64,000 nucleotides of DNA from positions 186,001-250,000 of the forward strand of contig NZ_FWYB01000004.1 of the NCBI RefSeq assembly GCF_900176505.1, written 5' to 3'. The notes under the pieces were generated by a model. It worked only from the letters and a program-made list of their open reading frames with translations, was not told the origin of the DNA and did not search any database. The stretch's first letter is position 1. The number at the start of each line of letters is the position of its first letter. The position numbers and the translations under genes were made by a program. The stretch is from Pedobacter nyackensis. GTDB taxonomy: Bacteria > Bacteroidota > Bacteroidia > Sphingobacteriales > Sphingobacteriaceae. Shown piece by piece: positions 1-64,000 of the stretch.

Positions 1-391
1 TATAGCAAACAGCAAGGGTTGCGTTGCAGATTTGTAATAGCTGCCGAACTAATCAAATATTATTAACCTGAAATGCCGATAAGTATGATAAGGATTTGAA
101 AAAGGTAAGACTTCCTTTGAAACCTTATATGGCGTTAAGAATAATAGTGATTCAAAGAAAATAGAAGAAAAAAGAAAATAAAAGAAAATCTTCTGTATAT
201 TAGATAATAAATATGGTCATGTGTCGCTTACTGCTTATCATAGCCTTATAACCAAGTATAAATATCTATGCGTGTTATTTATGAATATGTTATTCATAAT
301 AAAAAGTCTGATTGTTTTTATCTTTTGGTTGATAGGTATTGAATTTTGCGATTTATGAATCAAAACGTTTAACCAAATATTGATAAAAATT
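1..391. other. Window edge and leader of the first susC gene
   Basis: Bases 1-66 are open on the + strand and end in TAA at 64-66, reading about 21 residues that end in Ile-Lys-Tyr-Tyr. This could be the tail of an upstream gene, but a second frame is also open to a TAA at 35-37, so I do not call a CDS. From about 153 to 190 there is a purine-only, A-rich tract. A loose match to the Bacteroidota -7 box (GAATTTTG instead of TAnnTTTG) lies near 339-346, about 45 bases before the susC start. Nothing else is recognisable here. Confidence 0.3.
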
Positions 392-3300
392 ATGCAAAAA
401 ACATTACTCAGCAAATGCCATTGGAGGGCGCTATCAGGTACTAAGTTGCTACTGGCCATTGCAATTTTACCATGCTCCTCTATCGCAGCAGAAGAAATTA
501 CGGCTACTAATTACAGCAACGCTGTTTTTTTTGTGCAACAACGAATAACCGTCAAAGGGACGGTTGTTGATGATAAGGGACTTCCGCTGGTTGGCGTAAG
601 TATCAAGGCTAAAAATGCGACTGGCGCAGCTTCAACCAATAGTAACGGTGAATTTAGCATCAATCTGGAAAATCAGAATAGCGTACTCGTCTTCAGTATG
701 ATTGGTTTTAAAACCGTAGAAGTTGTGGCATCGAATAACATGCGGGTAGTACTGGTGGATGATGTTGCCGAACTGGATGATGTGGTGGTGATTGGATACG
801 GTACTGTCAAAAAACGTGACCTTACCGGATCTGTAGTGTCGGTAAAATCAGAGGAAATCACCGCCAGGCCGGGTCCGAATCCTATGGAATCGTTACAGGG
901 AAGGGTGGCTGGTTTGGATATTACGCGCTCATCCGGACAAGCCGGAGAGGGTGTTAACCTGCAGTTACGTGGAACCAGATCAATTTCCGCCAGTGGCTTG
1001 CCTTTATTTATCATCAATGGCTTACCTGGTGATTATGCTACTTTAAACCCTAACGATATCGAAACTATCGATGTTTTAAAAGATGCGGCTTCAACTGCTG
1101 TATACGGTGCATCGGGAGCAAATGGTGTAATCATCATCACCACAAAAAGTGGAAAGGCAGGGAAATTAAACATCGATTTCAACGCTTATTATGGCAATAA
1201 TGGCATGTCAGTTGTTCCTGATGCACTGACTAAAGATCAGTATCTGGATGCCAAAAGAGAGGCCTATAAATATAACTTCGATGGTGCAACCAGAAAGTGG
1301 GTGACCACTGCAGTTGCTGCAGCAAATGGATTTCCTGCAGCTGGTCCACCTCAATGGCGATCACCGGCAGATGATAAAGCAATTTTTGGCGATGCCAGAT
1401 ATGCGTTGTTCAACGATGGCAATTTTGTGAATTGGGCAGATATTTTCATGAGAGATAACGCTGCTTTGCAAAACTACAGCTTAGCTGCTTCCGGCGGTAC
1501 CGATGCTACAAAAGCTTACGTTTCATTTAACCTAAATAATGAGAAAGGCCAGTATATTGGAGATGATTACAAGCTCTATTCTACAAGCATGCGTCTGGAT
1601 CACAAGATTAGAAACTGGCTTTCTATAGGCGCCAATCTTCAGGCTTCTTATGTGGATAGAAATAAAGCGCAGGACAAACTGGAAAACGCTATTGTTACTG
1701 ATCCCCTGGTACAACCTTATAAAGCTGATGGATCTGTAAACCCGGATCTGGGAAGTAATGTATACAATCTTTTACTCGATTATCAGCCAGGAGTTTATGG
1801 AAACGTAGACAACAACACAAAAGTGTTTTTTAATCCATATATAGAAATCAGACCAATAAAGGGACTAACTATTTTAAGCCGGGGTGGCGTACGTATGGAT
1901 TATTTAAATACTTATCGTTTTGATGGGGTGGGTTCTGTGAGTTATACTTATGTAAATGCGAATATTGCCAGAGCCCGGATTAACCAAAACCGTTATCAGC
2001 AGTATCAGTGGGAAAACGTGTTGACCTATAACTACCTTCTTGGAAAGGACCATGACTTTACCTTTACCGGTGTTACCTCTTACTTTCACACTCAGGACAC
2101 CAGAACCGAGATGAGCCAAGCCGTCGCCAACAACAAATTTAAATGGTACAGGTTTACCCCCGATGTGAACAGTACTGCCACATCATCTTATACGATGTCT
2201 AAGACCTTCGGTTTAATGGGGCGTATCAATTATGCATATAAAGGTAAGTACCTTTTTTCGGCTTCAGTGCGCAGGGACGGATCTTCGGTATTATACGAAA
2301 CCAATAAGTGGGATAATTTTCCTGCAGTGTCTGCTGGCTGGAGGGTTTCTGATGAAAACTTTATGGAGGGTACAAAGAAATATATCAATAACCTGAAAGT
2401 TCGCGCTACATGGGGTATTGCTGGAACTGCCTATATTCCCGCTAATTCTTCTTCTAGTTTCGTAGAACAGGCCAATATGTCTTTAGGTGGTGAGTTGGTT
2501 CCCATTTACCGTAATTCACAATTTATTACCAATCCAAACCTGGTGTGGGAGAAGTCTAAAACCTTGAACCTCGGTCTGGATCTGGGATTGTTTAACAACC
2601 GTATTGATATGGCCCTGGATTATTACAATACCAATACTGACGGAGTAATCTATAACTTCAATTCACCTATCATTTACGGAGCATACAGATCCGGTAGCAC
2701 ACCTTATCAAACTTATCTCAATATCGCAAAGACCAATAACAAGGGTTTCGAACTCACCATAAATACACGTAATATTGTGAGTAAGAATTTTGAATGGACC
2801 TCTTCTATTGCTTTCTCGCGTAACCATGAGGAAATTTTAAAATTATCAGAAGGTACTGCTAACAACATTACCAATAATGTGGCGGGAGGAGATAACCGTG
2901 CAGGTGGAAATTACGCATTAACGATTGGTCAACCCATTGCTTCATTTAGAAATTATAAGATTGATGGAATCTGGCAAATAGGCGAGGAAGCAGATGCGGG
3001 TGCATTTGGAAGACGCCCGGGAGACTTAAAAGTAAATACGCCTGGTATTGTTAAATTGGCAGATGGGGTATTTACGAGGGAAGGCACAAACCTGTATTAT
3101 TATACCAACCTTAGTGATGCGCAAAGATTTAATCCTGCATTAACTGCTGCATCTTCTCTCTACACTTACAATAATACGAATGACTTTCAGACTATAGGGC
3201 ACAACACGCCTGATTTTTCATTGGGTTTCCAAAATAGTTTTAAATACAAAAACTTTGATCTGGGTATTTATTCTTATTTGCGTTGGGGACAAACCATCAA

Positions 3301-3703
3301 CTACGTGATGATGGGATGGTATAACCCAAGTGCATTGGCGACTGTTGCCAGTCCGCCAAGAACGTTCCTTTCTGATTTTAACTATTGGACGCCAGAAAAT
3401 CCATCCAATGATTTTCCTGTAATGAATATTCTTGCATCTCCTACATCTATGACCGGATTTTCGGGACTGAATTATGTAGACGGCTCATTCTTTAAAATCA
3501 AAAACATCACGCTGGGTTATACATTGCCAGAAAATATTGCAAAAAAGATTGCGATGCGTAAAGTACGTTTTTACAGCACCCTGACCAATCCATTGGTGAT
3601 TACAAAAAGCCATTTCTTAAAAGACTACGATCCGGAAATGAATGGCGAGATGGATTACCCGTTGACTAAACAGTTTGTGTTCGGCTTGAATGTATCATTT
3701 TAA
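392..3703 (+). CDS. SusC/RagA-family TonB-dependent outer-membrane transporter
   Basis: This is a TonB-linked outer-membrane transporter of about 1103 residues that would import a ligand captured by the SusD partner immediately downstream. Order of parts: signal peptide ending in an Ala-Ala region near residue 33, a carboxypeptidase-regulatory-like beta-sandwich at about 50-115 (ITVKGTVVD, then VFSMIGFKTVEV), the segment DVVVIGYGTVKKRDLTGSV typical of SusC, a plug domain to about 255 ending in GVIIITTKSGKAG, then the 22-strand barrel ending in Phe. There is no STN domain, so it is probably not controlled by a FecR signal relay. The frame opens at a TTG at 380, but I chose the ATG at 392 because it gives a compact signal peptide. 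The substrate cannot be read from the sequence. Confidence 0.93.
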   Translation: MQKTLLSKCHWRALSGTKLLLAIAILPCSSIAAEEITATNYSNAVFFVQQRITVKGTVVDDKGLPLVGVSIKAKNATGAASTNSNGEFSINLENQNSVLVFSMIGFKTVEVVASNNMRVVLVDDVAELDDVVVIGYGTVKKRDLTGSVVSVKSEEITARPGPNPMESLQGRVAGLDITRSSGQAGEGVNLQLRGTRSISASGLPLFIINGLPGDYATLNPNDIETIDVLKDAASTAVYGASGANGVIIITTKSGKAGKLNIDFNAYYGNNGMSVVPDALTKDQYLDAKREAYKYNFDGATRKWVTTAVAAANGFPAAGPPQWRSPADDKAIFGDARYALFNDGNFVNWADIFMRDNAALQNYSLAASGGTDATKAYVSFNLNNEKGQYIGDDYKLYSTSMRLDHKIRNWLSIGANLQASYVDRNKAQDKLENAIVTDPLVQPYKADGSVNPDLGSNVYNLLLDYQPGVYGNVDNNTKVFFNPYIEIRPIKGLTILSRGGVRMDYLNTYRFDGVGSVSYTYVNANIARARINQNRYQQYQWENVLTYNYLLGKDHDFTFTGVTSYFHTQDTRTEMSQAVANNKFKWYRFTPDVNSTATSSYTMSKTFGLMGRINYAYKGKYLFSASVRRDGSSVLYETNKWDNFPAVSAGWRVSDENFMEGTKKYINNLKVRATWGIAGTAYIPANSSSSFVEQANMSLGGELVPIYRNSQFITNPNLVWEKSKTLNLGLDLGLFNNRIDMALDYYNTNTDGVIYNFNSPIIYGAYRSGSTPYQTYLNIAKTNNKGFELTINTRNIVSKNFEWTSSIAFSRNHEEILKLSEGTANNITNNVAGGDNRAGGNYALTIGQPIASFRNYKIDGIWQIGEEADAGAFGRRPGDLKVNTPGIVKLADGVFTREGTNLYYYTNLSDAQRFNPALTAASSLYTYNNTNDFQTIGHNTPDFSLGFQNSFKYKNFDLGIYSYLRWGQTINYVMMGWYNPSALATVASPPRTFLSDFNYWTPENPSNDFPVMNILASPTSMTGFSGLNYVDGSFFKIKNITLGYTLPENIAKKIAMRKVRFYSTLTNPLVITKSHFLKDYDPEMNGEMDYPLTKQFVFGLNVSF

Positions 3704-3768
3704 TCGTTAAGTAATAAAATAGTTAGGAACAGTTGTTCTGTAGCCATAACAAATAAAAAATTAAACAG

Positions 3769-5823
3769 ATGAAAAATCAATTTATAAAGAGGATATTTTG
3801 TGCATGTGGACTAGGCTTACTGATGATATTGAGCATACCATCCTGTAAGGTAGACGAATATAATCCTAATGCGCTGGGAGAAGAAGAAGTGCTCAGAGAT
3901 TTTAACGGTTTCAGATCGTTTCAATCTAATATTTATACGGGGCTTTGGGGCACCTTGATCAGTATGCCATACGGGATCGTGTCTGAAGTTGGGACCGATT
4001 TATGGACGTCACCTACGAATTCTGTAAGTAACAGACAGGTAATGGCCTATGAGGAATTTACCAATAACTTTAACCTGGTAACCAACACCTGGGATTATGC
4101 CTGGGGCTCAATTAAGGATTGTAATAAAACCATACAGATTGCGCCATTAATAAAAGATGGAAATGCTACGGATATTAAAATACTTGTAGCAGAAGCACAG
4201 GTAATGAGGGCTTATTATTATTCTGTATTGGTTGCGCAGTTTGGCGAGATTCCATTGGTTACAACTGACGATCCGGTAAAGAATTTAAAACCTGTGCGTA
4301 ATAGCATTGCCGAGATTTATACCCAGATTATCGCTGATTTAACAGCCGGTGCCCAGAATTTGCCAGTGACGCCTTATCAAGGGAATCTTCAACGCGTAAC
4401 CAAAAAATCTGCGCTTGGTTTACTTGCGCGCGCTTATGCACAAGGAGGTGGCGAAGGCTTAATGGAGGGAACAAAAAGTTACTGGTTGAGGGCAAAAGAA
4501 GTTGCTGAAGATCTGATTCTGAATAAAGGAGCTTATGGTGCCACCATGTACCCTGATTTTGCCCAGGTATTTGCTGCTGCTAACAATAGAAATAATGCTG
4601 AAGTTTTATTTACTGCATACGGGCTAAATCCTTATAACGCGTCATACGATGCGTTTACTGGCAATAATAAGCCCAACCTTTATTTGCATTATTATCCGTC
4701 ACTTGACAATGCATTCGGTGCAGGTACAGATCTTTTCAGGAGAGCTGCCGGGTCAAATACATCAAATGCTTATTACGGACGTCTGAACCAGTCGTTTATT
4801 GCGCCTACAAAATACCTGATCAATTGCTTCAATGCAACGTATGATAAGCGTTGGGAAAATTCATTCGTTACTGCATTTACAAACTATTCGGGTGTTCAGG
4901 CAAAAACAAGTAATCCAACCCCTCCAAGTCCTGCGAATGTGACTTATGCTGACGCTACAGTTACACTTAATGCTGCAATGTGTACCAAGTATGGTATTAA
5001 TCCAGCATTTATTGGACAAAAGATCTATCCATACACAGATGTTGATGCTAAAAATGCTTCAGCGAATGCGACCTGGCAATACATTCCAAAAGTATGGCCG
5101 AAAGGCGTAACTACAGGAGCAACTTCTGCTTTGGTTACTGTGGCAAATGCCAACGTGCATCCGTATCCGCTGGATGTTGATGAAGACAGGTTTTTCGCAT
5201 TTTTAAGTAAAGATCAGTTAAGCCCTGCGGATAAAGCACTTCGCAAATATGCAGTGGTTAATATCAATGACCTTTTTGATCCGTCAGACCCAACTGGTGC
5301 CAAATACAAAGATCCTACAGGTAATGGATTAACGCCTGCGAATATGGCAAACCTGTTCCCGGCTTTAAGTAAGTTCAATCATAATTTTGATGGTGGCTGG
5401 CTGGGTGGTAACTTCCAGCAAAAACTGGGTAATATTATGGTCATGCGTATGGCCGAAGTTTATTTACTTGCTGCTGAAGCTACGCTTAAATCTGGTGGAA
5501 ATGGAGGTGTTGCTGCGGGATATTTAAATGAGCTGCGCAAACGTGCCTGCCGGAATCCTGCCGACTTTAATGCAGGAACAGGAATGATGTTAGCTTCAGC
5601 AACGATGAACGATGTTTTTGATGAGTATGCCAGAGAGCTTTGTGGTGAATTTAACCGTTGGGCGCTTTTGAAACGTCATAGAGCATTCGAAACGCGCTTA
5701 GCGCAATATAATCGTAGGGCTTCAGCAAGCTTTAACCCAACAAAACACTACAATAGACCTATTCCTTTCTCTTTCCTGAATACAATTAATAATGGAAATG
5801 AATTTGGCAACAATGGTTACTAG
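3769..5823 (+). CDS. SusD/RagB-family surface lipoprotein
   Basis: SusD-like ligand-binding lipoprotein that caps the SusC channel encoded 65 bases upstream. The N-terminus has a lipoprotein signal with a lipobox at residues 23-26 (Ile-Pro-Ser-Cys) followed by Lys-Val-Asp-Glu. The TPR-like helices typical of the family are visible: AEAQVMRAYYYSVLVAQFGEIPLV near residues 142-165, and the C-terminal helix with VYLLAAEATLKSGG and LNELRKRA followed by YARELCGEFNRWALLKRH. At 684 residues it is longer than the usual 480-620, with extra loop sequence around residues 260-480 that would form the surface-exposed ligand face. The terminator directly downstream closes this two-gene unit. Confidence 0.93.
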   Translation: MKNQFIKRIFCACGLGLLMILSIPSCKVDEYNPNALGEEEVLRDFNGFRSFQSNIYTGLWGTLISMPYGIVSEVGTDLWTSPTNSVSNRQVMAYEEFTNNFNLVTNTWDYAWGSIKDCNKTIQIAPLIKDGNATDIKILVAEAQVMRAYYYSVLVAQFGEIPLVTTDDPVKNLKPVRNSIAEIYTQIIADLTAGAQNLPVTPYQGNLQRVTKKSALGLLARAYAQGGGEGLMEGTKSYWLRAKEVAEDLILNKGAYGATMYPDFAQVFAAANNRNNAEVLFTAYGLNPYNASYDAFTGNNKPNLYLHYYPSLDNAFGAGTDLFRRAAGSNTSNAYYGRLNQSFIAPTKYLINCFNATYDKRWENSFVTAFTNYSGVQAKTSNPTPPSPANVTYADATVTLNAAMCTKYGINPAFIGQKIYPYTDVDAKNASANATWQYIPKVWPKGVTTGATSALVTVANANVHPYPLDVDEDRFFAFLSKDQLSPADKALRKYAVVNINDLFDPSDPTGAKYKDPTGNGLTPANMANLFPALSKFNHNFDGGWLGGNFQQKLGNIMVMRMAEVYLLAAEATLKSGGNGGVAAGYLNELRKRACRNPADFNAGTGMMLASATMNDVFDEYARELCGEFNRWALLKRHRAFETRLAQYNRRASASFNPTKHYNRPIPFSFLNTINNGNEFGNNGY

Positions 5824-5845
5824 TTAAATCCCATCTAAAATTGGC

Positions 5846-5879
5846 AAAGAGGGTATCCGTAAGGATATCCTCTTTTTTT
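5846..5879 (+). terminator. Rho-independent terminator after the susCD pair
   Basis: The arm GAGGGTATCC (5849-5858), loop GTAA and arm GGATATCCTC form ten base pairs with a single G-T wobble. They are flanked by A residues before and a run of seven T after, so the stem can be extended. It sits 23 bases behind the SusD stop codon and before the convergent sigma-factor gene. On the minus strand the T-run is short, so termination should be mainly on the + strand. Confidence 0.9.
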
Positions 5880-5901
5880 ATATACGATAGAAAAAGAATT
5901 C

Positions 5902-6447
5902 CTAAAGGAACCAGATGCAATGCGTAATGCTATTCCTCAATATTTTTAGTGTAAGACTGATTTTCTTTTCTACAGTTTTTATGGATATGTTTTTATGTTT
6001 GGCGATATCAATATAGCGAAGCCCTTCTTCCCGGTTCATAAAAAATATCTCTTGATAATCATCAGGAAGAGTCTGCATGATCGAGTTTATTTGTCCTTGC
6101 AGTTCATTGAGTTCTATTCTTTCGATGGTAGAGTTTTCTAATGCAATGAGTTCTATTTTAGCCAGGACGGAGACTTGATACCTTTGGTTGCTGGCCTTGT
6201 GGCGTAGATGGCTTATGCAAGCATTTTTAGTAGCGGTAAATAGGAGGCTTTTCCCATCCTTGTTTTCTTGCATGTTGTCTATCCGACCCCATACCTTCGA
6301 AAATACATCTTGTACAATGTCTTCAGCATCATCTTTATCCTTAAGATAGCTCATGGCAAAGCCAATGAGGGCTGCTCGATATTTTTCAAACAACTGATTA
6401 AAAAGCAATAATTCCTTTTTTTTACTATCTATGTTGCTACTTTCCAT
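5902..6447 (-). CDS. ECF-type RNA polymerase sigma factor (Bacteroidota FecI-like)
   Basis: Small sigma-70 family factor of 181 residues. Region 2 spans about residues 15-85 (FEKYRAALIGFAMSYLKD, then DAEDIVQDVFSKVW), and region 4 about 125-175 with a helix-turn-helix (LPDDYQEIFFMNREEG, then YIDIAKHKNISIKTVEKKIS). Its length and the DAEDIVQDVF motif match Bacteroidota ECF factors that work with FecR anti-sigma proteins. A fecR gene lies at the other end of this same-strand gene set (15894-16967), so this is the probable partner. The position is odd: such sigma genes usually stand first, before fecR, whereas this one is last and is separated from the preceding gene by a 12-bp hairpin. It therefore may have its own promoter in 6448-6538. 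Confidence 0.92.
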   Translation of the reverse strand: MESSNIDSKKKELLLFNQLFEKYRAALIGFAMSYLKDKDDAEDIVQDVFSKVWGRIDNMQENKDGKSLLFTATKNACISHLRHKASNQRYQVSVLAKIELIALENSTIERIELNELQGQINSIMQTLPDDYQEIFFMNREEGLRYIDIAKHKNISIKTVEKKISLTLKILRNSITHCIWFL

Positions 6448-6491
6448 TTTGTATCAAACAACGTATGATGCCAGATAATCTGTAAATATAA

Positions 6492-6521
6492 AGCAAGCAG
6501 TTAGCCCAATAACTGCTTGCT
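6492..6521 (-). terminator. Hairpin between thioredoxin-like gene and sigma gene
   Basis: A perfect 12-bp inverted repeat (5' arm 6492-6503, loop GCCCAA, 3' arm 6510-6521) lies 18 bases beyond the stop codon of the thioredoxin-like gene. Read on the minus strand it is followed by a T-rich stretch (TTATATTT), as expected for an intrinsic terminator or attenuator. On the + strand the following bases are not T-rich. If active, it would uncouple the sigma gene from the upstream operon. Confidence 0.65.
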
Positions 6522-6538
6522 CTATAAGATTTGCCCGC

Positions 6539-8548
6539 TTATTTTTTTAGATCATTAATTAAAATTTTCATAGATTCCTTCCAAACAACAGCTTGATCTG
6601 CATCCGTTTTTTTGATCAACTCATAATTTGACTCCATTTCATCAACATATTTTGCTCTCAAATCTTTGTCGGTACAACCCATTTGTAAGCGTGATCCCCA
6701 ATTCCAGGTCAGCATAGGACTGGCTTTGCCTTTATTCTTTTTCATATAAGCAATAGCATGTTGAGCATAACTATTCCAATCCGCTATAAGATGATAATTT
6801 TCCATCGTAGACGTCATCTTTACATAGTCATTTTTATCAATTCCGCTAGCGTCTAAGCGCTTTAAAAATTTATCATATCCTACTTTATCTAATACTTTTT
6901 CACCATCTTTTCCACTAACAAAAGACATCGCTTTGATTAACCATAACATTTTTTCATAGCTATCTACATCTCCTTTGCCTACATTTTTTTCAAAGATTTG
7001 TTTGTTGGTCAATACTTTTTGTGCCAGCTCAGAATCCAGATCTCTAACAAATTCATTGATTAAGTAAAACGTCTTTTTGTTAGCCAGATCATTCATAGAT
7101 AAGGTTTTCAAATATTCTGAAGCCAAACCAGATGCCCGTTTTCCTTCATTGGCATTAGCCAGCATGGTGATGTATTCATTCATAAAAGCAGCCGATCTTT
7201 CTCCAACTTCATATCTCTTGTGGAATGAGTTTAGACCTGTATTGGCCATTACCCCTTTGTTCAATTCCGCCAAAAATGAAGGCACACTCATATAGCCCAC
7301 AAATTTATGGATGAGTTCACCATTCTTATCTATCAATAAATGAGTAGGAAAAGCCGTAGAAATGTATTTATCTCTATAAACATTAGACAAAGCGCTGTCT
7401 ATATCACACTCAAAATTGATACTGATGAAGTTTTTATTTAAATACTCTACAACTTGTGGGTCTGGAAAAGTCTTTTCCTTCATCATTTTGCATGGTCCAC
7501 ACCAGGTCGCACTCATATCCACATAAATGGCCTTATTCTGGCTCTTTGCCATTGCAATTGCATCGTTAAGACTTAATTTTTCAAATTGTACTGTACTTGA
7601 ATTTACGCTACTACTATTACTACCCATTGCAGTTGCAGAGCTACCTGCAGCACTGTTACCTGCTGCAACACTGTTGCTCATTGGAGTTGATGTTGCACTT
7701 GTTGCCATACCTGTAGCTTGTGGACTGGAACTGCTACCTGATGTAGTTTGCACATCGCTTGTAGTACCATTTTTATGCGCGGCTAATGCTTTACCTCCCA
7801 ATGCCATAAAATCATCCGGAGCTTTAAAGCCATCATCTTTTAGAATTAATGCTCCCGCAGCGTTGATGTACAAATATCCAGGGAATCCAAATACTTTAAA
7901 CTTCTCACATACACGGTGTGGATCTTTATCACGATCAATTTGGATACAAATAAAGTTTTGATTGTAAAAGTCAGCTACCCTATCCAGGTTAAACACATTA
8001 ACAACCATTCTTTTACATGGACCACAGCCTTCAAAATGACAATCAACAAAAACGGGCTTTCCACTTGTTTTCGACATTTCTAAAGCTTGCTTATAGTCTA
8101 TGTCTAAAAAGTCAATTTTCTTAGTATTGGCTTTTTTTTCAAGATCTACTTTGATGGCCGCATCTAGTATCTTACCGAAGTTCTCATAACCACCTGTTAT
8201 TGCATCCCAGTGACAAGAGCCTAGTGTATTCCCTTTTTGATTTAGAAATACCGTAACCGGGTAGGATAGATTAGCAATATACTCGGTAAAACTTTCATTT
8301 TCAGGCTTCATTAGATTGATGCGAATAGGAATAAAGTTTTTCAACAAAAGGTCGGTAGTAGCTTTATCCGAAAGTACTTTGTCTATATTCTCTTTATCGA
8401 TTCTCCCGGAAATGACATCAACAATTAGCCCTTTGTTTTCTTTTTTAGCTCTTTCCAGCGCTTTTTTAATATTGGTCTCCTCGAATTTTACCTGCGCAAA
8501 TGTGCAAATAGGAAATAAAACCAGAAGGAATAGAATAATTTTTTTCAT
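6539..8548 (-). CDS. Exported protein with three thioredoxin-like domains
   Basis: A 669-residue exported protein starting with a signal peptide (residues 1-19, cleavage after Phe-Ala-Gln). It contains three thioredoxin-like units in tandem. The first (about 20-135) has the fold pattern, with YPVTVFLNQKG near 96, but no CxxC where the active site should be. The second has Cys-Gly-Pro-Cys at 175-178 and a cis-Pro motif at about 222. The third has Cys-Gly-Pro-Cys at 350-353 and AFPTHLLIDKNG near 389. Domains two and three are joined by a Ser/Thr/Ala/Gly-rich linker at about 262-318. The C-terminal 220 residues are helical and unassigned. It is likely a periplasmic disulfide reductase or isomerase serving the neighbouring SusCD/DUF4843/PKD-like products. 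The gene starts 19 bases after the preceding one stops. Confidence 0.85.
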   Translation of the reverse strand: MKKIILFLLVLFPICTFAQVKFEETNIKKALERAKKENKGLIVDVISGRIDKENIDKVLSDKATTDLLLKNFIPIRINLMKPENESFTEYIANLSYPVTVFLNQKGNTLGSCHWDAITGGYENFGKILDAAIKVDLEKKANTKKIDFLDIDYKQALEMSKTSGKPVFVDCHFEGCGPCKRMVVNVFNLDRVADFYNQNFICIQIDRDKDPHRVCEKFKVFGFPGYLYINAAGALILKDDGFKAPDDFMALGGKALAAHKNGTTSDVQTTSGSSSSPQATGMATSATSTPMSNSVAAGNSAAGSSATAMGSNSSSVNSSTVQFEKLSLNDAIAMAKSQNKAIYVDMSATWCGPCKMMKEKTFPDPQVVEYLNKNFISINFECDIDSALSNVYRDKYISTAFPTHLLIDKNGELIHKFVGYMSVPSFLAELNKGVMANTGLNSFHKRYEVGERSAAFMNEYITMLANANEGKRASGLASEYLKTLSMNDLANKKTFYLINEFVRDLDSELAQKVLTNKQIFEKNVGKGDVDSYEKMLWLIKAMSFVSGKDGEKVLDKVGYDKFLKRLDASGIDKNDYVKMTSTMENYHLIADWNSYAQHAIAYMKKNKGKASPMLTWNWGSRLQMGCTDKDLRAKYVDEMESNYELIKKTDADQAVVWKESMKILINDLKK

Positions 8549-8567
8549 CTTTTTATGTTTATTTATA

Positions 8568-10124
8568 TTACTTTTTTAATGTTAAGTCCAGAATCTTTCC
8601 GAAACCATCGAACGTTTTTTTAGCGCTTATGTTTAATTGTCCACTTAGCGGATTGAATTCATATTGTAGTAGTGTTCCTTTATCTCCTTGGTTATAGGCT
8701 ATATACAAAATAGCGTTGTCATAAGCCGGATTTTCCTTATCCTTCAAAATCTTTAGAACGGAGATTTTAGCATTAACAGGTAGATCGGCTATAGATAGTT
8801 CTGCTGTTTTGTTTTCATAGTTTAAAGTATAAATTTTGTTATCTGTTGCGAAAAAGGCTAATGGACCGCGTTCTGAAACTGCCCACAGACTTTGTTTTGT
8901 AATCTGATCAGACAAGGCAGATAGCGCAATATTATGGGTACAAGTTGCGGCCATTGGATCTGTGATATCAAAACGAATGTAGTTTATCGTTCCAGTGTTT
9001 TGCTCCATAATTGCATCGATATAGTAGTCTTTTCCTTTTGCCAGGTAGATTAAATTCATTTGCGTAGCTGATATGTCTACATCCGATTGACCCAAGTTTC
9101 CCGGAGCGTAAAAGAAGGGAGTTAGGTTTCCAAAATTGTCGTATTCAAACCTTTGAAGTGTTTTGTTGAATACCACATTGCTATATAATCTAAAGGTTTG
9201 CCTATCGGTTGGAATAGTCATCATATATGGTGCGTATGCCATACCAGCTTCGCTTAATTGTGCAAACTTAGGAACTGACGGGCCGCTGGTATAGTCAATA
9301 CTAAATACTTGTTCATTCTGTACAAGGTATTCTGTTTTATTGCTGCCATTCATATGGCCTTGAGGCATAAAACTACCTTCAAGGGGAAAAGCAAAGAGGG
9401 CCTCTTTGTTGCTATGTTCCCATTGATGAGTCCTATAGTTGATTTGGGTTGCTCCATTCGCAGATATGGCAAATATTTGATTACTGTAAGTCGGGGCATT
9501 TACTTGCCTCAACCATAATTGGGTTGGATTTTCAACAGGATGAGTTGGGTTGAGACTGGAATATATCTGATGACGTACACCCATTTTATTACTGGGTAGA
9601 CCAAGATTCATTTCCACAGTCCGTACCGAACTGTATTCACCCCGCTTGTTTCCATCTTCCTGGTACACAAGTAGTCCATTGATGGATTCTACCTCTATTA
9701 TAAATTCCGAAAAGTAGGCGTCTCCATTATTTCTGTTGGTCAGCTTTCTATAGAGCTTGTATTTACCTGGTCCTTTAGAGAAGCTTTGATCAAAGTCTTT
9801 GGTTAAAGCTATTTGCGCCGAAGATTCGGGCATTGCTCCAGGTTTGAGAATAGGATCTATCTCATACATCATCCATTGATAGACCGGATCAACACCTCCT
9901 GCGATATCTTCATTGAAGCTGATCTGTAATCGATCATTTGTATTGATAATCAGCTTAGCTATGTCTTGGGGAGGTATAGGATTCCCATTGATCTGTATGG
10001 TATATCCTTTGCTACTGACTCCTGGTATCTCGTGTAACTCATAGTTGCCTTTATCTTTAACACAGCTCAATAGAACTGTCATGATTACAACCAGATTTGT
10101 TACCTGTAATAGTATTTTCTTCAT
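8568..10124 (-). CDS. PKD-like family lipoprotein
   Basis: Predicted surface or periplasmic lipoprotein of about 518 residues. I chose the internal ATG at 10124, which gives MKKILLQV, a hydrophobic stretch and a lipobox (Leu-Leu-Ser-Cys). The longer open frame from 10163 would overlap the preceding gene and place 13 polar residues before the signal. The N-terminal segment, with DKGNYELHEI right after the Cys and a PVYQWMMYE element, resembles the PKD-like lipoproteins found with SusC, SusD and DUF4843 in Bacteroidota. The remainder is beta-rich with repeated short blades (for example GKDYYIDAIMEQNTGTINYI) and may form a propeller-like binding surface. No catalytic motif is visible. It is the fifth gene of the FecR-led operon. 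Confidence 0.8.
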   Translation of the reverse strand: MKKILLQVTNLVVIMTVLLSCVKDKGNYELHEIPGVSSKGYTIQINGNPIPPQDIAKLIINTNDRLQISFNEDIAGGVDPVYQWMMYEIDPILKPGAMPESSAQIALTKDFDQSFSKGPGKYKLYRKLTNRNNGDAYFSEFIIEVESINGLLVYQEDGNKRGEYSSVRTVEMNLGLPSNKMGVRHQIYSSLNPTHPVENPTQLWLRQVNAPTYSNQIFAISANGATQINYRTHQWEHSNKEALFAFPLEGSFMPQGHMNGSNKTEYLVQNEQVFSIDYTSGPSVPKFAQLSEAGMAYAPYMMTIPTDRQTFRLYSNVVFNKTLQRFEYDNFGNLTPFFYAPGNLGQSDVDISATQMNLIYLAKGKDYYIDAIMEQNTGTINYIRFDITDPMAATCTHNIALSALSDQITKQSLWAVSERGPLAFFATDNKIYTLNYENKTAELSIADLPVNAKISVLKILKDKENPAYDNAILYIAYNQGDKGTLLQYEFNPLSGQLNISAKKTFDGFGKILDLTLKK

Positions 10125-10153
10125 GCTTTTAAGGTTTAATTTGAGGCTCGAAT

Positions 10154-10873
10154 TTAGTCCCATGGATCAAATCGGAAGGCCAATGGTACATCTCCGTATT
10201 TATGTTCATACTTAGCTGGATTGAGATTGTAGTCCTCTATTTTCTTATTTAGATATTTGCTAATGTTATTTAGATCTCCATATAAAATGTCAGCTAAATC
10301 ATAATAGCCCATCATATCGTAAAAGAATTGGTATTTAGCTTTTGTACACCTACCTAAAACGTAGGCTGCGAAAGAATTATTCACCCAATTGGTAGGTATG
10401 CCATCGGATAGGTTGATGCGAGCCCTGGTGGTATCGGGCACCTCAAACAGCTCATCAGCAACCAGACTTAAAGCAATGTTCTTCTGCGTATCCATAAGTG
10501 TTGGGTTTCGAATTATCTTACAAGGAACAAGCACATAATGTGCCCCAGCTGGCAACACCACATTTTCATTTAGTTCGTAGTCGCTGCCTTTTGTTGCAGA
10601 ACCCGCTACCTTGATTTTTATTTTTCGATCTTCTTTGCCTGGTATTCCCTGCAAGCGAACCATAAAATTGATAGTGGTTTCTTGCAGATCAGTAAATCCA
10701 AATGAAACGTTTCGAACTGAGTCCATATCATTTTCAGGAGTACTTCTCTCATCCATTTTAACACCAATAAATAGTGCAGATTTCCCTGTGAACAAATCGA
10801 TTTCATCTTCTTTGCACGAAAATGCCATGCTGATTGTGAAGATTAGAAAGCAGCGTGTTATTATCTTCTTCAT
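10154..10873 (-). CDS. DUF4843 domain lipoprotein
   Basis: A lipoprotein of 239 residues with signal MKKIITRCFLIF and lipobox Ala-Phe-Ser-Cys, followed by Lys-Glu-Asp-Glu. The body matches the DUF4843 pattern as I know it: an N-terminal beta-sandwich (about 45-130) with IKIKVAGSATKGSDYELNEN, and a C-terminal part starting at about 160 (WVNNSFAAYVLGRCTKAKYQFFYDMMGYYDLADI). This family is regularly encoded between SusD and a PKD-like lipoprotein, exactly as here. The function is unknown, and a cell-surface accessory role to the SusCD complex is inferred. Spacing is 24 bases to susD upstream and 29 bases to the PKD-like gene downstream, supporting one transcript. Confidence 0.85.
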   Translation of the reverse strand: MKKIITRCFLIFTISMAFSCKEDEIDLFTGKSALFIGVKMDERSTPENDMDSVRNVSFGFTDLQETTINFMVRLQGIPGKEDRKIKIKVAGSATKGSDYELNENVVLPAGAHYVLVPCKIIRNPTLMDTQKNIALSLVADELFEVPDTTRARINLSDGIPTNWVNNSFAAYVLGRCTKAKYQFFYDMMGYYDLADILYGDLNNISKYLNKKIEDYNLNPAKYEHKYGDVPLAFRFDPWD

Positions 10874-10897
10874 AATTTTTTTGTTTAAGGTTGTGTG

Positions 10898-12331
10898 TTA
10901 GTTTGGTCGTGGTCTGTCACCAAAGTTGATTTCATCTGCTGGCATTGGTAATATATATTTGAATTGCTGGCTCCAACCACCTGCATTTAATGCGTTATGT
11001 CGTTTGTAATAATAAAACAGCTGTCCTTCTCCAAAAAACTCTTTTTTGTATTCCTTATAAATTTCCGCTTTTAGCATTTCCGGATCCAGATTTACCAACG
11101 CTGCGGGAATATTACGCGCCTGCCTTACTTTATTCAAATAACCTGCGGCTTCAGTTAGGTTTTCGGCCGTTTCTGCAGCTATATAATACATTTCTGAGAT
11201 GCGGATCATGGGCATTTTGTAAGTGTATTTTTTCAATGGATCTACCTGCCAGAGTTTAGAAGGTACCGATTGTACAGTGCCATCTGTTTCGAAGAACTCT
11301 TTGCGGTAATCGGCATAGCCTTCAAATAAGTCTGTCAGTGGCTCGCGGGGAATTAATGCCAACCCACCTTGTACCTGACTTACATAGCCGGTAATAAAAG
11401 ATTGAAGCGAACGGATATTTAAGGTAAATACCTGCTCTGTTGAAAAAGTTCTATCACGCTTGTTGCGCTCTACATTTGTAGCATCTACCGCCTGGACAAA
11501 TGGAAACAATCCTTTAATCTGCTGTGCATCAATAACCTCTTTTGCACAATTAAAAGCTTCCCTATCTGAATTGCCACGGTAAAGGTAGGCGCGTGCCATA
11601 AGTCCTTTTGCCGCAAAGTAATTGAGATGATACTGTCTGTTTTTAAAATATAGATCGGTTAAAGGTTTGCCCGTAAGTATAGGATCGGCCTTTAATAGTT
11701 TTTCGGCATTGGTTAAGTCGATCAATAATTTATCCATAAAAGCATCATAGGATAGTGATTGGGACGTGTTTTTGCTGAATTCATCAACATAGGGCAACCA
11801 TTTTTCAGTTTCGTTGTTTGCTATTTTGTGGGGAGCATACAGACGCAGCAAATCCAGATGTAAAAAGGCACGGATGGCTAAAGCTTCTCCTTTGATCAGT
11901 GCGTGGGAGGTTTCTGAGGTGAAAACGGGCTCATTCTTATCAATGAAAGCAAGGATGTTGTTTACATTCGCAATGGCATTAAATTGCTTATTCCATATGG
12001 CATTACTTAGCTGTAAGCTTTGGTCGATCTTAAACTCGAAGTATTGTGTGTAAAAATAAGGACTCATTTCATGTAGTGGTCCATATTGTTGTGCTATAAC
12101 ATCAGTTAAGCCGAATGTAAGTTCGCGACCATATAGTTCGGCCTCACTCATTAAGGTATACACTCCACTTAAAGCCTCTTGAAATCCCCTTTCTGTTGAG
12201 AACAGCTGTGTAGCTTCTGTCTCATTTTCAGGAAGCACATTCAGCCATTTTTTGCAGGCATAAAATTGGGATAAAATAGTAAGTATGAATATGCTTACAA
12301 TAATTTGTCGTGTAATTTCTTTGTATTTCAT
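10898..12331 (-). CDS. SusD/RagB-family surface lipoprotein (FecR-linked system)
   Basis: SusD-like binding lipoprotein of 477 residues, on the short side for the family. The signal ends in a lipobox with Tyr-Ala-Cys at residue 26, followed by KKWLNVLPENETEATQLF, a typical SusD N-terminus. TPR-like helices are visible at about 145-165 (IKGEALAIRAFLHLDLLRLYAPH), and the C-terminal SusD signature covers IRISEMYYIAAETAEN, LNKVRQARNIP and EYKKEFFGEGQLFYYYKR. It follows its SusC by 14 bases. With the STN-containing SusC and the FecR protein it forms a signal-transducing uptake system. Confidence 0.92.
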   Translation of the reverse strand: MKYKEITRQIIVSIFILTILSQFYACKKWLNVLPENETEATQLFSTERGFQEALSGVYTLMSEAELYGRELTFGLTDVIAQQYGPLHEMSPYFYTQYFEFKIDQSLQLSNAIWNKQFNAIANVNNILAFIDKNEPVFTSETSHALIKGEALAIRAFLHLDLLRLYAPHKIANNETEKWLPYVDEFSKNTSQSLSYDAFMDKLLIDLTNAEKLLKADPILTGKPLTDLYFKNRQYHLNYFAAKGLMARAYLYRGNSDREAFNCAKEVIDAQQIKGLFPFVQAVDATNVERNKRDRTFSTEQVFTLNIRSLQSFITGYVSQVQGGLALIPREPLTDLFEGYADYRKEFFETDGTVQSVPSKLWQVDPLKKYTYKMPMIRISEMYYIAAETAENLTEAAGYLNKVRQARNIPAALVNLDPEMLKAEIYKEYKKEFFGEGQLFYYYKRHNALNAGGWSQQFKYILPMPADEINFGDRPRPN

Positions 12332-12345
12332 AATTCAGATCTATT

Positions 12346-15300
12346 TTAAAATGTTGCCTGGATGGAACCTATAAATGATTTTGCATAAGGATAGGAGGTA
12401 CCGCGTTCAGCTTTAACAGTAGAGAACCTTAGCAAATCGTTCATCGCAAATGATACCCTTAGTCTTTCCAGGAGCCTAGCATTCTTTATAAAATTTGTAT
12501 GGCGAAAATCATATCCAATATTAAGTGAGGATAATTTTAACTCATTGTTGTCTTGAACAAATCTGGAGGAAGGCATAGTTGGACTGCCATTTCTGGATAG
12601 TCTTTTATATTTTGCCGGTATACCAGGAGTTTCGGGGTTCCATCTTTCTGTAAATACCCGTTGATCTACGTTGTATTGTAAGTCGGCGTTTTCTACCTGA
12701 TTTACCAGCGTTTGATTATAGTCTTGGCCTCCTATTCTGTAGGAAATATTGGTAGATATAGACAGTCCCTTATAATCCAGATTAAATCCTAATGTACCTT
12801 GAACTGTTGCTAACGCATCACCAAGTACAACTTTATCTGCTGTATCCCATATATAGGTTCTGGTTCCATCTTTTTTCAAAAACACTTCCATCCCATTAAA
12901 AGGATCAATACCTAAAGAGCGTACACCCCAAATTGCACTTAACGATTCTCCTTCAGCATATTCTACCCTGGGCTGTTTTTTCCAACTGTTTTCCGGGTTG
13001 GGATCGATATCCGATTGATTCTTGTCGGTAGCATCATTAATGGCTGATAATGCATCTCCTATTTTTAACAATTTGTTTTTGTTATGGGCCAAATTTCCAA
13101 ATACCGATAATTGGATATCTTGCTTCGTATTGGATATCAGGAGCACGTTTGCCCTTACTTCAATACCTTTATTTTCTGATTTACCCAAATTCTCGGTATA
13201 GTTATCGAATCCGGTTGATGGTACCACTTTGATTGGCGTTAGCAAATCTGATGTGGTTTTGGTATAAAAATCGAATGATAGGTTAAAGCGCTTAAATACA
13301 GATAGATCTGCGCCTATATTTTTATCCAATGTTTGTTGCCATTTCAGTTCCGGATTACTCAAAGCCAGTAGGTTAGCACCGATCACATCATCATATACAC
13401 GGTCGTTGAAATAGGCATAGGTAGCCATGGCAAGGTAGGACTCAAAGTTTTGAGAGCCGGTGTAACCATAGGATCCTCTGATTTTTAGGTTGTTAATAAT
13501 GGAACTTTCTTTTAAGAAATTCTCTTGATGAATATTCCAGCCCGCACCAACAGACCAGAAGTGTCCCCAACGATTATTTGCACCAAATAGGGAAGAGGCA
13601 CTGGCCCTATAGTTGGCATCCAAAAGGTATCTTGAATCATAAGAGTAATTCGTTGAAGCAACTATACCCAACTCCCGTGCTTTAGTGTCTTTACCAAAGG
13701 GTTTATCATTTTCCATGTATTGCCTGGCTTGTGATATCGAAGTTGCATTATCTGCAAAACCCTGTCCTTTAAAACTCTCCATCTTGCTTTGGTTTTCTGA
13801 AACAGTATATTGGTTGTTAAAGAAAATCAAGTGCTTTCCAATCAATTTGGAATAGCTTAGTCCAACATCTGAGGATAGATTGAATCGGTTTTCATGTGAT
13901 TTTGTATATTCTCCGCGTTTGTAATAAGCATCGTTTGCAGCATCTGGTCGCACTGCACGAAAATTATATGGAGAATTTGGATCTAAAGTCGCGTAATTGG
14001 ACGGATAAAACAGATCTCCATCAGTTTTTAACTTAGTAATGCCAAGACGGCCAGTTAGCCTAAAGCCTTTTGGTAGTGCCCACTCGACATAAAAGTTGTT
14101 GGTTAGATCAAGATATGCTGTTTGGTTTAAGTACCTGGTATTGGCATTGAGCATAGGGTTATATATAGAGAACTCCTGATCAATGATCCCATCTCCATCA
14201 AGATCTGTAGCATGATACCTATCGTACACACCAAGGATGGGGATTAAGTGATCTCTTTCATCCTTCATTTTCCAATATGGGTTCATTTTTGAATAGTCTT
14301 CAAACGAGCCATAGGGAGATTCCTTGCCCTTATTAGATATAATAGAAAGCTGCTCTCTGAAAATGAGGTTTTTATAGCGGTATTGGAAACTAAAACCTCC
14401 CTCAAGGCTATTTCTGCTTGATCCCTTCATTACTCCTGCAATGTTATTGTATCCAACATTGAGGCTATACAAGACACTTTCATCCCCTCCATCTAATGAT
14501 AGTGAATGTTTGTTTCCTATTCCTACCTGTGTAGGTTGAGCTAGCCAATCGGTATTCACACCTTTAAGGATATCGCTATGTATGGCCTGATATTTTTGGT
14601 CGAGGGCCAATTGTTGTTCCGGATAAGGGGAAGAGAACATACCTGCCAAGCGCTCGACTTCAAGTTTCTGACTTGCGTTGGTTAGTCTATAATCGCTTAG
14701 TACAGGAGCTTGTATATTTAAATCTGCCTTATAGGAAATGAGTAGCTTTCCCGGCAATGGCTTTTTTGTCTCAATTACGATTACTCCATTTGCTCCTTTT
14801 GAACCATAAATTGCTTTTGCTGTAGCATCTTTTAATAAAGTGATACTCAAAATCCGGTTGATGTCCATATCAAAAACCCGTTCAATAGATTGTTCAAAGC
14901 CATCGATGATAAAAAGTGGTTGATTGGGACTAGAAGTATAGCGCGCTTTCATGTCTGAAAAAGATGAAGCACCTCTCATTTGTATATCGGGAATAGCATT
15001 AGGATTGGATCCCAATTGATCATTTACCAATAATTGAAAAGATGGATCTAAGCGTGATATCGCTTCAATGATGTTTAAGCTACCAGTACGTTCAAGATCT
15101 ACGGCTTTAAGCGTGTTAACTGCACCAGTATAGGTACTTTGCTTACGGGTAAACATACCTGTAACTACCGTTTCATCCAGTGCCGTTGCGACTGGATTTA
15201 AATGGACGGCAACGTTGGACTGATTCCGAATCGGAACATTTGTTGGCTTATATCCAATATATGATACCGTCAACGAGCTCTCAGTCGCATCTACAGGTAT

Positions 15301-15819
15301 ACTAAAGCTACCATCCGCTTGGGTGATTACCTTGGTAGGACTGGAGGGACTAGATATGGTAGCACCTGCCAATGGTTGCTTGGTTAATGCGTCAATGACA
15401 TGTCCACTCAGTTTTTTTACACCAGGTGCAGAACTTGTCGGACTTTCATTAACCGGGGTTTTTTGTTGTCGAAAAATAGAAATAATCCCTTTTTCAATTT
15501 TATAACCAAGGCCAATAGGTTTTAGGCTTTCCTCCAGAATCTGATTGAGCGGTTTATTTTTGGCTTGGTAGGTAATCCTTTGATTTTCATCTAAATCAGA
15601 GCTGGTAAATACCAACTCTAATTTGCTAAGTTTTCCGATCTTGGTGATGAATTCTTTGATGGAAATGTTCTTAACAGAGATGGTAATACGTTCTTCTTGT
15701 TGCTGCACAAGCCCTGCGGCTTGCGAGTTGAAGACAATTGTAAAGAGGAGTAATATGGTCAGTATTGCTTTAGGCCCCTTTGACAAAAGTTTTTTGTAAA
15801 AGCGAGTTGATTGGTTCAT
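12346..15819 (-). CDS. SusC-family TonB-dependent transporter with STN signalling domain
   Basis: A 1157-residue transporter. After the signal peptide (to about residue 35) it has a secretin/TonB short N-terminal (STN) domain at about 44-115 (ITISVKNISIKEFITKIGKL, then IGLGYKIEKGIISI), a low-complexity hinge, a carboxypeptidase-regulatory-like domain at 137-210, a plug to about 350 (SITLLKDATAKAIYGSKGAN), and the barrel. STN domains contact FecR-type anti-sigma factors, matching the fecR gene 74 bases upstream. The barrel ends in Ala-Thr-Phe. The start is unusual: the sequence ATGAACC around the start codon is repeated twice more just upstream. I kept the ATG at 15819 because the two upstream copies run into stops after three and four codons. 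Confidence 0.93.
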   Translation of the reverse strand: MNQSTRFYKKLLSKGPKAILTILLLFTIVFNSQAAGLVQQQEERITISVKNISIKEFITKIGKLSKLELVFTSSDLDENQRITYQAKNKPLNQILEESLKPIGLGYKIEKGIISIFRQQKTPVNESPTSSAPGVKKLSGHVIDALTKQPLAGATISSPSSPTKVITQADGSFSIPVDATESSLTVSYIGYKPTNVPIRNQSNVAVHLNPVATALDETVVTGMFTRKQSTYTGAVNTLKAVDLERTGSLNIIEAISRLDPSFQLLVNDQLGSNPNAIPDIQMRGASSFSDMKARYTSSPNQPLFIIDGFEQSIERVFDMDINRILSITLLKDATAKAIYGSKGANGVIVIETKKPLPGKLLISYKADLNIQAPVLSDYRLTNASQKLEVERLAGMFSSPYPEQQLALDQKYQAIHSDILKGVNTDWLAQPTQVGIGNKHSLSLDGGDESVLYSLNVGYNNIAGVMKGSSRNSLEGGFSFQYRYKNLIFREQLSIISNKGKESPYGSFEDYSKMNPYWKMKDERDHLIPILGVYDRYHATDLDGDGIIDQEFSIYNPMLNANTRYLNQTAYLDLTNNFYVEWALPKGFRLTGRLGITKLKTDGDLFYPSNYATLDPNSPYNFRAVRPDAANDAYYKRGEYTKSHENRFNLSSDVGLSYSKLIGKHLIFFNNQYTVSENQSKMESFKGQGFADNATSISQARQYMENDKPFGKDTKARELGIVASTNYSYDSRYLLDANYRASASSLFGANNRWGHFWSVGAGWNIHQENFLKESSIINNLKIRGSYGYTGSQNFESYLAMATYAYFNDRVYDDVIGANLLALSNPELKWQQTLDKNIGADLSVFKRFNLSFDFYTKTTSDLLTPIKVVPSTGFDNYTENLGKSENKGIEVRANVLLISNTKQDIQLSVFGNLAHNKNKLLKIGDALSAINDATDKNQSDIDPNPENSWKKQPRVEYAEGESLSAIWGVRSLGIDPFNGMEVFLKKDGTRTYIWDTADKVVLGDALATVQGTLGFNLDYKGLSISTNISYRIGGQDYNQTLVNQVENADLQYNVDQRVFTERWNPETPGIPAKYKRLSRNGSPTMPSSRFVQDNNELKLSSLNIGYDFRHTNFIKNARLLERLRVSFAMNDLLRFSTVKAERGTSYPYAKSFIGSIQATF

Positions 15820-15858
15820 AATTAGGTTTAGCGGTTCATCATTAGGTTATTGGTTCAT
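15811..15858 (-). repeat. Triplicated start-codon repeat before susC
   Basis: On the minus strand the gap between fecR and susC contains three imperfect tandem copies of a unit of 19-20 bases beginning ATGAACC and ending CCTAAT. Their ATG codons are at 15858, 15839 and 15819, and the last is the susC start. The first copy reads Met-Asn-Gln-stop, in the same frame as susC. The second reads Met-Met-Asn-Arg-stop if it begins at the ATG three bases earlier. These are decoy starts or tiny leader cistrons by appearance, with no demonstrated function. Confidence 0.8.
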
Positions 15859-15893
15859 AGTTGAATTGTTAAAATTTAATGCTGCGGTTTTTG

Positions 15894-16967
15894 TCATGGA
15901 CTTACATTGATGACATTACCGCTTTTTTTGAATTTGATATGATTTGTTCGTTCCAGCGCAACAAGGATATCTTCGATTTTTCTGTCTTTTTTTATTTTAA
16001 TGTATATTGGAATTGATTTGAGTGCTGTACTGCTGTATTCAAATTCTACCGAATACCATTTTTCTAGTTCGGTCAATACTTGCGCTAAACTTCGATCGTC
16101 AAAAAGAAATAGACCTTCTTTCCAGGCCAATACTTCCTCCGGATCAAATGCTGATACTTTTATGGGTTCGTTTTTTCGAAGTCGGGCTTCTTGACCAGGA
16201 GCAAGGGTTAGCACCTGATCTTCTTTAGCTACTTGTACCTTCCCCTCAATTAATGAAATTGCATCTGCACCCGCATCTTTATAGGATTTAATGTTAAAAT
16301 GAGTTCCCAGCACCTTTACTTCTCCTTGATTGGTTTTTACTATAAAAGGCTTCTTTTTGTCCTTAGCGACCTTAAAAAAGGCCTCGCCAGATAAGGTTAC
16401 TATACGACTATTGTCGGTGAATTTGGTCGGGAATATCAGTTTGCTATCTGCATTGAGCGTTACGGTTGTTCCGTCTATTAGGTCTATATCGTAGGTCTTT
16501 CCTTTGGGCACGATTAAGGTGTAGTCATTTTGCAAGGCCTGGTTTTTTACTTCCGGAATACCAAAGAGCTTACTTATTGCAGTACGGGGAACTTTTTTGT
16601 TTTTTTCTAGTTTTTCCGAAAGCTGATAGCTTTTGTTACCCGAAATGAGCATGATCTTGTCAACTGGTGTTTTGAGCGAAGTAGGGTTACCGGATTTCCA
16701 GAAAGTCAACGTGATGGTTGTCAATATCACAATAGCAGCGGCCACGCTGCCCCATTGAAACATCCTATATGTTTTTTGTTTTGGTTTGCTTTTAGGATTA
16801 TACTGTTCCAGTATGTTTTGTAGCGTGTCTACATCCCTAAGTTTTACATATAACTCCTCATTGGCTTTAGATTCTTGAATCCAGTCATACAGAATTTTGG
16901 ATTCCTCTTCGTCAAGCGTCCCATGTAGGGATTTCGTAATTAATTCTTTCAAAAGTATATTTTTCAA
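15894..16967 (-). CDS. FecR-family anti-sigma factor (inner-membrane signal receiver)
   Basis: FecR-like regulator of 357 residues. A cytoplasmic anti-sigma part (1-70, with LDEEESKILYDWIQES) precedes one membrane segment at about 72-90, then a periplasmic FecR domain (about 148-245: YTLIVPKGKTYDIDL, VTLSGEAFFKVAKD, VKVLGTHFNIKSY) and a C-terminal DUF4974 domain (about 285-355, starting FDDRSLAQVLTELEKWYSVEF). It would receive a signal from the STN domain of the adjacent SusC and release the ECF sigma factor. No sigma gene lies in front of it. The only candidate in the window is the one at 5902-6447, after five intervening genes. It is the first gene of this operon, facing a 576-base divergent intergenic region. 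Confidence 0.94.
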   Translation of the reverse strand: MKNILLKELITKSLHGTLDEEESKILYDWIQESKANEELYVKLRDVDTLQNILEQYNPKSKPKQKTYRMFQWGSVAAAIVILTTITLTFWKSGNPTSLKTPVDKIMLISGNKSYQLSEKLEKNKKVPRTAISKLFGIPEVKNQALQNDYTLIVPKGKTYDIDLIDGTTVTLNADSKLIFPTKFTDNSRIVTLSGEAFFKVAKDKKKPFIVKTNQGEVKVLGTHFNIKSYKDAGADAISLIEGKVQVAKEDQVLTLAPGQEARLRKNEPIKVSAFDPEEVLAWKEGLFLFDDRSLAQVLTELEKWYSVEFEYSSTALKSIPIYIKIKKDRKIEDILVALERTNHIKFKKSGNVINVSP

Positions 16968-17080
16968 GGTTAGCTTCTTTTAGTTCGTATTGCCTTTATT
17001 GGGGGTAATACGCAAAGCCCCCGGCCTTACCCTACGCTAAAAGAAAAAAAATATATTAGGAAGTCCTCCATCATAGAAAG

Positions 17081-17128
17081 CAAAATAGTACCGAACTGCA
17101 AAACATTTTGTGGAATGGTACTGTTTTG
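17081..17128. promoter_or_regulatory. 48-bp dyad in the divergent fecR/susC intergenic region
   Basis: Arms CAAAATAGTACC (17081-17092) and GGTACTGTTTTG (17117-17128) pair over 12 bases with one T-G mismatch or wobble. Inside the loop a second dyad, CAAAA-CA-TTTTG (17099-17110), is centred symmetrically with six bases on each side. It lies 113 bases before fecR and about 415 before the opposite susC. Both flanking operons point away from it, so a terminator role is unlikely. An operator for a dimeric or tetrameric regulator, or a structured fecR leader, is more plausible. A smaller 8-bp inverted repeat, AGCTAACA/TGTTAGCT, lies at 17158-17179. The rest of 16968-17543 is AT-rich and shows nothing I can name. 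Confidence 0.5.
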
Positions 17129-17543
17129 TCGCATTTAAGCCATTAAACCTAGCTCAGAGCTAACAATTGCCTGTTAGCTGACAATAGATTCCCGAAATTA
17201 GAAACACGCTACGTAGATTATTTATATTTTAATGCAAATAAAGCATTGTAAATAGTCAATTTAATAGTAGTTAACAGTTCTTGCTTTTAGCAACTTACAT
17301 ATATTAATTTAATGTGTTATTGATTACCGCTCATCTAGTGTTAGTGCACTGGCCTGGATGATTTCTTAAATGAGTTTTTCTAATTTCTATGGGAAACTAA
17401 ATGAGTTAATTACCTTAAAAACTAACCAAATGAACTATGTAAAAAACGTTACTCTTTCCTAAAGTCCAGATATAGCGATCCTGCTATTGGCGGCCAAGTA
17501 TTTATTAAAATTACAAACACTCAATTCTATTAATTTCAATACT

Positions 17544-20456
17544 ATGTGTATTAAATTACCACTATTGTTATGTGCATCGCTATGCATTAATTTTTCTTAC
17601 GTCTATGGGAAAGAACCGGATAAAAGTCCGTTTCAGGTGTCTGTAAGAGATACCTCAAAGCTGAGTATAAAGAAAAAACTTATAAAGGAAGCAGGTGCAG
17701 CTGTATCATCATACAAGCTCGCTGAAATTCCTGCTGTTTCATTGCAACAGTACCTTAAGGGACAGGTCCCCGGCCTTAATATTCAGGAGCCAAGCGGAGA
17801 GCCTGGAACGGTACAAAACATGTTTCTGAGGGGCATTTCTTCTCCCTTGATATCTCCGGCAGATGTATTACAACAACAACCGCTAGTTGTGCTGGATGGG
17901 ATACCTCTTATCGGGGAACATCCTTTTGCTTACGATATCCAGTTGTACAATTACAATCGGATAGGCACGGCAACAAATCTTCTGACGAATATTGACATGA
18001 ACAATATTGAAGAAATCAAAGTATTGCGTGATCTATCTGCAGTTGCCATGTATGGACCTAACGCTGCCAATGGTGTAATTGTCTTGACTTCCAAAAAGGC
18101 AGGTAAAATCAGGAGAATCAGCATTAACAGTTATTTTGGCTTTGCTCCGAGACCAAACGTAGCTACTTTAAATGCTTCGTATGAAAACGCATTCAGAAAG
18201 CAGTTTTATGATCGGTATACGGCAAATGGGCGGTATTCTGATGAAGATATTTACCCGCAATACTTGAGCGATTCTTCGAGTACCATATACAATGGCCCAT
18301 CGAATTGGACAGATAATTATTATCGGAACGCAATGGTTCATAGCATTTCGGCAGATCTCTCAGGCGGAAGTGAGCGGGCAAATTTCAGGTTTTCGGGCGG
18401 CAACATGCGGAATCAGGGAATTGCTGATTCTACCGGGCTGGATCGGTACAACGTGATGTTCAATATCAACATGAAGCCGCTGGAGTGGCTTACCGCTTCG
18501 CTAATGATCAATGCCAATCGTTTGGAGCGTGCCAGGAATCGGAACTTACGGGACCGGTACGCGCAAACCAACTATATTCCTTCGCTGGCTATGCCACTCG
18601 CACCTAACAAGGAGGTGTACCAGCAATATGTTAGCCAGTTCAATAATGGGTTCGATAATAACGTCAATACCATGCTGGATGGTTATGGAAAGTTGATGGT
18701 AAACTTGAAGAATTTACAAATATCATCAGGAATAGCAGTTGATTATAATGAAGCTAACCGAGACATCTTTTTTACAAAGCCAGTTATGGAAGGCAACAAT
18801 TATGCTTCAAATTATTTTGGATATAATCAACGGCTGCTTTTTGAAAATGTGATTTCTTACTCGAAACAATTTGGGGCAGCTCATCACCTGAAATTAATCG
18901 GAGGCCAGGTGATACAATGGGATCTTTCAAAATACAATTATGGTTATGGCTATAGGGGAGTAAATGATTTGATTAAATTAAATCTGATTGATAATGAACT
19001 TACGGCAAAGTCGTTTCCTGCTAATCTATTGTTTAAGTTTTTAGATAAGACAAGTCATAACCTCTTTTCAGTTTATGGCCATGGCTCCTATGAATTCAAA
19101 GATAAATACAGCCTTTCGCTGCTCTTGAGGGGCGATGCCTCGTCAAATGCCCAGCCTACCAGCAGATGGTTTTTCTCTCCGGTATTGTCCGCAGGTTGGA
19201 ATGTTAAAAACGATTTGTTATCAAACCAAAACAATATTTCAGCATTAAACCTGAGATTGAGCGCTGGCCGTCTGGGCAAATTAAATGCTTTTGATAATTA
19301 TGGGCAGGGACCTCAGTATACATCAAATATCGGATATACTGGTAATGTAACCCTACCTGGATTCAATGGCTATTCAACACTTTCCCGCCCTTATAATTCT
19401 GGTTGGGTAGGATATGGCATTCCCTGGGCCTATACCGATCAGGTGAATTTTGGGATTGATTTTGGGATAAATAACGATCGCTTGCAGGGTAGTCTGAATG
19501 TATATACAAAAACAGATAAAAATCAATTGTTACGTATACCAGCCTATGCAGAATATGGGTACAAAGCTGCCATAGAACCTGGTTTGTCTGTGAATAATAA
19601 AGGGGCCGAGTTATCATTGAGTTATGCTCCTTTTCAAGCCGGCAATAGTGGTTTTTCATGGACATCTTCCTTCAATATCAGCTATAACGCTAATAAATTG
19701 CTGGCTTTGCCAGGTGGACTCAACGAAATGGTTATCGGCAACAGTCTTTTAAGGGTAGGCGAGGCAGTGGATCGTTATTGGTTGCTTTCCAATGAGGGGA
19801 TATATAATTCTGTCAATGATATTCCTGTTAGCAATGGCACAACAATGAAATATACCGGAACCACACTTCAGCCAGGAGATCCTAAGTGGAAGGATCAGAA
19901 TGGAGATAACGAGATCGATAATAAGGATAAAACTTTATATGGTCATAGTCAGCCGGTATCGGTTGGCGGTTTCAATAATGATTTCAAATTGGGAAAATGG
20001 TCATTGAGCATGAATTTTTATTTCAACCTGGGTCGTAGTGTGCTGAATCAACAGATGGCCAATTCTCTGGATTTTATTAACCGCGAGGGAAGTAATGCCA
20101 TAGAGTCTGTAAAGGAGATCACATTTTGGGAAAAAAGAGGAAACAGAAACGATTATCCGCTATATAACCCATGGAGCAATGTAATTCCATACCGTATTGA
20201 TCAGGATTTATTCGTGGAGAATGCATCTTTTCTAAAAATGCGGACGCTTTCAGTAGGTTATGACCTCACCTCGGCACTGGGTAAGGGGAAAATGAAAATC
20301 AATAGCCTTTATATATATGCCATGGCAAATAATCTTTTTACCCTAACCCAATATAAGGGCCTGGATCCTGAATTGGTGTCTTATACCGGTTACGACACAG
20401 GATATGGAATGCCTCTTCCCAGAACTTATACCCTTGGATTAAAAATGAACTTGTAA
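17544..20456 (+). CDS. SusC-family TonB-dependent transporter, short form
   Basis: A SusC homologue of about 970 residues starting the 11-gene surface operon. The frame is open from a TTG at 17487, but the ATG at 17544 gives a good signal peptide ending in Val-Tyr-Gly. The usual carboxypeptidase-regulatory-like beta-sandwich is missing: after about 25 linker residues the protein goes straight into the plug (LAEIPAVSLQQYLKGQVPGL, VLRDLSAVAMYGPNAANGVI, ending about residue 190). The barrel follows and ends in Lys-Met-Asn-Leu. The gene overlaps the downstream susD by one base (TAATG), which implies translational coupling. The missing domain is also absent from the upstream sequence, so this is not a start-site error. 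Confidence 0.9.
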   Translation: MCIKLPLLLCASLCINFSYVYGKEPDKSPFQVSVRDTSKLSIKKKLIKEAGAAVSSYKLAEIPAVSLQQYLKGQVPGLNIQEPSGEPGTVQNMFLRGISSPLISPADVLQQQPLVVLDGIPLIGEHPFAYDIQLYNYNRIGTATNLLTNIDMNNIEEIKVLRDLSAVAMYGPNAANGVIVLTSKKAGKIRRISINSYFGFAPRPNVATLNASYENAFRKQFYDRYTANGRYSDEDIYPQYLSDSSSTIYNGPSNWTDNYYRNAMVHSISADLSGGSERANFRFSGGNMRNQGIADSTGLDRYNVMFNINMKPLEWLTASLMINANRLERARNRNLRDRYAQTNYIPSLAMPLAPNKEVYQQYVSQFNNGFDNNVNTMLDGYGKLMVNLKNLQISSGIAVDYNEANRDIFFTKPVMEGNNYASNYFGYNQRLLFENVISYSKQFGAAHHLKLIGGQVIQWDLSKYNYGYGYRGVNDLIKLNLIDNELTAKSFPANLLFKFLDKTSHNLFSVYGHGSYEFKDKYSLSLLLRGDASSNAQPTSRWFFSPVLSAGWNVKNDLLSNQNNISALNLRLSAGRLGKLNAFDNYGQGPQYTSNIGYTGNVTLPGFNGYSTLSRPYNSGWVGYGIPWAYTDQVNFGIDFGINNDRLQGSLNVYTKTDKNQLLRIPAYAEYGYKAAIEPGLSVNNKGAELSLSYAPFQAGNSGFSWTSSFNISYNANKLLALPGGLNEMVIGNSLLRVGEAVDRYWLLSNEGIYNSVNDIPVSNGTTMKYTGTTLQPGDPKWKDQNGDNEIDNKDKTLYGHSQPVSVGGFNNDFKLGKWSLSMNFYFNLGRSVLNQQMANSLDFINREGSNAIESVKEITFWEKRGNRNDYPLYNPWSNVIPYRIDQDLFVENASFLKMRTLSVGYDLTSALGKGKMKINSLYIYAMANNLFTLTQYKGLDPELVSYTGYDTGYGMPLPRTYTLGLKMNL

Positions 20457-21982
20457 TGAAAAGAAATATAAAATTAATGGCTGTTCTACTGCTTTTTATA
20501 TTGATAGGCAGCTGTAAGAAAATAACAGATGTTCAATCAACCAGGGCAGTTGGTGAAGTGAATATGTGGAATAAACTCGAGGATACCCGGGTAGCATTAT
20601 TAGGCATATATGGATTAACACGCGCCGCAATGGTAGATAATAATGCCCATTGGATTTATGGCGACTTAAGGGGTAAACAATTTGTTAGCACCTCCAGACA
20701 GGACCTTAAAGCGGTTACGGATAACAGGCTAAAGGCTTCCTATCAAACACTGGATGAACTTTCTAACTGGCGCAGATGGTACGCGGTAATTAATGCAGCA
20801 AATATCTTTCTCGAACGAGTAAATGATGTTAAAAAGGCTGATAAACGTTACACCGTCAATAATATGGAGGTTGATATCGCTCAGGCTCGTTTTCTCAGGG
20901 CTTTTGCTTACTTCTATATGGTGAGGGTATGGGGGGATGTGCCACTTATTATTTCCTCTCATGATGGCGAGTTTGAAAATAAGACTCAAAATAGTGGCGC
21001 TGAGGTACTCGCCTGGGCGGAGCGGGAATTGGTTGCGGTGATGGATATATTGCCAAATAAATATGGAGAAAATGATCCAAAGCAACCGGGACTCTATTAC
21101 GGTGAGAACCTTGGCAGATGGACTGGGTCATTGGCCCGTCGCGTATCAGCTTATGCTGTTCTGGCCCACATTGCAGCCTGGCAGGGGGAATATCCGAAGG
21201 TAGCTACCTACACAACAAAAATGATCAATGAGGCTGGTAGTGCCGAGATTGGCTTGACTAGTGTAGATAATCTGACTAGTTCAGGGGAATTTTTTTCAGC
21301 AAAACGACACACCCATTTATTGGGATTCAATTTTACTTTTCAGCATGGGGAAGGCGGAATGTCTGGTCACATAGAAGAGCTCACACTTGCATTTCCATTT
21401 GTGAATAAAGCAATCCCTGATATCTATATGCCAAAGGACTCTATCCTTAAGGTTTTTAATGAAAAGAAAGATACCCGATTCGGTCAGGATACCCTGGGCC
21501 GTCCAACTACCGATCGTTACTTCTATAATTTCGACGCCAGATATCCGATTTTTAGTAAAATCAAAGTTATAATGGGGGGATCAGCTTCAACTTCAACATC
21601 CGATGCCAAGTTTAGCTTTTTTTCAAGTGTTGCTCTTTTTACACGTCTGGAAGATGTTTATCTCCTGCGTGCAGAAGCTAATTCTGTACTTGGTGACCGC
21701 CAAGCTGCCATTAACGACTTGAATGTGATCAGATCAAACCGGGGACTTCCAAATTATGCCGAAGCAACAAACGGATTAGTGATTGATGCCATTTTTAAGG
21801 AGAGAAAAAGGGAGTTGATGGGAGAGGGGCATTACTGGTATGATCTAATACGTTACAACAAGATCCGACATAATAACAGTGCTTTTACAGAGCTGATTAA
21901 CTCCGGTGGTATATACTGGCCTGTAGCTGAGCAATTATTGCAACAAAATAAATTGTTAACTCAAAATCTTTATTGGAAATAA
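20456..21982 (+). CDS. SusD/RagB-family surface lipoprotein
   Basis: SusD-like lipoprotein of 508 residues and partner of the short SusC. Its ATG shares one base with the susC stop, and its own stop shares one base with the next start. The lipobox is Ile-Gly-Ser-Cys at residues 18-21, followed by Lys-Lys. Family landmarks are VDIAQARFLRAFAYFYMVRVWGDVPL (about 140-165), EDVYLLRAEANSVLGD (about 398), LNVIRSNRGLPNY and IFKERKRELMGEGHYWYDLIRYNKI near the C-terminus. It is expected to bind the glycan at the outer membrane and close the SusC barrel. Confidence 0.93.
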   Translation: MKRNIKLMAVLLLFILIGSCKKITDVQSTRAVGEVNMWNKLEDTRVALLGIYGLTRAAMVDNNAHWIYGDLRGKQFVSTSRQDLKAVTDNRLKASYQTLDELSNWRRWYAVINAANIFLERVNDVKKADKRYTVNNMEVDIAQARFLRAFAYFYMVRVWGDVPLIISSHDGEFENKTQNSGAEVLAWAERELVAVMDILPNKYGENDPKQPGLYYGENLGRWTGSLARRVSAYAVLAHIAAWQGEYPKVATYTTKMINEAGSAEIGLTSVDNLTSSGEFFSAKRHTHLLGFNFTFQHGEGGMSGHIEELTLAFPFVNKAIPDIYMPKDSILKVFNEKKDTRFGQDTLGRPTTDRYFYNFDARYPIFSKIKVIMGGSASTSTSDAKFSFFSSVALFTRLEDVYLLRAEANSVLGDRQAAINDLNVIRSNRGLPNYAEATNGLVIDAIFKERKRELMGEGHYWYDLIRYNKIRHNNSAFTELINSGGIYWPVAEQLLQQNKLLTQNLYWK

Positions 21983-23097
21983 TGGAAATCAATCGTATTA
22001 AAAAGCAATTGTTCCTAATTGGAATGATCGCTATAGCCATCATTGCTTGTCGCAGAGACTCCGGTTTTTACGATCACAAGGCATTGAGTCAGACAGTTCC
22101 GGTAAATACCTATGATTATCTGAAAAGCAAAAAAGGAATATTTGATTCCATGGTGCTGGTTATTGATCGTTTGGGACTTCAAACGACACTCAGGGATAGC
22201 AATATCACAGTTTTTGCGGTTACCAATTCGAGTTTTCGTTTGGCTGTAACTAACCTGAACAATACGCGCAAATTGGCCGGAAAACCACCCTTGAATTTAT
22301 CAGGCATGGACTATATCCAGCTGGACACGATTATGACGCAATACATCATGCGAGGTAAAATTACTACTGAGGATATGAAAGACCAGGATGGCTTGCTTTT
22401 ACGAGGTGTGCGATATGGCTATCAAATGAATGCGAGACTAAAGACTAATGCGACTTCCGGTTTTGAAAATGGTGGGCCTAAGACCATTATTTACAGCGAT
22501 ACAAGATGGACCCAGTTTCAACGTAGCTGGGCGAGTACCAGCACAAGCTCTACCAATATTATCGCTACGAATGGCATAGTACATACCATCAATCAGGACC
22601 ACATTGCCGGATTTCAGGATTTTGTAAAGCGCTTTACGCTAAATTTTCCTCCTAAAAATTACTTCAAATTGTATGGTGGGAAGTTAACTGTTTCAGCGGA
22701 AGCACCGGATAGTCCCTACCCAGAAAAATCTTATTTTATGGTAGATGGATCGGCAATCACGAAGTTTCTAAACACTAATGCTTTAGTTACGAAGCCTTTT
22801 TGGATCAATATTGAATTTCCGACAGCTCAAATATGTAATGCCTACGCTTTCACTTCTGCTAATGACAACGCAGGAAGGAATCCTAGAAACTGGAATCTTC
22901 AGGGCTCACAGGATATGGTGACCTGGGAAAAGCTGGATCAGCAAATCAACCAGGATTTTCCTGAGTTTTTCATGCAGAAAGTTTACCGCTTTCAAAATAC
23001 TAAAGCTTATAAGTATTACCGCATGAACATTACTGAAAATAACGGGAGAGCAACGGAGTTGCAAATAGCTGAATATATCCTTGGCTTTAAACTATAA
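21982..23097 (+). CDS. Lipoprotein with FAS1 and discoidin-like (F5/8 type C) domains
   Basis: Lipoprotein of about 371 residues from the ATG at 21982, which overlaps the susD stop by one base. The lipobox is Ile-Ile-Ala-Cys. Residues about 30-215 form a fasciclin (FAS1) domain: GLQTTLRDSNITVFAVTNSSF, then the H2-like block ATNGIVHTINQDHI. Residues about 225-370 form a coagulation-factor F5/8 type C-like module (WINIEFPTAQICNAYAF, NPRNWNLQGSQDMVTWEKLD, YKYYRMNITENNG). The same C-terminal module occurs in the last gene of this operon (34144). A surface glycan-binding or adhesion role is inferred from the domains and the SusCD context. Confidence 0.85.
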   Translation: MEINRIKKQLFLIGMIAIAIIACRRDSGFYDHKALSQTVPVNTYDYLKSKKGIFDSMVLVIDRLGLQTTLRDSNITVFAVTNSSFRLAVTNLNNTRKLAGKPPLNLSGMDYIQLDTIMTQYIMRGKITTEDMKDQDGLLLRGVRYGYQMNARLKTNATSGFENGGPKTIIYSDTRWTQFQRSWASTSTSSTNIIATNGIVHTINQDHIAGFQDFVKRFTLNFPPKNYFKLYGGKLTVSAEAPDSPYPEKSYFMVDGSAITKFLNTNALVTKPFWINIEFPTAQICNAYAFTSANDNAGRNPRNWNLQGSQDMVTWEKLDQQINQDFPEFFMQKVYRFQNTKAYKYYRMNITENNGRATELQIAEYILGFKL

Positions 23098-23124
23098 ACA
23101 GATCAAAAAATACAAATTACAGAA

Positions 23125-24231
23125 ATGAGTTTCAACCTTAATAATAATCGTAATATTCAAAGGAAAAGCAAATGGTTGCTGTTTGCTGTGCCTTTTATTT
23201 TATCTTTCTCAGGCTGTAAGAAATTATTCGAGGTGCCTGGCGAAAAAGAATACATTAGTAATAAAATCAGTTATGGCACAAAATTCTTTGAGCCTATATT
23301 GGGTCGGACCACACTAATGGGAAGTTTCAATGCTGATAATTCAACACAGCCATTAACTTTTAGTATAGTTAATGCACGCTATGGTGATGGTCGACCTATC
23401 ACGGATTTCTATAAAACAAAAGAAGTTTGGGTTTGGACAGGTGCTTATGATGGTAAAGAAAAAACGCTGGAAGAAATCAATAGTAAAAGAAAAAAAGAAC
23501 TAAGACCACTTCTTGAGGTTCGTGCTTCGGGGCAGTTGATTTTATGGTCTTCCGCTACAGATGATCTTATTCCTGCCAGGAAAACCGATAGTACAAATTT
23601 GTTACAGGATCGTCGTTATTTTGATGTGAAAGTTTCGAATATCGGAGGAGAAGTGATCATAAAGGATCTCGAGTTCAGACTATGGCGTGAGCGTCCTTAC
23701 GAGCCATCAAACGACTTTAATCCCTATACAGGAAAGATTGCAATAACTCCGGCCGATTTCCTGGATCCAATTAACAAACTGAATTATATCCGTCCCTCGC
23801 GTATATCCAATATCATAGGGAAAAGTACCCGGAAAGAATTGGTGTCCAATGATGTGGTCGTGTCTATCAGGCCATTTTCCGGAGGAAACGGTCATTCCCT
23901 GCGCTTCAGGTTCCTGGACAAGAATGCTGTGGTTATTAATCCTGCTAAGTTTAATGAAACAAAATGGGATCAGTTAGTTCATGGATTTAACAGGCAAACT
24001 ACTGATGAATATGTACAATATGATGTTGCTTATCCTATTCCCCTGATCAATATCCCTACTTCATATGCAAGTGGTGGTAGGGCTAATGTAAACTTTAGCT
24101 ATTCCAGATTGGGTTTTGGGGGTATTCGCCAGGTAGGATCTATAGGTCTGGATTTTAGTATTTATAGAGAAGGGGACTGGGAAATTGTTTTTCAATTCCG
24201 CAATGACAATCCAAAATTTGAAGATGAATAA
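23125..24231 (+). CDS. DUF5007 family lipoprotein
   Basis: Predicted lipoprotein of 368 residues with a long polar N-region and a lipobox ending in Ser-Gly-Cys at about residue 31, followed by KKLFEVPGEKEYIS. The block KISYGTKFFEPILGRTTLMG is characteristic of the DUF5007 proteins found beside SusCD pairs in Bacteroidota, as I remember the family. The remainder is beta-rich, with no catalytic motif. It is probably a surface glycan-binding or scaffold component of the SusCD complex. The gene begins 27 bases after the FAS1 gene and ends 18 bases before the second susC, so it closes the first half of the operon. Confidence 0.82.
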   Translation: MSFNLNNNRNIQRKSKWLLFAVPFILSFSGCKKLFEVPGEKEYISNKISYGTKFFEPILGRTTLMGSFNADNSTQPLTFSIVNARYGDGRPITDFYKTKEVWVWTGAYDGKEKTLEEINSKRKKELRPLLEVRASGQLILWSSATDDLIPARKTDSTNLLQDRRYFDVKVSNIGGEVIIKDLEFRLWRERPYEPSNDFNPYTGKIAITPADFLDPINKLNYIRPSRISNIIGKSTRKELVSNDVVVSIRPFSGGNGHSLRFRFLDKNAVVINPAKFNETKWDQLVHGFNRQTTDEYVQYDVAYPIPLINIPTSYASGGRANVNFSYSRLGFGGIRQVGSIGLDFSIYREGDWEIVFQFRNDNPKFEDE

Positions 24232-24249
24232 ACTAATACCTATAAGCAT

Positions 24250-27200
24250 ATGAAAATAAGAACAATTTTAAGGGTATTGGTTTGTATAACATTCTTATCC
24301 TTAAGCTTAAAAGCACAAGTTAAACAGGTTACCTTAAAGGGGACCGTAATCGATGAGGGAACAAAGCAGCCAATACCGGCAGTATCCCTAGTGAATAGTA
24401 CCACAAATAAGGCTGTTACCTTTACAGATGGAAAGGGACACTTTAGTGCTGCAGCTCCTGTAGGAAGCACCTTGATTTTCAGATATGTAGGATATCAGCC
24501 CTACAGGTTGAAAGTAAGCACAGATCAGTTGAATCTGACTATCAGGCTTAAGGAAACCAACGCAAGTATGGATGAGGTAGTGATTCGGGGCTTTGTTGCC
24601 CGTTCCAAAGAAGTCACCACTGGTTCTTCCTTTTCCGTAAAAGGCGATGAATTGCAGGATATTCCTGTGGCGAATGTTGAGCAACTGTTGCAGGGAAAGG
24701 TTCCTGGATTGAACATCCAGAATAATACTGGGGCACCGGGATTTAGAGGGACTGTACAGCTTCGGGGCTTAGCTACTTTAGCCGTTTCCAATTCCAGTAA
24801 TGAAACATTCCTGCAGCCAACCTCTCCGCTTTATGTTATTGATGGGATTCCTATTGATGCCGATAAAGCTTCTGAGATGGGATTTGACCTTCAGGGACCG
24901 GGCATTAGTCCTTTATCACTTATTCCTCAGGAGGATGTTGAAAGTATTGAAGTCTTACGTGATGCACAGGCAACCGCATTATATGGTTCAAGGGCAGCAT
25001 ATGGGGTTATTATCATTACCACTAAAAGAGGCCATTCCCAAATTCCTCGAATCAGATATACCAATAACTTTTTTGTAAGTACACCTCCTGCGTTAAGAGA
25101 AACGCTTGGTGGAAATGACGAACGGGCATTGAAACTGGAACAGATTTATGGAAATGCAAAAAGTTTTGCTGACATCATCAGAATCTCACAGACACCGATG
25201 CTATCGGACAGCTTGAACAGTTATTATAACAATTCAACAAACTGGCAAGCCATATTTTACAGGAAAACTTTTAATCAGACGCATAATCTGGCCATTGATG
25301 GTGGAGATCAGAAATTTAACTACAAAGCTAATATGGGATATTTTGCGAATAAGGGGATTCTAAAAAATACCGGATTTAGTAGATACACCCTGAACATGAA
25401 TGCAGAACTAAGACCTAATGATCGTTTCAGGTTTACCACATTTCTTTCGGGTGGGATTGGAAAGCAACAAAAAGGGGATGGCCTTGGTTTTCTTCAACGT
25501 GGCGTAGCCGATAATGCTCAGTCCTCATCTTTACTTCCGGGGCCGTCTTTTTACCAATCCAGTGGTGGAGTGGTTAAATCTTTGGAAACAGTAAATGATA
25601 ATGCAACCCGGAATATCCGGACCAGTATTGACGCGGAGTACACCTTACTTCCAGGTCTGAAAATCATGTCAACATTTAATTATAGTTTTTCATCGGATAT
25701 TGAGGATACATTTACCCCCGCTGCTGCAAATCAGCAGTTTTCGAAGGTGTATGGATTTAACGGAAGAAGCAATTCTTTGTACAATAGGAATATGCTTAAT
25801 TATAGCGCCACTTTTAAGGAAAAGCATAGTATCTATGTCTCTGTAGCTAATGATATCAACGAATCAAGAGGGCAGACCTCAGCGATCAGACAAGAGCGTA
25901 CGCCAAATGATCAGTTCCAAGGTCCCTTGGGCTTTGATGCTTTTTTATCAAAAGGGGGTGGCGTTTTAACTTATAATCGCGGCAGGTTAGCCTCTTTCTG
26001 GGGATCAGCCTCCTATGATTTTATGCGCAAATATATCCTCGACCTCGCATATCGCATTGATGGAACATCCTCAAGCGGACTAAATAATCCATTTTCGAAA
26101 AATCCTTCTGTGGGTCTACGCTGGAATTTCGGTAAGGAGAACTGGATGTCTCATTTTGATTGGTTGAATTCCGGATCAATCCGGGTCAGCTGGGGAAAGA
26201 ACATCACCCCAACAGGAAGTTTATCTAGCATTTATGGCAAATATAATATCGGTGGAAATTATAATAACCAGCAGAGTATAGGCATCGATTTTGGTTCGAT
26301 ACCAAATCCGAACCTGCAGCCTAAAACACGGGAGATGTACAATTTAGGTTTAGATTTTAGTCTGTTTAACGGTAAGGCCGATCTGAACTTTGATACTTAT
26401 TTCAGTGAAATAAAAAATGAACTGTATACTCAAAATATGTCTAATACCATCGGATTTGGAAATTTCCCAAGTAATGAGACAGGAATGGTTAATTACGGAT
26501 ATGAACTGTATTTTGCCATCAGGCCATTATCCAGTAAAAACCCATTTAAACTTAACCTTTCCTTTAATGGCGCCTGGAATAATAACATTCTTACCAGGTT
26601 ACCTGAGGGATATAACGGACAAAATATACTCTTTGCCGGTGCCGATGGTCAGCATACGATTTTACGCGTAGGGCGAAATACTTTGTCCAATTATCTGTAC
26701 ATCAATCAAGGGGTGTATGCGGTAGACAATGATGTTCCTGTTGATCCTGTGACAGGTTTTCGTTACCAGACAGGGAATCAGGTTTATAAAGCCGGTGACC
26801 CAAATATTAAAGACGTAAACGGTGATTATATCCTGGATAAGAACGATTATCAGATAACGGGGAATTCGCAGCCTTTAATCACAGGAGGTATGTCGGCCAG
26901 CCTTTCTTATAAGTCGGTGGGGATGAATATTTATGGTTCATATACTGCAAAAAGAACAATTTTAAACAATGCCCTGGCAAGTCGTCTGAGTATCATGAAT
27001 GATCCATTTGGCGGAAAAGCGGTGATTTCGCTTCCGGATGTAGACATGTGGCGCAAGCCTGGCGATGTAGCCAAATATCCTTATGCCTATGATTATAATC
27101 GTTACAGTATTATTCAACCCTTCCGTTACGATCAGACTTTGTGGCAAGAAGATGGAACTTACCTGAAAATTAACAACGTAACCGTGTTTTATACGTTCCC

Positions 27201-27384
27201 CAAAAAATTTGCACAACGATTGGGCATAAGCAACCTTAGGGTGCAGATGAGTGCGAGTAACATCATTACATTTTCTAAATATTCCGGACCTAACCCAGAG
27301 AATGTAACGGCTCTCGGAAGAGATCTTTCTGCGGGTTATCCAAATTCCAGAGATTATATTTTTGGCTTTAACCTAGACCTTTAA
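24250..27384 (+). CDS. SusC/RagA-family TonB-dependent outer-membrane transporter
   Basis: A 1044-residue SusC homologue opening the second half of the operon. Signal peptide to about residue 22 (Leu-Lys-Ala-Gln), carboxypeptidase-regulatory-like domain about 26-100 (VTLKGTVIDEGTKQPIPAVS, RYVGYQPYRL), the linker MDEVVIRGFVARSKEVTTGS, plug to about 265 (IEVLRDAQATALYGSRAAYG), then barrel ending in Asp-Leu. There is no STN domain. Unlike the short SusC at 17544 it keeps the beta-sandwich, so the two transporters of this operon differ in architecture. They may handle different fragments of one substrate or act in sequence. Confidence 0.94.
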   Translation: MKIRTILRVLVCITFLSLSLKAQVKQVTLKGTVIDEGTKQPIPAVSLVNSTTNKAVTFTDGKGHFSAAAPVGSTLIFRYVGYQPYRLKVSTDQLNLTIRLKETNASMDEVVIRGFVARSKEVTTGSSFSVKGDELQDIPVANVEQLLQGKVPGLNIQNNTGAPGFRGTVQLRGLATLAVSNSSNETFLQPTSPLYVIDGIPIDADKASEMGFDLQGPGISPLSLIPQEDVESIEVLRDAQATALYGSRAAYGVIIITTKRGHSQIPRIRYTNNFFVSTPPALRETLGGNDERALKLEQIYGNAKSFADIIRISQTPMLSDSLNSYYNNSTNWQAIFYRKTFNQTHNLAIDGGDQKFNYKANMGYFANKGILKNTGFSRYTLNMNAELRPNDRFRFTTFLSGGIGKQQKGDGLGFLQRGVADNAQSSSLLPGPSFYQSSGGVVKSLETVNDNATRNIRTSIDAEYTLLPGLKIMSTFNYSFSSDIEDTFTPAAANQQFSKVYGFNGRSNSLYNRNMLNYSATFKEKHSIYVSVANDINESRGQTSAIRQERTPNDQFQGPLGFDAFLSKGGGVLTYNRGRLASFWGSASYDFMRKYILDLAYRIDGTSSSGLNNPFSKNPSVGLRWNFGKENWMSHFDWLNSGSIRVSWGKNITPTGSLSSIYGKYNIGGNYNNQQSIGIDFGSIPNPNLQPKTREMYNLGLDFSLFNGKADLNFDTYFSEIKNELYTQNMSNTIGFGNFPSNETGMVNYGYELYFAIRPLSSKNPFKLNLSFNGAWNNNILTRLPEGYNGQNILFAGADGQHTILRVGRNTLSNYLYINQGVYAVDNDVPVDPVTGFRYQTGNQVYKAGDPNIKDVNGDYILDKNDYQITGNSQPLITGGMSASLSYKSVGMNIYGSYTAKRTILNNALASRLSIMNDPFGGKAVISLPDVDMWRKPGDVAKYPYAYDYNRYSIIQPFRYDQTLWQEDGTYLKINNVTVFYTFPKKFAQRLGISNLRVQMSASNIITFSKYSGPNPENVTALGRDLSAGYPNSRDYIFGFNLDL

Positions 27385-27395
27385 TTGAAATAACT

Positions 27396-28943
27396 ATGAA
27401 AGTGATCAAAAAAAATATAGCAGCGGTCATATTGCTGATCTGTATGGTACTGCCTCTGGGCTGTAAAAAATACCTGAATCTTACCCCGCTTACTGAGCTT
27501 ACCGGCAATAATTTTTATAAGTCTAAAGGAGATGTTGAAGCTAATATTTCCAGCATATATTTGAAATTCTTTGAAAAAATTAATGAAAGCTGGGTAATTG
27601 GCGCCACAGGTGAAAGCCGATCGGGAGAAGCTTTTGCAATTTCCACACATGAATTTTATCCTAGCCGAAGAGTGGTAGAAGTGCTGGGTAATAATGACCT
27701 GATGACTGTTATTACTGGTGCGGGCTCTGGTTCTGCATGGTCGGGATTTAAATTTAGTCTTATCACCAATTGGAAAGGCTATTACCAGGCTATTCAAGGT
27801 TGCAACATTCTGATCAGTAAACTCAAAGAGGGGGTTCCTAACCTTTCGGAAAATGAGAAGAAAAGATATATTGCCGAGGCTACTTTTATTCGCTGCTTCA
27901 CCTATTTCTGGATGGTCAGGCTATATGGAGATGTGGTTTATTATACCAATCCATATCAATCTGAACCTTTGCCTCGTGAAAATATGGTCGCTGTGATGAA
28001 AGCATGTATTGCCGATATGAAGGAACATGTAAATGATCTACCCTGGACTTTTCAGGATCCTGCATTACGAGGTCTTAGGGCAAGCAAAGGTGGGGCACTT
28101 GCGTTGATGATGCACATGAATATGTGGAATGCTGGGTTTGACGATGCCGCTGCCAATGCATATTATGAAGAAACTGTAAAATGCGGACAGGAATTGCTCA
28201 GTCAAAATGGGAATGCTTATTCATTACTGCCACTTGAACGATGGCCGGAGGTAATCAAAGGCCGATCAGAAGAGAGCTTATTTGAATTTTATCAGAGTAT
28301 TAATTATAGTGACAAAATTAATTATTTAGCCCCATTTGGAGAATCATTTCTGGGATATCCTTACAAATTTCCAGCCGCTAAGTACCAGACTTCATTAATG
28401 GCATTCAGAGGAGCTTATATGGAAAAATTATTTCCAAGGGACCTGGCTGACAAACGGAAAGATTTGTGGTATGTCGATATTTATGCAAATAACGGTCGCT
28501 TTATGATGCCAAAGTTTGCTGGTAACATTTATGCTTCTGGTAATGAAGATCAACTAGCCGACAACAGCTTTCTGATTTTTAGGCTATCAGATGCCATTCT
28601 TTTACATGCAGAGGCTTTAGCTGAACTTGGTAGGGATCCGGAGGCTATTAACAGTGTAAACCTGGTACGGGCAAGGGCCAGCGCAATTCCTTATGATATT
28701 GGCCAGGGTCCTTTGAAGGATTTTATATTCCTGGAACGTTGCAGGGAGCTTCAGGGCGAGGGGCATGCCTGGTTTGACCTTGTCAGAACAAAAAGGATTT
28801 TGAGCCAGCGATGGGCAAACCATCCACTGACACTTGACCAGTTTAACAGGGGAGCCTGGACATGGCCAATTGACAGCGAGGCTTTAAAGGATAATCCATT
28901 GATGACACTTAATGACTACTGGACCAACACAGTCGGAATCTAA
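27396..28943 (+). CDS. SusD/RagB-family surface lipoprotein
   Basis: SusD-like lipoprotein of 515 residues, 11 bases behind its SusC. The lipobox is Pro-Leu-Gly-Cys at about residue 23, followed by KKYLNLTPLTELTGNNFYKS, a typical SusD N-terminus. Landmarks are KKRYIAEATFIRCFTYFWMV (about 150-170) with RLYGDVVYY, FRLSDAILLHAEALAELGRD near 390, VNLVRARASAIPYD and FLERCRELQGEGHAWFDLVR. It is expected to be the ligand-capturing lid of the second SusC. Confidence 0.93.
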   Translation: MKVIKKNIAAVILLICMVLPLGCKKYLNLTPLTELTGNNFYKSKGDVEANISSIYLKFFEKINESWVIGATGESRSGEAFAISTHEFYPSRRVVEVLGNNDLMTVITGAGSGSAWSGFKFSLITNWKGYYQAIQGCNILISKLKEGVPNLSENEKKRYIAEATFIRCFTYFWMVRLYGDVVYYTNPYQSEPLPRENMVAVMKACIADMKEHVNDLPWTFQDPALRGLRASKGGALALMMHMNMWNAGFDDAAANAYYEETVKCGQELLSQNGNAYSLLPLERWPEVIKGRSEESLFEFYQSINYSDKINYLAPFGESFLGYPYKFPAAKYQTSLMAFRGAYMEKLFPRDLADKRKDLWYVDIYANNGRFMMPKFAGNIYASGNEDQLADNSFLIFRLSDAILLHAEALAELGRDPEAINSVNLVRARASAIPYDIGQGPLKDFIFLERCRELQGEGHAWFDLVRTKRILSQRWANHPLTLDQFNRGAWTWPIDSEALKDNPLMTLNDYWTNTVGI

Positions 28944-28953
28944 CGCTATAATA

Positions 28954-29682
28954 ATGAATATAATGAAAAATCTAATCAATAAAACCTACCTGGTATTAGG
29001 ATTCGTACTGCTTTTTAGTTTTACAGGCTGTAAAAAGGATGAATACTACCTGGATGGAGGTAAAGCAAATGCTAATTTCAATGGCACCATGCTGGAATAC
29101 CTGAAATTCAGAGCAGTTCCATTTGATACCATTGCTACTATCGTTAAACTGGCGGGTATGGAAGATGTTTTTAATAAGGAGGACATTACCTTTTTTGCAC
29201 CTACAGATTATGAAGTTAAAGAAATGATTGGTTCCGTTAAGAAATTTAATAGTCTTAATGCAGCTTTATACAGAAACGGTAAGGATACGATTAAAACACT
29301 GGCAGATATTGAAGGGGCTACCTGGGCCAAATTCCTGCAAAGACATATCTTCAAGGGCGCAAAAAAGTTAGCGGACTATCCTCAGCTTGATCCCGATCTG
29401 ACCGCGGTTTATCCGGGACAGAACTATTATGCTTATAACAATACCGCAGCAAAAATCGGAGTTATCTATGGTGATGTAGGCGGAGTCAAATATATTGGCT
29501 ACAGACGACTTACCATTACTTATATAGCCGACCTATCCAGCCCTGATCAGTCATTCAACACATTAAGGGTTTCTTCGTCAGATATTAAGCCGAATAATGG
29601 CGTGGTGCATGCTTTGCAACTATCTGGTGATGCTTTTGGTCTGGGCGCTTATGAAATGATTAATGAGATTTCCAATCGATAG
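28954..29682 (+). CDS. FAS1 (fasciclin) domain lipoprotein
   Basis: Lipoprotein of about 242 residues made almost wholly of one fasciclin domain (KLAGMEDVFNKEDITFFAPT at about 55-75, and the C-terminal block IKPNNGVVHALQLSGDAFG). The lipobox is Phe-Thr-Gly-Cys. The ATG at 28954 lies just after the susD stop. The next in-frame ATG at 28963 is equally possible, and both keep the signal peptide. It corresponds to the FAS1 half of the protein at 21982. In this half of the operon the discoidin-like part is encoded separately at 34144. A surface adhesion or ligand-binding role is inferred. Confidence 0.85.
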   Translation: MNIMKNLINKTYLVLGFVLLFSFTGCKKDEYYLDGGKANANFNGTMLEYLKFRAVPFDTIATIVKLAGMEDVFNKEDITFFAPTDYEVKEMIGSVKKFNSLNAALYRNGKDTIKTLADIEGATWAKFLQRHIFKGAKKLADYPQLDPDLTAVYPGQNYYAYNNTAAKIGVIYGDVGGVKYIGYRRLTITYIADLSSPDQSFNTLRVSSSDIKPNNGVVHALQLSGDAFGLGAYEMINEISNR

Positions 29683-29719
29683 GTTTATATATTAACCGAT
29701 AACTAATTAGAATAAAGAA

Positions 29720-31342
29720 ATGAAGATACGACAAAGAAATAGATCAATACTGGGAGGCATGTTTTTACTGCTGATAATGATGTCCTGCAGTAAAGTGACA
29801 GATCAGTTCTCAGAACCTTATTCGGCAAGTACCGAGGGTTTGGGAATTAAAATGGATCGGGTTAAAGTACCGCAACCTTCTGAAGGTGGGCCTGGGACGG
29901 TGGTGACTGTGCCAGCCACGGGTATGTTACCTTATAAGGACAAACTTGTTTTTATGTTTAATGGAGAAAAGGCAGAGGTGTTAGAGATTACAACAACCTA
30001 TATTAAAGTGAAGGTCCCGGAATTTGCCAGCACAGGAGTGCTTTCTGTTGCCGTGGGAGATGTGCTCGCTTTTGGGCCTAAATTTAAGGTAAATGGTTTG
30101 ATTAATCCTGACCCTACCTTTAAAGTGCCAAATGGAGCAAACGGAACAGTGAGTCAGGTACTTGAGCTCTTAGACGGTAAAAAACTGATTATAGGTGGTT
30201 TTACTAATTACAATAATAAAGGTGTAGTCAGACCTATCAATCGCATCGTTAGTGTTTTTGGAGATTTTTCTTATGACCCTAATTTACGTAGTGGCAAGGG
30301 ATCTAATGGCCCGATCAGTTCTATCATTGAGTATAATGGGAAATATCTGATCGGCGGTGGTTTTAGTGGTTACAATCAACGTACTGAAAATATCAGTAAC
30401 CTTACGATGCTGAGTAAAAACGGATCAATTGACACAATAGGCATACATACTTTTAGAAGACCGGATCAGACGGATACAATTAAGTATTTTCCAAAATTCA
30501 ATGCGGGTACAGACAAAGCCATATCTCAATTGTATAAACAACCTGACGATAAGATTATTGTTTCCGGTGGATTTGATTTCTTTATCAGTCGACGTTATGA
30601 CCAGCCCAACAAGCGAAGCGAAAAAGATACTATTATTCTGGATAGCATCAGGATGCCTCAGATTTTGAGATTAAATGCAGACGGTACACTGGATAAAACA
30701 TATCGGTTTAATGCATCTGAAAATGAAGGTTTTAAAGCCGCGAATGGTCCTTCCAGAGCGCTCATTCATACCGATGGTAAATATCAGGGTAAAGTACTGA
30801 TGTATGGTAAGTTTAGCAGTTTTGATGGGAAATCGGCTAAGAACATGATCAGACTTAATGCCGATGGGACTATTGATGATAGCTTTAATACTGGCGTAGG
30901 ACCAGATAATTATGTTTACTCAGTCACTTATAACAACATACTTGACCGCTATGTCATTTGCGGATTGTTTAGAACATATAATGGCAAACCTTGTGAGTAT
31001 TTGGCCATACTGAAATCCGACGGATCATTAGACGAAGGCTTTGCTCCAAAGAAATTTGATGGGCCAGGAGCAAGTTTTGCAAAACTGCTGAATGATGGTT
31101 TAATGGTGGTAAGCGGAAACTTTAATACCTATAACGGGATTACCAGAAATGGCTTTATGATCTTAAATAGTAAAGCAGAACTGGCCCCAGGCTATAACGC
31201 TACCGGATTGTTCAACGGATTTCTTAATGATGTTATTGAAACCAAATCAGATGACAATAAAAGAGCATTGTTGCTAATTGGTTTCTTCACAAGATTCAAT
31301 AATGAACCTGTAAATAGTATTATTCGGGTTGTACTGGAATAA
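29720..31342 (+). CDS. DUF5008-type lipoprotein with seven delta-60 repeats (predicted beta-propeller)
   Basis: A lipoprotein of 540 residues with a lipobox ending Met-Met-Ser-Cys at about residue 23. Residues about 40-125 form an IPT/TIG-like sandwich resembling DUF5008 (LVFMFNGEKAEVLEIT, YIKVKVPE). From about 140 to the end I count seven copies of the delta-60 repeat, with landmarks such as KLIIGGFTNYNN, YLIGGGFSGYNQ, IIVSGGFDFF, VLMYGKFSSFDG, YVICGLFRTYNG, LMVVSGNFNTYNG and LLLIGFFTRFNN, several followed by a variant of RLNADGTID. Seven units suggest a seven-bladed propeller. It probably acts as a surface glycan-binding protein of the SusCD operon. No enzymatic residues are evident. Confidence 0.87.
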   Translation: MKIRQRNRSILGGMFLLLIMMSCSKVTDQFSEPYSASTEGLGIKMDRVKVPQPSEGGPGTVVTVPATGMLPYKDKLVFMFNGEKAEVLEITTTYIKVKVPEFASTGVLSVAVGDVLAFGPKFKVNGLINPDPTFKVPNGANGTVSQVLELLDGKKLIIGGFTNYNNKGVVRPINRIVSVFGDFSYDPNLRSGKGSNGPISSIIEYNGKYLIGGGFSGYNQRTENISNLTMLSKNGSIDTIGIHTFRRPDQTDTIKYFPKFNAGTDKAISQLYKQPDDKIIVSGGFDFFISRRYDQPNKRSEKDTIILDSIRMPQILRLNADGTLDKTYRFNASENEGFKAANGPSRALIHTDGKYQGKVLMYGKFSSFDGKSAKNMIRLNADGTIDDSFNTGVGPDNYVYSVTYNNILDRYVICGLFRTYNGKPCEYLAILKSDGSLDEGFAPKKFDGPGASFAKLLNDGLMVVSGNFNTYNGITRNGFMILNSKAELAPGYNATGLFNGFLNDVIETKSDDNKRALLLIGFFTRFNNEPVNSIIRVVLE

Positions 31343-31386
31343 TCCCGGCAGCAGAATTTAAAAATTGAAAATCAAATTATATACTG

Positions 31387-33081
31387 ATGAAAACAAGCCA
31401 CTATATTTATAAAAACATAAAGTCATCCTGGTTCTGTATTGGCCTTCTTGCTATACTGGGGGCCTGTAATTCTCCTTTTGAACGGATGATACCTGAACGG
31501 GAATATACAGACTCGGCTAATGTAGCCTTTAGTAAACCTAAGGTACTCTATATTATTGTTGATGGAGCCAGAGGCACTTCCGTTCGGAATGCACAGGCTT
31601 CAAACATCAACAGTTTATTACCAGCTTCCATTTATACCTGGAATGGACTTTCAGATATTGACGCAAGTACCAATGCGGCTAATTATGCCAGTATGTTAAC
31701 GGGAGTAAAAGCACTAAAGCATGGTGTAAAGTCAGACGATTTTTCAGGTAATCACTTAGCAGACTTTCCTGTATTGTTCAAACGGATTAAAGAAACAGAC
31801 CCTACCTTAAGGACTGTAGTATTTACCAGTTCTCCATTACTCAAATCTAATCTTTGTGACGGAACAACCCTTAGCACCCAGTTAAGTGATGATATTGCCG
31901 TTAAATCTGCGGTAGTCAATGATCTCGAAAAAGAAGCATCAAGCGTTGTTGTTGCCCAGTTTTCCGGGATTGATGAAGCTGGAAAGTCATCAGGCTACGA
32001 CTTGTCATTTCCTGCGTATAAAGCAGCAATTCTTAAGTTTGATGGTTATGTAGGGGAAATGCTTACTGCCTTAAAAAAACGACCAAATTATAAATCAGAG
32101 AAATGGCTGGTTGTTATTTCTTCAAGTAAAGGCGGAACGTTTACCTTGCCTGCTTCTGAAAATGACAATACTATTTTTAGCAAACCAGAATTCAATACTT
32201 TTACTATTTTTTATAATGCTGGCTATTCTACGCGGATTCTCAGCAAGCCCTATCTTGGTAGTAGCTTTCCGGGGACTTTTTTGAAATTCACAGGAAATTT
32301 AAGGGCTTTGAATCCTGCCGGCGATAATTCCATTTACAATTTTGGTGACTCAGAATTTACCATTGAATTGAAGGTGAAGAAGAACGCACTTAATTTTACC
32401 TGGCCAAGCTTGATTGGAAAGCGGAAAGACTGGGTTCATGGTGAAATTGGCTGGAACATCTTTCTGGAAAACGCTTACTGGGTGTTAAATGCAAGGGGTG
32501 TTAAATCTGGAGCACAACAGATAAAAGGAGCCGATATGCCTGCAGGTACCTGGAATTCTATAGCTGTGGTTTGTTATTATAAAGCAGGTAAACGTTACAT
32601 CAGAACGTTTACCAATGGGAAATTTAATAATGAAGCGGATATTACAGCTTTAGGAGTTTTAGATAATAATTTCCCTTTAACCTTAGGGAAGTTCCCTAGT
32701 AACGGATCAATGGATGGCTATATCAGTGACGTTAAAATTTGGAAAGCTGCTTTTTCTGACGAAAAGATGGCACAATTTTCCTGTGATACCTATGTTGATC
32801 CAGGACATCCTTATTACGACTATCTGATCAGTTACTGGCCAATGTTAGATGGTGCAGGAAATAGCATTAAGGATGAGGGAATTGCAAAAAACAACCTTAC
32901 AGTTCAGGATGGAACGGTTACCTGGGGAAAACTTTCTGATCTGCTTTGCTCACCACCAGCTACCAATTTAGCTCTTCTGGTACCCGGTGCAATCGATATT
33001 CCCGCTCAAATTTATAGTTGGCTAAGGATACCCAGACAGGAGAGCTGGTTGTTAGACGGACGGGTATGGCAGGATCAATAA
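31387..33081 (+). CDS. Lipoprotein with degenerate alkaline-phosphatase-like domain and LamG/DUF4983-like domain
   Basis: Lipoprotein of 564 residues with lipobox Leu-Gly-Ala-Cys. Residues about 50-290 have the layout of an alkaline-phosphatase-superfamily (nucleotide pyrophosphatase/phosphopentomutase-like) domain: VLYIIVDGARG at about 53, and NYASMLTGVKALKHGV at about 99 where the nucleophile region lies. The metal-binding motifs are altered: the usual Asp-x-x-Gly-His reads Asp-Glu-Ala-Gly-Lys (residues about 198-202), and the usual Ser-Asp-His-Gly reads Ser-Ser-Lys-Gly (about 246-249). Residues about 300-500 resemble a LamG/concanavalin-like domain (FTIELKVKK, WNSIAVVCYY, MDGYISDVKIWKAAFSDEKM), as in DUF4983 proteins. 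I infer a non-catalytic surface binding protein. Confidence 0.8.
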   Translation: MKTSHYIYKNIKSSWFCIGLLAILGACNSPFERMIPEREYTDSANVAFSKPKVLYIIVDGARGTSVRNAQASNINSLLPASIYTWNGLSDIDASTNAANYASMLTGVKALKHGVKSDDFSGNHLADFPVLFKRIKETDPTLRTVVFTSSPLLKSNLCDGTTLSTQLSDDIAVKSAVVNDLEKEASSVVVAQFSGIDEAGKSSGYDLSFPAYKAAILKFDGYVGEMLTALKKRPNYKSEKWLVVISSSKGGTFTLPASENDNTIFSKPEFNTFTIFYNAGYSTRILSKPYLGSSFPGTFLKFTGNLRALNPAGDNSIYNFGDSEFTIELKVKKNALNFTWPSLIGKRKDWVHGEIGWNIFLENAYWVLNARGVKSGAQQIKGADMPAGTWNSIAVVCYYKAGKRYIRTFTNGKFNNEADITALGVLDNNFPLTLGKFPSNGSMDGYISDVKIWKAAFSDEKMAQFSCDTYVDPGHPYYDYLISYWPMLDGAGNSIKDEGIAKNNLTVQDGTVTWGKLSDLLCSPPATNLALLVPGAIDIPAQIYSWLRIPRQESWLLDGRVWQDQ

Positions 33082-33112
33082 GTTAATGGAGCATAATATT
33101 AAAGATAAGATA

Positions 33113-34147
33113 ATGAAGAAACTAAACCACAATATTTATAAGTGCCTCGTTCTGATGGCAATCATCCTTGTACAATCCTGTAAGGAGGAGAGTCTGGAGA
33201 ACTTTGCAAGCAAGAAAGGAATTTCTGCCAGCGTTTCTGTTAAGGGACTGTCCGGACAAATTAAGAAAGATGCAGAAAATGTAAGGATCCCGATTGAAGT
33301 TCAGCTTTCTGCTAGTGCAACTCAAGCTTTTGATGCACATATAATGCTGGATGAAAATACCGTTGTTAATGCAATTAGCAATAACTTGTTGCCAAACACC
33401 CTGGCATTTCCAGTGGGATCAATAGTCATCCCACAGACGGTAACTATACCTTTCGGTTCAACCAGCGTGATATTTGAAGCGGTAGTGAGTGTTGCTGCGC
33501 TGGAGAAATTTTATTTCAGCAGTAAAAAATTAGCCTTTGCGGTGAAGTTAACTGAGGTAGCTAAAGGGAATAGCATAGATGAGAAAAAAAATGTAGGAAT
33601 TGTTTCCATAGATCCTTTAGCAATTATTGCGGCCCATGAAATGCATACGATTTCTATTACAAATGGCGGAGGCAGCAAATTAGACGTTTCAGGAAGGAAT
33701 AATTATGCGCCAAGTGTAGCTTCAATTGGTATACCATTAGGGGTAACCTTATCTGGAGTAGCTTCTCTTTCTTTTAAAGTCAATGTGGCTATTAACAACG
33801 ATACCGTTGCAGTACTAAAGTCGAAGGGCCTTCTTCCACTTAACGCAGTGGTGATGCAGGCGGGAGAATTTGAACTGCCTGCTCAGGTGGTAGTAGATCA
33901 AACTGCCAATACTGGTAAACTGGAGGTGACCATTCTTTCACAAACCCTATTAAAATATAGAAATGATAAAATAGCCTTGGTGGTCCAATTAACCGGCAGT
34001 AGCAGGCATATTGTCCATCCGGTTAACAGAACGGTTATTTTGTTGATTGATCCGGCCAGTATCATTATCGCAAACAGTTATGCGGCATGGTTTCCCACAG
34101 GCAATAAATTACAGTTTTATTCACTTTACAAGAAATTCAACTCATGA
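33113..34147 (+). CDS. Lipoprotein with two DUF1735-like domains
   Basis: Lipoprotein of about 344 residues from the ATG at 33113. An ATG 27 bases upstream would add a polar extension, so I did not use it. The lipobox is Val-Gln-Ser-Cys, followed by KEESLENF. Two homologous beta-sandwich units follow, about residues 40-165 and 180-320. Each has a strand with PIEVQLSA or SFKVNVAI, a DENTV/INNDTV turn, a helix leading to an LLP motif, and a closing strand AFAVKLTE or ALVVQLTG. This pattern resembles DUF1735, a family common in surface glycan-binding lipoproteins. The stop overlaps the next start by four bases (ATGA). Confidence 0.75.
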   Translation: MKKLNHNIYKCLVLMAIILVQSCKEESLENFASKKGISASVSVKGLSGQIKKDAENVRIPIEVQLSASATQAFDAHIMLDENTVVNAISNNLLPNTLAFPVGSIVIPQTVTIPFGSTSVIFEAVVSVAALEKFYFSSKKLAFAVKLTEVAKGNSIDEKKNVGIVSIDPLAIIAAHEMHTISITNGGGSKLDVSGRNNYAPSVASIGIPLGVTLSGVASLSFKVNVAINNDTVAVLKSKGLLPLNAVVMQAGEFELPAQVVVDQTANTGKLEVTILSQTLLKYRNDKIALVVQLTGSSRHIVHPVNRTVILLIDPASIIIANSYAAWFPTGNKLQFYSLYKKFNS

Positions 34148-35184
34148 GAAAGAAGTATACGCTAACAGCATTTTCAATTCTTTTGGCTTTTGTAATCCTA
34201 TCAGGCGGTTGTAAAAAGGCTGTCGATCCCCCCGTTACTGAAGCGGAGGAGCCGAAACCACAAGTAACATTTACCATTGGTGCGGCTACTCAAAAAGATC
34301 CTTTTACCTATTCTTTTAAAGGAGTGGTTAAAAATTATAAAGAGGTAATCTGGTCCTTTGGTGATGGGACTTCAGCTTATGATACTGAGGTAACACATAC
34401 TTACTTAATACCTGGCACCTATAAAGTGATTCTGAAAGCACTTAATAGTTTAGGGTATTGGGCCCAACAGGAAGCACAGGTTATCATTCGAGCACAGGAT
34501 ATAGTTAATTTTACAGCAGAACCTCAGGTAGATGGTAGTCTTAAATTACAGCCAAAGATGTCCGCAGAAATTCAGGATTTTAGTTGGTATATAGGAACTG
34601 CAGCAACTGGTGTACCAATAGCAACCACACAAACGGCAATTATTCCAAAGCTTACTACGCCTGACTTTACGTATATTACACTAAAGGTTAAAACTGCTAA
34701 GGGAGCCGAAGCCTATTATTCAAAGATAATTACCAATTTTGGTGATTTGAAAGACATCACAGGAAATGGAGTCGACCTTAGCGTTTCACTTGAGCACTCT
34801 GCAGGATCAACATCAGCGGAAGGTTCATTAAAGTTAATAGACGGGTCGAATACGACAAAATATTTGATTTCAGGCTATACCAATACCTTCTGGATGCAGC
34901 AGAAAGTTAAAAGTCCTGCAGTTGTTAATGCTTACGTATTCGTTTCGGGAAATGATGTGGTAAACAGGGATCCTATGACCTGGGATTTCGTTGGCTCTCA
35001 AGATGGAATAACATGGGTAACACTTGATTCCCGTAGGGATATCAAAAGTGATGTCCGTTTTGAAACAAGGGCCTATGCTTTTAATAATACAACTGCTTAC
35101 AATTATTATAGGGTTAATGTAAAAGCAGTCCGAAGCGGAACATCGATACAATTGTCGGAGTGGAGGTTAATGAGTACGTATTAA
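34144..35184 (+). CDS. Lipoprotein with PKD and discoidin-like domains
   Basis: A 346-residue lipoprotein with lipobox Ser-Gly-Gly-Cys. Residues about 40-118 form a PKD domain with a clear core (VIWSFGDGTSAYDTEVTHTY, then PGTYKVILKALN). A second sandwich-like stretch covers about 125-200. The C-terminus (about 210-346) is an F5/8 type C-like module (VNAYVFVSGNDVVNRDPMTW, FVGSQDGITWVTLD, YNYYRVNVK) similar to the one in the protein at 21982. It is the last gene of the 11-gene operon. No strong terminator follows: only a CCCC/GGGG pairing around 35207-35229 without a T-run. Confidence 0.85.
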   Translation: MRKKYTLTAFSILLAFVILSGGCKKAVDPPVTEAEEPKPQVTFTIGAATQKDPFTYSFKGVVKNYKEVIWSFGDGTSAYDTEVTHTYLIPGTYKVILKALNSLGYWAQQEAQVIIRAQDIVNFTAEPQVDGSLKLQPKMSAEIQDFSWYIGTAATGVPIATTQTAIIPKLTTPDFTYITLKVKTAKGAEAYYSKIITNFGDLKDITGNGVDLSVSLEHSAGSTSAEGSLKLIDGSNTTKYLISGYTNTFWMQQKVKSPAVVNAYVFVSGNDVVNRDPMTWDFVGSQDGITWVTLDSRRDIKSDVRFETRAYAFNNTTAYNYYRVNVKAVRSGTSIQLSEWRLMSTY

Positions 35185-35356
35185 ATTTCAGTACAATATA
35201 AAACATTCCCCCTTTGCAGTATACTGGGGTGGTACATTCGATCCCTTACGATAAAATAATTTCGCTCTATATAAATACAGGTATAAGTTGGGTGACTCAG
35301 GTCGCTCAGCTTATTGCCATTTAAGATGAAATCAAAAAATAGTATAATTTAATCAA

Positions 35357-35380
35357 CACACACACACACACACACACACA
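35357..35380 (+). repeat. (CA)12 dinucleotide tract touching the start codon
   Basis: Twelve uninterrupted CA units end one base before the ATG at 35382, so the tract occupies the whole ribosome-binding region and the mRNA there would be unstructured. Shorter CA or A/C-rich leaders precede the ATGs at 45804 and 45595. Pure dinucleotide tracts can change length by replication slippage. Here a change would alter leader length and spacing, not reading frame. Confidence 0.95.
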
Positions 35381-35381
35381 A

Positions 35382-38300
35382 ATGAACTTATCTGTAATTC
35401 AGGGATTTAAAGTCCTTTTCAGGCGCGTCTGCTGCGTATTTGCTGCGATACTCCTTTTTAATCAGGCTAATGCACAACAATTAGTCGAAGCGCATTACAA
35501 TATGGGACGGTCTGGCGAAATTTCGTATGCTACCTCTCCAGGCTCGCTTAAAGATATGAGCAATAAGGGACATGATTTAAAACGAGATGGAACGCCTGTG
35601 TTTTTTGCCGATGCTCCGGCAGATAAAAAATTAAATGGCGAAGGTGCTATTTTGTTTAAAGATCGTGGGATATATAGCATTGCTGATAATTTTGGCAAAG
35701 CCAATCAGCCCTTCGTATTGGAAGGTTGGTTTCAGACCAACAGTCGTCAAGGTTCAAAAGATGCAGGTCGTAGCAAAGGAATTGTTTTGGCCTATGGGGA
35801 TGATAAAAGCGGATATGTTTTATGGCAAAAGGACGATCAATGGGTTTTGATGATAGATGGGAAAGAAAGTCCTAAGCCTGTTGCAAAGGCCATTCCCGGA
35901 GAGTGGATCCATCTTGCCTTAATTAATGATGGTAAGGGCATTTCAACGCTTGCCAACGGTGTAAAAACTTTGAATGCTTTACCGGTAGCCAAATCGGTAG
36001 CTGCCAATTTCTCGATAGGGGCATTGGGTAAAAGTAATTATTTTAATGGATTGATTTACGAAGTAAGGCTTTCTTCTTTAAACAAGACCAAATTTGATGC
36101 AGTCAAACATTTGTTATTTAATGCCAAACAGGTAGCGCAAAAGCAAAAACAAGCAACAGATGAGCAACGCGCATTATTTGCCGCACTCGAAGCTAATAAA
36201 TCAATTGTTAAGGTAAAGACTTTTCCTGCTTCCGAAAATTCAAATGACTGGATGGTTAGTCCGGTTAAAACACCCGTACAATTATTGCTGCAAAAGGAGC
36301 CAGGTCAAATGTCGGCAAAACTGTTATTAACCAATGGCTTGCTGAGTCGTGAGTTTTTTATTGCCGAAAATTTAGCCTGTGTAGGTTTTAAAAATGAATA
36401 TACTGATGCCCAAATCCTGAGAGCGGTAAAGCCTGAAGCAAGAGTGATGATTGATAGTACCTGGTATAATATTGGCGGATTTAGCGGACAGCCGGAAAAA
36501 TCATACTTACTGGAAAGCTGGTATAGTAATTTAATAGCTGAACCATCGGCATTTCGTTTTGCAGGTATTGAGGTGATGCAACCTACAGCACGCTATCCAT
36601 GGCAGCAAAAGTATAATGCTGCGCACACGGATTGGCCGCCTAAAGGCTTACATGTTTTAATGCATTATAAAGCCCCTCTGAATAAGAATAACTGGAAAAG
36701 TACGGTACAGGTTACCGTTCATTATGAATTGTATGAAGGTATGCCTGTGATTGCAAAATGGATAACTGTCGACAACAATACCAATTCATCATTTGTAGTA
36801 CGTGAAGCAGAATGTGAAGTTTTAGCAGTAAATCAGGATCAGATAAAGCGTATACATGTGGAAAGTGACTTTTCTTTTGCCCTGGCTAATGCTGATCCTG
36901 AAGGATCAGCACTGATGCACTACAATGGAACTCCTCCGGCTTATCAAACGGGAAAGAGTACAACTACATGGAGAACAGACCGTGAATACAATACCTGGGC
37001 TTCTCACAACCAGGCTGAAGATAAATTTCTTGGATTTCCGCATCACAACTTGTTGGTGAGCAGGGTGCCAATGGGACCTTCTGAAACGTTGAAGCCAAAA
37101 GAAAAGTTTACTTCTTTTACCACCTTTGAATTATTGCATGATGATGATGACAGAGAGCGTCAGGCCTTGGCGCACCGTAAATTCTACAGAAAGCTGGCCC
37201 CACAGGTAACGGAGTCCTTAATTGCAGCTGGTATTACCTCGCACGATAAAAACAAGCTGAAGGGCTTTATTGATCAAATGGGCGAATTGGGGTTTGAAAG
37301 ATTGGATATTATGGCCTGGCCTGGTATTTCCCATGATAAACTGGATGCGGATTATGTTGGCTTATGGAAGGATATTTCATCTTATGGAAAAGGAAAAGGA
37401 ATTGTAATGGGAGGTTATGAATTACAAACTGCCTCTAGAGGTAGGGGAGCCCAATATGATTGTATTGATCCAAAAACTAATAAACCAGGTAGTTTATTCG
37501 GTCAAAGTGTTTGTATTGCAAGTGAATGGCAAGACAAATATTTTAACGACATGTGGAAGTTTTATGATCAAACAGGACTGATGACTTACAATATGGATGG
37601 CCCTTATCATGGCGATGTATGTGCTTCAACAACACATCCACATCATAGTAATTTATACGATTCTCAATGGCAGCAGTGGAAACAACAGGTAAAGGTACTG
37701 CATGAACTTCAACGTCGTAATATGTATGTGCCAATTCCGGATTGGTATTTTCTAAATGGCCAATCATCAACAGGTATGGGTTATCGTGAGGCGAGTGCGA
37801 ATTTAACTCCACAACAACAATTGCTATTGGGTCGTCAGTATATCTTTGATGGTACATGGCACAAAACGCCAACAATGGGCTGGTTAACTTTACAGCTGGT
37901 AGGATTTTATACCAATGATGCCAGGGTAGGTTTGGAGCCTTTAGCTGAAAACCTGGACAGGTATGAAGTTGGTCTGTTTCAGCATCTGGCTAGTGGCTGC
38001 CAGTTTACAGTAAGAGGTAACAGGCTTTATGATACTCCTGAAACTAAGGCAATGGTAACCAAATGGGTAAATTGGTTTAAAAAGCATCGTGAAATATTAA
38101 CTTCTGATATTATTCACGTTTCTCGTCCTAACGGCAGAGACCTGGATGCAATGTTACACGTGAATCCTCAAATTGATGAAAAGGGGATGTTTGTGGTATT
38201 TAATCCAACAGACAAAGCCATTACCAAGCAGGTGAAGGTACCACTTTACTATGCTGGATTAAAAGGCAAGGCAACAATTACAGATCAGGAAGGCAAAAGT

Positions 38301-38390
38301 AATGTGTTGAAACTAAATGATAAGCACGAAGCGCTGCTAACCGTAAATATACCAGCCGGAGGATTCGGTTGGTACCTGGTTAAAGAATAA
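35382..38390 (+). CDS. LamG-fused glycosidase-like protein, family unassigned
   Basis: Exported protein of 1002 residues with a signal peptide to about residue 31 (Ala-Asn-Ala-Gln). Residues about 33-245 form a LamG/concanavalin-like domain (PFVLEGWFQTN, GEWIHLALINDGKG, FNGLIYEVRLSSLN). From about 285 onward it is homologous to the whole 724-residue protein at 50229: a beta-sandwich (to about 600), a TIM-barrel-like part and a C-terminal sandwich. Shared motifs include Asp-Gly-Pro-Tyr near 739 followed by GDVCASTTHP, and Pro-Asp-Trp-Tyr-Phe-Leu near 786. Asp739 and Asp787 are candidate catalytic residues. The layout resembles clan GH-D alpha-galactosidases, but I cannot place it in a named GH family. 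It is likely periplasmic. Confidence 0.75.
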   Translation: MNLSVIQGFKVLFRRVCCVFAAILLFNQANAQQLVEAHYNMGRSGEISYATSPGSLKDMSNKGHDLKRDGTPVFFADAPADKKLNGEGAILFKDRGIYSIADNFGKANQPFVLEGWFQTNSRQGSKDAGRSKGIVLAYGDDKSGYVLWQKDDQWVLMIDGKESPKPVAKAIPGEWIHLALINDGKGISTLANGVKTLNALPVAKSVAANFSIGALGKSNYFNGLIYEVRLSSLNKTKFDAVKHLLFNAKQVAQKQKQATDEQRALFAALEANKSIVKVKTFPASENSNDWMVSPVKTPVQLLLQKEPGQMSAKLLLTNGLLSREFFIAENLACVGFKNEYTDAQILRAVKPEARVMIDSTWYNIGGFSGQPEKSYLLESWYSNLIAEPSAFRFAGIEVMQPTARYPWQQKYNAAHTDWPPKGLHVLMHYKAPLNKNNWKSTVQVTVHYELYEGMPVIAKWITVDNNTNSSFVVREAECEVLAVNQDQIKRIHVESDFSFALANADPEGSALMHYNGTPPAYQTGKSTTTWRTDREYNTWASHNQAEDKFLGFPHHNLLVSRVPMGPSETLKPKEKFTSFTTFELLHDDDDRERQALAHRKFYRKLAPQVTESLIAAGITSHDKNKLKGFIDQMGELGFERLDIMAWPGISHDKLDADYVGLWKDISSYGKGKGIVMGGYELQTASRGRGAQYDCIDPKTNKPGSLFGQSVCIASEWQDKYFNDMWKFYDQTGLMTYNMDGPYHGDVCASTTHPHHSNLYDSQWQQWKQQVKVLHELQRRNMYVPIPDWYFLNGQSSTGMGYREASANLTPQQQLLLGRQYIFDGTWHKTPTMGWLTLQLVGFYTNDARVGLEPLAENLDRYEVGLFQHLASGCQFTVRGNRLYDTPETKAMVTKWVNWFKKHREILTSDIIHVSRPNGRDLDAMLHVNPQIDEKGMFVVFNPTDKAITKQVKVPLYYAGLKGKATITDQEGKSNVLKLNDKHEALLTVNIPAGGFGWYLVKE

Positions 38391-38413
38391 TTAATACTCA
38401 AAACAACTACAAC

Positions 38414-38448
38414 AAAAACCCCCAGACTGATATAGAATGGGGGTTTTA
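38414..38448. terminator. Bidirectional terminator between convergent genes
   Basis: Arms AAAACCCCCA (38415-38424) and TGGGGGTTTT (38438-38447) pair perfectly over ten bases around a 13-base loop. A-rich sequence on the left and T-rich sequence on the right give a T-run in both directions. It lies between the stop codons of the converging LamG-glycosidase gene and the GH95 gene, where a shared terminator is expected. Confidence 0.9.
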
Positions 38449-38463
38449 CTTTTTCTGAAATAT

Positions 38464-40887
38464 TTACAAGCTACTGATAGCATAGGTTTTACCCGTCACC
38501 GTATCAAAGCTGATCAAATGATCAGAAATTTTCTTGTAAGGGACTGCCCTTCCGGCGCTGGTTAAAACTGCAGTGCCAATACCTGCGTAATTTAACATAC
38601 AGCTATTTCCTTGAAGAGATTTTAGCTTTGCAGTAAGAAGCTTTCCTTTTTCCCATTGCATGGAAACTTCAAAATTGCCACGTGCTTTTAAGCCGGTAAC
38701 ATTTCCTGTCGACCAGGCTTCCGGAAGCGCAGGTAAAAGTTCTATAACACGGTTCCCGATTTCACCGTCCTGACTTTGAAGGAGCATTTCTGCTACACCC
38801 GCGGTATAACCAAAGTTACCATCGATCTGGAATGGAGGGTGCTCATCAAACAGGTTATAGGCAATACTTTGTTTAAATAGCGCCATGATATGTTCATGTG
38901 CACTATTACCGTCCTTAAGGCGTGCAAAGAAATTAATGGTCCATGCCCTGCTCCAGCCTGTACCAGCACCGCCATTTTTTAACCGCTTGGCCAGTGTTTT
39001 TTTTGCACCTTCAAATAGTTCCGGCGTCTTAGCAGCCGTGATCTGATTGCCCGGATGAAGGGCAAATAAATGTGACACATGTCTGTGCCCGGGTTCTACT
39101 TCCTTATAATCTTCAATCCATTCCTGTATAGAGCCATCTTTTGCGAGCTGTGTTGGTGCCAATTGTTTCATGGTAGCCATTAGGGTATCCCTGAATTTTT
39201 CGTCCTTCTGAAGCACTTTACTTGCCGCCATTGTTCTGATAAATAAATCATTTATGATTTGCATGTCCATGGTCGGCGCATAGGTAAGCAAGGCTCGTTT
39301 TCCGGTAAGCGGATCTATGTAAGAGTTTTCTGGACTGTAGGAAGGTGAGGTAACCAGACGGTTCTTTTTGTCGCGGATAAGGATATCAAGGACAAACTGC
39401 GACGATTCTTTCATCATCGGGTAGGCGATATCTTTTAAGAAAGCTTTGTCGCCGTTAAATTCATAATGTTCAAATATGGGCTGAGTCATCCAGGGACCAC
39501 CCATTGGAAACAAACCATTCACTACGCCATCATGCACCGCTGTATGCCCAAAAGCGTCTGTAAGATGGTGTACAGTCCATCCACGGGCACCGTACATCTG
39601 TTTAGCTGTTACCTTTCCCGGAACTTTGAGCATTTGCATAAAATGGATTAAAGGCCGGGCAGTTTCTGTCATATTGGTTACCTCTGCCGGCCAATAATTC
39701 ATTTGCAGATTGATATTGGTATGAAAATCTGAATTCCAGGGAGCCTTAAGGTCTTTATTCCAAATGCCCTGAAGGTTTGCAGGGAGCACGCCTGGCGCAA
39801 GTGAACTGCCCATCAGCAAGTAACGGCCATACTGAAACAGGAGGGCTTCCAGTCCGGGATCAAAAACATTATTTTTCACCCGCTGTAAGCGCTCGTTGGT
39901 AGGCAAATGACTTTGTGTATCAGGTCCAAGACTGAGCTCAACACGGTCCATTATGCGCTGCTGCGCTGCAATATGTGCAGCTTTAAGTGCAGTGTAAGAT
40001 TTACCGGTTAGCGCCTTCAGTATGTTTTGGCTAATCAGATCTGGATCTTTAGTCAGATCTATATCCATTTTATCCGCATTGTAATTGGTGGCTGCGGTGA
40101 TAAGAATGGTAACCGCCTTTGCATTTTGTATCTTAAGCTTTCCCTGCCCCTCAATTAATTTTCCACCTTCAGTACTTACCTGCGCTATGGTTTCAAACTT
40201 CATTCCTGTACCGTCGATCTGTCCTTTAAGGATCAGTTGGTTTTTAATGCTGTGTACAACGGCATCTTTTTGTCTCGACATACCCAGGCTCAGGTTAATG
40301 GTTTGAGGACCTTTGGTTTCCAGGCGCATAACGATGGTGTTGGCGGGAGCCGAAGCAAACACTTCTCTGGTATAGCTCTGCCCGCCAATATGATACATCA
40401 CGCTATGGATGCCTGTGCTAAGGTTCAGTTCTCTTTTATAATTTGAAGCTTCAGCTGCATCATCAAAATCTAAGGTCAGGTTGCCCAGAGGTTGATAGGA
40501 TTGAACACTGCCTGGGTTTCCGTTAAGTGATTTATTGGCTAGTTTTAAAGCCTCATCAGTTTTCCCTTCAAAAATGAGCTTTCGGATTTCTGGAAGATTC
40601 TGTAAGGCTTCAGGGTTGTTGTTATTCATTTTCTTGCCCTGCCATACACTTTCCTCATTCAGTTGCAATTGTTCCTGCTTTACACCTCCAAAAACCATGG
40701 CGCCAAGCCTCCCGTTTCCTATCGGGAGGGCTTGGCGCCATTCGTCTGCAGCTTGTTTATACCATAACTTCAAATCTGGTTTGGAGCTGGTTTTACTTTG
40801 CTGCGCATTGGAAGGTAAGTTAGCGAAGCCTATTGCTGCAATTATAAATGTAGATACATAACCGAAGCGAATAGAGACAGATTTCAT
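38464..40887 (-). CDS. GH95 alpha-L-fucosidase or alpha-L-galactosidase
   Basis: Exported glycosidase of 807 residues with a signal peptide to about residue 29 (Ser-Asn-Ala-Gln). N-terminal GH95 sandwich: [20 protein letters not shown] at 40-59, then [11 protein letters not shown]. The (alpha/alpha)6 barrel carries the family signatures: the Asn pair N391/N393 in [10 protein letters not shown], Glu520 in a Ser-Pro-Glu motif, and Asp689 in IDGNFG. These match the polar residues I recall as catalytic in bifidobacterial AfcA. GH95 enzymes invert the linkage and remove alpha-1,2-fucose, or alpha-L-galactose in some members. The start codon overlaps the stop of the MFS gene by four bases, so it ends the cytochrome/ThuA/transporter operon. 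Confidence 0.92.
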
Positions 40888-42176
40888 ATGGTTACTGCTT
40901 CATCACTATAACTCAGCCTTTTGTTAGCTTTTCTTGAACGCATGTATACAACTAACCCTGCAAATGCCACAATTAAAACTAAAGGAATAACAAGGGTTGC
41001 CTGTAAAATCTCCGGACCTGCCAGGTTTTTGGCATTGGCTAAAGTCTGAGCAGCAGGAGTGCCTTCGGCTGCTTTTAAATAGGTGTCTAAGGATCCGTCA
41101 GATGGTAAATGTTTAACGATCAGATCGTCATAAAAACTGCCCATAAATATGGTGTAAACAGAAACGGCAAACATCCCTGCACCACCCATCAGGTTTATGC
41201 CTAATGCCCCTGACTGAGGGATATTTTCGGAGACAAAGCCAATCATTGTAGGCCAGAAATAGCAAACGCCTATACCGAAGATGATTGCAGCAAAGAAAAT
41301 GGAATTTCCCGTAAAGGTGCTGAGCATGTAAAGGCCTGTTGCCGCAAATATGGCAGATAGGAGTAATACACCCTGAGGAGCCAGACGTTTTACCACAGGC
41401 TCAGCAAATCCACGTCCGATGACCATGATACCTGTAGTAAGGGTGAGCAGTAAAATTGCATTATCCGTTACGTTTTTAAGCAGCAGTCCAATCCATTGAC
41501 CGGTAAATAACTCGGTAATGGCAGTGCCAAACATGCATATAAACATAAAAATAAATAACGGAGAGCACACAGCTTTATACATATCCGCACTGGAATACCC
41601 TGATGATACCCTTTCAGTTACCGGGAAATCCAATTTGGAAAACAGGTAGCCATAAATTAGAGTAGGAATGATCATCATCGCCACTTGTACCTTCCAGCCG
41701 AGGCCAAGATGAACAAATAGGGTAACCAGCAATGTACCAATTACAATACCGCCCGGGAACCATAAATGAAAATGATTTAAACGGGTTGTTTTGTTGTTTG
41801 GGTACAAGGTTGCAACCAAGGGATTACATGCTGCTTCTACTGTTCCATTGGCAATACCAATAAGCAGGGTAGAGAAAAACAGCGTCCAGTAACCTTGAGC
41901 AAAAATGGTGAGTACAATTCCGGCCAGGTGAAAAACGAAGGCCATAACCAGCAGACGTTTCATCCCAATGAGATCGACAACGAAGCCGCCCACAACAATA
42001 GCCAGGGGAAATCCCCAGAATGCGGTGGCAGTGATGGTGCCCAGTTGGGTAGCACTTAGTTGAAAATCGATCCCGAGCTGATTCATCATGCCCGCCCGGA
42101 TCCCGAAGGAAAGGGAGGTCACCAGTAAAGCCAGGCAGCTTGCCCAGAATAGTTTGTTGGTTTGAATGTTAAGCAT
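40884..42176 (-). CDS. MFS sugar transporter, FucP-like
   Basis: Inner-membrane protein of 430 residues with about 12 hydrophobic segments. N-terminal half: [33 protein letters not shown] (the loop 2-3 motif), and [10 protein letters not shown] at about 133-142, which resembles the fucose/galactose/glucose proton symporter (FHS) branch of the major facilitator superfamily. A long periplasmic loop at about 345-385 is rich in polar residues. The gene sits between the dehydrogenase-like lipoprotein and the GH95 gene and overlaps the latter by four bases. It probably imports a monosaccharide released by the periplasmic glycosidases, with fucose or galactose as guesses from context. Confidence 0.88.
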
Positions 42177-42209
42177 GTGTTTAGGTTTATATTTGGTTAT
42201 AAAATCGGA

Positions 42210-44432
42210 TTATTTTTTTGCGGTTTCCAATTCTGTTTTTGTCCAGGATTTATCCCTTCCGTTGGTTTCCTGTCTTACTTTCTTAACATCGGCTGGTTTT
42301 ACTACCGAAGCTTTATTACCAATGTCATTCCGGATAAAACTGATTACTGAAGCAATATAGTCATCATCATTTGCGCCAAGTGCCGGCATTACATCGGGGT
42401 AGGTTTTGCCATTTATAGGTCCCGATAATCCGTGAAGAAGAATTTTAATTAGTTTTTCCGGATCACCAGTAACGTTGGATGAATTGGCAAGGGCAGGGGC
42501 AACCATGTTCTTTCCTCCAATTGCTACACCCTTTCCGTCAGCACCATGGCAGGTTGCACACAACTGATTAAAGATCAGTGATCCCTTGTTAATCAGTTTT
42601 TGATCCGCTTCTTTTAAAAGCAGTGCATTCCTTTTCGACAAAGCTCTGGCATCCATAATGCTCTGGTATTTCTTTTGCGATGTTGTAATGACTTCATTGT
42701 CGGTGTTATTTGCCAACAATTCTTTAGTCAATATACCTGCTTTTTCTGAATTACTGAAACGTAAAGTTAAAGCAAGTTGAAAACGTACATCAGCACTTGG
42801 ATCATTGATCAATGGTTTCATGGCAGCAATCAATTGATCATCTCCATTTAGTACCCTTTCTTCACTGGCCCAAATGGTTGTTTTTCTGATTTCAGCGTCT
42901 TTATCCTTCAGCATGCTAAGGATCGTTTCGTTGTCTAATGCTTTTAAGCCATTTAATGTCCATAAAGCATGGATGCGGCCAAGCTGCGATGTGCTGCTGT
43001 TTAATACCATTGCTTTCAGTTCAGGAACAACTGACTTGTCGCCACGAATGACGATCAGCTTTTGTGCATTTTCGCGCCACCAACCATTGGCATGACTTAA
43101 ATACTGTACCAATTGGTTAGAGGACATATCCAGCATTTTTGGTGCTGTTTTGTCTGGTTTTATTCCATCGTATACCAGTCTGTAAATTCTTCCGCGTCCG
43201 ATGTTTTGATCCAGTTTTCTTTCTAAAATTTTCTTGCGCAGGAAGGATCCTTTTCTTGTCCATTCCCCTTCCTGGATGATACCCCGGTACATATCTAAAA
43301 TATATAAACAGCCATCGGGCCCCGTTGCCGTATTTACAGGTCTGAAGTTCATGTCAGTTGAAGCGAGAAATTCTTCCTTCTCAAATATATTTTTTAAAGT
43401 GATTTTCCCTTCGGTATTGGTCACCTTAGCCCTTCTGATCAGGCGTCCTACAGGTTCACAGATAAACAGGTCGCTCAATACATCTTCAGGTAATGAATTA
43501 CCTCTGAATACGGATTGTCCTGTAGATGCAGTAAAATGATTTAAAGTGCTGTCTGCTCTAAGTCTTCCTAATCCTCCTTGTACATCTGGAGTAGAGATAA
43601 TTGGCCATACAGCTTGAAAGTCTTCATTAAATTGATCTTTAAGATCAAGCCTTCCATACATTGGGTTTTGCTGAAAGGTGAGTGCGGGTACTTCACCACC
43701 TGCTGATGAATAGAATAAACGACCGTAATTGTCATTGGTTAACCCCCATTGTCCACCTGGACCTTCCGGAAGGTTTTCCGATTTGATCATTCCATCTTCG
43801 TAAGAATAGCGTTTGTTTTCTACGGTGACATACATTTTATTATCGAGATTCCAGATCAGTCCGCTTTTCTGGTGTTCCAGGTTACTGGTGTTAATGGCAT
43901 CGTTTTTATATACGAGTTTCTTTTCATCAGCTATACCATCACCGTTTGTGTCGCGATAGCTGTGGATATGATTGGAATTGGTTTCATTCACCAACAGACG
44001 GTCGTCCAGCGTCTGGATCATCCGGGGTAATACCAGGTTTTTTACAAATACAACAGATTTATCCATTTTTCCGTCACCATTCGTGTCTTCCAGTCTTTTG
44101 ATAGAGCAAATAGGTTTCATTTCACCGGTACCGTCTACATCCTGCATATAGGTATTCATTTCAGCAACGTACAATCTGCCATTGCCATCCCATACCATGG
44201 CTACGGGTTCATGGATCATAGGCTCGGCAGCAATCAATTCCAAACGATAGCCTTTTGGTACATGTATCGTTTTAAGACTTTCCTGTGGGGAGAGATAGGC
44301 TGGTGAAGGTGCTGTATTTACGATGATTTTGCCTTCAGCATCTCGTTTTATCACTTGTTGAGACACCTTGCAGGTGTAGGTAAGTAAGGACAGTCCAACT
44401 AAACCGGCTAGCCATTGTTTATTTCTTTTCAT
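42210..44432 (-). CDS. Beta-propeller dehydrogenase-like lipoprotein with C-terminal cytochrome c
   Basis: A 740-residue protein. The N-terminus has a lipobox-like Thr-Tyr-Thr-Cys at about residue 21. Residues about 50-430 form a beta-propeller resembling the putative membrane-bound dehydrogenase domain common in Planctomycetes and Bacteroidota (PKGYRLELIAAEPMIHEP, VAMVWDGNGRLYVAEM, Asp-Thr-Asn-Gly-Asp-Gly repeats that may bind calcium, PDGCLYILDMYRGI). Residues about 455-600 look like HEAT repeats (WWRENAQKLIVIRGD, HALWTLNGLKAL). A class I cytochrome c domain follows, with haem motif Cys-Ala-Thr-Cys-His at 625-629 and a probable Met ligand at about 682 (DVMPAL). It may oxidise a sugar or sugar derivative and pass electrons to the small cytochrome encoded at 45197. 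The substrate is unknown. Confidence 0.85.
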   Translation of the reverse strand: MKRNKQWLAGLVGLSLLTYTCKVSQQVIKRDAEGKIIVNTAPSPAYLSPQESLKTIHVPKGYRLELIAAEPMIHEPVAMVWDGNGRLYVAEMNTYMQDVDGTGEMKPICSIKRLEDTNGDGKMDKSVVFVKNLVLPRMIQTLDDRLLVNETNSNHIHSYRDTNGDGIADEKKLVYKNDAINTSNLEHQKSGLIWNLDNKMYVTVENKRYSYEDGMIKSENLPEGPGGQWGLTNDNYGRLFYSSAGGEVPALTFQQNPMYGRLDLKDQFNEDFQAVWPIISTPDVQGGLGRLRADSTLNHFTASTGQSVFRGNSLPEDVLSDLFICEPVGRLIRRAKVTNTEGKITLKNIFEKEEFLASTDMNFRPVNTATGPDGCLYILDMYRGIIQEGEWTRKGSFLRKKILERKLDQNIGRGRIYRLVYDGIKPDKTAPKMLDMSSNQLVQYLSHANGWWRENAQKLIVIRGDKSVVPELKAMVLNSSTSQLGRIHALWTLNGLKALDNETILSMLKDKDAEIRKTTIWASEERVLNGDDQLIAAMKPLINDPSADVRFQLALTLRFSNSEKAGILTKELLANNTDNEVITTSQKKYQSIMDARALSKRNALLLKEADQKLINKGSLIFNQLCATCHGADGKGVAIGGKNMVAPALANSSNVTGDPEKLIKILLHGLSGPINGKTYPDVMPALGANDDDYIASVISFIRNDIGNKASVVKPADVKKVRQETNGRDKSWTKTELETAKK

Positions 44433-44445
44433 TTTTTTGTTCGGT

Positions 44446-45189
44446 TTATTTTTTCAGACCCATTGCATATTTAATTCCACCCAGTAAGTGGTTCAGGAAC
44501 TGCGGTTCAGAAAAGGATTCTTCTGTATGACCAAGTGCGGTATAAAAGGACCTGCCTCCGTCATATGGGCGATACCATGCCATGGGGTGATTTCCCATTT
44601 TTCCTGATCCGGGATTATAGCTGTTTTCATCTATAGTCATCAGGATATTTAAGCCTTTAGCCACCCATTTGAAATTGTACCACTCATCTTTTCTTTTGTA
44701 TTTTTCTGGAAGGTGTTTGGTTGAAATGTGCTTCCTGTCGATTACATCCAATACCGCTACCTGCTGGCTGGGGTGGCTGAGAAAATAGGCACCTACAAGA
44801 TCACCATACCAGGGCCAGTCGTATTCGCAATCGGTTGCACTGTGAACTCCTACAAAGCCACCTCCGGTTCTGATATACTTTTCGAATGCATTTTGTTGGT
44901 CATTATTCAATACATCACCAGTGGTGTTTAAAAAGATTACTGCGTTATATTGTTTAAGATTTTCTTCAGTAAATTTTGCCGAATTTATAGTGCTGTCAAC
45001 ATCAAACTTATTTTCTTTGCCCAATTTCTGAATGGCAGCGATTCCCTGTTTGATAGAGTTGTGGTGAAAGCCTGCAGTTTTACAGAAAACCAGTACTTTT
45101 TTTTGCTTTGCATGTACCGTAAGGTTGATGGACACAAAGGCGACAATAATGAGCATGGTGAAGCTCATTTTTATATTCAATTTTTCCAT
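44446..45189 (-). CDS. ThuA-like domain protein (exported)
   Basis: Protein of 247 residues with a signal peptide (about 1-28, ending Val-His-Ala). The rest is one ThuA-like, glutamine-amidotransferase-fold domain: KVLVFCKTAGFHHNSIKQGI at about 31-50, YNAVIFLNTTGDVL, FEKYIRTGGGFVGVHSATD, and GNHPMAWYRPYDGGRSFYTA with LGHTEESF. ThuA proteins are linked to trehalose or sucrose utilisation and to 3-keto-sugar metabolism in some bacteria. In Bacteroidota they are often next to haem-containing dehydrogenase-like proteins, as here. It begins 7 bases after the cytochrome gene ends. A second in-frame ATG at 45168 would still leave a signal peptide. Confidence 0.9.
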   Translation of the reverse strand: MEKLNIKMSFTMLIIVAFVSINLTVHAKQKKVLVFCKTAGFHHNSIKQGIAAIQKLGKENKFDVDSTINSAKFTEENLKQYNAVIFLNTTGDVLNNDQQNAFEKYIRTGGGFVGVHSATDCEYDWPWYGDLVGAYFLSHPSQQVAVLDVIDRKHISTKHLPEKYKRKDEWYNFKWVAKGLNILMTIDENSYNPGSGKMGNHPMAWYRPYDGGRSFYTALGHTEESFSEPQFLNHLLGGIKYAMGLKK

Positions 45190-45196
45190 AAAGATT

Positions 45197-45595
45197 TTAA
45201 CGAATTGAAAGGATATACTTTGTCATTTTCCTTGCGTCGTTTAGAGATAAGGATGAATGTGGCGACATAGGTACCTGTCCCCATACCCCAGCACCACCTT
45301 TGATAATTTTGTTGGCTAATTGGTCATAATTCTCTGCAATAGCTGGATACTTTACTGCAACGTTCTTGTACGCAGGGCCTACTAGTTTGGTGTCTATTTT
45401 ATGACAAGCCAAACAGTCGGATTTTGCGATCAATGCTTTTCCCTCAGCAATTTCTGCGGGAGTGGCAGTTGTTTTGGCTGATGAAGTGGAGATTTTTACT
45501 CCTGTACTTGTTTTCTTTTTAGTGGTTTGGCTAAAACCGAGATTAGGGGCTAAGGCAAAAAATGCAATAACTGGAATAATTAGAATTCGTTTCAT
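45197..45595 (-). CDS. Small c-type cytochrome
   Basis: Exported 132-residue class I cytochrome c. Signal peptide to about residue 22 (Gly-Phe-Ser-Gln), then a Lys/Thr/Ser-rich linker (24-46) and the haem domain: Cys-Leu-Ala-Cys-His at 61-65, LVGPAYKNVAVKY at 71-83, and Met110 in QVPMSPH as the likely sixth ligand. It is the first gene of the five-gene minus-strand operon and would carry electrons for the cytochrome-bearing dehydrogenase-like protein two genes later. The leader just before the ATG is A/C-rich, with no Shine-Dalgarno sequence. Confidence 0.92.
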   Translation of the reverse strand: MKRILIIPVIAFFALAPNLGFSQTTKKKTSTGVKISTSSAKTTATPAEIAEGKALIAKSDCLACHKIDTKLVGPAYKNVAVKYPAIAENYDQLANKIIKGGAGVWGQVPMSPHSSLSLNDARKMTKYILSIR

Positions 45596-45628
45596 TGTGT
45601 TTAATGTGTTTGTGTGTTGTTTGTTCTA

Positions 45629-45746
45629 TCAAATAACACATTTTTTGCCCTAAAATACGAATGCTAATTTGACTAATATTGACGTTATTTTTGCTCTTTT
45701 TAGAAAGATTGAGCAAAAATAACATAGGTTTTGGTCAAAATAACAT
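45629..45746. promoter_or_regulatory. Divergent operator/promoter region with repeated half-sites
   Basis: Between the cytochrome operon and the GH110 operon there is a perfect 13-bp inverted repeat, GTTATTTTTGCTC (45684-45696) and GAGCAAAAATAAC (45711-45723), with a 14-base spacer. A further half-site, GTCAAAATAACAT (45734-45746), repeats GCAAAAATAACAT (45713-45725) with an exact offset of 21 bases, two helical turns. ATGCTAATTTGAC (45661-45673) is the exact reverse complement of GTCAAATTAGCAT found at 59777. A weaker copy, TCAAATAACA, is at 45629. Both arms of the inverted repeat contain TATTTTTG, which also fits the Bacteroidota -7 box TAnnTTTG on each strand. Confidence 0.6.
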
Positions 45747-45803
45747 CTATAAAGACGCTGTCAATTGCGGTTATTTGAATATTGTCATTCAACACACACA
45801 CAA

Positions 45804-46049
45804 ATGATAAAGTATTTTTTTTTATGCCTTTTGCTACTTTCAATAGTGGCTCAGGGTAGACAGCTCCATCCAGACGACCGAGCCGCTGGCTCGCGTTTGG
45901 CAGGCATTTCCCATAGCCTGATCGCGTCAGGAATGATGGATAGTCTATGTCCATTGAAGGCCCTCTATATAAAAAAGAAAATAAAATATTTCCCATCAAA
46001 CGGTAGTTTTGCTTTTGATGCGGAAATATTGTATAGTTTTAATAAATAG
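45804..46049 (+). pseudogene. Orphan signal peptide fused to a GC-rich REP-like patch (possible gene remnant)
   Basis: From an ATG preceded by a short CA repeat the frame reads a convincing signal peptide (MIKYFFLCLLLLSIVAQG). It then enters sequence with no protein-like pattern and stops at 46049. Bases 45861-45931 are about 63 percent G+C (45 of 71), well above the neighbours. They hold two hairpins: CGAGCC-GCT-GGCTCG (45879-45893) and CCTGA-TCGCG-TCAGG (45917-45931). This looks like a gene start whose body was lost or replaced by a repetitive extragenic palindrome-type element. It could also be a chance frame. A TAGGTTTG box at 46056-46063, 24 bases before the GH110 start, fits the -7 consensus. 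Confidence 0.35.
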
Positions 46050-46087
46050 TGTCGATAGGTTTGAAGATAGCATATTAGGAAATAATT

Positions 46088-47917
46088 ATGACGAACATAC
46101 GATTTGATATATTCTTTTGGAGAGGCTTAGGTATTGTCCTTTTATTCCAGTTTGCAGCAGTTAAATATAGCTTGGCACAAGAGCGTATTCGCTTAACGGA
46201 ATATGGTGTTCGTGCCAACAGTTACGAAAATGCAGCCCCTGGCATCAGAAAGGCGATTGAGGCTTGTAAGGCTAAACCAGGATCTACTTTATTGCTGCCT
46301 ACTGGAAGAATTGATATCTGGCCAGAGTATAGTGCCAAAAAAGAATTGTATATTTCTAACTGTACAGAAAATGATACCCTTTCAAAAGTTAAAAATATCG
46401 CTTTTCTTTTAGAAAATGTGAACGATTTGGTTCTTGAGGGAAATAATACTTTGATCGTACTTCATGGTAAGATGGTTTCTTTTGCCATTCTAAATAGTAA
46501 AAATATAAAGGTTAAGAACATCAGCTTTGATTACGAAAGACCAACAATTTCAGAACTGATAGTAAAATCAGTAGCTCCGGATGCTGTGGAAACAATTATT
46601 CATCCGGACAGCAAATACTCCATTGATCATGGTCGTATCAGTTTATACGGAGAAGGTTGGAAAAGCAATTCCTATCATACGATTCTGTTTGATCCTTCAA
46701 ATAGTGCGATGCGTTATAGTACTTTTACACCCTTTCTGGAAAGTAAGGCAATTGAAAAGAGTCCTTTTAATGTGAGGTTTGAAGGTAACTTTAGTAAAAC
46801 ATCTTTCAAGCCGGGCGATGTATTTACCATCAGAGACCCATATCGTGACAATTGTGGAGGATTTATTTCAAGGAGTAAAGATATAGTACTGGAAAACGTA
46901 AAAATGCATTTTATGCACGGATTGGGGGTTGTATCTCAATTTTCTGAAAATATCTCATTATTAAAAGTTAGTGTTGCACCAAGGGAGAACTCAGGACGTA
47001 TCATTTCCTCGTTTGCAGATTGTTTTCACTTTTCCGGATGTAAAGGACTGGTTAAGGTGGATAGTTGTTTTACTTCTGGTTCTCATGACGACCCGGTGAA
47101 TGTACATGGTACGCACTTGAAAATCACTTCCATAAAGGAGAATAAGATGATTGTACGTTTTATGCATCATCAAACTTATGGATTTGAAGCTTTTTTTGGA
47201 GGGGATAACATTGCATTTATCAATCCAAAAACCTTGATGGCTATGGGAAAAGCGAAATTAAAATCGGCAAAACTGATCAACAAACGTGAAATGGAAATAG
47301 AGGTGGAAGAAACGCTGCCACCATTTGTTTCTGACGGACTTTGTATCGAAAACGTAACCTGGACTCCAGAGGTAATCATCAGGAACAGTCGATTTGAACG
47401 AACAAATACACGAGGCTTGCTGATTACCACGGGACGTAAAGTACTGATTGAAAATAACGTTTTTTACCGTACAGGCATGTATCCTATTTTGATTGCTGAT
47501 GATGCTTCCAGCTGGTTCGAATCTGGTGCTGTTAGTGATGTGCTGATCCGAAATAATACTTTTCAGGAGTGCGGACTTAACTCTGGTAGTGGTGCTATAA
47601 ATATAGCTCCGGAAAATCATGAATTGGTGATAGGTAATATGGTACATCGTAATATCCGCATTGTAGATAATTCATTTATCTTGTATAGGGATGGACTGCT
47701 AAATGCCAGAAGTGTTGATCATTTAACTTTTAGTGGCAATAAAATTAGTTGGACAAATCTGCTGCAAAAGAAAAGTAATCTGAGTATTAATTTGACTGCC
47801 TGTAAAAATGTGGTCATCAGGAAGAATAGTTTTGAGGCTGGGGAACCTCCCGTGGTGAAGGCCAGCAAAATGACAAATAAAGATCTGAAAACTGATTTGA
47901 AGGTAGAAGTAAAATAG
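46088..47917 (+). CDS. GH110 alpha-1,3-galactosidase
   Basis: Exported protein of 609 residues with a signal peptide to about residue 30 (Ser-Leu-Ala-Gln), built as a right-handed parallel beta-helix (many short strands such as NIKVKNISFDY, DVLIRNNTFQECG, NVVIRKNSFEAG). The diagnostic block is ADCFHFSGCKG followed by SHDDPVNVHGTH. It gives Asp311, Asp334 and Asp335, whose spacing equals the catalytic Asp set I recall for characterised GH110 enzymes (321, 344, 345). The length matches Bacteroides GH110 proteins. GH110 enzymes invert the linkage and remove terminal alpha-1,3-galactose, as in the blood-group-B antigen, linear alpha-Gal or carrageenan-type chains. It opens the plus-strand glycosidase operon. 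Confidence 0.9.
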   Translation: MTNIRFDIFFWRGLGIVLLFQFAAVKYSLAQERIRLTEYGVRANSYENAAPGIRKAIEACKAKPGSTLLLPTGRIDIWPEYSAKKELYISNCTENDTLSKVKNIAFLLENVNDLVLEGNNTLIVLHGKMVSFAILNSKNIKVKNISFDYERPTISELIVKSVAPDAVETIIHPDSKYSIDHGRISLYGEGWKSNSYHTILFDPSNSAMRYSTFTPFLESKAIEKSPFNVRFEGNFSKTSFKPGDVFTIRDPYRDNCGGFISRSKDIVLENVKMHFMHGLGVVSQFSENISLLKVSVAPRENSGRIISSFADCFHFSGCKGLVKVDSCFTSGSHDDPVNVHGTHLKITSIKENKMIVRFMHHQTYGFEAFFGGDNIAFINPKTLMAMGKAKLKSAKLINKREMEIEVEETLPPFVSDGLCIENVTWTPEVIIRNSRFERTNTRGLLITTGRKVLIENNVFYRTGMYPILIADDASSWFESGAVSDVLIRNNTFQECGLNSGSGAINIAPENHELVIGNMVHRNIRIVDNSFILYRDGLLNARSVDHLTFSGNKISWTNLLQKKSNLSINLTACKNVVIRKNSFEAGEPPVVKASKMTNKDLKTDLKVEVK

Positions 47918-47933
47918 ATTTAGCAACAAAACA

Positions 47934-50159
47934 ATGAACAATTTTAAACACTTATTTATCTTTTTGTTATTGATTACCGTAGTTACCGTAAAAGGTAATC
48001 ATATAGGTAATCCTGGAAATGGTGATAAATTATGGTATCTAAAGCCCGCTGATAAATGGGATGCTGAAGCCTTGCCTATCGGAAATGGACGCTTGGGAGC
48101 GATGTTGTTTGCTGGAATCAAAACAGAGCGTATTCAGTTTAATGAACAAAGCTTATGGTCGGGTGACAACAACTGGGATGGGGGGTATCAAACCGGCGAT
48201 CATGGTTTTGGATCATACAGAAATTTTGGAGAGTTTGCCATTAATTTTGATCGGGCTGATGAAGCAAAGGGATACCGTAGGGAATTGAATATCCGCACTG
48301 GTGTTCATACTACTACTTTTGTAATAAATGGCATTACTTTTATCCGTGAAGCTTTTGCCAGTTATCCTGATCAGGTAATGGTTTTCAGATATACAGCAAG
48401 TAAAAAGGGAGCCTTTTCAGGCAAAGTTTCTATGAAGTCTGCACAAGGCTCTTTAAGCATCGCGAATGCAGAGGGATTAAGCTTCGATGCGGAGATGCCT
48501 AATCAATTGAAATATGCAGCAAAACTAAGATTGGTAAAAGAAGGGGGATCAACTTATGTGGAGGGGAATACGCTTGGATTTAAAAACTGTAATTCCATAA
48601 CCTTTTATCTTGATGCACGAACCAATTATAAGCCTGATTATAAGTCGGGATGGAGGGGTGATGACCCTATGCCGCGGATAGATAAGGAGGTGGCTGCTGC
48701 TCAAAAGCTCAGCTATGCTAAACTAAAAAGCCGTCACATTCAGGACATCGCCAGGCTGACTACGGCTGCTACTATTGATGTAGGTAAAACGGCACAGGCG
48801 CAGCTTGACCTCCCAATAGATGTAAGGATTAAAAATTATGCTGGTGGTACTAAAGACCCGGATCTTGAAGAATTGCTTTTTCAATACGGTCGTTATTTGC
48901 TGGTAGGCTCATCAAGGCCAGGTGGATTGCCGGCTAATTTGCAAGGTTTATGGAACGATAGCAACACCCCAGCATGGGCAAGCGATTACCATAATAATAT
49001 CAATATTCAAATGAATTACTGGGCTGCGGAATCGACTAACTTATCCGAATGTCATGAGCCGTTGATTGATTTTATTGTTGCTGCACAGGAGCCTTGCCGG
49101 ATAGCTACACGTAAAGAATTTGGCCAAAGTACACGCGGCTGGACTGCAAGAACCAGTCAGAATATTTTTGGAGGAAATGGTTGGGAATGGAATATCCCTG
49201 CTAGTGCGTGGTACATGCAACATGTGTTTGAACATTGGGATTTTACGAGGGATAAGGTGTATTTAAAAAATACTGCCTATCCAATCTTAAAAGAAATTTG
49301 TCAGTTTTGGGAAGATCGTTTAAAGGTGTCGGAGGATGGAACGCTGATGGTTCCTAATGGTTGGTCGCCTGAACATGGTCCGAAGGAGGATGGCGTTATG
49401 CACGACCAGCAGCTGGTTTGGGATTTATTTCAAAATTACCTTTTGGCGGCAAAGGAACTGGGCGTTGATACAGAATATCAAGCCAAAATAGCTTCGATGC
49501 AGAAAAAGCTTGCACCAAATAAAATAGGTAAATGGGGACAGCTGCAGGAGTGGCAGACAGACCGTGATGATCCTGATGATCAACATCGCCATACCTCACA
49601 TCTTTTTGCCGTTTATCCTGGACGTCAAATTAGCATGAAGAATACACCAGACTTGGCAAATGCAGCCATCATTTCTTTAAGAAGCAGAAGTGGTAACTAT
49701 GGTAAAAACATCAATACGCCTTTCACAGTTGAATCTACTGTGGGAGACAGCCGACGTTCATGGACCTGGCCCTGGAGATGCGCGCTATGGGCAAGGTTTG
49801 GTGAAGGAGAAAAGGCTGGTATGATGATCAAAGGATTGCTTACCTATAATATTCTGCCTAATTTATTTACTACTCACCCGCCTTTTCAAATGGACGGGAA
49901 TTTTGGTATGACTGGAGCTATGGCAGAAATGCTGTTGCAAAGCCATGCTGAAGAAATCCATTTATTGCCTGCAATTCCTGCTGAATGGGCTCAGGAAGGT
50001 TCATTTAATGGACTTAAAGCAAGGGGAGGATTTACTGTCAACTGTAAGTGGCAGAAAGGGAAAGTGACCAGCTATCAAATCTATTCTAAAAAAACTGAAA
50101 AAGTAAAACTCCATATTAATGGTCAGGTAAAAGAGGTTATTTCCACAGTTGTAAAATAA
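47934..50159 (+). CDS. GH95 alpha-L-fucosidase or alpha-L-galactosidase, second copy
   Basis: Exported GH95 enzyme of 741 residues, 16 bases behind GH110. Signal peptide to about residue 20. The N-terminal domain begins KLWYLKPADKWDAEALPIGNG and is shorter than in the copy at 38464 (no long helical insert after the first domain). Family residues are kept: Asn355/Asn357 in NNINIQMNYWAAE, Glu480 in a Ser-Pro-Glu-His-Gly motif, Asp654 in MDGNFGMTG. The sequence differs strongly from the other GH95, for example SPEHG here versus SPENSY there. The two are therefore likely to have different specificities and not to be recent duplicates. Coupling with GH110 suggests stepwise removal of galactose and fucose. 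Confidence 0.92.
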   Translation: MNNFKHLFIFLLLITVVTVKGNHIGNPGNGDKLWYLKPADKWDAEALPIGNGRLGAMLFAGIKTERIQFNEQSLWSGDNNWDGGYQTGDHGFGSYRNFGEFAINFDRADEAKGYRRELNIRTGVHTTTFVINGITFIREAFASYPDQVMVFRYTASKKGAFSGKVSMKSAQGSLSIANAEGLSFDAEMPNQLKYAAKLRLVKEGGSTYVEGNTLGFKNCNSITFYLDARTNYKPDYKSGWRGDDPMPRIDKEVAAAQKLSYAKLKSRHIQDIARLTTAATIDVGKTAQAQLDLPIDVRIKNYAGGTKDPDLEELLFQYGRYLLVGSSRPGGLPANLQGLWNDSNTPAWASDYHNNINIQMNYWAAESTNLSECHEPLIDFIVAAQEPCRIATRKEFGQSTRGWTARTSQNIFGGNGWEWNIPASAWYMQHVFEHWDFTRDKVYLKNTAYPILKEICQFWEDRLKVSEDGTLMVPNGWSPEHGPKEDGVMHDQQLVWDLFQNYLLAAKELGVDTEYQAKIASMQKKLAPNKIGKWGQLQEWQTDRDDPDDQHRHTSHLFAVYPGRQISMKNTPDLANAAIISLRSRSGNYGKNINTPFTVESTVGDSRRSWTWPWRCALWARFGEGEKAGMMIKGLLTYNILPNLFTTHPPFQMDGNFGMTGAMAEMLLQSHAEEIHLLPAIPAEWAQEGSFNGLKARGGFTVNCKWQKGKVTSYQIYSKKTEKVKLHINGQVKEVISTVVK

Positions 50160-50228
50160 TGCTCAAGAGCTACTGTAGGAATTCGGGAGTTTATAAAAAA
50201 AAAACACACCAAATAGAAAAATAAGGAA

Positions 50229-52403
50229 ATGAGATTTAGAACTCAACGAACGTTATTAATTACTGCCCTGATAATAGCCGGGGCAAGTCAGACCTTTGCC
50301 CAGTCGACTTTAAAGGATTGGTTAGTCAACCCTGTTAAAGAGAAAGCACAGGTGATAAAGAGTGCTGATGGAAAGGATATCACCTTACAGAATGGATTGC
50401 TTAAAAGAGTATTTAGAATTTCACCAAATTTGGCCTGTGTTGATTATACCAACCTAAGTACGGGGCGACAGCTTTTGCGCTCAGTGAGGGAAGAAGCAAG
50501 GTTAGTTATTGATGGGAAAACCTATAATATTGGAGGACTTTATGGTCAGAAAGAGAAGGCTTATTTACAGCCCGAATGGCTGGATGGATTTACAGCTGGA
50601 GCCAATGACTTTAAGTATGTGTCCTATGATGTTAAACCCATTAAGCCTCATTTGAAATGGGACGGTAGTAGGTATTGGTCATTTCAATCTAAACCAGCTA
50701 GCGGCAAAACAGTTTCTTTTTTATATAGATCTGATTTGGCAGAGCTTTCGGGCCTTGAAGTACATGTAAACTACGAATTGTATGATGGCATGCCACTAAT
50801 TGTGAAGTCTGTAGCCTTGACGAATGGTGGGAATAAAACCTTTAAAATTGATCAGGTAGTAAACGAGGTCTTGGGCCTGGTTGAAGAAGAGAGTTCAGTA
50901 GAGGGAAGCTTTGAAATCATGAGAAAACCTAGTGGAATATACTTTGAAACCAATTATGCATTCAATAACTCCATGAATTATGCGAATAGCGACCAGACTA
51001 CACACTGGAAGGCGGATTCGACTTATACCTCGCAGGTGCATTACAGGCACCAAACTCCGGTACTGTTGGAAATTTATCCTAAAGATGCAAAAGGAATTGA
51101 ATTGAGGGCAGGAGAAACATTGAATTCTGTACGGACCCATGAATTACTGATGAATAAAGATGATAGGGAAAGTCGTGGATTAGCCATTAGAAAGATGTAC
51201 CGTACAGTAGCTCCATGGGTAACTGCCAATCCAATATTTATGCACCTGGTGGCCAGAAATCCTGAGCAGGTTCGAACGGCTATAGATCAATGTGCTGCTA
51301 CAGGTTATGAAGCGCTGATCGTCAGTTTTGGGAGTAATTTGAATATGGAAGACACTTCGCCGGAGAACATTAGCAAATGGAAGCAGCTTGCTGATTATGC
51401 ACATAGTAAAAATATCCTGATTGGTGGATACTCTTTATTTAGTTCGAGAAGTATAAGTCCAAAGGATGATGTGATTAGTGCTAAAACAGGTAAGCCCGGA
51501 GGAGCCTTTTTTGGCAATGCACCTTGTTTTGGTAGTGAATGGGGACTTCAGTACAGGGATAAAATCAAGAACTTTTATACAAGGACAGGTTTTGATATCT
51601 GGGAAAATGATGGCCCGTATCCTGGGGATGTTTGTGCGTCGACTACACATCCGGGGCATAAGGGATTAGAGGATTCGCAATGGAAACAAATGGAGATCCA
51701 GAAAGAATTGTATACCTGGCTGAATGAAAAGGGAGTTTATATCAATGCCCCGGATTGGTATTTCTTAGATGGTACCAATAAAATTGCTTTAGGCTACAGA
51801 GAAGTGAACTTCTCCTTGCCCCGTGCACAGCAAAAGATTTTAAACCGTCAGAATATTTACGATGCAACCTGGGAGAAGACGCCATCTATGGGATGGGGCT
51901 TTGTGCCATTAACTCAATACCAGGGTGGTGGTAGTGCGGCTACTTTAGAGCCTTTATCTGAACATTTAGACGATTATGAGCAGTTGATGATGCAGTATTA
52001 TGGGGCTGGGGTACAGGCCTGTTATCGTGGACCAAGGTTGTACGATACAGACAAGACGAAGCAAACAGTTATAAATGTGATCAACTGGTACAAAAAGTAC
52101 AGGAATATACTGAATTCTGACCTGATCCATTTGCGCAGGGCGGATGGTCGTGATTGGGATGGAATATTGCATGTTAACCCTGAGCTGAAAGAGAAAGGTT
52201 TGGTGATGTTGTACAATCCTACAAAAGAAAAAATGGTGAGAACGATCAAATTGCCTTTGTATTATACCGGATTGACAGATCTGGCAAGGATCAGTGAAAA
52301 AGGAGGAACTGTTAAAACCTATAAATTAAATCGCGATTATACCGTAGACCTCAGTTTTACACTTAATGCCGGAGGTTATACCTGGTTTTTGATAGGGGGT
52401 TAA
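50229..52403 (+). CDS. Glycosidase-like protein, family unassigned (paralogue of the one at 35382)
   Basis: Exported 724-residue protein with a signal peptide to about residue 24 (Thr-Phe-Ala-Gln). It matches the C-terminal 720 residues of the protein at 35382 but lacks the LamG domain. N-terminal beta-sandwich about 25-310 (GLLKRVFRISPNLACVDY, VHVNYELYDGMPLIVKS), TIM-barrel-like part about 330-620, C-terminal sandwich to the end. Shared candidate active-site motifs are ENDGPYPGDVCASTTHPGH with Asp461 and APDWYFLDG with Asp509. The arrangement, a sandwich then a barrel with an Asp after a hydrophobic strand, is like clan GH-D, but the family is not one I recognise. The next gene starts four bases after its stop. 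Confidence 0.75.
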   Translation: MRFRTQRTLLITALIIAGASQTFAQSTLKDWLVNPVKEKAQVIKSADGKDITLQNGLLKRVFRISPNLACVDYTNLSTGRQLLRSVREEARLVIDGKTYNIGGLYGQKEKAYLQPEWLDGFTAGANDFKYVSYDVKPIKPHLKWDGSRYWSFQSKPASGKTVSFLYRSDLAELSGLEVHVNYELYDGMPLIVKSVALTNGGNKTFKIDQVVNEVLGLVEEESSVEGSFEIMRKPSGIYFETNYAFNNSMNYANSDQTTHWKADSTYTSQVHYRHQTPVLLEIYPKDAKGIELRAGETLNSVRTHELLMNKDDRESRGLAIRKMYRTVAPWVTANPIFMHLVARNPEQVRTAIDQCAATGYEALIVSFGSNLNMEDTSPENISKWKQLADYAHSKNILIGGYSLFSSRSISPKDDVISAKTGKPGGAFFGNAPCFGSEWGLQYRDKIKNFYTRTGFDIWENDGPYPGDVCASTTHPGHKGLEDSQWKQMEIQKELYTWLNEKGVYINAPDWYFLDGTNKIALGYREVNFSLPRAQQKILNRQNIYDATWEKTPSMGWGFVPLTQYQGGGSAATLEPLSEHLDDYEQLMMQYYGAGVQACYRGPRLYDTDKTKQTVINVINWYKKYRNILNSDLIHLRRADGRDWDGILHVNPELKEKGLVMLYNPTKEKMVRTIKLPLYYTGLTDLARISEKGGTVKTYKLNRDYTVDLSFTLNAGGYTWFLIGG

Positions 52404-52407
52404 GGAA

Positions 52408-54948
52408 ATGATGAAATCGGGTTTGATTGGTTTGCCTCTGTTGTTGATCAACTTTATAGGACAGGCCCAGCAGATTACTTTAAAGAATGACTTAATACAA
52501 CGGACATTCTCCTATACAGATAAAACATGGCGTACCACAGCGTTCTCAGATATGAATGGAGACCGCACTTTGAAGGTGATCAGCGAAGAGTTTAATATTT
52601 TACCGATAGGCAGAAATCAGACGCTTTCAGTGGCAGATTTTACTTCGACGGTAAAGCCAAAGTTTTATAAAAAGGGAGATACCTCATTTTTAGAAATAAG
52701 CTATAAGCCAAAGCCAGTTGCATTGACAAATCCTGCTTGTCCTGACGAGTTGATTGCCTGTCATTTTGTGGTAAAGGGGCAACGATTTATCCGTAAAAAA
52801 ATCAAGTTGTTATTTAACAAGGAAGCTACTGTTGATCGACTTGAAGTAGAGCGATTTATATCTAAAGGAGATCAGAGTGGTGGAGGCAGGGGCGAACCGG
52901 TATTTGTTAACAATACCTGGTTTTTTGGACTTGAATATCCTGCAGGTTATTCCAGATGTATGGATGGAAATTTTCCTGCCTCATTTGGACGTTATTATGA
53001 TAAAGTTGGAAATTATAGTTTTATTGATCTTGAAGGAAGAGACATTGCACCTGGTTGTGCGCAAGGAACAATCAGGTTGATGCATTTTCCAGGATATTCC
53101 ATTCCTAAGCAGAAACAATTTGAGATTTTAAGTAAAACCAGCGTAGCAGGTTTTACTTCCAAGAATGGTCAGGCAAAAAATGCGTTTATGCAATACCTTG
53201 CTACACTTTGGAAATCCCCACGCTCTTTTTTAAACTACAACAATTGGTTTGATAAAAGTGCAAAGAATCTGAAAGGAGAGGCCTTTGTGAACGTGTACAA
53301 AAAGTATAAGAAAATTGTTGAACCTTACGGGGTTAAAATTGATGCCATGGTACCTGATGATGGCTGGCAGAATAGAAATGGTATATGGGAACCTTTGCCT
53401 GATTTTTTTCCAAATGGTGATGCTGACCTGGCCTTGTTAGGTAAAAGGTTAAAAGAAGAGGGTACTGGTTTGGGGCTCTGGTTATCGGTAAATGGTTATA
53501 ACAACAATATAAATTGGGGTTTAAAAAATGGCTACCGGGAAGCGAAACGAAATTCTTATTTCAAGCAGTACAACAGGTATTATAGCCTATCTGCTACAAA
53601 ATATAAGGAGGCCATATTAAAAAGAGTTCCTGAATTAGCTAAAAAAGCTAATTTGGTTTATTTTAAGCATGATTTTAATGAGTTGTGTGATCTTGACTCA
53701 GGCAACAATCACCCAGCTACAGATCGGCACGGGCATGAGGCAAATCTTGATGTTGCATTAGAGGTATTAACAGCGACAAGAAAAGTAAAGCCAGAGATTT
53801 TTCAGAATCTTACGAATTGGATCTGGTTTTCGCCATGGTGGCTTCAATACGCGGATTATCTATGGATGTTAGCCGGTGATGATGGAGTGAATGGTAATAC
53901 CCCTGAAATTTCAACTAAGGCGATGTTTACTACAGATCGGGACACTTACCTCTGGCGATTATATGGCAATGAACAAGACAGACCCCTGGTGCCTATTTCG
54001 CGTTTAATGACGCATGGGATTCTTCAAACTTCAGTAAAGGATAAGGATATTCCATTACAGGACTGGATGGATTATGTGCTGATGCACTATGGCAGGGGTA
54101 CCCTGCTTAAAGAATGGTATGTGTCAATAGACGCCATGACGACTGACCAATGGAAAACATTATGTGCTGTACATAATTGGGCAAAGAAGCATGAAAGGGA
54201 ATTGAACAATGCCCAATTTGTTGGAGGAAGGCCAGATGAAGGAAACGTGTATGGCTATATTGGATGGGAAAAGGATAAAGCGGTATTAGTTGCCCGTAAT
54301 GCTGGAGTTCATACTCAAAAATTAATTATTCCTTTTAATGCTGGAACAGGGTTCTATGGTGTTGAAGGTCATGATTTTAAATTAAACGTGGTTTATCCAT
54401 ACCGTGATAGTTATCCTGCTTCTTTTGTGTCAGGGAAACCAATGGAAGTTGAAATTCCCGGATACTCAACAATGGCATTTGAAATTGAAAGGGGAAAACC
54501 TGGAGTTTCCAACGTGCAGAACCAGCCGATTTTAAATGAGAAAACAATAAGAGAATCTGACGGCACGCTGAAAACGGTACTAACGGTGCCGGTAAATGTT
54601 AAAGGACGCTGTGATTTGCTTTTAATCGGTTATCCTGATGTGCCGGAGTTGTTTATTAATGGTGCTGAAGTTAAGGCTAGTCGTAGTAACAAGGCTTTAT
54701 TGAATAATTTTGCTGGTTATGCCAGATCAGGTATGCCTAGTACTAAGGCGGTAGACTGGAAGATGGGTGCAATAGATTTATTGCCCTATGCCGGTAAGGA
54801 GTTGTTTATCACTTATGGCAAAGCAGACAAATTTGAGAGCCATATTTTGTACGAAGAGATTGTAGAAAAGAAAAATAAGGCTGTGGGGAAAAATGAATTA
54901 CTGCCTGTTACCAATGATACCAGAAGGTATGTATTTAAATTACATTAA
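52408..54948 (+). CDS. Clan GH-D alpha-galactosidase-like glycosidase
   Basis: Exported protein of 846 residues with a signal peptide to about residue 21. An N-terminal sandwich (22-260) precedes a TIM barrel with clan D landmarks: IDAMVPDDGWQNRNGIWEP at about 311-329, GLGLWLSVNGY near 354-364, and strand VYFKHDFNELC, where Asp422 would be the nucleophile. The general acid/base is probably Asp491 or Asp492 in WMLAGDDGV. The C-terminal 200 residues form two sandwiches (YGYIGWEKDKAVLVARN, YSTMAFEIERG). It resembles GH36/GH27 alpha-galactosidases but is divergent, and I would not fix the family number. A tight four-base gap links it to the gene upstream. Confidence 0.78.
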   Translation: MMKSGLIGLPLLLINFIGQAQQITLKNDLIQRTFSYTDKTWRTTAFSDMNGDRTLKVISEEFNILPIGRNQTLSVADFTSTVKPKFYKKGDTSFLEISYKPKPVALTNPACPDELIACHFVVKGQRFIRKKIKLLFNKEATVDRLEVERFISKGDQSGGGRGEPVFVNNTWFFGLEYPAGYSRCMDGNFPASFGRYYDKVGNYSFIDLEGRDIAPGCAQGTIRLMHFPGYSIPKQKQFEILSKTSVAGFTSKNGQAKNAFMQYLATLWKSPRSFLNYNNWFDKSAKNLKGEAFVNVYKKYKKIVEPYGVKIDAMVPDDGWQNRNGIWEPLPDFFPNGDADLALLGKRLKEEGTGLGLWLSVNGYNNNINWGLKNGYREAKRNSYFKQYNRYYSLSATKYKEAILKRVPELAKKANLVYFKHDFNELCDLDSGNNHPATDRHGHEANLDVALEVLTATRKVKPEIFQNLTNWIWFSPWWLQYADYLWMLAGDDGVNGNTPEISTKAMFTTDRDTYLWRLYGNEQDRPLVPISRLMTHGILQTSVKDKDIPLQDWMDYVLMHYGRGTLLKEWYVSIDAMTTDQWKTLCAVHNWAKKHERELNNAQFVGGRPDEGNVYGYIGWEKDKAVLVARNAGVHTQKLIIPFNAGTGFYGVEGHDFKLNVVYPYRDSYPASFVSGKPMEVEIPGYSTMAFEIERGKPGVSNVQNQPILNEKTIRESDGTLKTVLTVPVNVKGRCDLLLIGYPDVPELFINGAEVKASRSNKALLNNFAGYARSGMPSTKAVDWKMGAIDLLPYAGKELFITYGKADKFESHILYEEIVEKKNKAVGKNELLPVTNDTRRYVFKLH

Positions 54949-54998
54949 TAATCAATGATTTACTTCAATTATAATAGGTCGATTAACCAATAACTTTT

Positions 54999-57350
54999 AT
55001 GATGATAAAAAAAATACAATTCCTGCTTTTGATTGCCTTACTGTGCTCAGTAAGGGTATTGGCCGGACATGAAACGAAAAGTGATAATCCCGTTATTACT
55101 AATCAGTTTCTAACGGCAACATATAGCGTTAAGTCCAGAAACCTGGAGGTCATCTTTAAGTCGGGCAATAAAACGTTCCTGAAAAATGTGATTCCAAATG
55201 GTATCAATGGAACGGTAATTAAGACAAATATGTCTAGTCCTGCCTTCGGTAAGGGGGATGCCTTGATTTTTACAACCGCTGATGGAGGCTCGATATCATT
55301 TACCTTGTATGCGTCACAACCTTTTCTGTTTGTAAAACAAACTGTAAAAAATGCTGGAAATGGTACAGTTGATATTCAGAAGCTTAATCCGGTTTCTTTT
55401 TCAATTGACCTTAACAAAGAGGCCTCAAAATTAAAGACCTTAGGAACGGGTGGCTTACTTGATGTGGATAAAAATCCTGGTAGTTATGTGTTTTTGACTA
55501 CTGTAGATCCGGCTACGCGCAATGGAGTTGTAGCAGGTTGGTTGACTAATGAAAAGGGTAGTGGTGTATTGTTTTCTGGTATTCATAATAACCAGGTTGA
55601 AATAAAAGCACAAATTGATTACGGACGTCTTCGTTTGGCTGCCGGAGCTACTGAAGCCACTGAAACCTTGCTTATCGGGTATTTTGATGATGCTCGTTTG
55701 GGTGAAGAGAAATTTGCTGATGCGATTGCTAAGCAACAACATATCAAATTAAAGCCCCGCGCTGCTGTTTATTGCACCTGGTATTCCGAAAAAAATGGGG
55801 GTGCGGGCACAGAGTCTGAAACCATTAAATTAGCCGGTTTTATTAAAGATCAATTGAAACCTTTTGGACTTGGTGTGTTACAAATTGATGATGAATGGCA
55901 AGCAGGAGGCAAATATAATGGCCCTCGTAGGGGCTTTGATCGGGTGAATCCAAAGGGTGGTTATCCTGCAGGAATGACAAAGACTGCTGAGGCTATAAAG
56001 GATGCTGGTTTGACTGCCGGAATATGGTGGATGCCTTTTAGCCGTAACCATCAGGATCCGGAATATAAAGATCGTCAGCACTGGTTTGCGCAGCGATTAA
56101 ATGGGAAGCCTTATGAAACTACATGGGGCGGAACTTCTTTGGATCTTACTAATCCTGAAGTGCAGGATCATATCACTTATGTCGCAAAGAAAATGCAGAG
56201 CTGGGGCTATAATTATTTCAAGATGGATGGGCTTTGGACAGGAACGGTTACTGAGCAGGTTTACATTAACGATGGTTATAAAAATGATAGTATTGGAAAC
56301 AATAAACCCTTATATGATCCTTTTAAAACTCAAATTGAGGCTTTTAGGGAGGGGCTGAAGCTTATTCGTAAGGCTACAGGTGAAGATATGTTTCTTTCAG
56401 GATGTTGCGTGAGCCAGAACATGAGGTCATTTGGTGCTTCAATGGGCTTAGTGAACTCGATGCGTATTGGTCCCGATTTTAATCATGACGGACAAAGTAT
56501 CCGTACCGGTGTAATACGCGCATCAAGGTTATACTTTTTAAATGGAAAGGTTTGGTGGAATGATCCTGATCCTTCGATGATCCGAGAAGCGGGTAAATCA
56601 ACTGCTGATGGTGCGGCAGGCGGAATTGGGAATTTAACAAGGGCGCGTTTGCTGCCTTCATTTGTTGCTGTTTCGGCGCAATTTTTTCTAAGTAGTGATT
56701 GGCTTCCGGATTTGCCGGTAGACAGGCTGGAAATTATGAAGCGTTGTATGGCTTCGCATACCGGAACTGCACGCCCGGTTGACGCCTTTGATAAATCACT
56801 TCCTTCTGTTTGGTTGGCCACAGACAAAAAGTCTGGCACTGATCGTAATGTATTGGGCTTGTTTAATTGGGACACCAGCGTGCAAAAGATTCGCACTTCA
56901 TTGAACTATGCAGGATTAAATGATAAAATGCATTATTATGCCTTTGATTTCTGGGCAAACAAACCACTTCAGGATATTTATAGTTCGATTGAAGAGGAAC
57001 TTCCTTCAGAGTCATGTAAGATAATAGCCCTACGTGCCAAATCAAATCATCCTGTTGTAGTTTCTACCTCTCAGCATGTAACTCAGGGTATGATTGATCT
57101 CCAAAAAGAAGAATGGAAAGGTGAAACACTTTCTGGAACAAGTAGTCTCATTGCTGGTGATCCTTATGAAATGCGTATTGCAGGAATGAATGATGGCGGA
57201 AACTGGAAGTTAAACAAAGCTGCAATCGTTGGAAATAGTGAAGGAATAAGCATTGAAGTGTTACCCCAATCAGAAAAAGGATGGGTGAGGGTAGTCATTA
57301 AAAGCAACGAGAGCAGGAAAATAAAGTGGAATTTGAAATTCACGAAATAG
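54999..57350 (+). CDS. GH36-like alpha-galactosidase (clan GH-D)
   Basis: Exported protein of 783 residues with a signal peptide to about residue 22 (Val-Leu-Ala-Gly). N-terminal sandwich (30-245), then the barrel: LKPRAAVYCTWYSEKNGGAG at about 251-270, GVLQIDDEWQ at 292-301, AGIWWMPFSRNHQDPE, and YFKMDGLW with the likely nucleophile Asp410. SMRIGPDFNHD carries the likely acid/base Asp493, closely following the clan D pattern Arg-x-Gly-x-Asp. A C-terminal sandwich completes it. It should be a retaining alpha-galactosidase of the GH36/GH27 type, although related clan D enzymes act on other alpha-galactosides or N-acetylgalactosaminides. Two adjacent ATGs make the start uncertain by one codon. 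Confidence 0.85.
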   Translation: MMIKKIQFLLLIALLCSVRVLAGHETKSDNPVITNQFLTATYSVKSRNLEVIFKSGNKTFLKNVIPNGINGTVIKTNMSSPAFGKGDALIFTTADGGSISFTLYASQPFLFVKQTVKNAGNGTVDIQKLNPVSFSIDLNKEASKLKTLGTGGLLDVDKNPGSYVFLTTVDPATRNGVVAGWLTNEKGSGVLFSGIHNNQVEIKAQIDYGRLRLAAGATEATETLLIGYFDDARLGEEKFADAIAKQQHIKLKPRAAVYCTWYSEKNGGAGTESETIKLAGFIKDQLKPFGLGVLQIDDEWQAGGKYNGPRRGFDRVNPKGGYPAGMTKTAEAIKDAGLTAGIWWMPFSRNHQDPEYKDRQHWFAQRLNGKPYETTWGGTSLDLTNPEVQDHITYVAKKMQSWGYNYFKMDGLWTGTVTEQVYINDGYKNDSIGNNKPLYDPFKTQIEAFREGLKLIRKATGEDMFLSGCCVSQNMRSFGASMGLVNSMRIGPDFNHDGQSIRTGVIRASRLYFLNGKVWWNDPDPSMIREAGKSTADGAAGGIGNLTRARLLPSFVAVSAQFFLSSDWLPDLPVDRLEIMKRCMASHTGTARPVDAFDKSLPSVWLATDKKSGTDRNVLGLFNWDTSVQKIRTSLNYAGLNDKMHYYAFDFWANKPLQDIYSSIEEELPSESCKIIALRAKSNHPVVVSTSQHVTQGMIDLQKEEWKGETLSGTSSLIAGDPYEMRIAGMNDGGNWKLNKAAIVGNSEGISIEVLPQSEKGWVRVVIKSNESRKIKWNLKFTK

Positions 57351-57369
57351 AAATTATCTAAGTATAAAT

Positions 57370-59730
57370 ATGATGTCTTTTGTTTTTTTTAAAAAAGTAA
57401 GTACAACTATTGTCGGTATATTATTCATTGCGACAGGAGTTTTTGCACAGGAAGAGAAGCTAAATAATGCTGATTCAGTAGCTTTTAAAGCGATCATTTC
57501 TGGCTTAACATTTCCTGATAAAATAGGTCAGGGTACAAAGCGATTAAACCTCCCCAAGGTTGGTTCTGGCTATGAGCTTTCGCTTTATGGTTCAAGTAAA
57601 AAGCCAGTTATTGATGTGGATGGAAAGGTGTATCAGCCCTTAACCGACTGCGAAGTTCAATTGGTATTCAAGTTAAAAAACAAAACGAATAGCCGTGCTT
57701 ATGAATTTCCTCATGCGATTAAAGTAACGGGGCAGTTTCGTCCGCAGTCGGGCGTAAATAAGCAGCCTTTTGTAATTCCTTCCTTGCAGGAATGGAATGG
57801 CGGAAATGGTAGTTTTAAATTATCAGCTAACAGCAGAATCATTGTGAGTCCTGAAGCCAAAAAGCTTTTAGCTCCTGCAGCTGACATCTTTTTGAATGAG
57901 CTTAAGGAATTAACAGGTCATTCGGCTCTGACTATTGCCACGGGTAAAGCAAAGCCAGGGGACATTGTACTGAGTATTGATCCTACGCTGAAAAACTTCG
58001 GAGAGGAAGGCTATGTGATGAATATAGATCAGACGGTAAACATTAGTGCAGCTTATTATAAAGGTGCTTTTTGGGGCACAAGGACTGTTTTGCAGCTATT
58101 GGAACAAGATCCGGCACATAGTCGTATTGTTAAAGGCAAGACTCACGATTATCCGAAATTTGAAGTAAGAGGCCTGGTACTGGATGTTGCACGTAAGTTC
58201 TTTACGCTTGATTTCCTAAAGCATTATGTGAAAATGATGGCCTACTATAAAATGGGCGACTTTCACATTCACTTGAACGACAATGGTTTTAAGCAGTTTT
58301 TTGGAAATGATTGGAATAAAACTTACTCCGCATTCAGATTGGAAAGCAGTACTTATCCGGAGTTGACAGCTAAAGATGGACATTATACTAAAGCTGAATT
58401 TAAAGAATTACAGAAAACAGCTCAATTGTATGGTATGCGTGTTATTCCAGAGATTGATGTGCCTGCCCATTCGCTTGCCTTTACCAAGGTGTTTCCTGAG
58501 ATCGGAAGTAAGGCTTATGGAATGGATCACCTGGATATCAATAACCCTAAAACTTATGAGGTTATAGATAATGTTTTTAAAGAGTATATAGCAGGAAAGG
58601 ATCCTGTTTTTGTTGATCCTGAGGTGCATATTGGAACTGATGAGTATGCAAAAAAGGAGGCAGAAGGTTTTAGGAAATTTACCGACCATTATATTCGCTT
58701 TGTACAGGGATTTGGTAAGAAAGTACGCTTATGGGGTGCATTAACACATGCACAGGGCAATACGCCGGTAACCTCTTCAGGGGTGACCATGAATGCCTGG
58801 TACAACGGTTATGCGGATCCGAAAGAAATGGTACGTTTAGGATACGATCAGATCAGTACACCAGACGGATTGTTGTATATTGTTCCGGCTGCGGGCTATT
58901 ATTATGACTTTTTAAATGTTAAGCGCTTATACGAAAGCTGGGAGCCTAACCAGATCGGTAAAGAAGTATTTCTGATGGGGCATCCTAAAATAAGAGGAGG
59001 AATGTTTGCGGTATGGAATGACCATGTGGGAAATGGAATCACGATGAAAGATGTGCATCAGAGGGTTTTTCCGGCAATGCAGGTACTTGCGGAAAAGATG
59101 TGGACCGGAAAAACTGATCAGTCTAATTGGGATGCTTTCGCTAAAAATAAAGTGAATATAGGCGAAGGACCGGGACTTAATATGCGTGGTACTGTTGACT
59201 CGCCTACTGCAGATGGCCTGGTTTTAAAGGATGATCTGACTGCTAAGGGAGGTAACCTAAACGGAAATAAATCCATTGAATTGCCACTTAAAGAAATCGG
59301 CTATCCATATTCTGTTTCGTTTACTTTGAAGCCTGCACAAGGAAATAAAGGGGATGCAATTCTTTTTAAATCGGAAAATGCAAAGGTATTTATGCAACAA
59401 AACGATGGATTGAGAATGGGCTTTAGTCGTGAGAATTATACTGATCTTTTTGAATTTGTATTTGCCGCAGATAAGAGCTATAAGATTATGCTCACAGGAA
59501 ATGAAAAAGGTACATGGTTATACGTTGATGGAGCACTGGTTCAGAGAATGGAGGGCAAAAAGTTAAGCTTTGAAACTACAGATGGTAAAATTAGTCGAAT
59601 GCAAACCCTGGTGTTCCCTTTACACCATATAGGAGATACAAAAAATGGCTTTTTCGGCATGATTTCGGATCTTAAGGTTTATAACAAGCGTTTGAATGAA
59701 TCAGATATTGCTGATTTAAATAAAATTTAG
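57370..59730 (+). CDS. GH20 beta-N-acetylhexosaminidase with C-terminal LamG-like domain
   Basis: Exported protein of 786 residues with a signal peptide to about residue 26 (Gly-Val-Phe-Ala-Gln). Residues about 35-125 form a small sandwich (with PVIDVDGKVYQPLTDCEVQ), and about 137-260 the GH20b alpha/beta domain (DIVLSIDP, YKGAFWGTRTVLQLLEQD). The GH20 barrel begins with FEVRGLVLDVARKFFTLDFL, contains MGDFHIHLNDN and IPEIDVPAHSLAF, and carries the catalytic Asp424-Glu425 pair in HIGTDEY, used for substrate-assisted retaining hydrolysis. GGMFAVWND supplies the aromatic sugar-binding strand. The last 170 residues look like a LamG/concanavalin-like sandwich (YSVSFTLKPAQGNKGD, GMISDLKVYNKRLNE). 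It would remove terminal beta-GlcNAc or beta-GalNAc. Confidence 0.93.
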   Translation: MMSFVFFKKVSTTIVGILFIATGVFAQEEKLNNADSVAFKAIISGLTFPDKIGQGTKRLNLPKVGSGYELSLYGSSKKPVIDVDGKVYQPLTDCEVQLVFKLKNKTNSRAYEFPHAIKVTGQFRPQSGVNKQPFVIPSLQEWNGGNGSFKLSANSRIIVSPEAKKLLAPAADIFLNELKELTGHSALTIATGKAKPGDIVLSIDPTLKNFGEEGYVMNIDQTVNISAAYYKGAFWGTRTVLQLLEQDPAHSRIVKGKTHDYPKFEVRGLVLDVARKFFTLDFLKHYVKMMAYYKMGDFHIHLNDNGFKQFFGNDWNKTYSAFRLESSTYPELTAKDGHYTKAEFKELQKTAQLYGMRVIPEIDVPAHSLAFTKVFPEIGSKAYGMDHLDINNPKTYEVIDNVFKEYIAGKDPVFVDPEVHIGTDEYAKKEAEGFRKFTDHYIRFVQGFGKKVRLWGALTHAQGNTPVTSSGVTMNAWYNGYADPKEMVRLGYDQISTPDGLLYIVPAAGYYYDFLNVKRLYESWEPNQIGKEVFLMGHPKIRGGMFAVWNDHVGNGITMKDVHQRVFPAMQVLAEKMWTGKTDQSNWDAFAKNKVNIGEGPGLNMRGTVDSPTADGLVLKDDLTAKGGNLNGNKSIELPLKEIGYPYSVSFTLKPAQGNKGDAILFKSENAKVFMQQNDGLRMGFSRENYTDLFEFVFAADKSYKIMLTGNEKGTWLYVDGALVQRMEGKKLSFETTDGKISRMQTLVFPLHHIGDTKNGFFGMISDLKVYNKRLNESDIADLNKI

Positions 59731-59776
59731 AATGTATGGTGGTTGAGTTATTCAGAGCAATAAAATGTCGATAACG

Positions 59777-59820
59777 GTCAAATTAGCATCAATTTGGGGA
59801 GTAGAAAACCAATAGATTTG
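59777..59820 (+). promoter_or_regulatory. Putative promoter with half-site shared with the 45.7-kb region
   Basis: GTCAAATTAGCAT at 59777-59789 is the exact reverse complement of 45661-45673. GGTCAAATTAGCATC also matches the site around 45733-45747 at 13 of 15 positions. Directly downstream are TTTG (59793-59796) and TAGATTTG (59813-59820), which fit the Bacteroidota -33 and -7 boxes with a 16-base spacing, a little short. The -7 box is about 46 bases before the ATG at 59867. This 136-base gap is the widest in the plus-strand glycosidase run, so a second transcription start here is plausible. Confidence 0.5.
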
Positions 59821-59830
59821 AATTTGTTAA

Positions 59831-59862
59831 CCACAAGAAACCAAAACCACAAGAAACCAAAA
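59831..59862 (+). repeat. 16-bp perfect tandem duplication before the start codon
   Basis: CCACAAGAAACCAAAA occurs twice head to tail (59831-59846 and 59847-59862), ending four bases before the ATG at 59867. The A/C-rich, G-poor composition makes an unstructured leader, like the CA tracts before other genes here. The duplication looks recent because the copies are identical. Confidence 0.95.
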
Positions 59863-59866
59863 CCAG

Positions 59867-62158
59867 ATGAATTTAATCGATGTAAGAAAACGCATGAATG
59901 TTAAAATAATGCTACTGATGTTATTCGTAGCATTTAATTTCTCTGCCAAAGCGCAATGGAATTTTAGTACGGATTACTTTAAAATCCATATTAACAATAA
60001 AGGATTTATTACCAGTATGAAAAATATCACGGTTGCCCCCAATCGGGAATTTAGCCCTGCTGATAAACCTTCTCCGTTAATGAGTGTTTATGATAGCAAG
60101 AAAAATGTTTATTATAAACCAATCAAGGCGATCTATAACAAGAGTAACCAATCTATCACACTAAACTATCCAAACGGTTCTCGTGCTAAAATCTTGCTTT
60201 TGGCTAAAGAAAAATATTTTAAATTAACCTTGCAATCGCTTAGCCCACGCAATGGAGTTGATGGTGTTCAATGGGGTACACTCCATACGAATATTACCAA
60301 TTTGTTCGGTGAAATTATTGGTGTGGCACGTGACACGAGCGAAGTTCATAACTACGCCATTGGCATGCTTGCCCTTGACGACAATACACTTGGTGGAACA
60401 TCTGAGACCGTAGCTGATGCAGCTCCTTTTCAATATGTTATCCATACGCCGGATGCAGCGCGTTTTCCTTTACCCAATAACTTGCATGAAGGACAGGTTT
60501 TTTCACTTGGTGGTGATGGAATTAGTGATGTAGCTTTTTACGCGCATAAAGAACCTTATTACAGAATATTATACGGGAATACCGCTATGGTTGATAATAA
60601 AGGAAGAATCTCCATCAACTATCATTCAAGAGACAGGACATTTAAAAGAGAAGTCTATTATTCGTTAATACCGCATATGTCTGCAAATACGCCAAACCAC
60701 ATTGAGGTCCAGCCATTGCCAGGTGTAGATTATATAGGATCGTCGGTTGCCTTATGGGGAAGCCCGGACAGCACAGCATTGATGGATGTCATTCAGACTG
60801 TTGTGTTGAAAGAAGGATTGCCATATCCTACAATTAATGGTAAATGGGTGAAAGATCCAGCCGCCTATGTGCCGGATGCGCTTACTGCAGGAGGATTGTA
60901 CGATAATGTGATCTCCTATGCTTCCAGAATGGGTTTTAAGGCAATAAGTTTATATGATCAGGGATTTTTAAAGGCTAATCGCGGCAATAATGGTTATTTA
61001 GATGGACCGAATTTTGAGAAAAAACCCTTGAAGTTAACATCCGGAAATAAATCGCATAAGGAGTTTTCAGAAATGGCTGCAAAGTATGGAATCACAATTG
61101 GAAGGACGCCAATTACCAATGCTTTGGCTCCTGGAACCAAAGATGCAAGTCCAATTCCAAGCGACAGTCTTTGTTACCAGCAAAAACGGGTATTGATGAA
61201 TAACCTCAGTTCAACCGATACCATTATTATCGTAGACGATCCTAAGCATCTTGAGGAAATTGGAAGCTGGCAAGGGCATGTTAAAAGCCTGAATATGGTT
61301 AAAATAGGAAAAGAACTGATTCATTACATGGGCATTTCTGATACAAAACCCTACAGACTTTTAAAAGTAAAGCGTGGATATTGGAATACTACACCATCAA
61401 GCCATAAAGCTAAGGATGATGTTTTGAAGCTTCAGGTAACTATAAATTACGGATATGATGGGGTAATTCCAAATATGGAATTGCAGGATAAAATTGCTGA
61501 ACACTATGCCGATGTTTGTTCCATCAATGGATTGGGATATTACGATTTTGATGGGCAAGAATTTTTGTTTAACAATGGACATGGCTATTACTCAACAAAG
61601 CGGTTTTTCCGTAAAATGTTCGAAAGGGCAGCAAAGAATGGTATTCCTCATATTCGTTTTACGGGTGCTACTTTATCCGAAGGCTCATGGCATTATCAAA
61701 GTATCTGGAATGTTGGTGGAGGGAAAAACCTATACGATGCAGACACCAGAGAGTGGGGCAGCAGTACGAGTCAGGGTAAAGACCTTAAAGATGTAACTTA
61801 TTCTAATTATTTTCCAGTGGGTATGGGTGGAAACTTTCCGATCAAAGCCAATTCAACAGTTGAACAATATGAGCATATTCAGGCTATTTCTGTTGGGGTG
61901 GGATCAACATACAGTATGACTTTAAATCAGAAGGATGTTGAAAGTTGTCCTCAAAAGGATGCAATTTTTGATGTCATCAGGACCTGGGAAGATGCCAGGG
62001 CAGCGAATGCATTTCCACGTTTACTTAAGAAGCAATTGGAAGATCCTAAGAAAGACTGGACTTTACAAAAAATAGATAACAATAGCTGGACTTTATACCA
62101 GAAAATTAATGGTGCAAAAACCAACCCTGTAGTTTTAAAAAGGGCTAAAGGGTATTAA
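59867..62158 (+). CDS. Putative exported glycosidase, family not recognised
   Basis: Protein of 763 residues. A signal peptide ends at about residue 30 (Ala-Lys-Ala-Gln). The in-frame ATG at 59894 (residue 10) gives a more standard signal and may be the true start. Residues about 31-290 are beta-rich (FKIHINNKGFITSMKNITV, SITLNYPNGSRAKILLLAKE) and suggest an N-terminal sandwich. From about 300 a barrel-like part follows (ASRMGFKAISLYDQGFL, FSEMAAKYGITIGRTPITN) with an inserted beta-rich segment at about 440-515. The strand GLGYYDFDGQEF, with Asp560 and Asp562, looks like a clan D-type catalytic strand, and HIRFTGATLSEGSWHYQ follows. I do not recognise the family. The position between GH20 and GH97 supports a role in alpha-glycoside cleavage, but this is inference. 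Confidence 0.7.
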   Translation: MNLIDVRKRMNVKIMLLMLFVAFNFSAKAQWNFSTDYFKIHINNKGFITSMKNITVAPNREFSPADKPSPLMSVYDSKKNVYYKPIKAIYNKSNQSITLNYPNGSRAKILLLAKEKYFKLTLQSLSPRNGVDGVQWGTLHTNITNLFGEIIGVARDTSEVHNYAIGMLALDDNTLGGTSETVADAAPFQYVIHTPDAARFPLPNNLHEGQVFSLGGDGISDVAFYAHKEPYYRILYGNTAMVDNKGRISINYHSRDRTFKREVYYSLIPHMSANTPNHIEVQPLPGVDYIGSSVALWGSPDSTALMDVIQTVVLKEGLPYPTINGKWVKDPAAYVPDALTAGGLYDNVISYASRMGFKAISLYDQGFLKANRGNNGYLDGPNFEKKPLKLTSGNKSHKEFSEMAAKYGITIGRTPITNALAPGTKDASPIPSDSLCYQQKRVLMNNLSSTDTIIIVDDPKHLEEIGSWQGHVKSLNMVKIGKELIHYMGISDTKPYRLLKVKRGYWNTTPSSHKAKDDVLKLQVTINYGYDGVIPNMELQDKIAEHYADVCSINGLGYYDFDGQEFLFNNGHGYYSTKRFFRKMFERAAKNGIPHIRFTGATLSEGSWHYQSIWNVGGGKNLYDADTREWGSSTSQGKDLKDVTYSNYFPVGMGGNFPIKANSTVEQYEHIQAISVGVGSTYSMTLNQKDVESCPQKDAIFDVIRTWEDARAANAFPRLLKKQLEDPKKDWTLQKIDNNSWTLYQKINGAKTNPVVLKRAKGY

Positions 62159-62237
62159 TCTCTTTGCTATCTCTTTAAGAGAGAAGTTTCAATTGTAGCT
62201 CATGGAATAGATAGTTTTAATCGCCAATAAATAATAT

Positions 62238-64000
62238 AATGAAGACTTTTAAAGTAATTGGGAAACCTTTCTTTTTTTTAATGATGTTTACGCTGATTGC
62301 TAACATTTCCTTTTCCAAAGTCCCGGGGAAATTGGCTGAGCTCAAATCGCCTGATGGTAAGTTACAAGTTGTGTTTACTTCTGGTTCCGATGGGAGTATG
62401 TGTTATTCCTTAATAGCAGATGGTAAACTTTTGTTGAAACCTTCACGTATTGGATTAAATGTTCCAAAAGCTCCGGTATTTGAATTCAAACAGCCGAAGT
62501 CGGTTAAAAAAGTTTGGCGACCAGTTTGGGGTAAAAGAAGTTTGGTTAACGATACTTACAGAGAAATAGCGATTGTATCGGATATTTATACCATAAAAGT
62601 CAGGGCTTATAATGATGGAATTGCTTTTAGATATGAAGACGGACACTCTCCATCTGAATTGACGGAATTTAATTTTGCCGGAAATTATACCGCTTGGTAT
62701 TATAATGGAGAAAACCACAATATCGGTCCCGAAAAATTGCAGGATGCCAAAGGTCTACGGAGGCCTGTTGTAACCATTAAAGCTGCTGAAAATCAATTTA
62801 TGGCTATTCATGAGGCTAATTTGGAAAGTGGGGAGCAGTTGTTGTTGCAGCCGGTAGCTGGAAGTGCTTCGTTTCAGGTTCCTTCCAAAAGAGCAAAAGC
62901 CTGGCGGGTAATTATGTATGGTAGAACACCTGGACAACTGGTTGATTCTCATTTGCTGGAATTGTTAAACCCTGAACCGGAGTCAGGATATGATTTTTCC
63001 TGGGTTAAACCCGGGGTGGCACTTTGGGATTGGAGAATTAATGGGGCAGAAGTTAATGGATTTAAGTATCAGATGTCGCTCCCATCATGGAAAAGAATGA
63101 TAGATTTTGCTGGTGCCAACAAAATTCCTTCATTGGTATTAGATGCCAACTGGTATGGTGCGGAATTTAATAAAGATTCAGATCCTTTAAAGGGAGGGAA
63201 AGCAGCTGATGTAAAGGAACTGATCAAATATGGTAAAGAAAGGGGAGTAGGGGTCTGGTTATACCTTAATGATGTAGGAGGAAAAGCATTTCCGATCGAA
63301 GCGATTATAAAACAGTATGGCGACTGGGGAGCGGTAGGTATTAAATACGGATTTATGAGCGGTAGTTTCGAGGAAAAGAACATAAGAACCAGGCTGATCA
63401 CGAAATTATGCGCCCAAAACCATTTAATGGTAGACTATCATGATGATCCGGTTCATCCTTACGGACAAATGCGTACATGGCCCAATGCGGTCACCCGTGA
63501 ATTTTGTTTCGCTCAGTTAGACGGCCATCATGTATTTGATCCAAAAACATTTGTGACAACGGTGTTTGTGAATATGCTTGCCGGGCCATTAGATATGAAT
63601 AATGGGGTGTTTGATATGGAACAAAAAGGCCGGGTGGATTATGGTCATCCGGTTCCTTCTACCATTGTTGCTGAAGCAGCACGAACGTTGATTACCTTTT
63701 CGGGTGCTACTATTATACCTGACATTCCCGAATATTATAACAAACATCCTGAACTATTCAAGTTCATTACGGCTGAAAAAATGCCATGGAAGGAAAGTAA
63801 AACATTGAGTGGTGAAATTGGGGAATACATTGTAATGGCTCGTAAGGCATCGACAGGAAAATGGCTAATTGGTGCAGCAACGAATGAAAGCGCTAGAGTG
63901 TTGCGGATTCCTTTGAGCTTTTTGGAGCCAGGAATGTATAAGGCATTGATCATAAAGGATGGGAAAAATGCTAGCTATTTGTCAAATAAAGAAGAATATG
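62238..64000 (+). CDS. GH97 family glycosidase, truncated by the window end
   Basis: The reading frame is open from the ATG at 62238 through the last base (587 codons, no stop), so only the C-terminus is missing. It has a signal peptide to about residue 26, a GH97 N-terminal sandwich (about 33-255, LAELKSPDGKLQVVF, AYNDGIAFRYE, YYNGENHNIGP), the barrel (about 257-505, FSWVKPGVALWDWRING, LVLDANWYG, GVGVWLYLNDVGG) and the start of the C-terminal sandwich. Catalytic positions are unusual. Where retaining GH97 members have Asp in a Val-Asp-Phe strand, this protein has Ile-Lys-Tyr-Gly-Phe (Gly371). Where others have His-Gly or His-Glu, it has His-Asp-Asp-Pro (Asp402/403). GH97 covers alpha-glucosidases and alpha-galactosidases, so I cannot assign the activity. 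Confidence 0.88.

Follow-up and report, generated by a model that had tools for sequence, protein, structure and literature searches.

The window analysed here, a stretch of 64,000 nucleotides from the genome of Pedobacter nyackensis, carries two genes whose products, of 1002 and 724 residues, belong to the same protein family (Table 1). The open reading frames and a BLASTP comparison (465 bits, E 3e-155, with 36% of 724 aligned columns identical; 36-38% identity in the catalytic part) agree with the first-pass annotation, which had placed two paralogous genes at these positions and had noted three motifs common to both proteins. All three were located in each protein: DGPY at residues 461-464 of the 724-aa protein and 739-742 of the 1002-aa protein, GDVCASTTHP at 466-475 and 744-753, and PDWYFL at 508-513 and 786-791. 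Elsewhere, the P. nyackensis genome encodes one more copy, which shares 68% identity with the 724-aa protein. Signal peptides were recognized by eye on both window proteins, and no lipobox was seen.

Table 1. Features of the two family members and their neighbours (positions within the window).
Feature	Coordinates	Strand	Basis
1002-aa member of subfamily B, with LamG	35382..38390	+	ORF
LamG / Laminin_G_3 module, residues 107-232 of the 1002-aa protein	35700..36077	+	Pfam
Three-domain GH-D-like part of the 1002-aa protein, residues 289-1002	36246..38387	+	
Candidate nucleophile Asp739 (= Asp461), where strand 4 ends	37596..37598	+	invariant
Asp787 (= Asp509), strand 5, likely substrate contact	37740..37742	+	invariant
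Glu803 (= Glu525), acid/base candidate, 64 residues past the nucleophile	37788..37790	+	invariant
GH110-type beta-helix protein, same run as the 724-aa gene	46088..47917	+	Pfam GLAA-B barrels I and II + beta helix
GH95, directly upstream of the 724-aa gene	47934..50159	+	Pfam E 1.4e-143
724-aa member of subfamily A, no accessory module	50229..52403	+	ORF, AlphaFold2 model
Candidate nucleophile Asp461, where strand 4 (457-461) ends	51609..51611	+	model, invariant
Asp509, past strand 5 (504-506), likely substrate contact	51753..51755	+	model, invariant
Glu525 in GYRE, just past short strand 6 (521-522), acid/base candidate	51801..51803	+	model, invariant
763-aa protein, no family match; conserved alongside the LamG subfamily	59867..62158	+	

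The 1002-aa gene, 197 bp downstream of the preceding gene, is the last of a plus-strand run (17487-38390) that opens with SusC/SusD genes. The 724-aa gene sits within a GH110-GH95-...-GH97 run. The two copies had been described as flanking the operons, which is too simple a picture: one closes one run and the other lies inside another. The window also encodes GH110, GH20, two GH95 genes and two remote GH36-like proteins.

The first-pass annotation had been unable to assign the two proteins to a named GH family and had proposed HMM searches as a check. The Pfam part of that check gave no match to a characterised catalytic GH family for the two window proteins or for 13 family members, and NCBIfam gave no catalytic-family match for the two window proteins. 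Neither PF02065 (Melibiase, the GH36 catalytic domain) nor PF16499 (Melibiase_2, GH27) was matched at E <= 10 in either protein or at E <= 0.01 in the 13 members. No Pfam row for GH97 was returned at E <= 10 for the window proteins, and Glyco_hydro_97 was matched weakly in one of the 13 members (E 0.0096). The GH36 N-terminal domain (PF16875) scored 19.8 and 19.5 bits in the window proteins, below the gathering cut-off of 27; with a limit of E <= 0.01, ten of the 13 members matched it, the best at 1.3e-6. Against the PDB, a 13-row profile of the family matched 2xn0 (GH36) at E 4.3e-8 over profile positions 141-396, and a 79-row profile matched this entry at 1.3e-5 only, over positions 133-234. 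Profile-profile comparison with hhalign gave a probability of 92% with GH27 (E 6e-7), confined to 50 columns around strand 3, and at most 4% with the control sets GH29, GH92, sulfatase and SusD. Since the same comparison with 19 Bacteroidota GH36 sequences reached only 1-2%, which is not significant, the link to GH36 rests on the predicted fold and mostly on the N-terminal domain.

The AlphaFold2 model of the 724-aa protein (pLDDT 88.2, pTM 0.89) consists of a sandwich, a TIM barrel and a second sandwich. This is the layout that had been proposed for both proteins; in the 1002-aa protein it applies to residues ~297-1002 only, the part over which that model resembles GH36. For the 724-aa model, the best Foldseek match was 2yfn (GH36 alpha-galactosidase domain, E 7.5e-25), and rows 1-26 were all alpha-galactosidases or the Flavonifractor galactosaminidase; VIA-align superposed it on 6phv with Z 25.9 (rmsd 4.5, 572 residues), whereas alpha-amylase and alpha-glucosidase entries reached Z ~20 over only 331-365 residues. 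The 1002-aa model was matched best by 2xn0 in Foldseek (E 1.5e-20), where GH97, through 8wg0 (E 1.3e-14), and the beta-arabinopyranosidase 5xfm (E 5.3e-14) ranked lower than GH36; by VIA-align it fitted 6phw with Z 24.0 (rmsd 4.2, 560 residues). The VIA-align matches listed, 50 per model, comprise alpha-galactosidase-like and alpha-amylase or alpha-glucosidase entries, and GH36 alpha-galactosidases fit both models over all three domains at 10-14% identity. The suggested relationship to clan GH-D, for which a comparison of predicted folds had been advised, is thus borne out at the level of fold, with a TIM barrel present, GH36 closest over the full length and weak sequence similarity to the GH36 N-terminal domain. 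Of the two outcomes named beforehand as counter-evidence, a clear family-level HMM hit and a fold lacking a TIM barrel, neither emerged from the Pfam and NCBIfam searches or the models. As modelled, the proteins have the clan's shared fold and an Asp at the end of strand 4. GH139, considered on account of fucose-rich neighbourhoods, was ruled out on fold: it is an inverting (alpha/alpha)6 toroid (PMC12282258), as against the TIM barrel of our model.

All 123 family members compared share Asp461, Asp509 and Glu525, the latter two lying 48 and 64 residues past Asp461. Asp461/Asp509 and Asp739/Asp787 had been named as candidate catalytic residues. The first residue of each pair stands: Asp461/Asp739 is invariant and, by its place where strand 4 ends, well suited to be the nucleophile. 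The second is not supported, as Asp509/Asp787 lies past strand 5; the acid/base is more likely to be the invariant Glu525/Glu803, which lies past strand 6 and fits better with its spacing of 64. The spacing between nucleophile and acid/base is 68-69 in 17 of 19 Bacteroidota GH36 sequences (those with both motifs found), and published residue assignments give 62 for the GH36 enzyme AgaSK (Asp478/Asp540; PMC7688924) and 65 for a Pseudoalteromonas GH36 enzyme (D451/D516; PMC6213131). The latter paper also places a substrate-binding Cys of strand 5 at 48 and 43 residues past the nucleophile in two GH36 enzymes. Furthermore, strand 4 (GFDIWEND) is similar, without gaps, to GIDYLKYD of GH27. The Lys that precedes the nucleophile in GH27 and GH36 is replaced by Glu in 115 of 123 members, and most have Glu-Asn-Asp at these strand-4 positions. 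Since a low-confidence full hhalign alignment sets D467-V-C469, not D461, over the GH27 nucleophile, Asp467 (122 of 123 members) is a second nucleophile candidate. In GH27, an Asp that we take to be the acid lies four residues past the strand-6 Arg, whereas the candidate Glu525 directly follows the Arg.

Every one of the 19 Bacteroidota GH36 sequences carries DDG[WF]F past strand 2 and, at strand 4, K-[WY]-D-x-N; both motifs appear to be absent from the family, the alignment at strand 2 being weak. Opposite the Asp-Asp of GH27, weak hhalign alignments set Ser366-Phe367, and opposite the GH36 pair Ser366 and a gap; Ser366 is kept in 112 and Phe367 in 116 of the 123 members. Judged from sequence, the Asp-Asp pair of GH27 and GH36 appears to be missing from the family, which makes recognition of ordinary D-galactose unlikely. 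An alpha-galactoside is a doubtful substrate for the two window proteins, and the enzymes probably cut a sugar bond other than that of the usual alpha-galactosidases. They could instead form an outlying branch of GH36 or GH27 that keeps the usual substrate class, as very divergent ordinary alpha-galactosidases (or alpha-GalNAcases or beta-L-arabinopyranosidases). The top structural matches, which are GH36 and then GH27 and include the A-type blood galactosaminidase 9awt/9ayu and the beta-L-arabinopyranosidase 4nx0, would suit such a branch, as would the GH110, GH95, GH20 and two remote GH36-like proteins of the window; with both Melibiase models unmatched at the thresholds given above, and with Ser366-Phe367 (in weak alignments) near the place where all 19 GH36 sequences compared have DDG[WF]F, we consider it unlikely. 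The apparent loss of the canonical recognition motifs might also mark a non-catalytic or non-glycosidase clan member, such as a binding protein or pseudoenzyme. This seems highly improbable, as strands 4, 5 and 6 each have close to their end an acidic residue that all 123 members keep, across deep branches, a degree of conservation that would be unusual in an inactive protein.

SDR and FAA-hydrolase genes among the neighbours raised the idea of an L-fucose pathway, but they are scattered. GH20-like genes, searched with a GH20 model from one window protein, lie at most two genes away at 7 of 34 family loci and at none of 40 control loci. These 34 leave out the window loci and six LamG-type loci, one of which has a GH20; the count is small and hints at a HexNAc-containing glycan. 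Of 81 operon-type neighbours counted around the 80 closest relatives, 13 are GH29 and five GH95, and together with the two GH95 genes of the window they raise the question as to whether the family consists of alpha-L-fucosidases or L-galactosidases. Within one bacterial family, however, GH29 or GH95 occurs at 8 of 34 family, 1 of 6 LamG-type, 6 of 20 GH36 and 0 of 20 GH27 loci and is therefore not specific; furthermore, GH27/GH36-type pockets act on the alpha-D-galacto or beta-L-arabino configuration, which speaks against this improbable assignment.

As the first-pass annotation stated, a LamG module (Laminin_G_3, E 4.7e-7, 30.5 bits, above the Pfam cut-off of 27.6) is present in the 1002-aa protein only. 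It is poorly modelled by AlphaFold2 (pLDDT < 50 over most of residues 18-231). Judged by alignment, matches from six genomes of the same bacterial family extend across the module. The two copies had been taken for soluble and polymer-targeted versions, but the family tree and the fixed differences do not support this. In the tree, five LamG members are set apart by a very long 100/100 branch with lengths 2.34 + 1.09, and the deepest branch divides the 724-aa from the 1002-aa protein. Between seven LamG members and 116 others, 38 positions are fixed differently, 30 of them within residues 333-605 (the barrel). It seems, therefore, that the copies represent two old subfamilies, probably with different substrates, since fixed differences lie next to strands 1 and 2. 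The 763-aa protein, which has no match in Pfam, the PDB or NCBIfam, has orthologues (70-75% identity) at five of six LamG-subfamily loci, and GH110 accompanies the LamG copy at two of six orthologous loci, as in the window.

The computed GH36-like three-domain fold and the invariant carboxylates located close to where barrel strands 4, 5 and 6 end lead us to propose, with a probability of roughly 0.68, that both proteins are exported, probably periplasmic, retaining exo-alpha-glycosidases of an unassigned family in or next to clan GH-D, divided into two old subfamilies. Asp461 (Asp739) would attack the anomeric carbon, Glu525 (Glu803) would serve as acid/base, and Asp509 (Asp787) may contact the sugar, by analogy with the strand-5 residue of GH27 and GH36; the sugar at -1 would probably be one other than an ordinary terminal alpha-D-galactoside. 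A more specific version, to which we give even odds, is a new clan GH-D family of two deep subfamilies with an Asp nucleophile and a Glu, rather than Asp, acid/base, whose substrate would be an alpha-linked sugar that is not ordinary D-galactose, perhaps one that is acidic or N-acetylated and belongs to a fucosylated glycan. A new CAZy family is possible.

The family is large and occurs in Bacteroidota: tblastn (E <= 1e-3) places relatives in at least 557 stretches of species-representative genomes. Copies are present on two gut Bacteroidales plasmid records, and one annotated gut copy takes its name from an NPCBM domain. No description of the family, nor an activity record for any of its members, was found in open-licence PMC papers, which is weak evidence of absence, and the available parts of PMC9007349 and PMC1249566 hold nothing on it. 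A tested activity would close an annotation gap in glycan-degrading loci and would show if the GH27/GH36 scaffold can drop its galactose clamp and take a Glu as acid/base.

Among known systems, GH97 resembles the family by the weak match in a single member and differs in finding no counterpart in the window proteins. GH27, which comprises alpha-galactosidases and beta-L-arabinopyranosidases, is the only one of the two clan families compared to give a clear barrel-level profile match (the strand 3 region), and it shares the strand-4 pattern GxDxxxxD. It differs in its Asp-Asp pair and strand-4 Lys, which are not common to the family, and it lacks the GH36-type N-terminal sandwich. GH36 (2yfn, 2xn0, 4fnq, 6phv) shares the three-domain layout, the predicted fold over ~570 residues, a nucleophile placed where strand 4 ends, a similar acid/base spacing (62-69) and sequence similarity in the N-terminal domain. 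In contrast to GH36, to which its identity is 10-14%, the family gives no Melibiase domain hit, appears to be without DDG[WF]F and K-[WY]-D-x-N, has a Glu as the proposed acid/base where GH36 has an Asp, and carries LamG or NPCBM modules on some of its members.

The two window proteins and their relatives form a real family that is widespread in Bacteroidota and has no name in Pfam or NCBIfam. Relatives of the 724-aa protein were found in 11 of 198 Bacteroidota genomes, its own included (evenly drawn sample, E ≤ 1e-5), and the 1002-aa query recovered members within its own bacterial family in 105 of 399 genomes and within the class in 13 of 395, the own genome being counted both times (E ≤ 1e-20). 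Species-representative genomes hold at least 557 confirmed stretches with relatives. No catalytic family in Pfam scored above cut-off for either protein, the NCBIfam search returned nothing relevant for either, and single-sequence PDB searches produced no significant match (best E 1.4 and 2). Both genes are exact open reading frames at the positions proposed in the first-pass annotation, and the proteins, which both carry the motifs it quoted, are 36-38% identical across the entire 700-residue catalytic part; Pfam places the LamG module, also anticipated there, at residues 107-232 of the 1002-aa protein. The same genome (6.1 Mb, 33 contigs) encodes a third copy on a different contig (68% identity to the 724-aa protein). 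Among the matches listed, the named relatives closest to the 724-aa protein belong to Pedobacter (82-84% identity).

Two gut Bacteroidales plasmid records, among 72,556 records searched, also carry a family copy (50-52% identical), the annotation of one referring solely to its NPCBM domain. These large, circular records, from Phocaeicola massiliensis (L110) and Parabacteroides distasonis (L111), encode members of 936-938 aa; the P. distasonis copy, annotated as an NPCBM protein, has integrase, phage-tail and VgrG genes within ~12 kb.

An AlphaFold2 model of the 724-aa protein, built from 79 sequences (pLDDT 88.2, pTM 0.89), comprises an N-terminal β-sandwich (~41-307), a (β/α)8 barrel (~337-628) and a C-terminal sandwich (631-723). 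Foldseek ranks GH36 α-galactosidases first (E 7.5e-25), as does VIA-align (Z 25.9, rmsd 4.5, 572 residues), which gives Z ~21 over ~350 residues for GH27 and Z ~20 over 331-365 residues for α-amylase/α-glucosidase entries. The model of the 1002-aa protein is weaker (pLDDT 67.9, LamG region mostly below 50; 34 sequences aligned, with no further row picked to span that region), and its residues 297-1002 again match GH36 (Foldseek E 1.5e-20; VIA-align Z 24.0 over 560 residues). The predicted GH36 match covers all three domains, yet a fold match alone does not equate to function. It does support the earlier suggestion of a relationship to clan GH-D, to which the family would belong by predicted fold.

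The GH36 N-terminal domain was matched by 10 of 13 diverse members at E ≤ 0.01 (best 1.3e-6). A profile of all 13 found the L. acidophilus GH36 structure in the PDB (E 4.3e-8) over profile positions 141-396, which take in the latter half of the N-terminal domain and reach into the first part of the barrel; a narrower 79-row profile found the same structure at 1.3e-5 over positions 133-234. For the barrel, hhalign comparisons with GH27, GH36, GH29, GH92, sulfatase and SusD gave one clear link, to GH27 (92%, E 6e-7, 50 columns near strand 3), against just 1-2% for GH36 and ≤ 4% for the four controls, GH29, GH92, sulfatase and SusD. A barrel clearly linked to GH27 only, together with a similarity to GH36 that lies mostly in the N-terminal domain, places the family near GH27 and GH36 but inside neither.

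In a 44-row tree, the five LamG members included are split from the rest by a branch with 100/100 support, whose lengths on the two sides of the midpoint root are 2.34 and 1.09. Seven LamG members differ from 116 others at 38 positions (fixed in the former, at least 95% uniform in the latter), 30 of them within residues 333-605; the differences include H339G on strand 1 and I364D, F367A, G368W and S369P beside strand 2. Full-length matches to the LamG protein occur in six genomes, four of them with 76-85% identity and two with 56-57%; one of the latter two matches contains an in-frame TAG. All six genomes hold a second family member. The copies had been proposed to be soluble and polymer-targeted versions of one enzyme; the deep branch, the fixed differences, this co-occurrence and the gene neighbours of the LamG loci make that unlikely. 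They are two old enzymes that probably act on different bonds, perhaps both in one glycan.

Orthologues of the 763-aa protein (70-75% identical) lie near the LamG gene in five of six LamG-subfamily loci, with relatives at 4/34 other family loci versus 0/40 control loci; it is possibly another glycosidase outside assigned families. A GH110 orthologue lies near the LamG gene in two of the six. The 846-aa protein gave only weak matches, to α-galactosidase structures (6lcj, 9awt) and a β-L-arabinopyranosidase model, and its orthologue (82.6% identical) lies near the LamG gene in L208; close relatives of the 783-aa protein (72-79%) occur in L024, L082 and L247 (L-numbers denote other genomes or records carrying relatives). 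In several genomes besides this one, the family gene adjoins Planctomycete-type cytochrome genes (PSCyt1, PSD1).

Family genes and neighbours in the window
Feature	Position	Strand	Remarks
Phosphodiesterase-type protein with LamG and DUF4983	31387-33081	+	Upstream, same run as LamG glycosidase
1002-aa family protein	35382-38390	+	LamG protein
PVC-type heme-binding CxxCH protein	42210-45189	-	TIGR02604; adjoins ThuA-like protein
724-aa family protein	50229-52403	+	
846-aa protein	52408-54948	+	No Pfam match
783-aa protein	54999-57350	+	Melibiase barely over cut-off (27.6 vs 27 bits)
763-aa protein	59867-62158	+	No Pfam, NCBIfam or PDB match

Gene neighbours are weak hints to the substrate. The best 80 of the at least 557 relatives have 81 operon-type neighbours, including 13 GH29 and five GH95. 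Within one bacterial family, GH29/GH95 genes occur at 8/34 family loci and 1/6 LamG-type loci, against 6/20 GH36 and 0/20 GH27 loci, and GH20-like genes at 7/34 and 1/6, against 0/40 controls. GH27 and GH36 enzymes hold O4 and O6 of galactose by an Asp-Asp pair that follows strand 2, and DDG[WF]F is present in all 19 GH36 sequences checked. Low-confidence hhalign alignments set Ser366-Phe367 of the family opposite this pair in GH27, and Ser366 plus a gap opposite it in GH36 (conserved in 112, 116, 114 and 115 of 123 members for Ser366, Phe367, Gly368 and Ser369, respectively); the place of the Lys preceding the nucleophile is Glu in 115/123. Ser-Phe and Glu at these places would make a plain α-D-galactoside a doubtful substrate.

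In the 724-aa model, Asp461 ends strand 4, Asp509 lies after strand 5 (504-506), and the short strand 6 (521-522) is followed by Gly-Tyr-Arg-Glu525. All 123 members compared share the acidic residues Asp461, Asp509 and Glu525, together with Glu361, Asp482, Asp545 and Glu574. The first-pass annotation had paired Asp461 with Asp509 as candidate catalytic residues; one low-confidence hhalign alignment favours Asp467 over Asp461 as nucleophile. From Asp461 it is 48 residues to Asp509 and 64 to Glu525. In two GH36 enzymes, a substrate-binding Cys lies on strand 5. The catalytic Asp pair of GH36 is spaced 68-69 in 17 of 19 Bacteroidota sequences (those with both motifs found), and published reports place it 62 apart in AgaSK (PMC7688924) and 65 apart in a Pseudoalteromonas enzyme, with the Cys 43 after the nucleophile in the latter (D451, C494) and 48 after it in L. 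acidophilus GH36 (D482, C530; PMC6213131). Because the spacings of 48 and 64 match those of GH36, Asp509 may correspond to the substrate contact, and Glu525, rather than Asp509, would be the better candidate for the acid/base.
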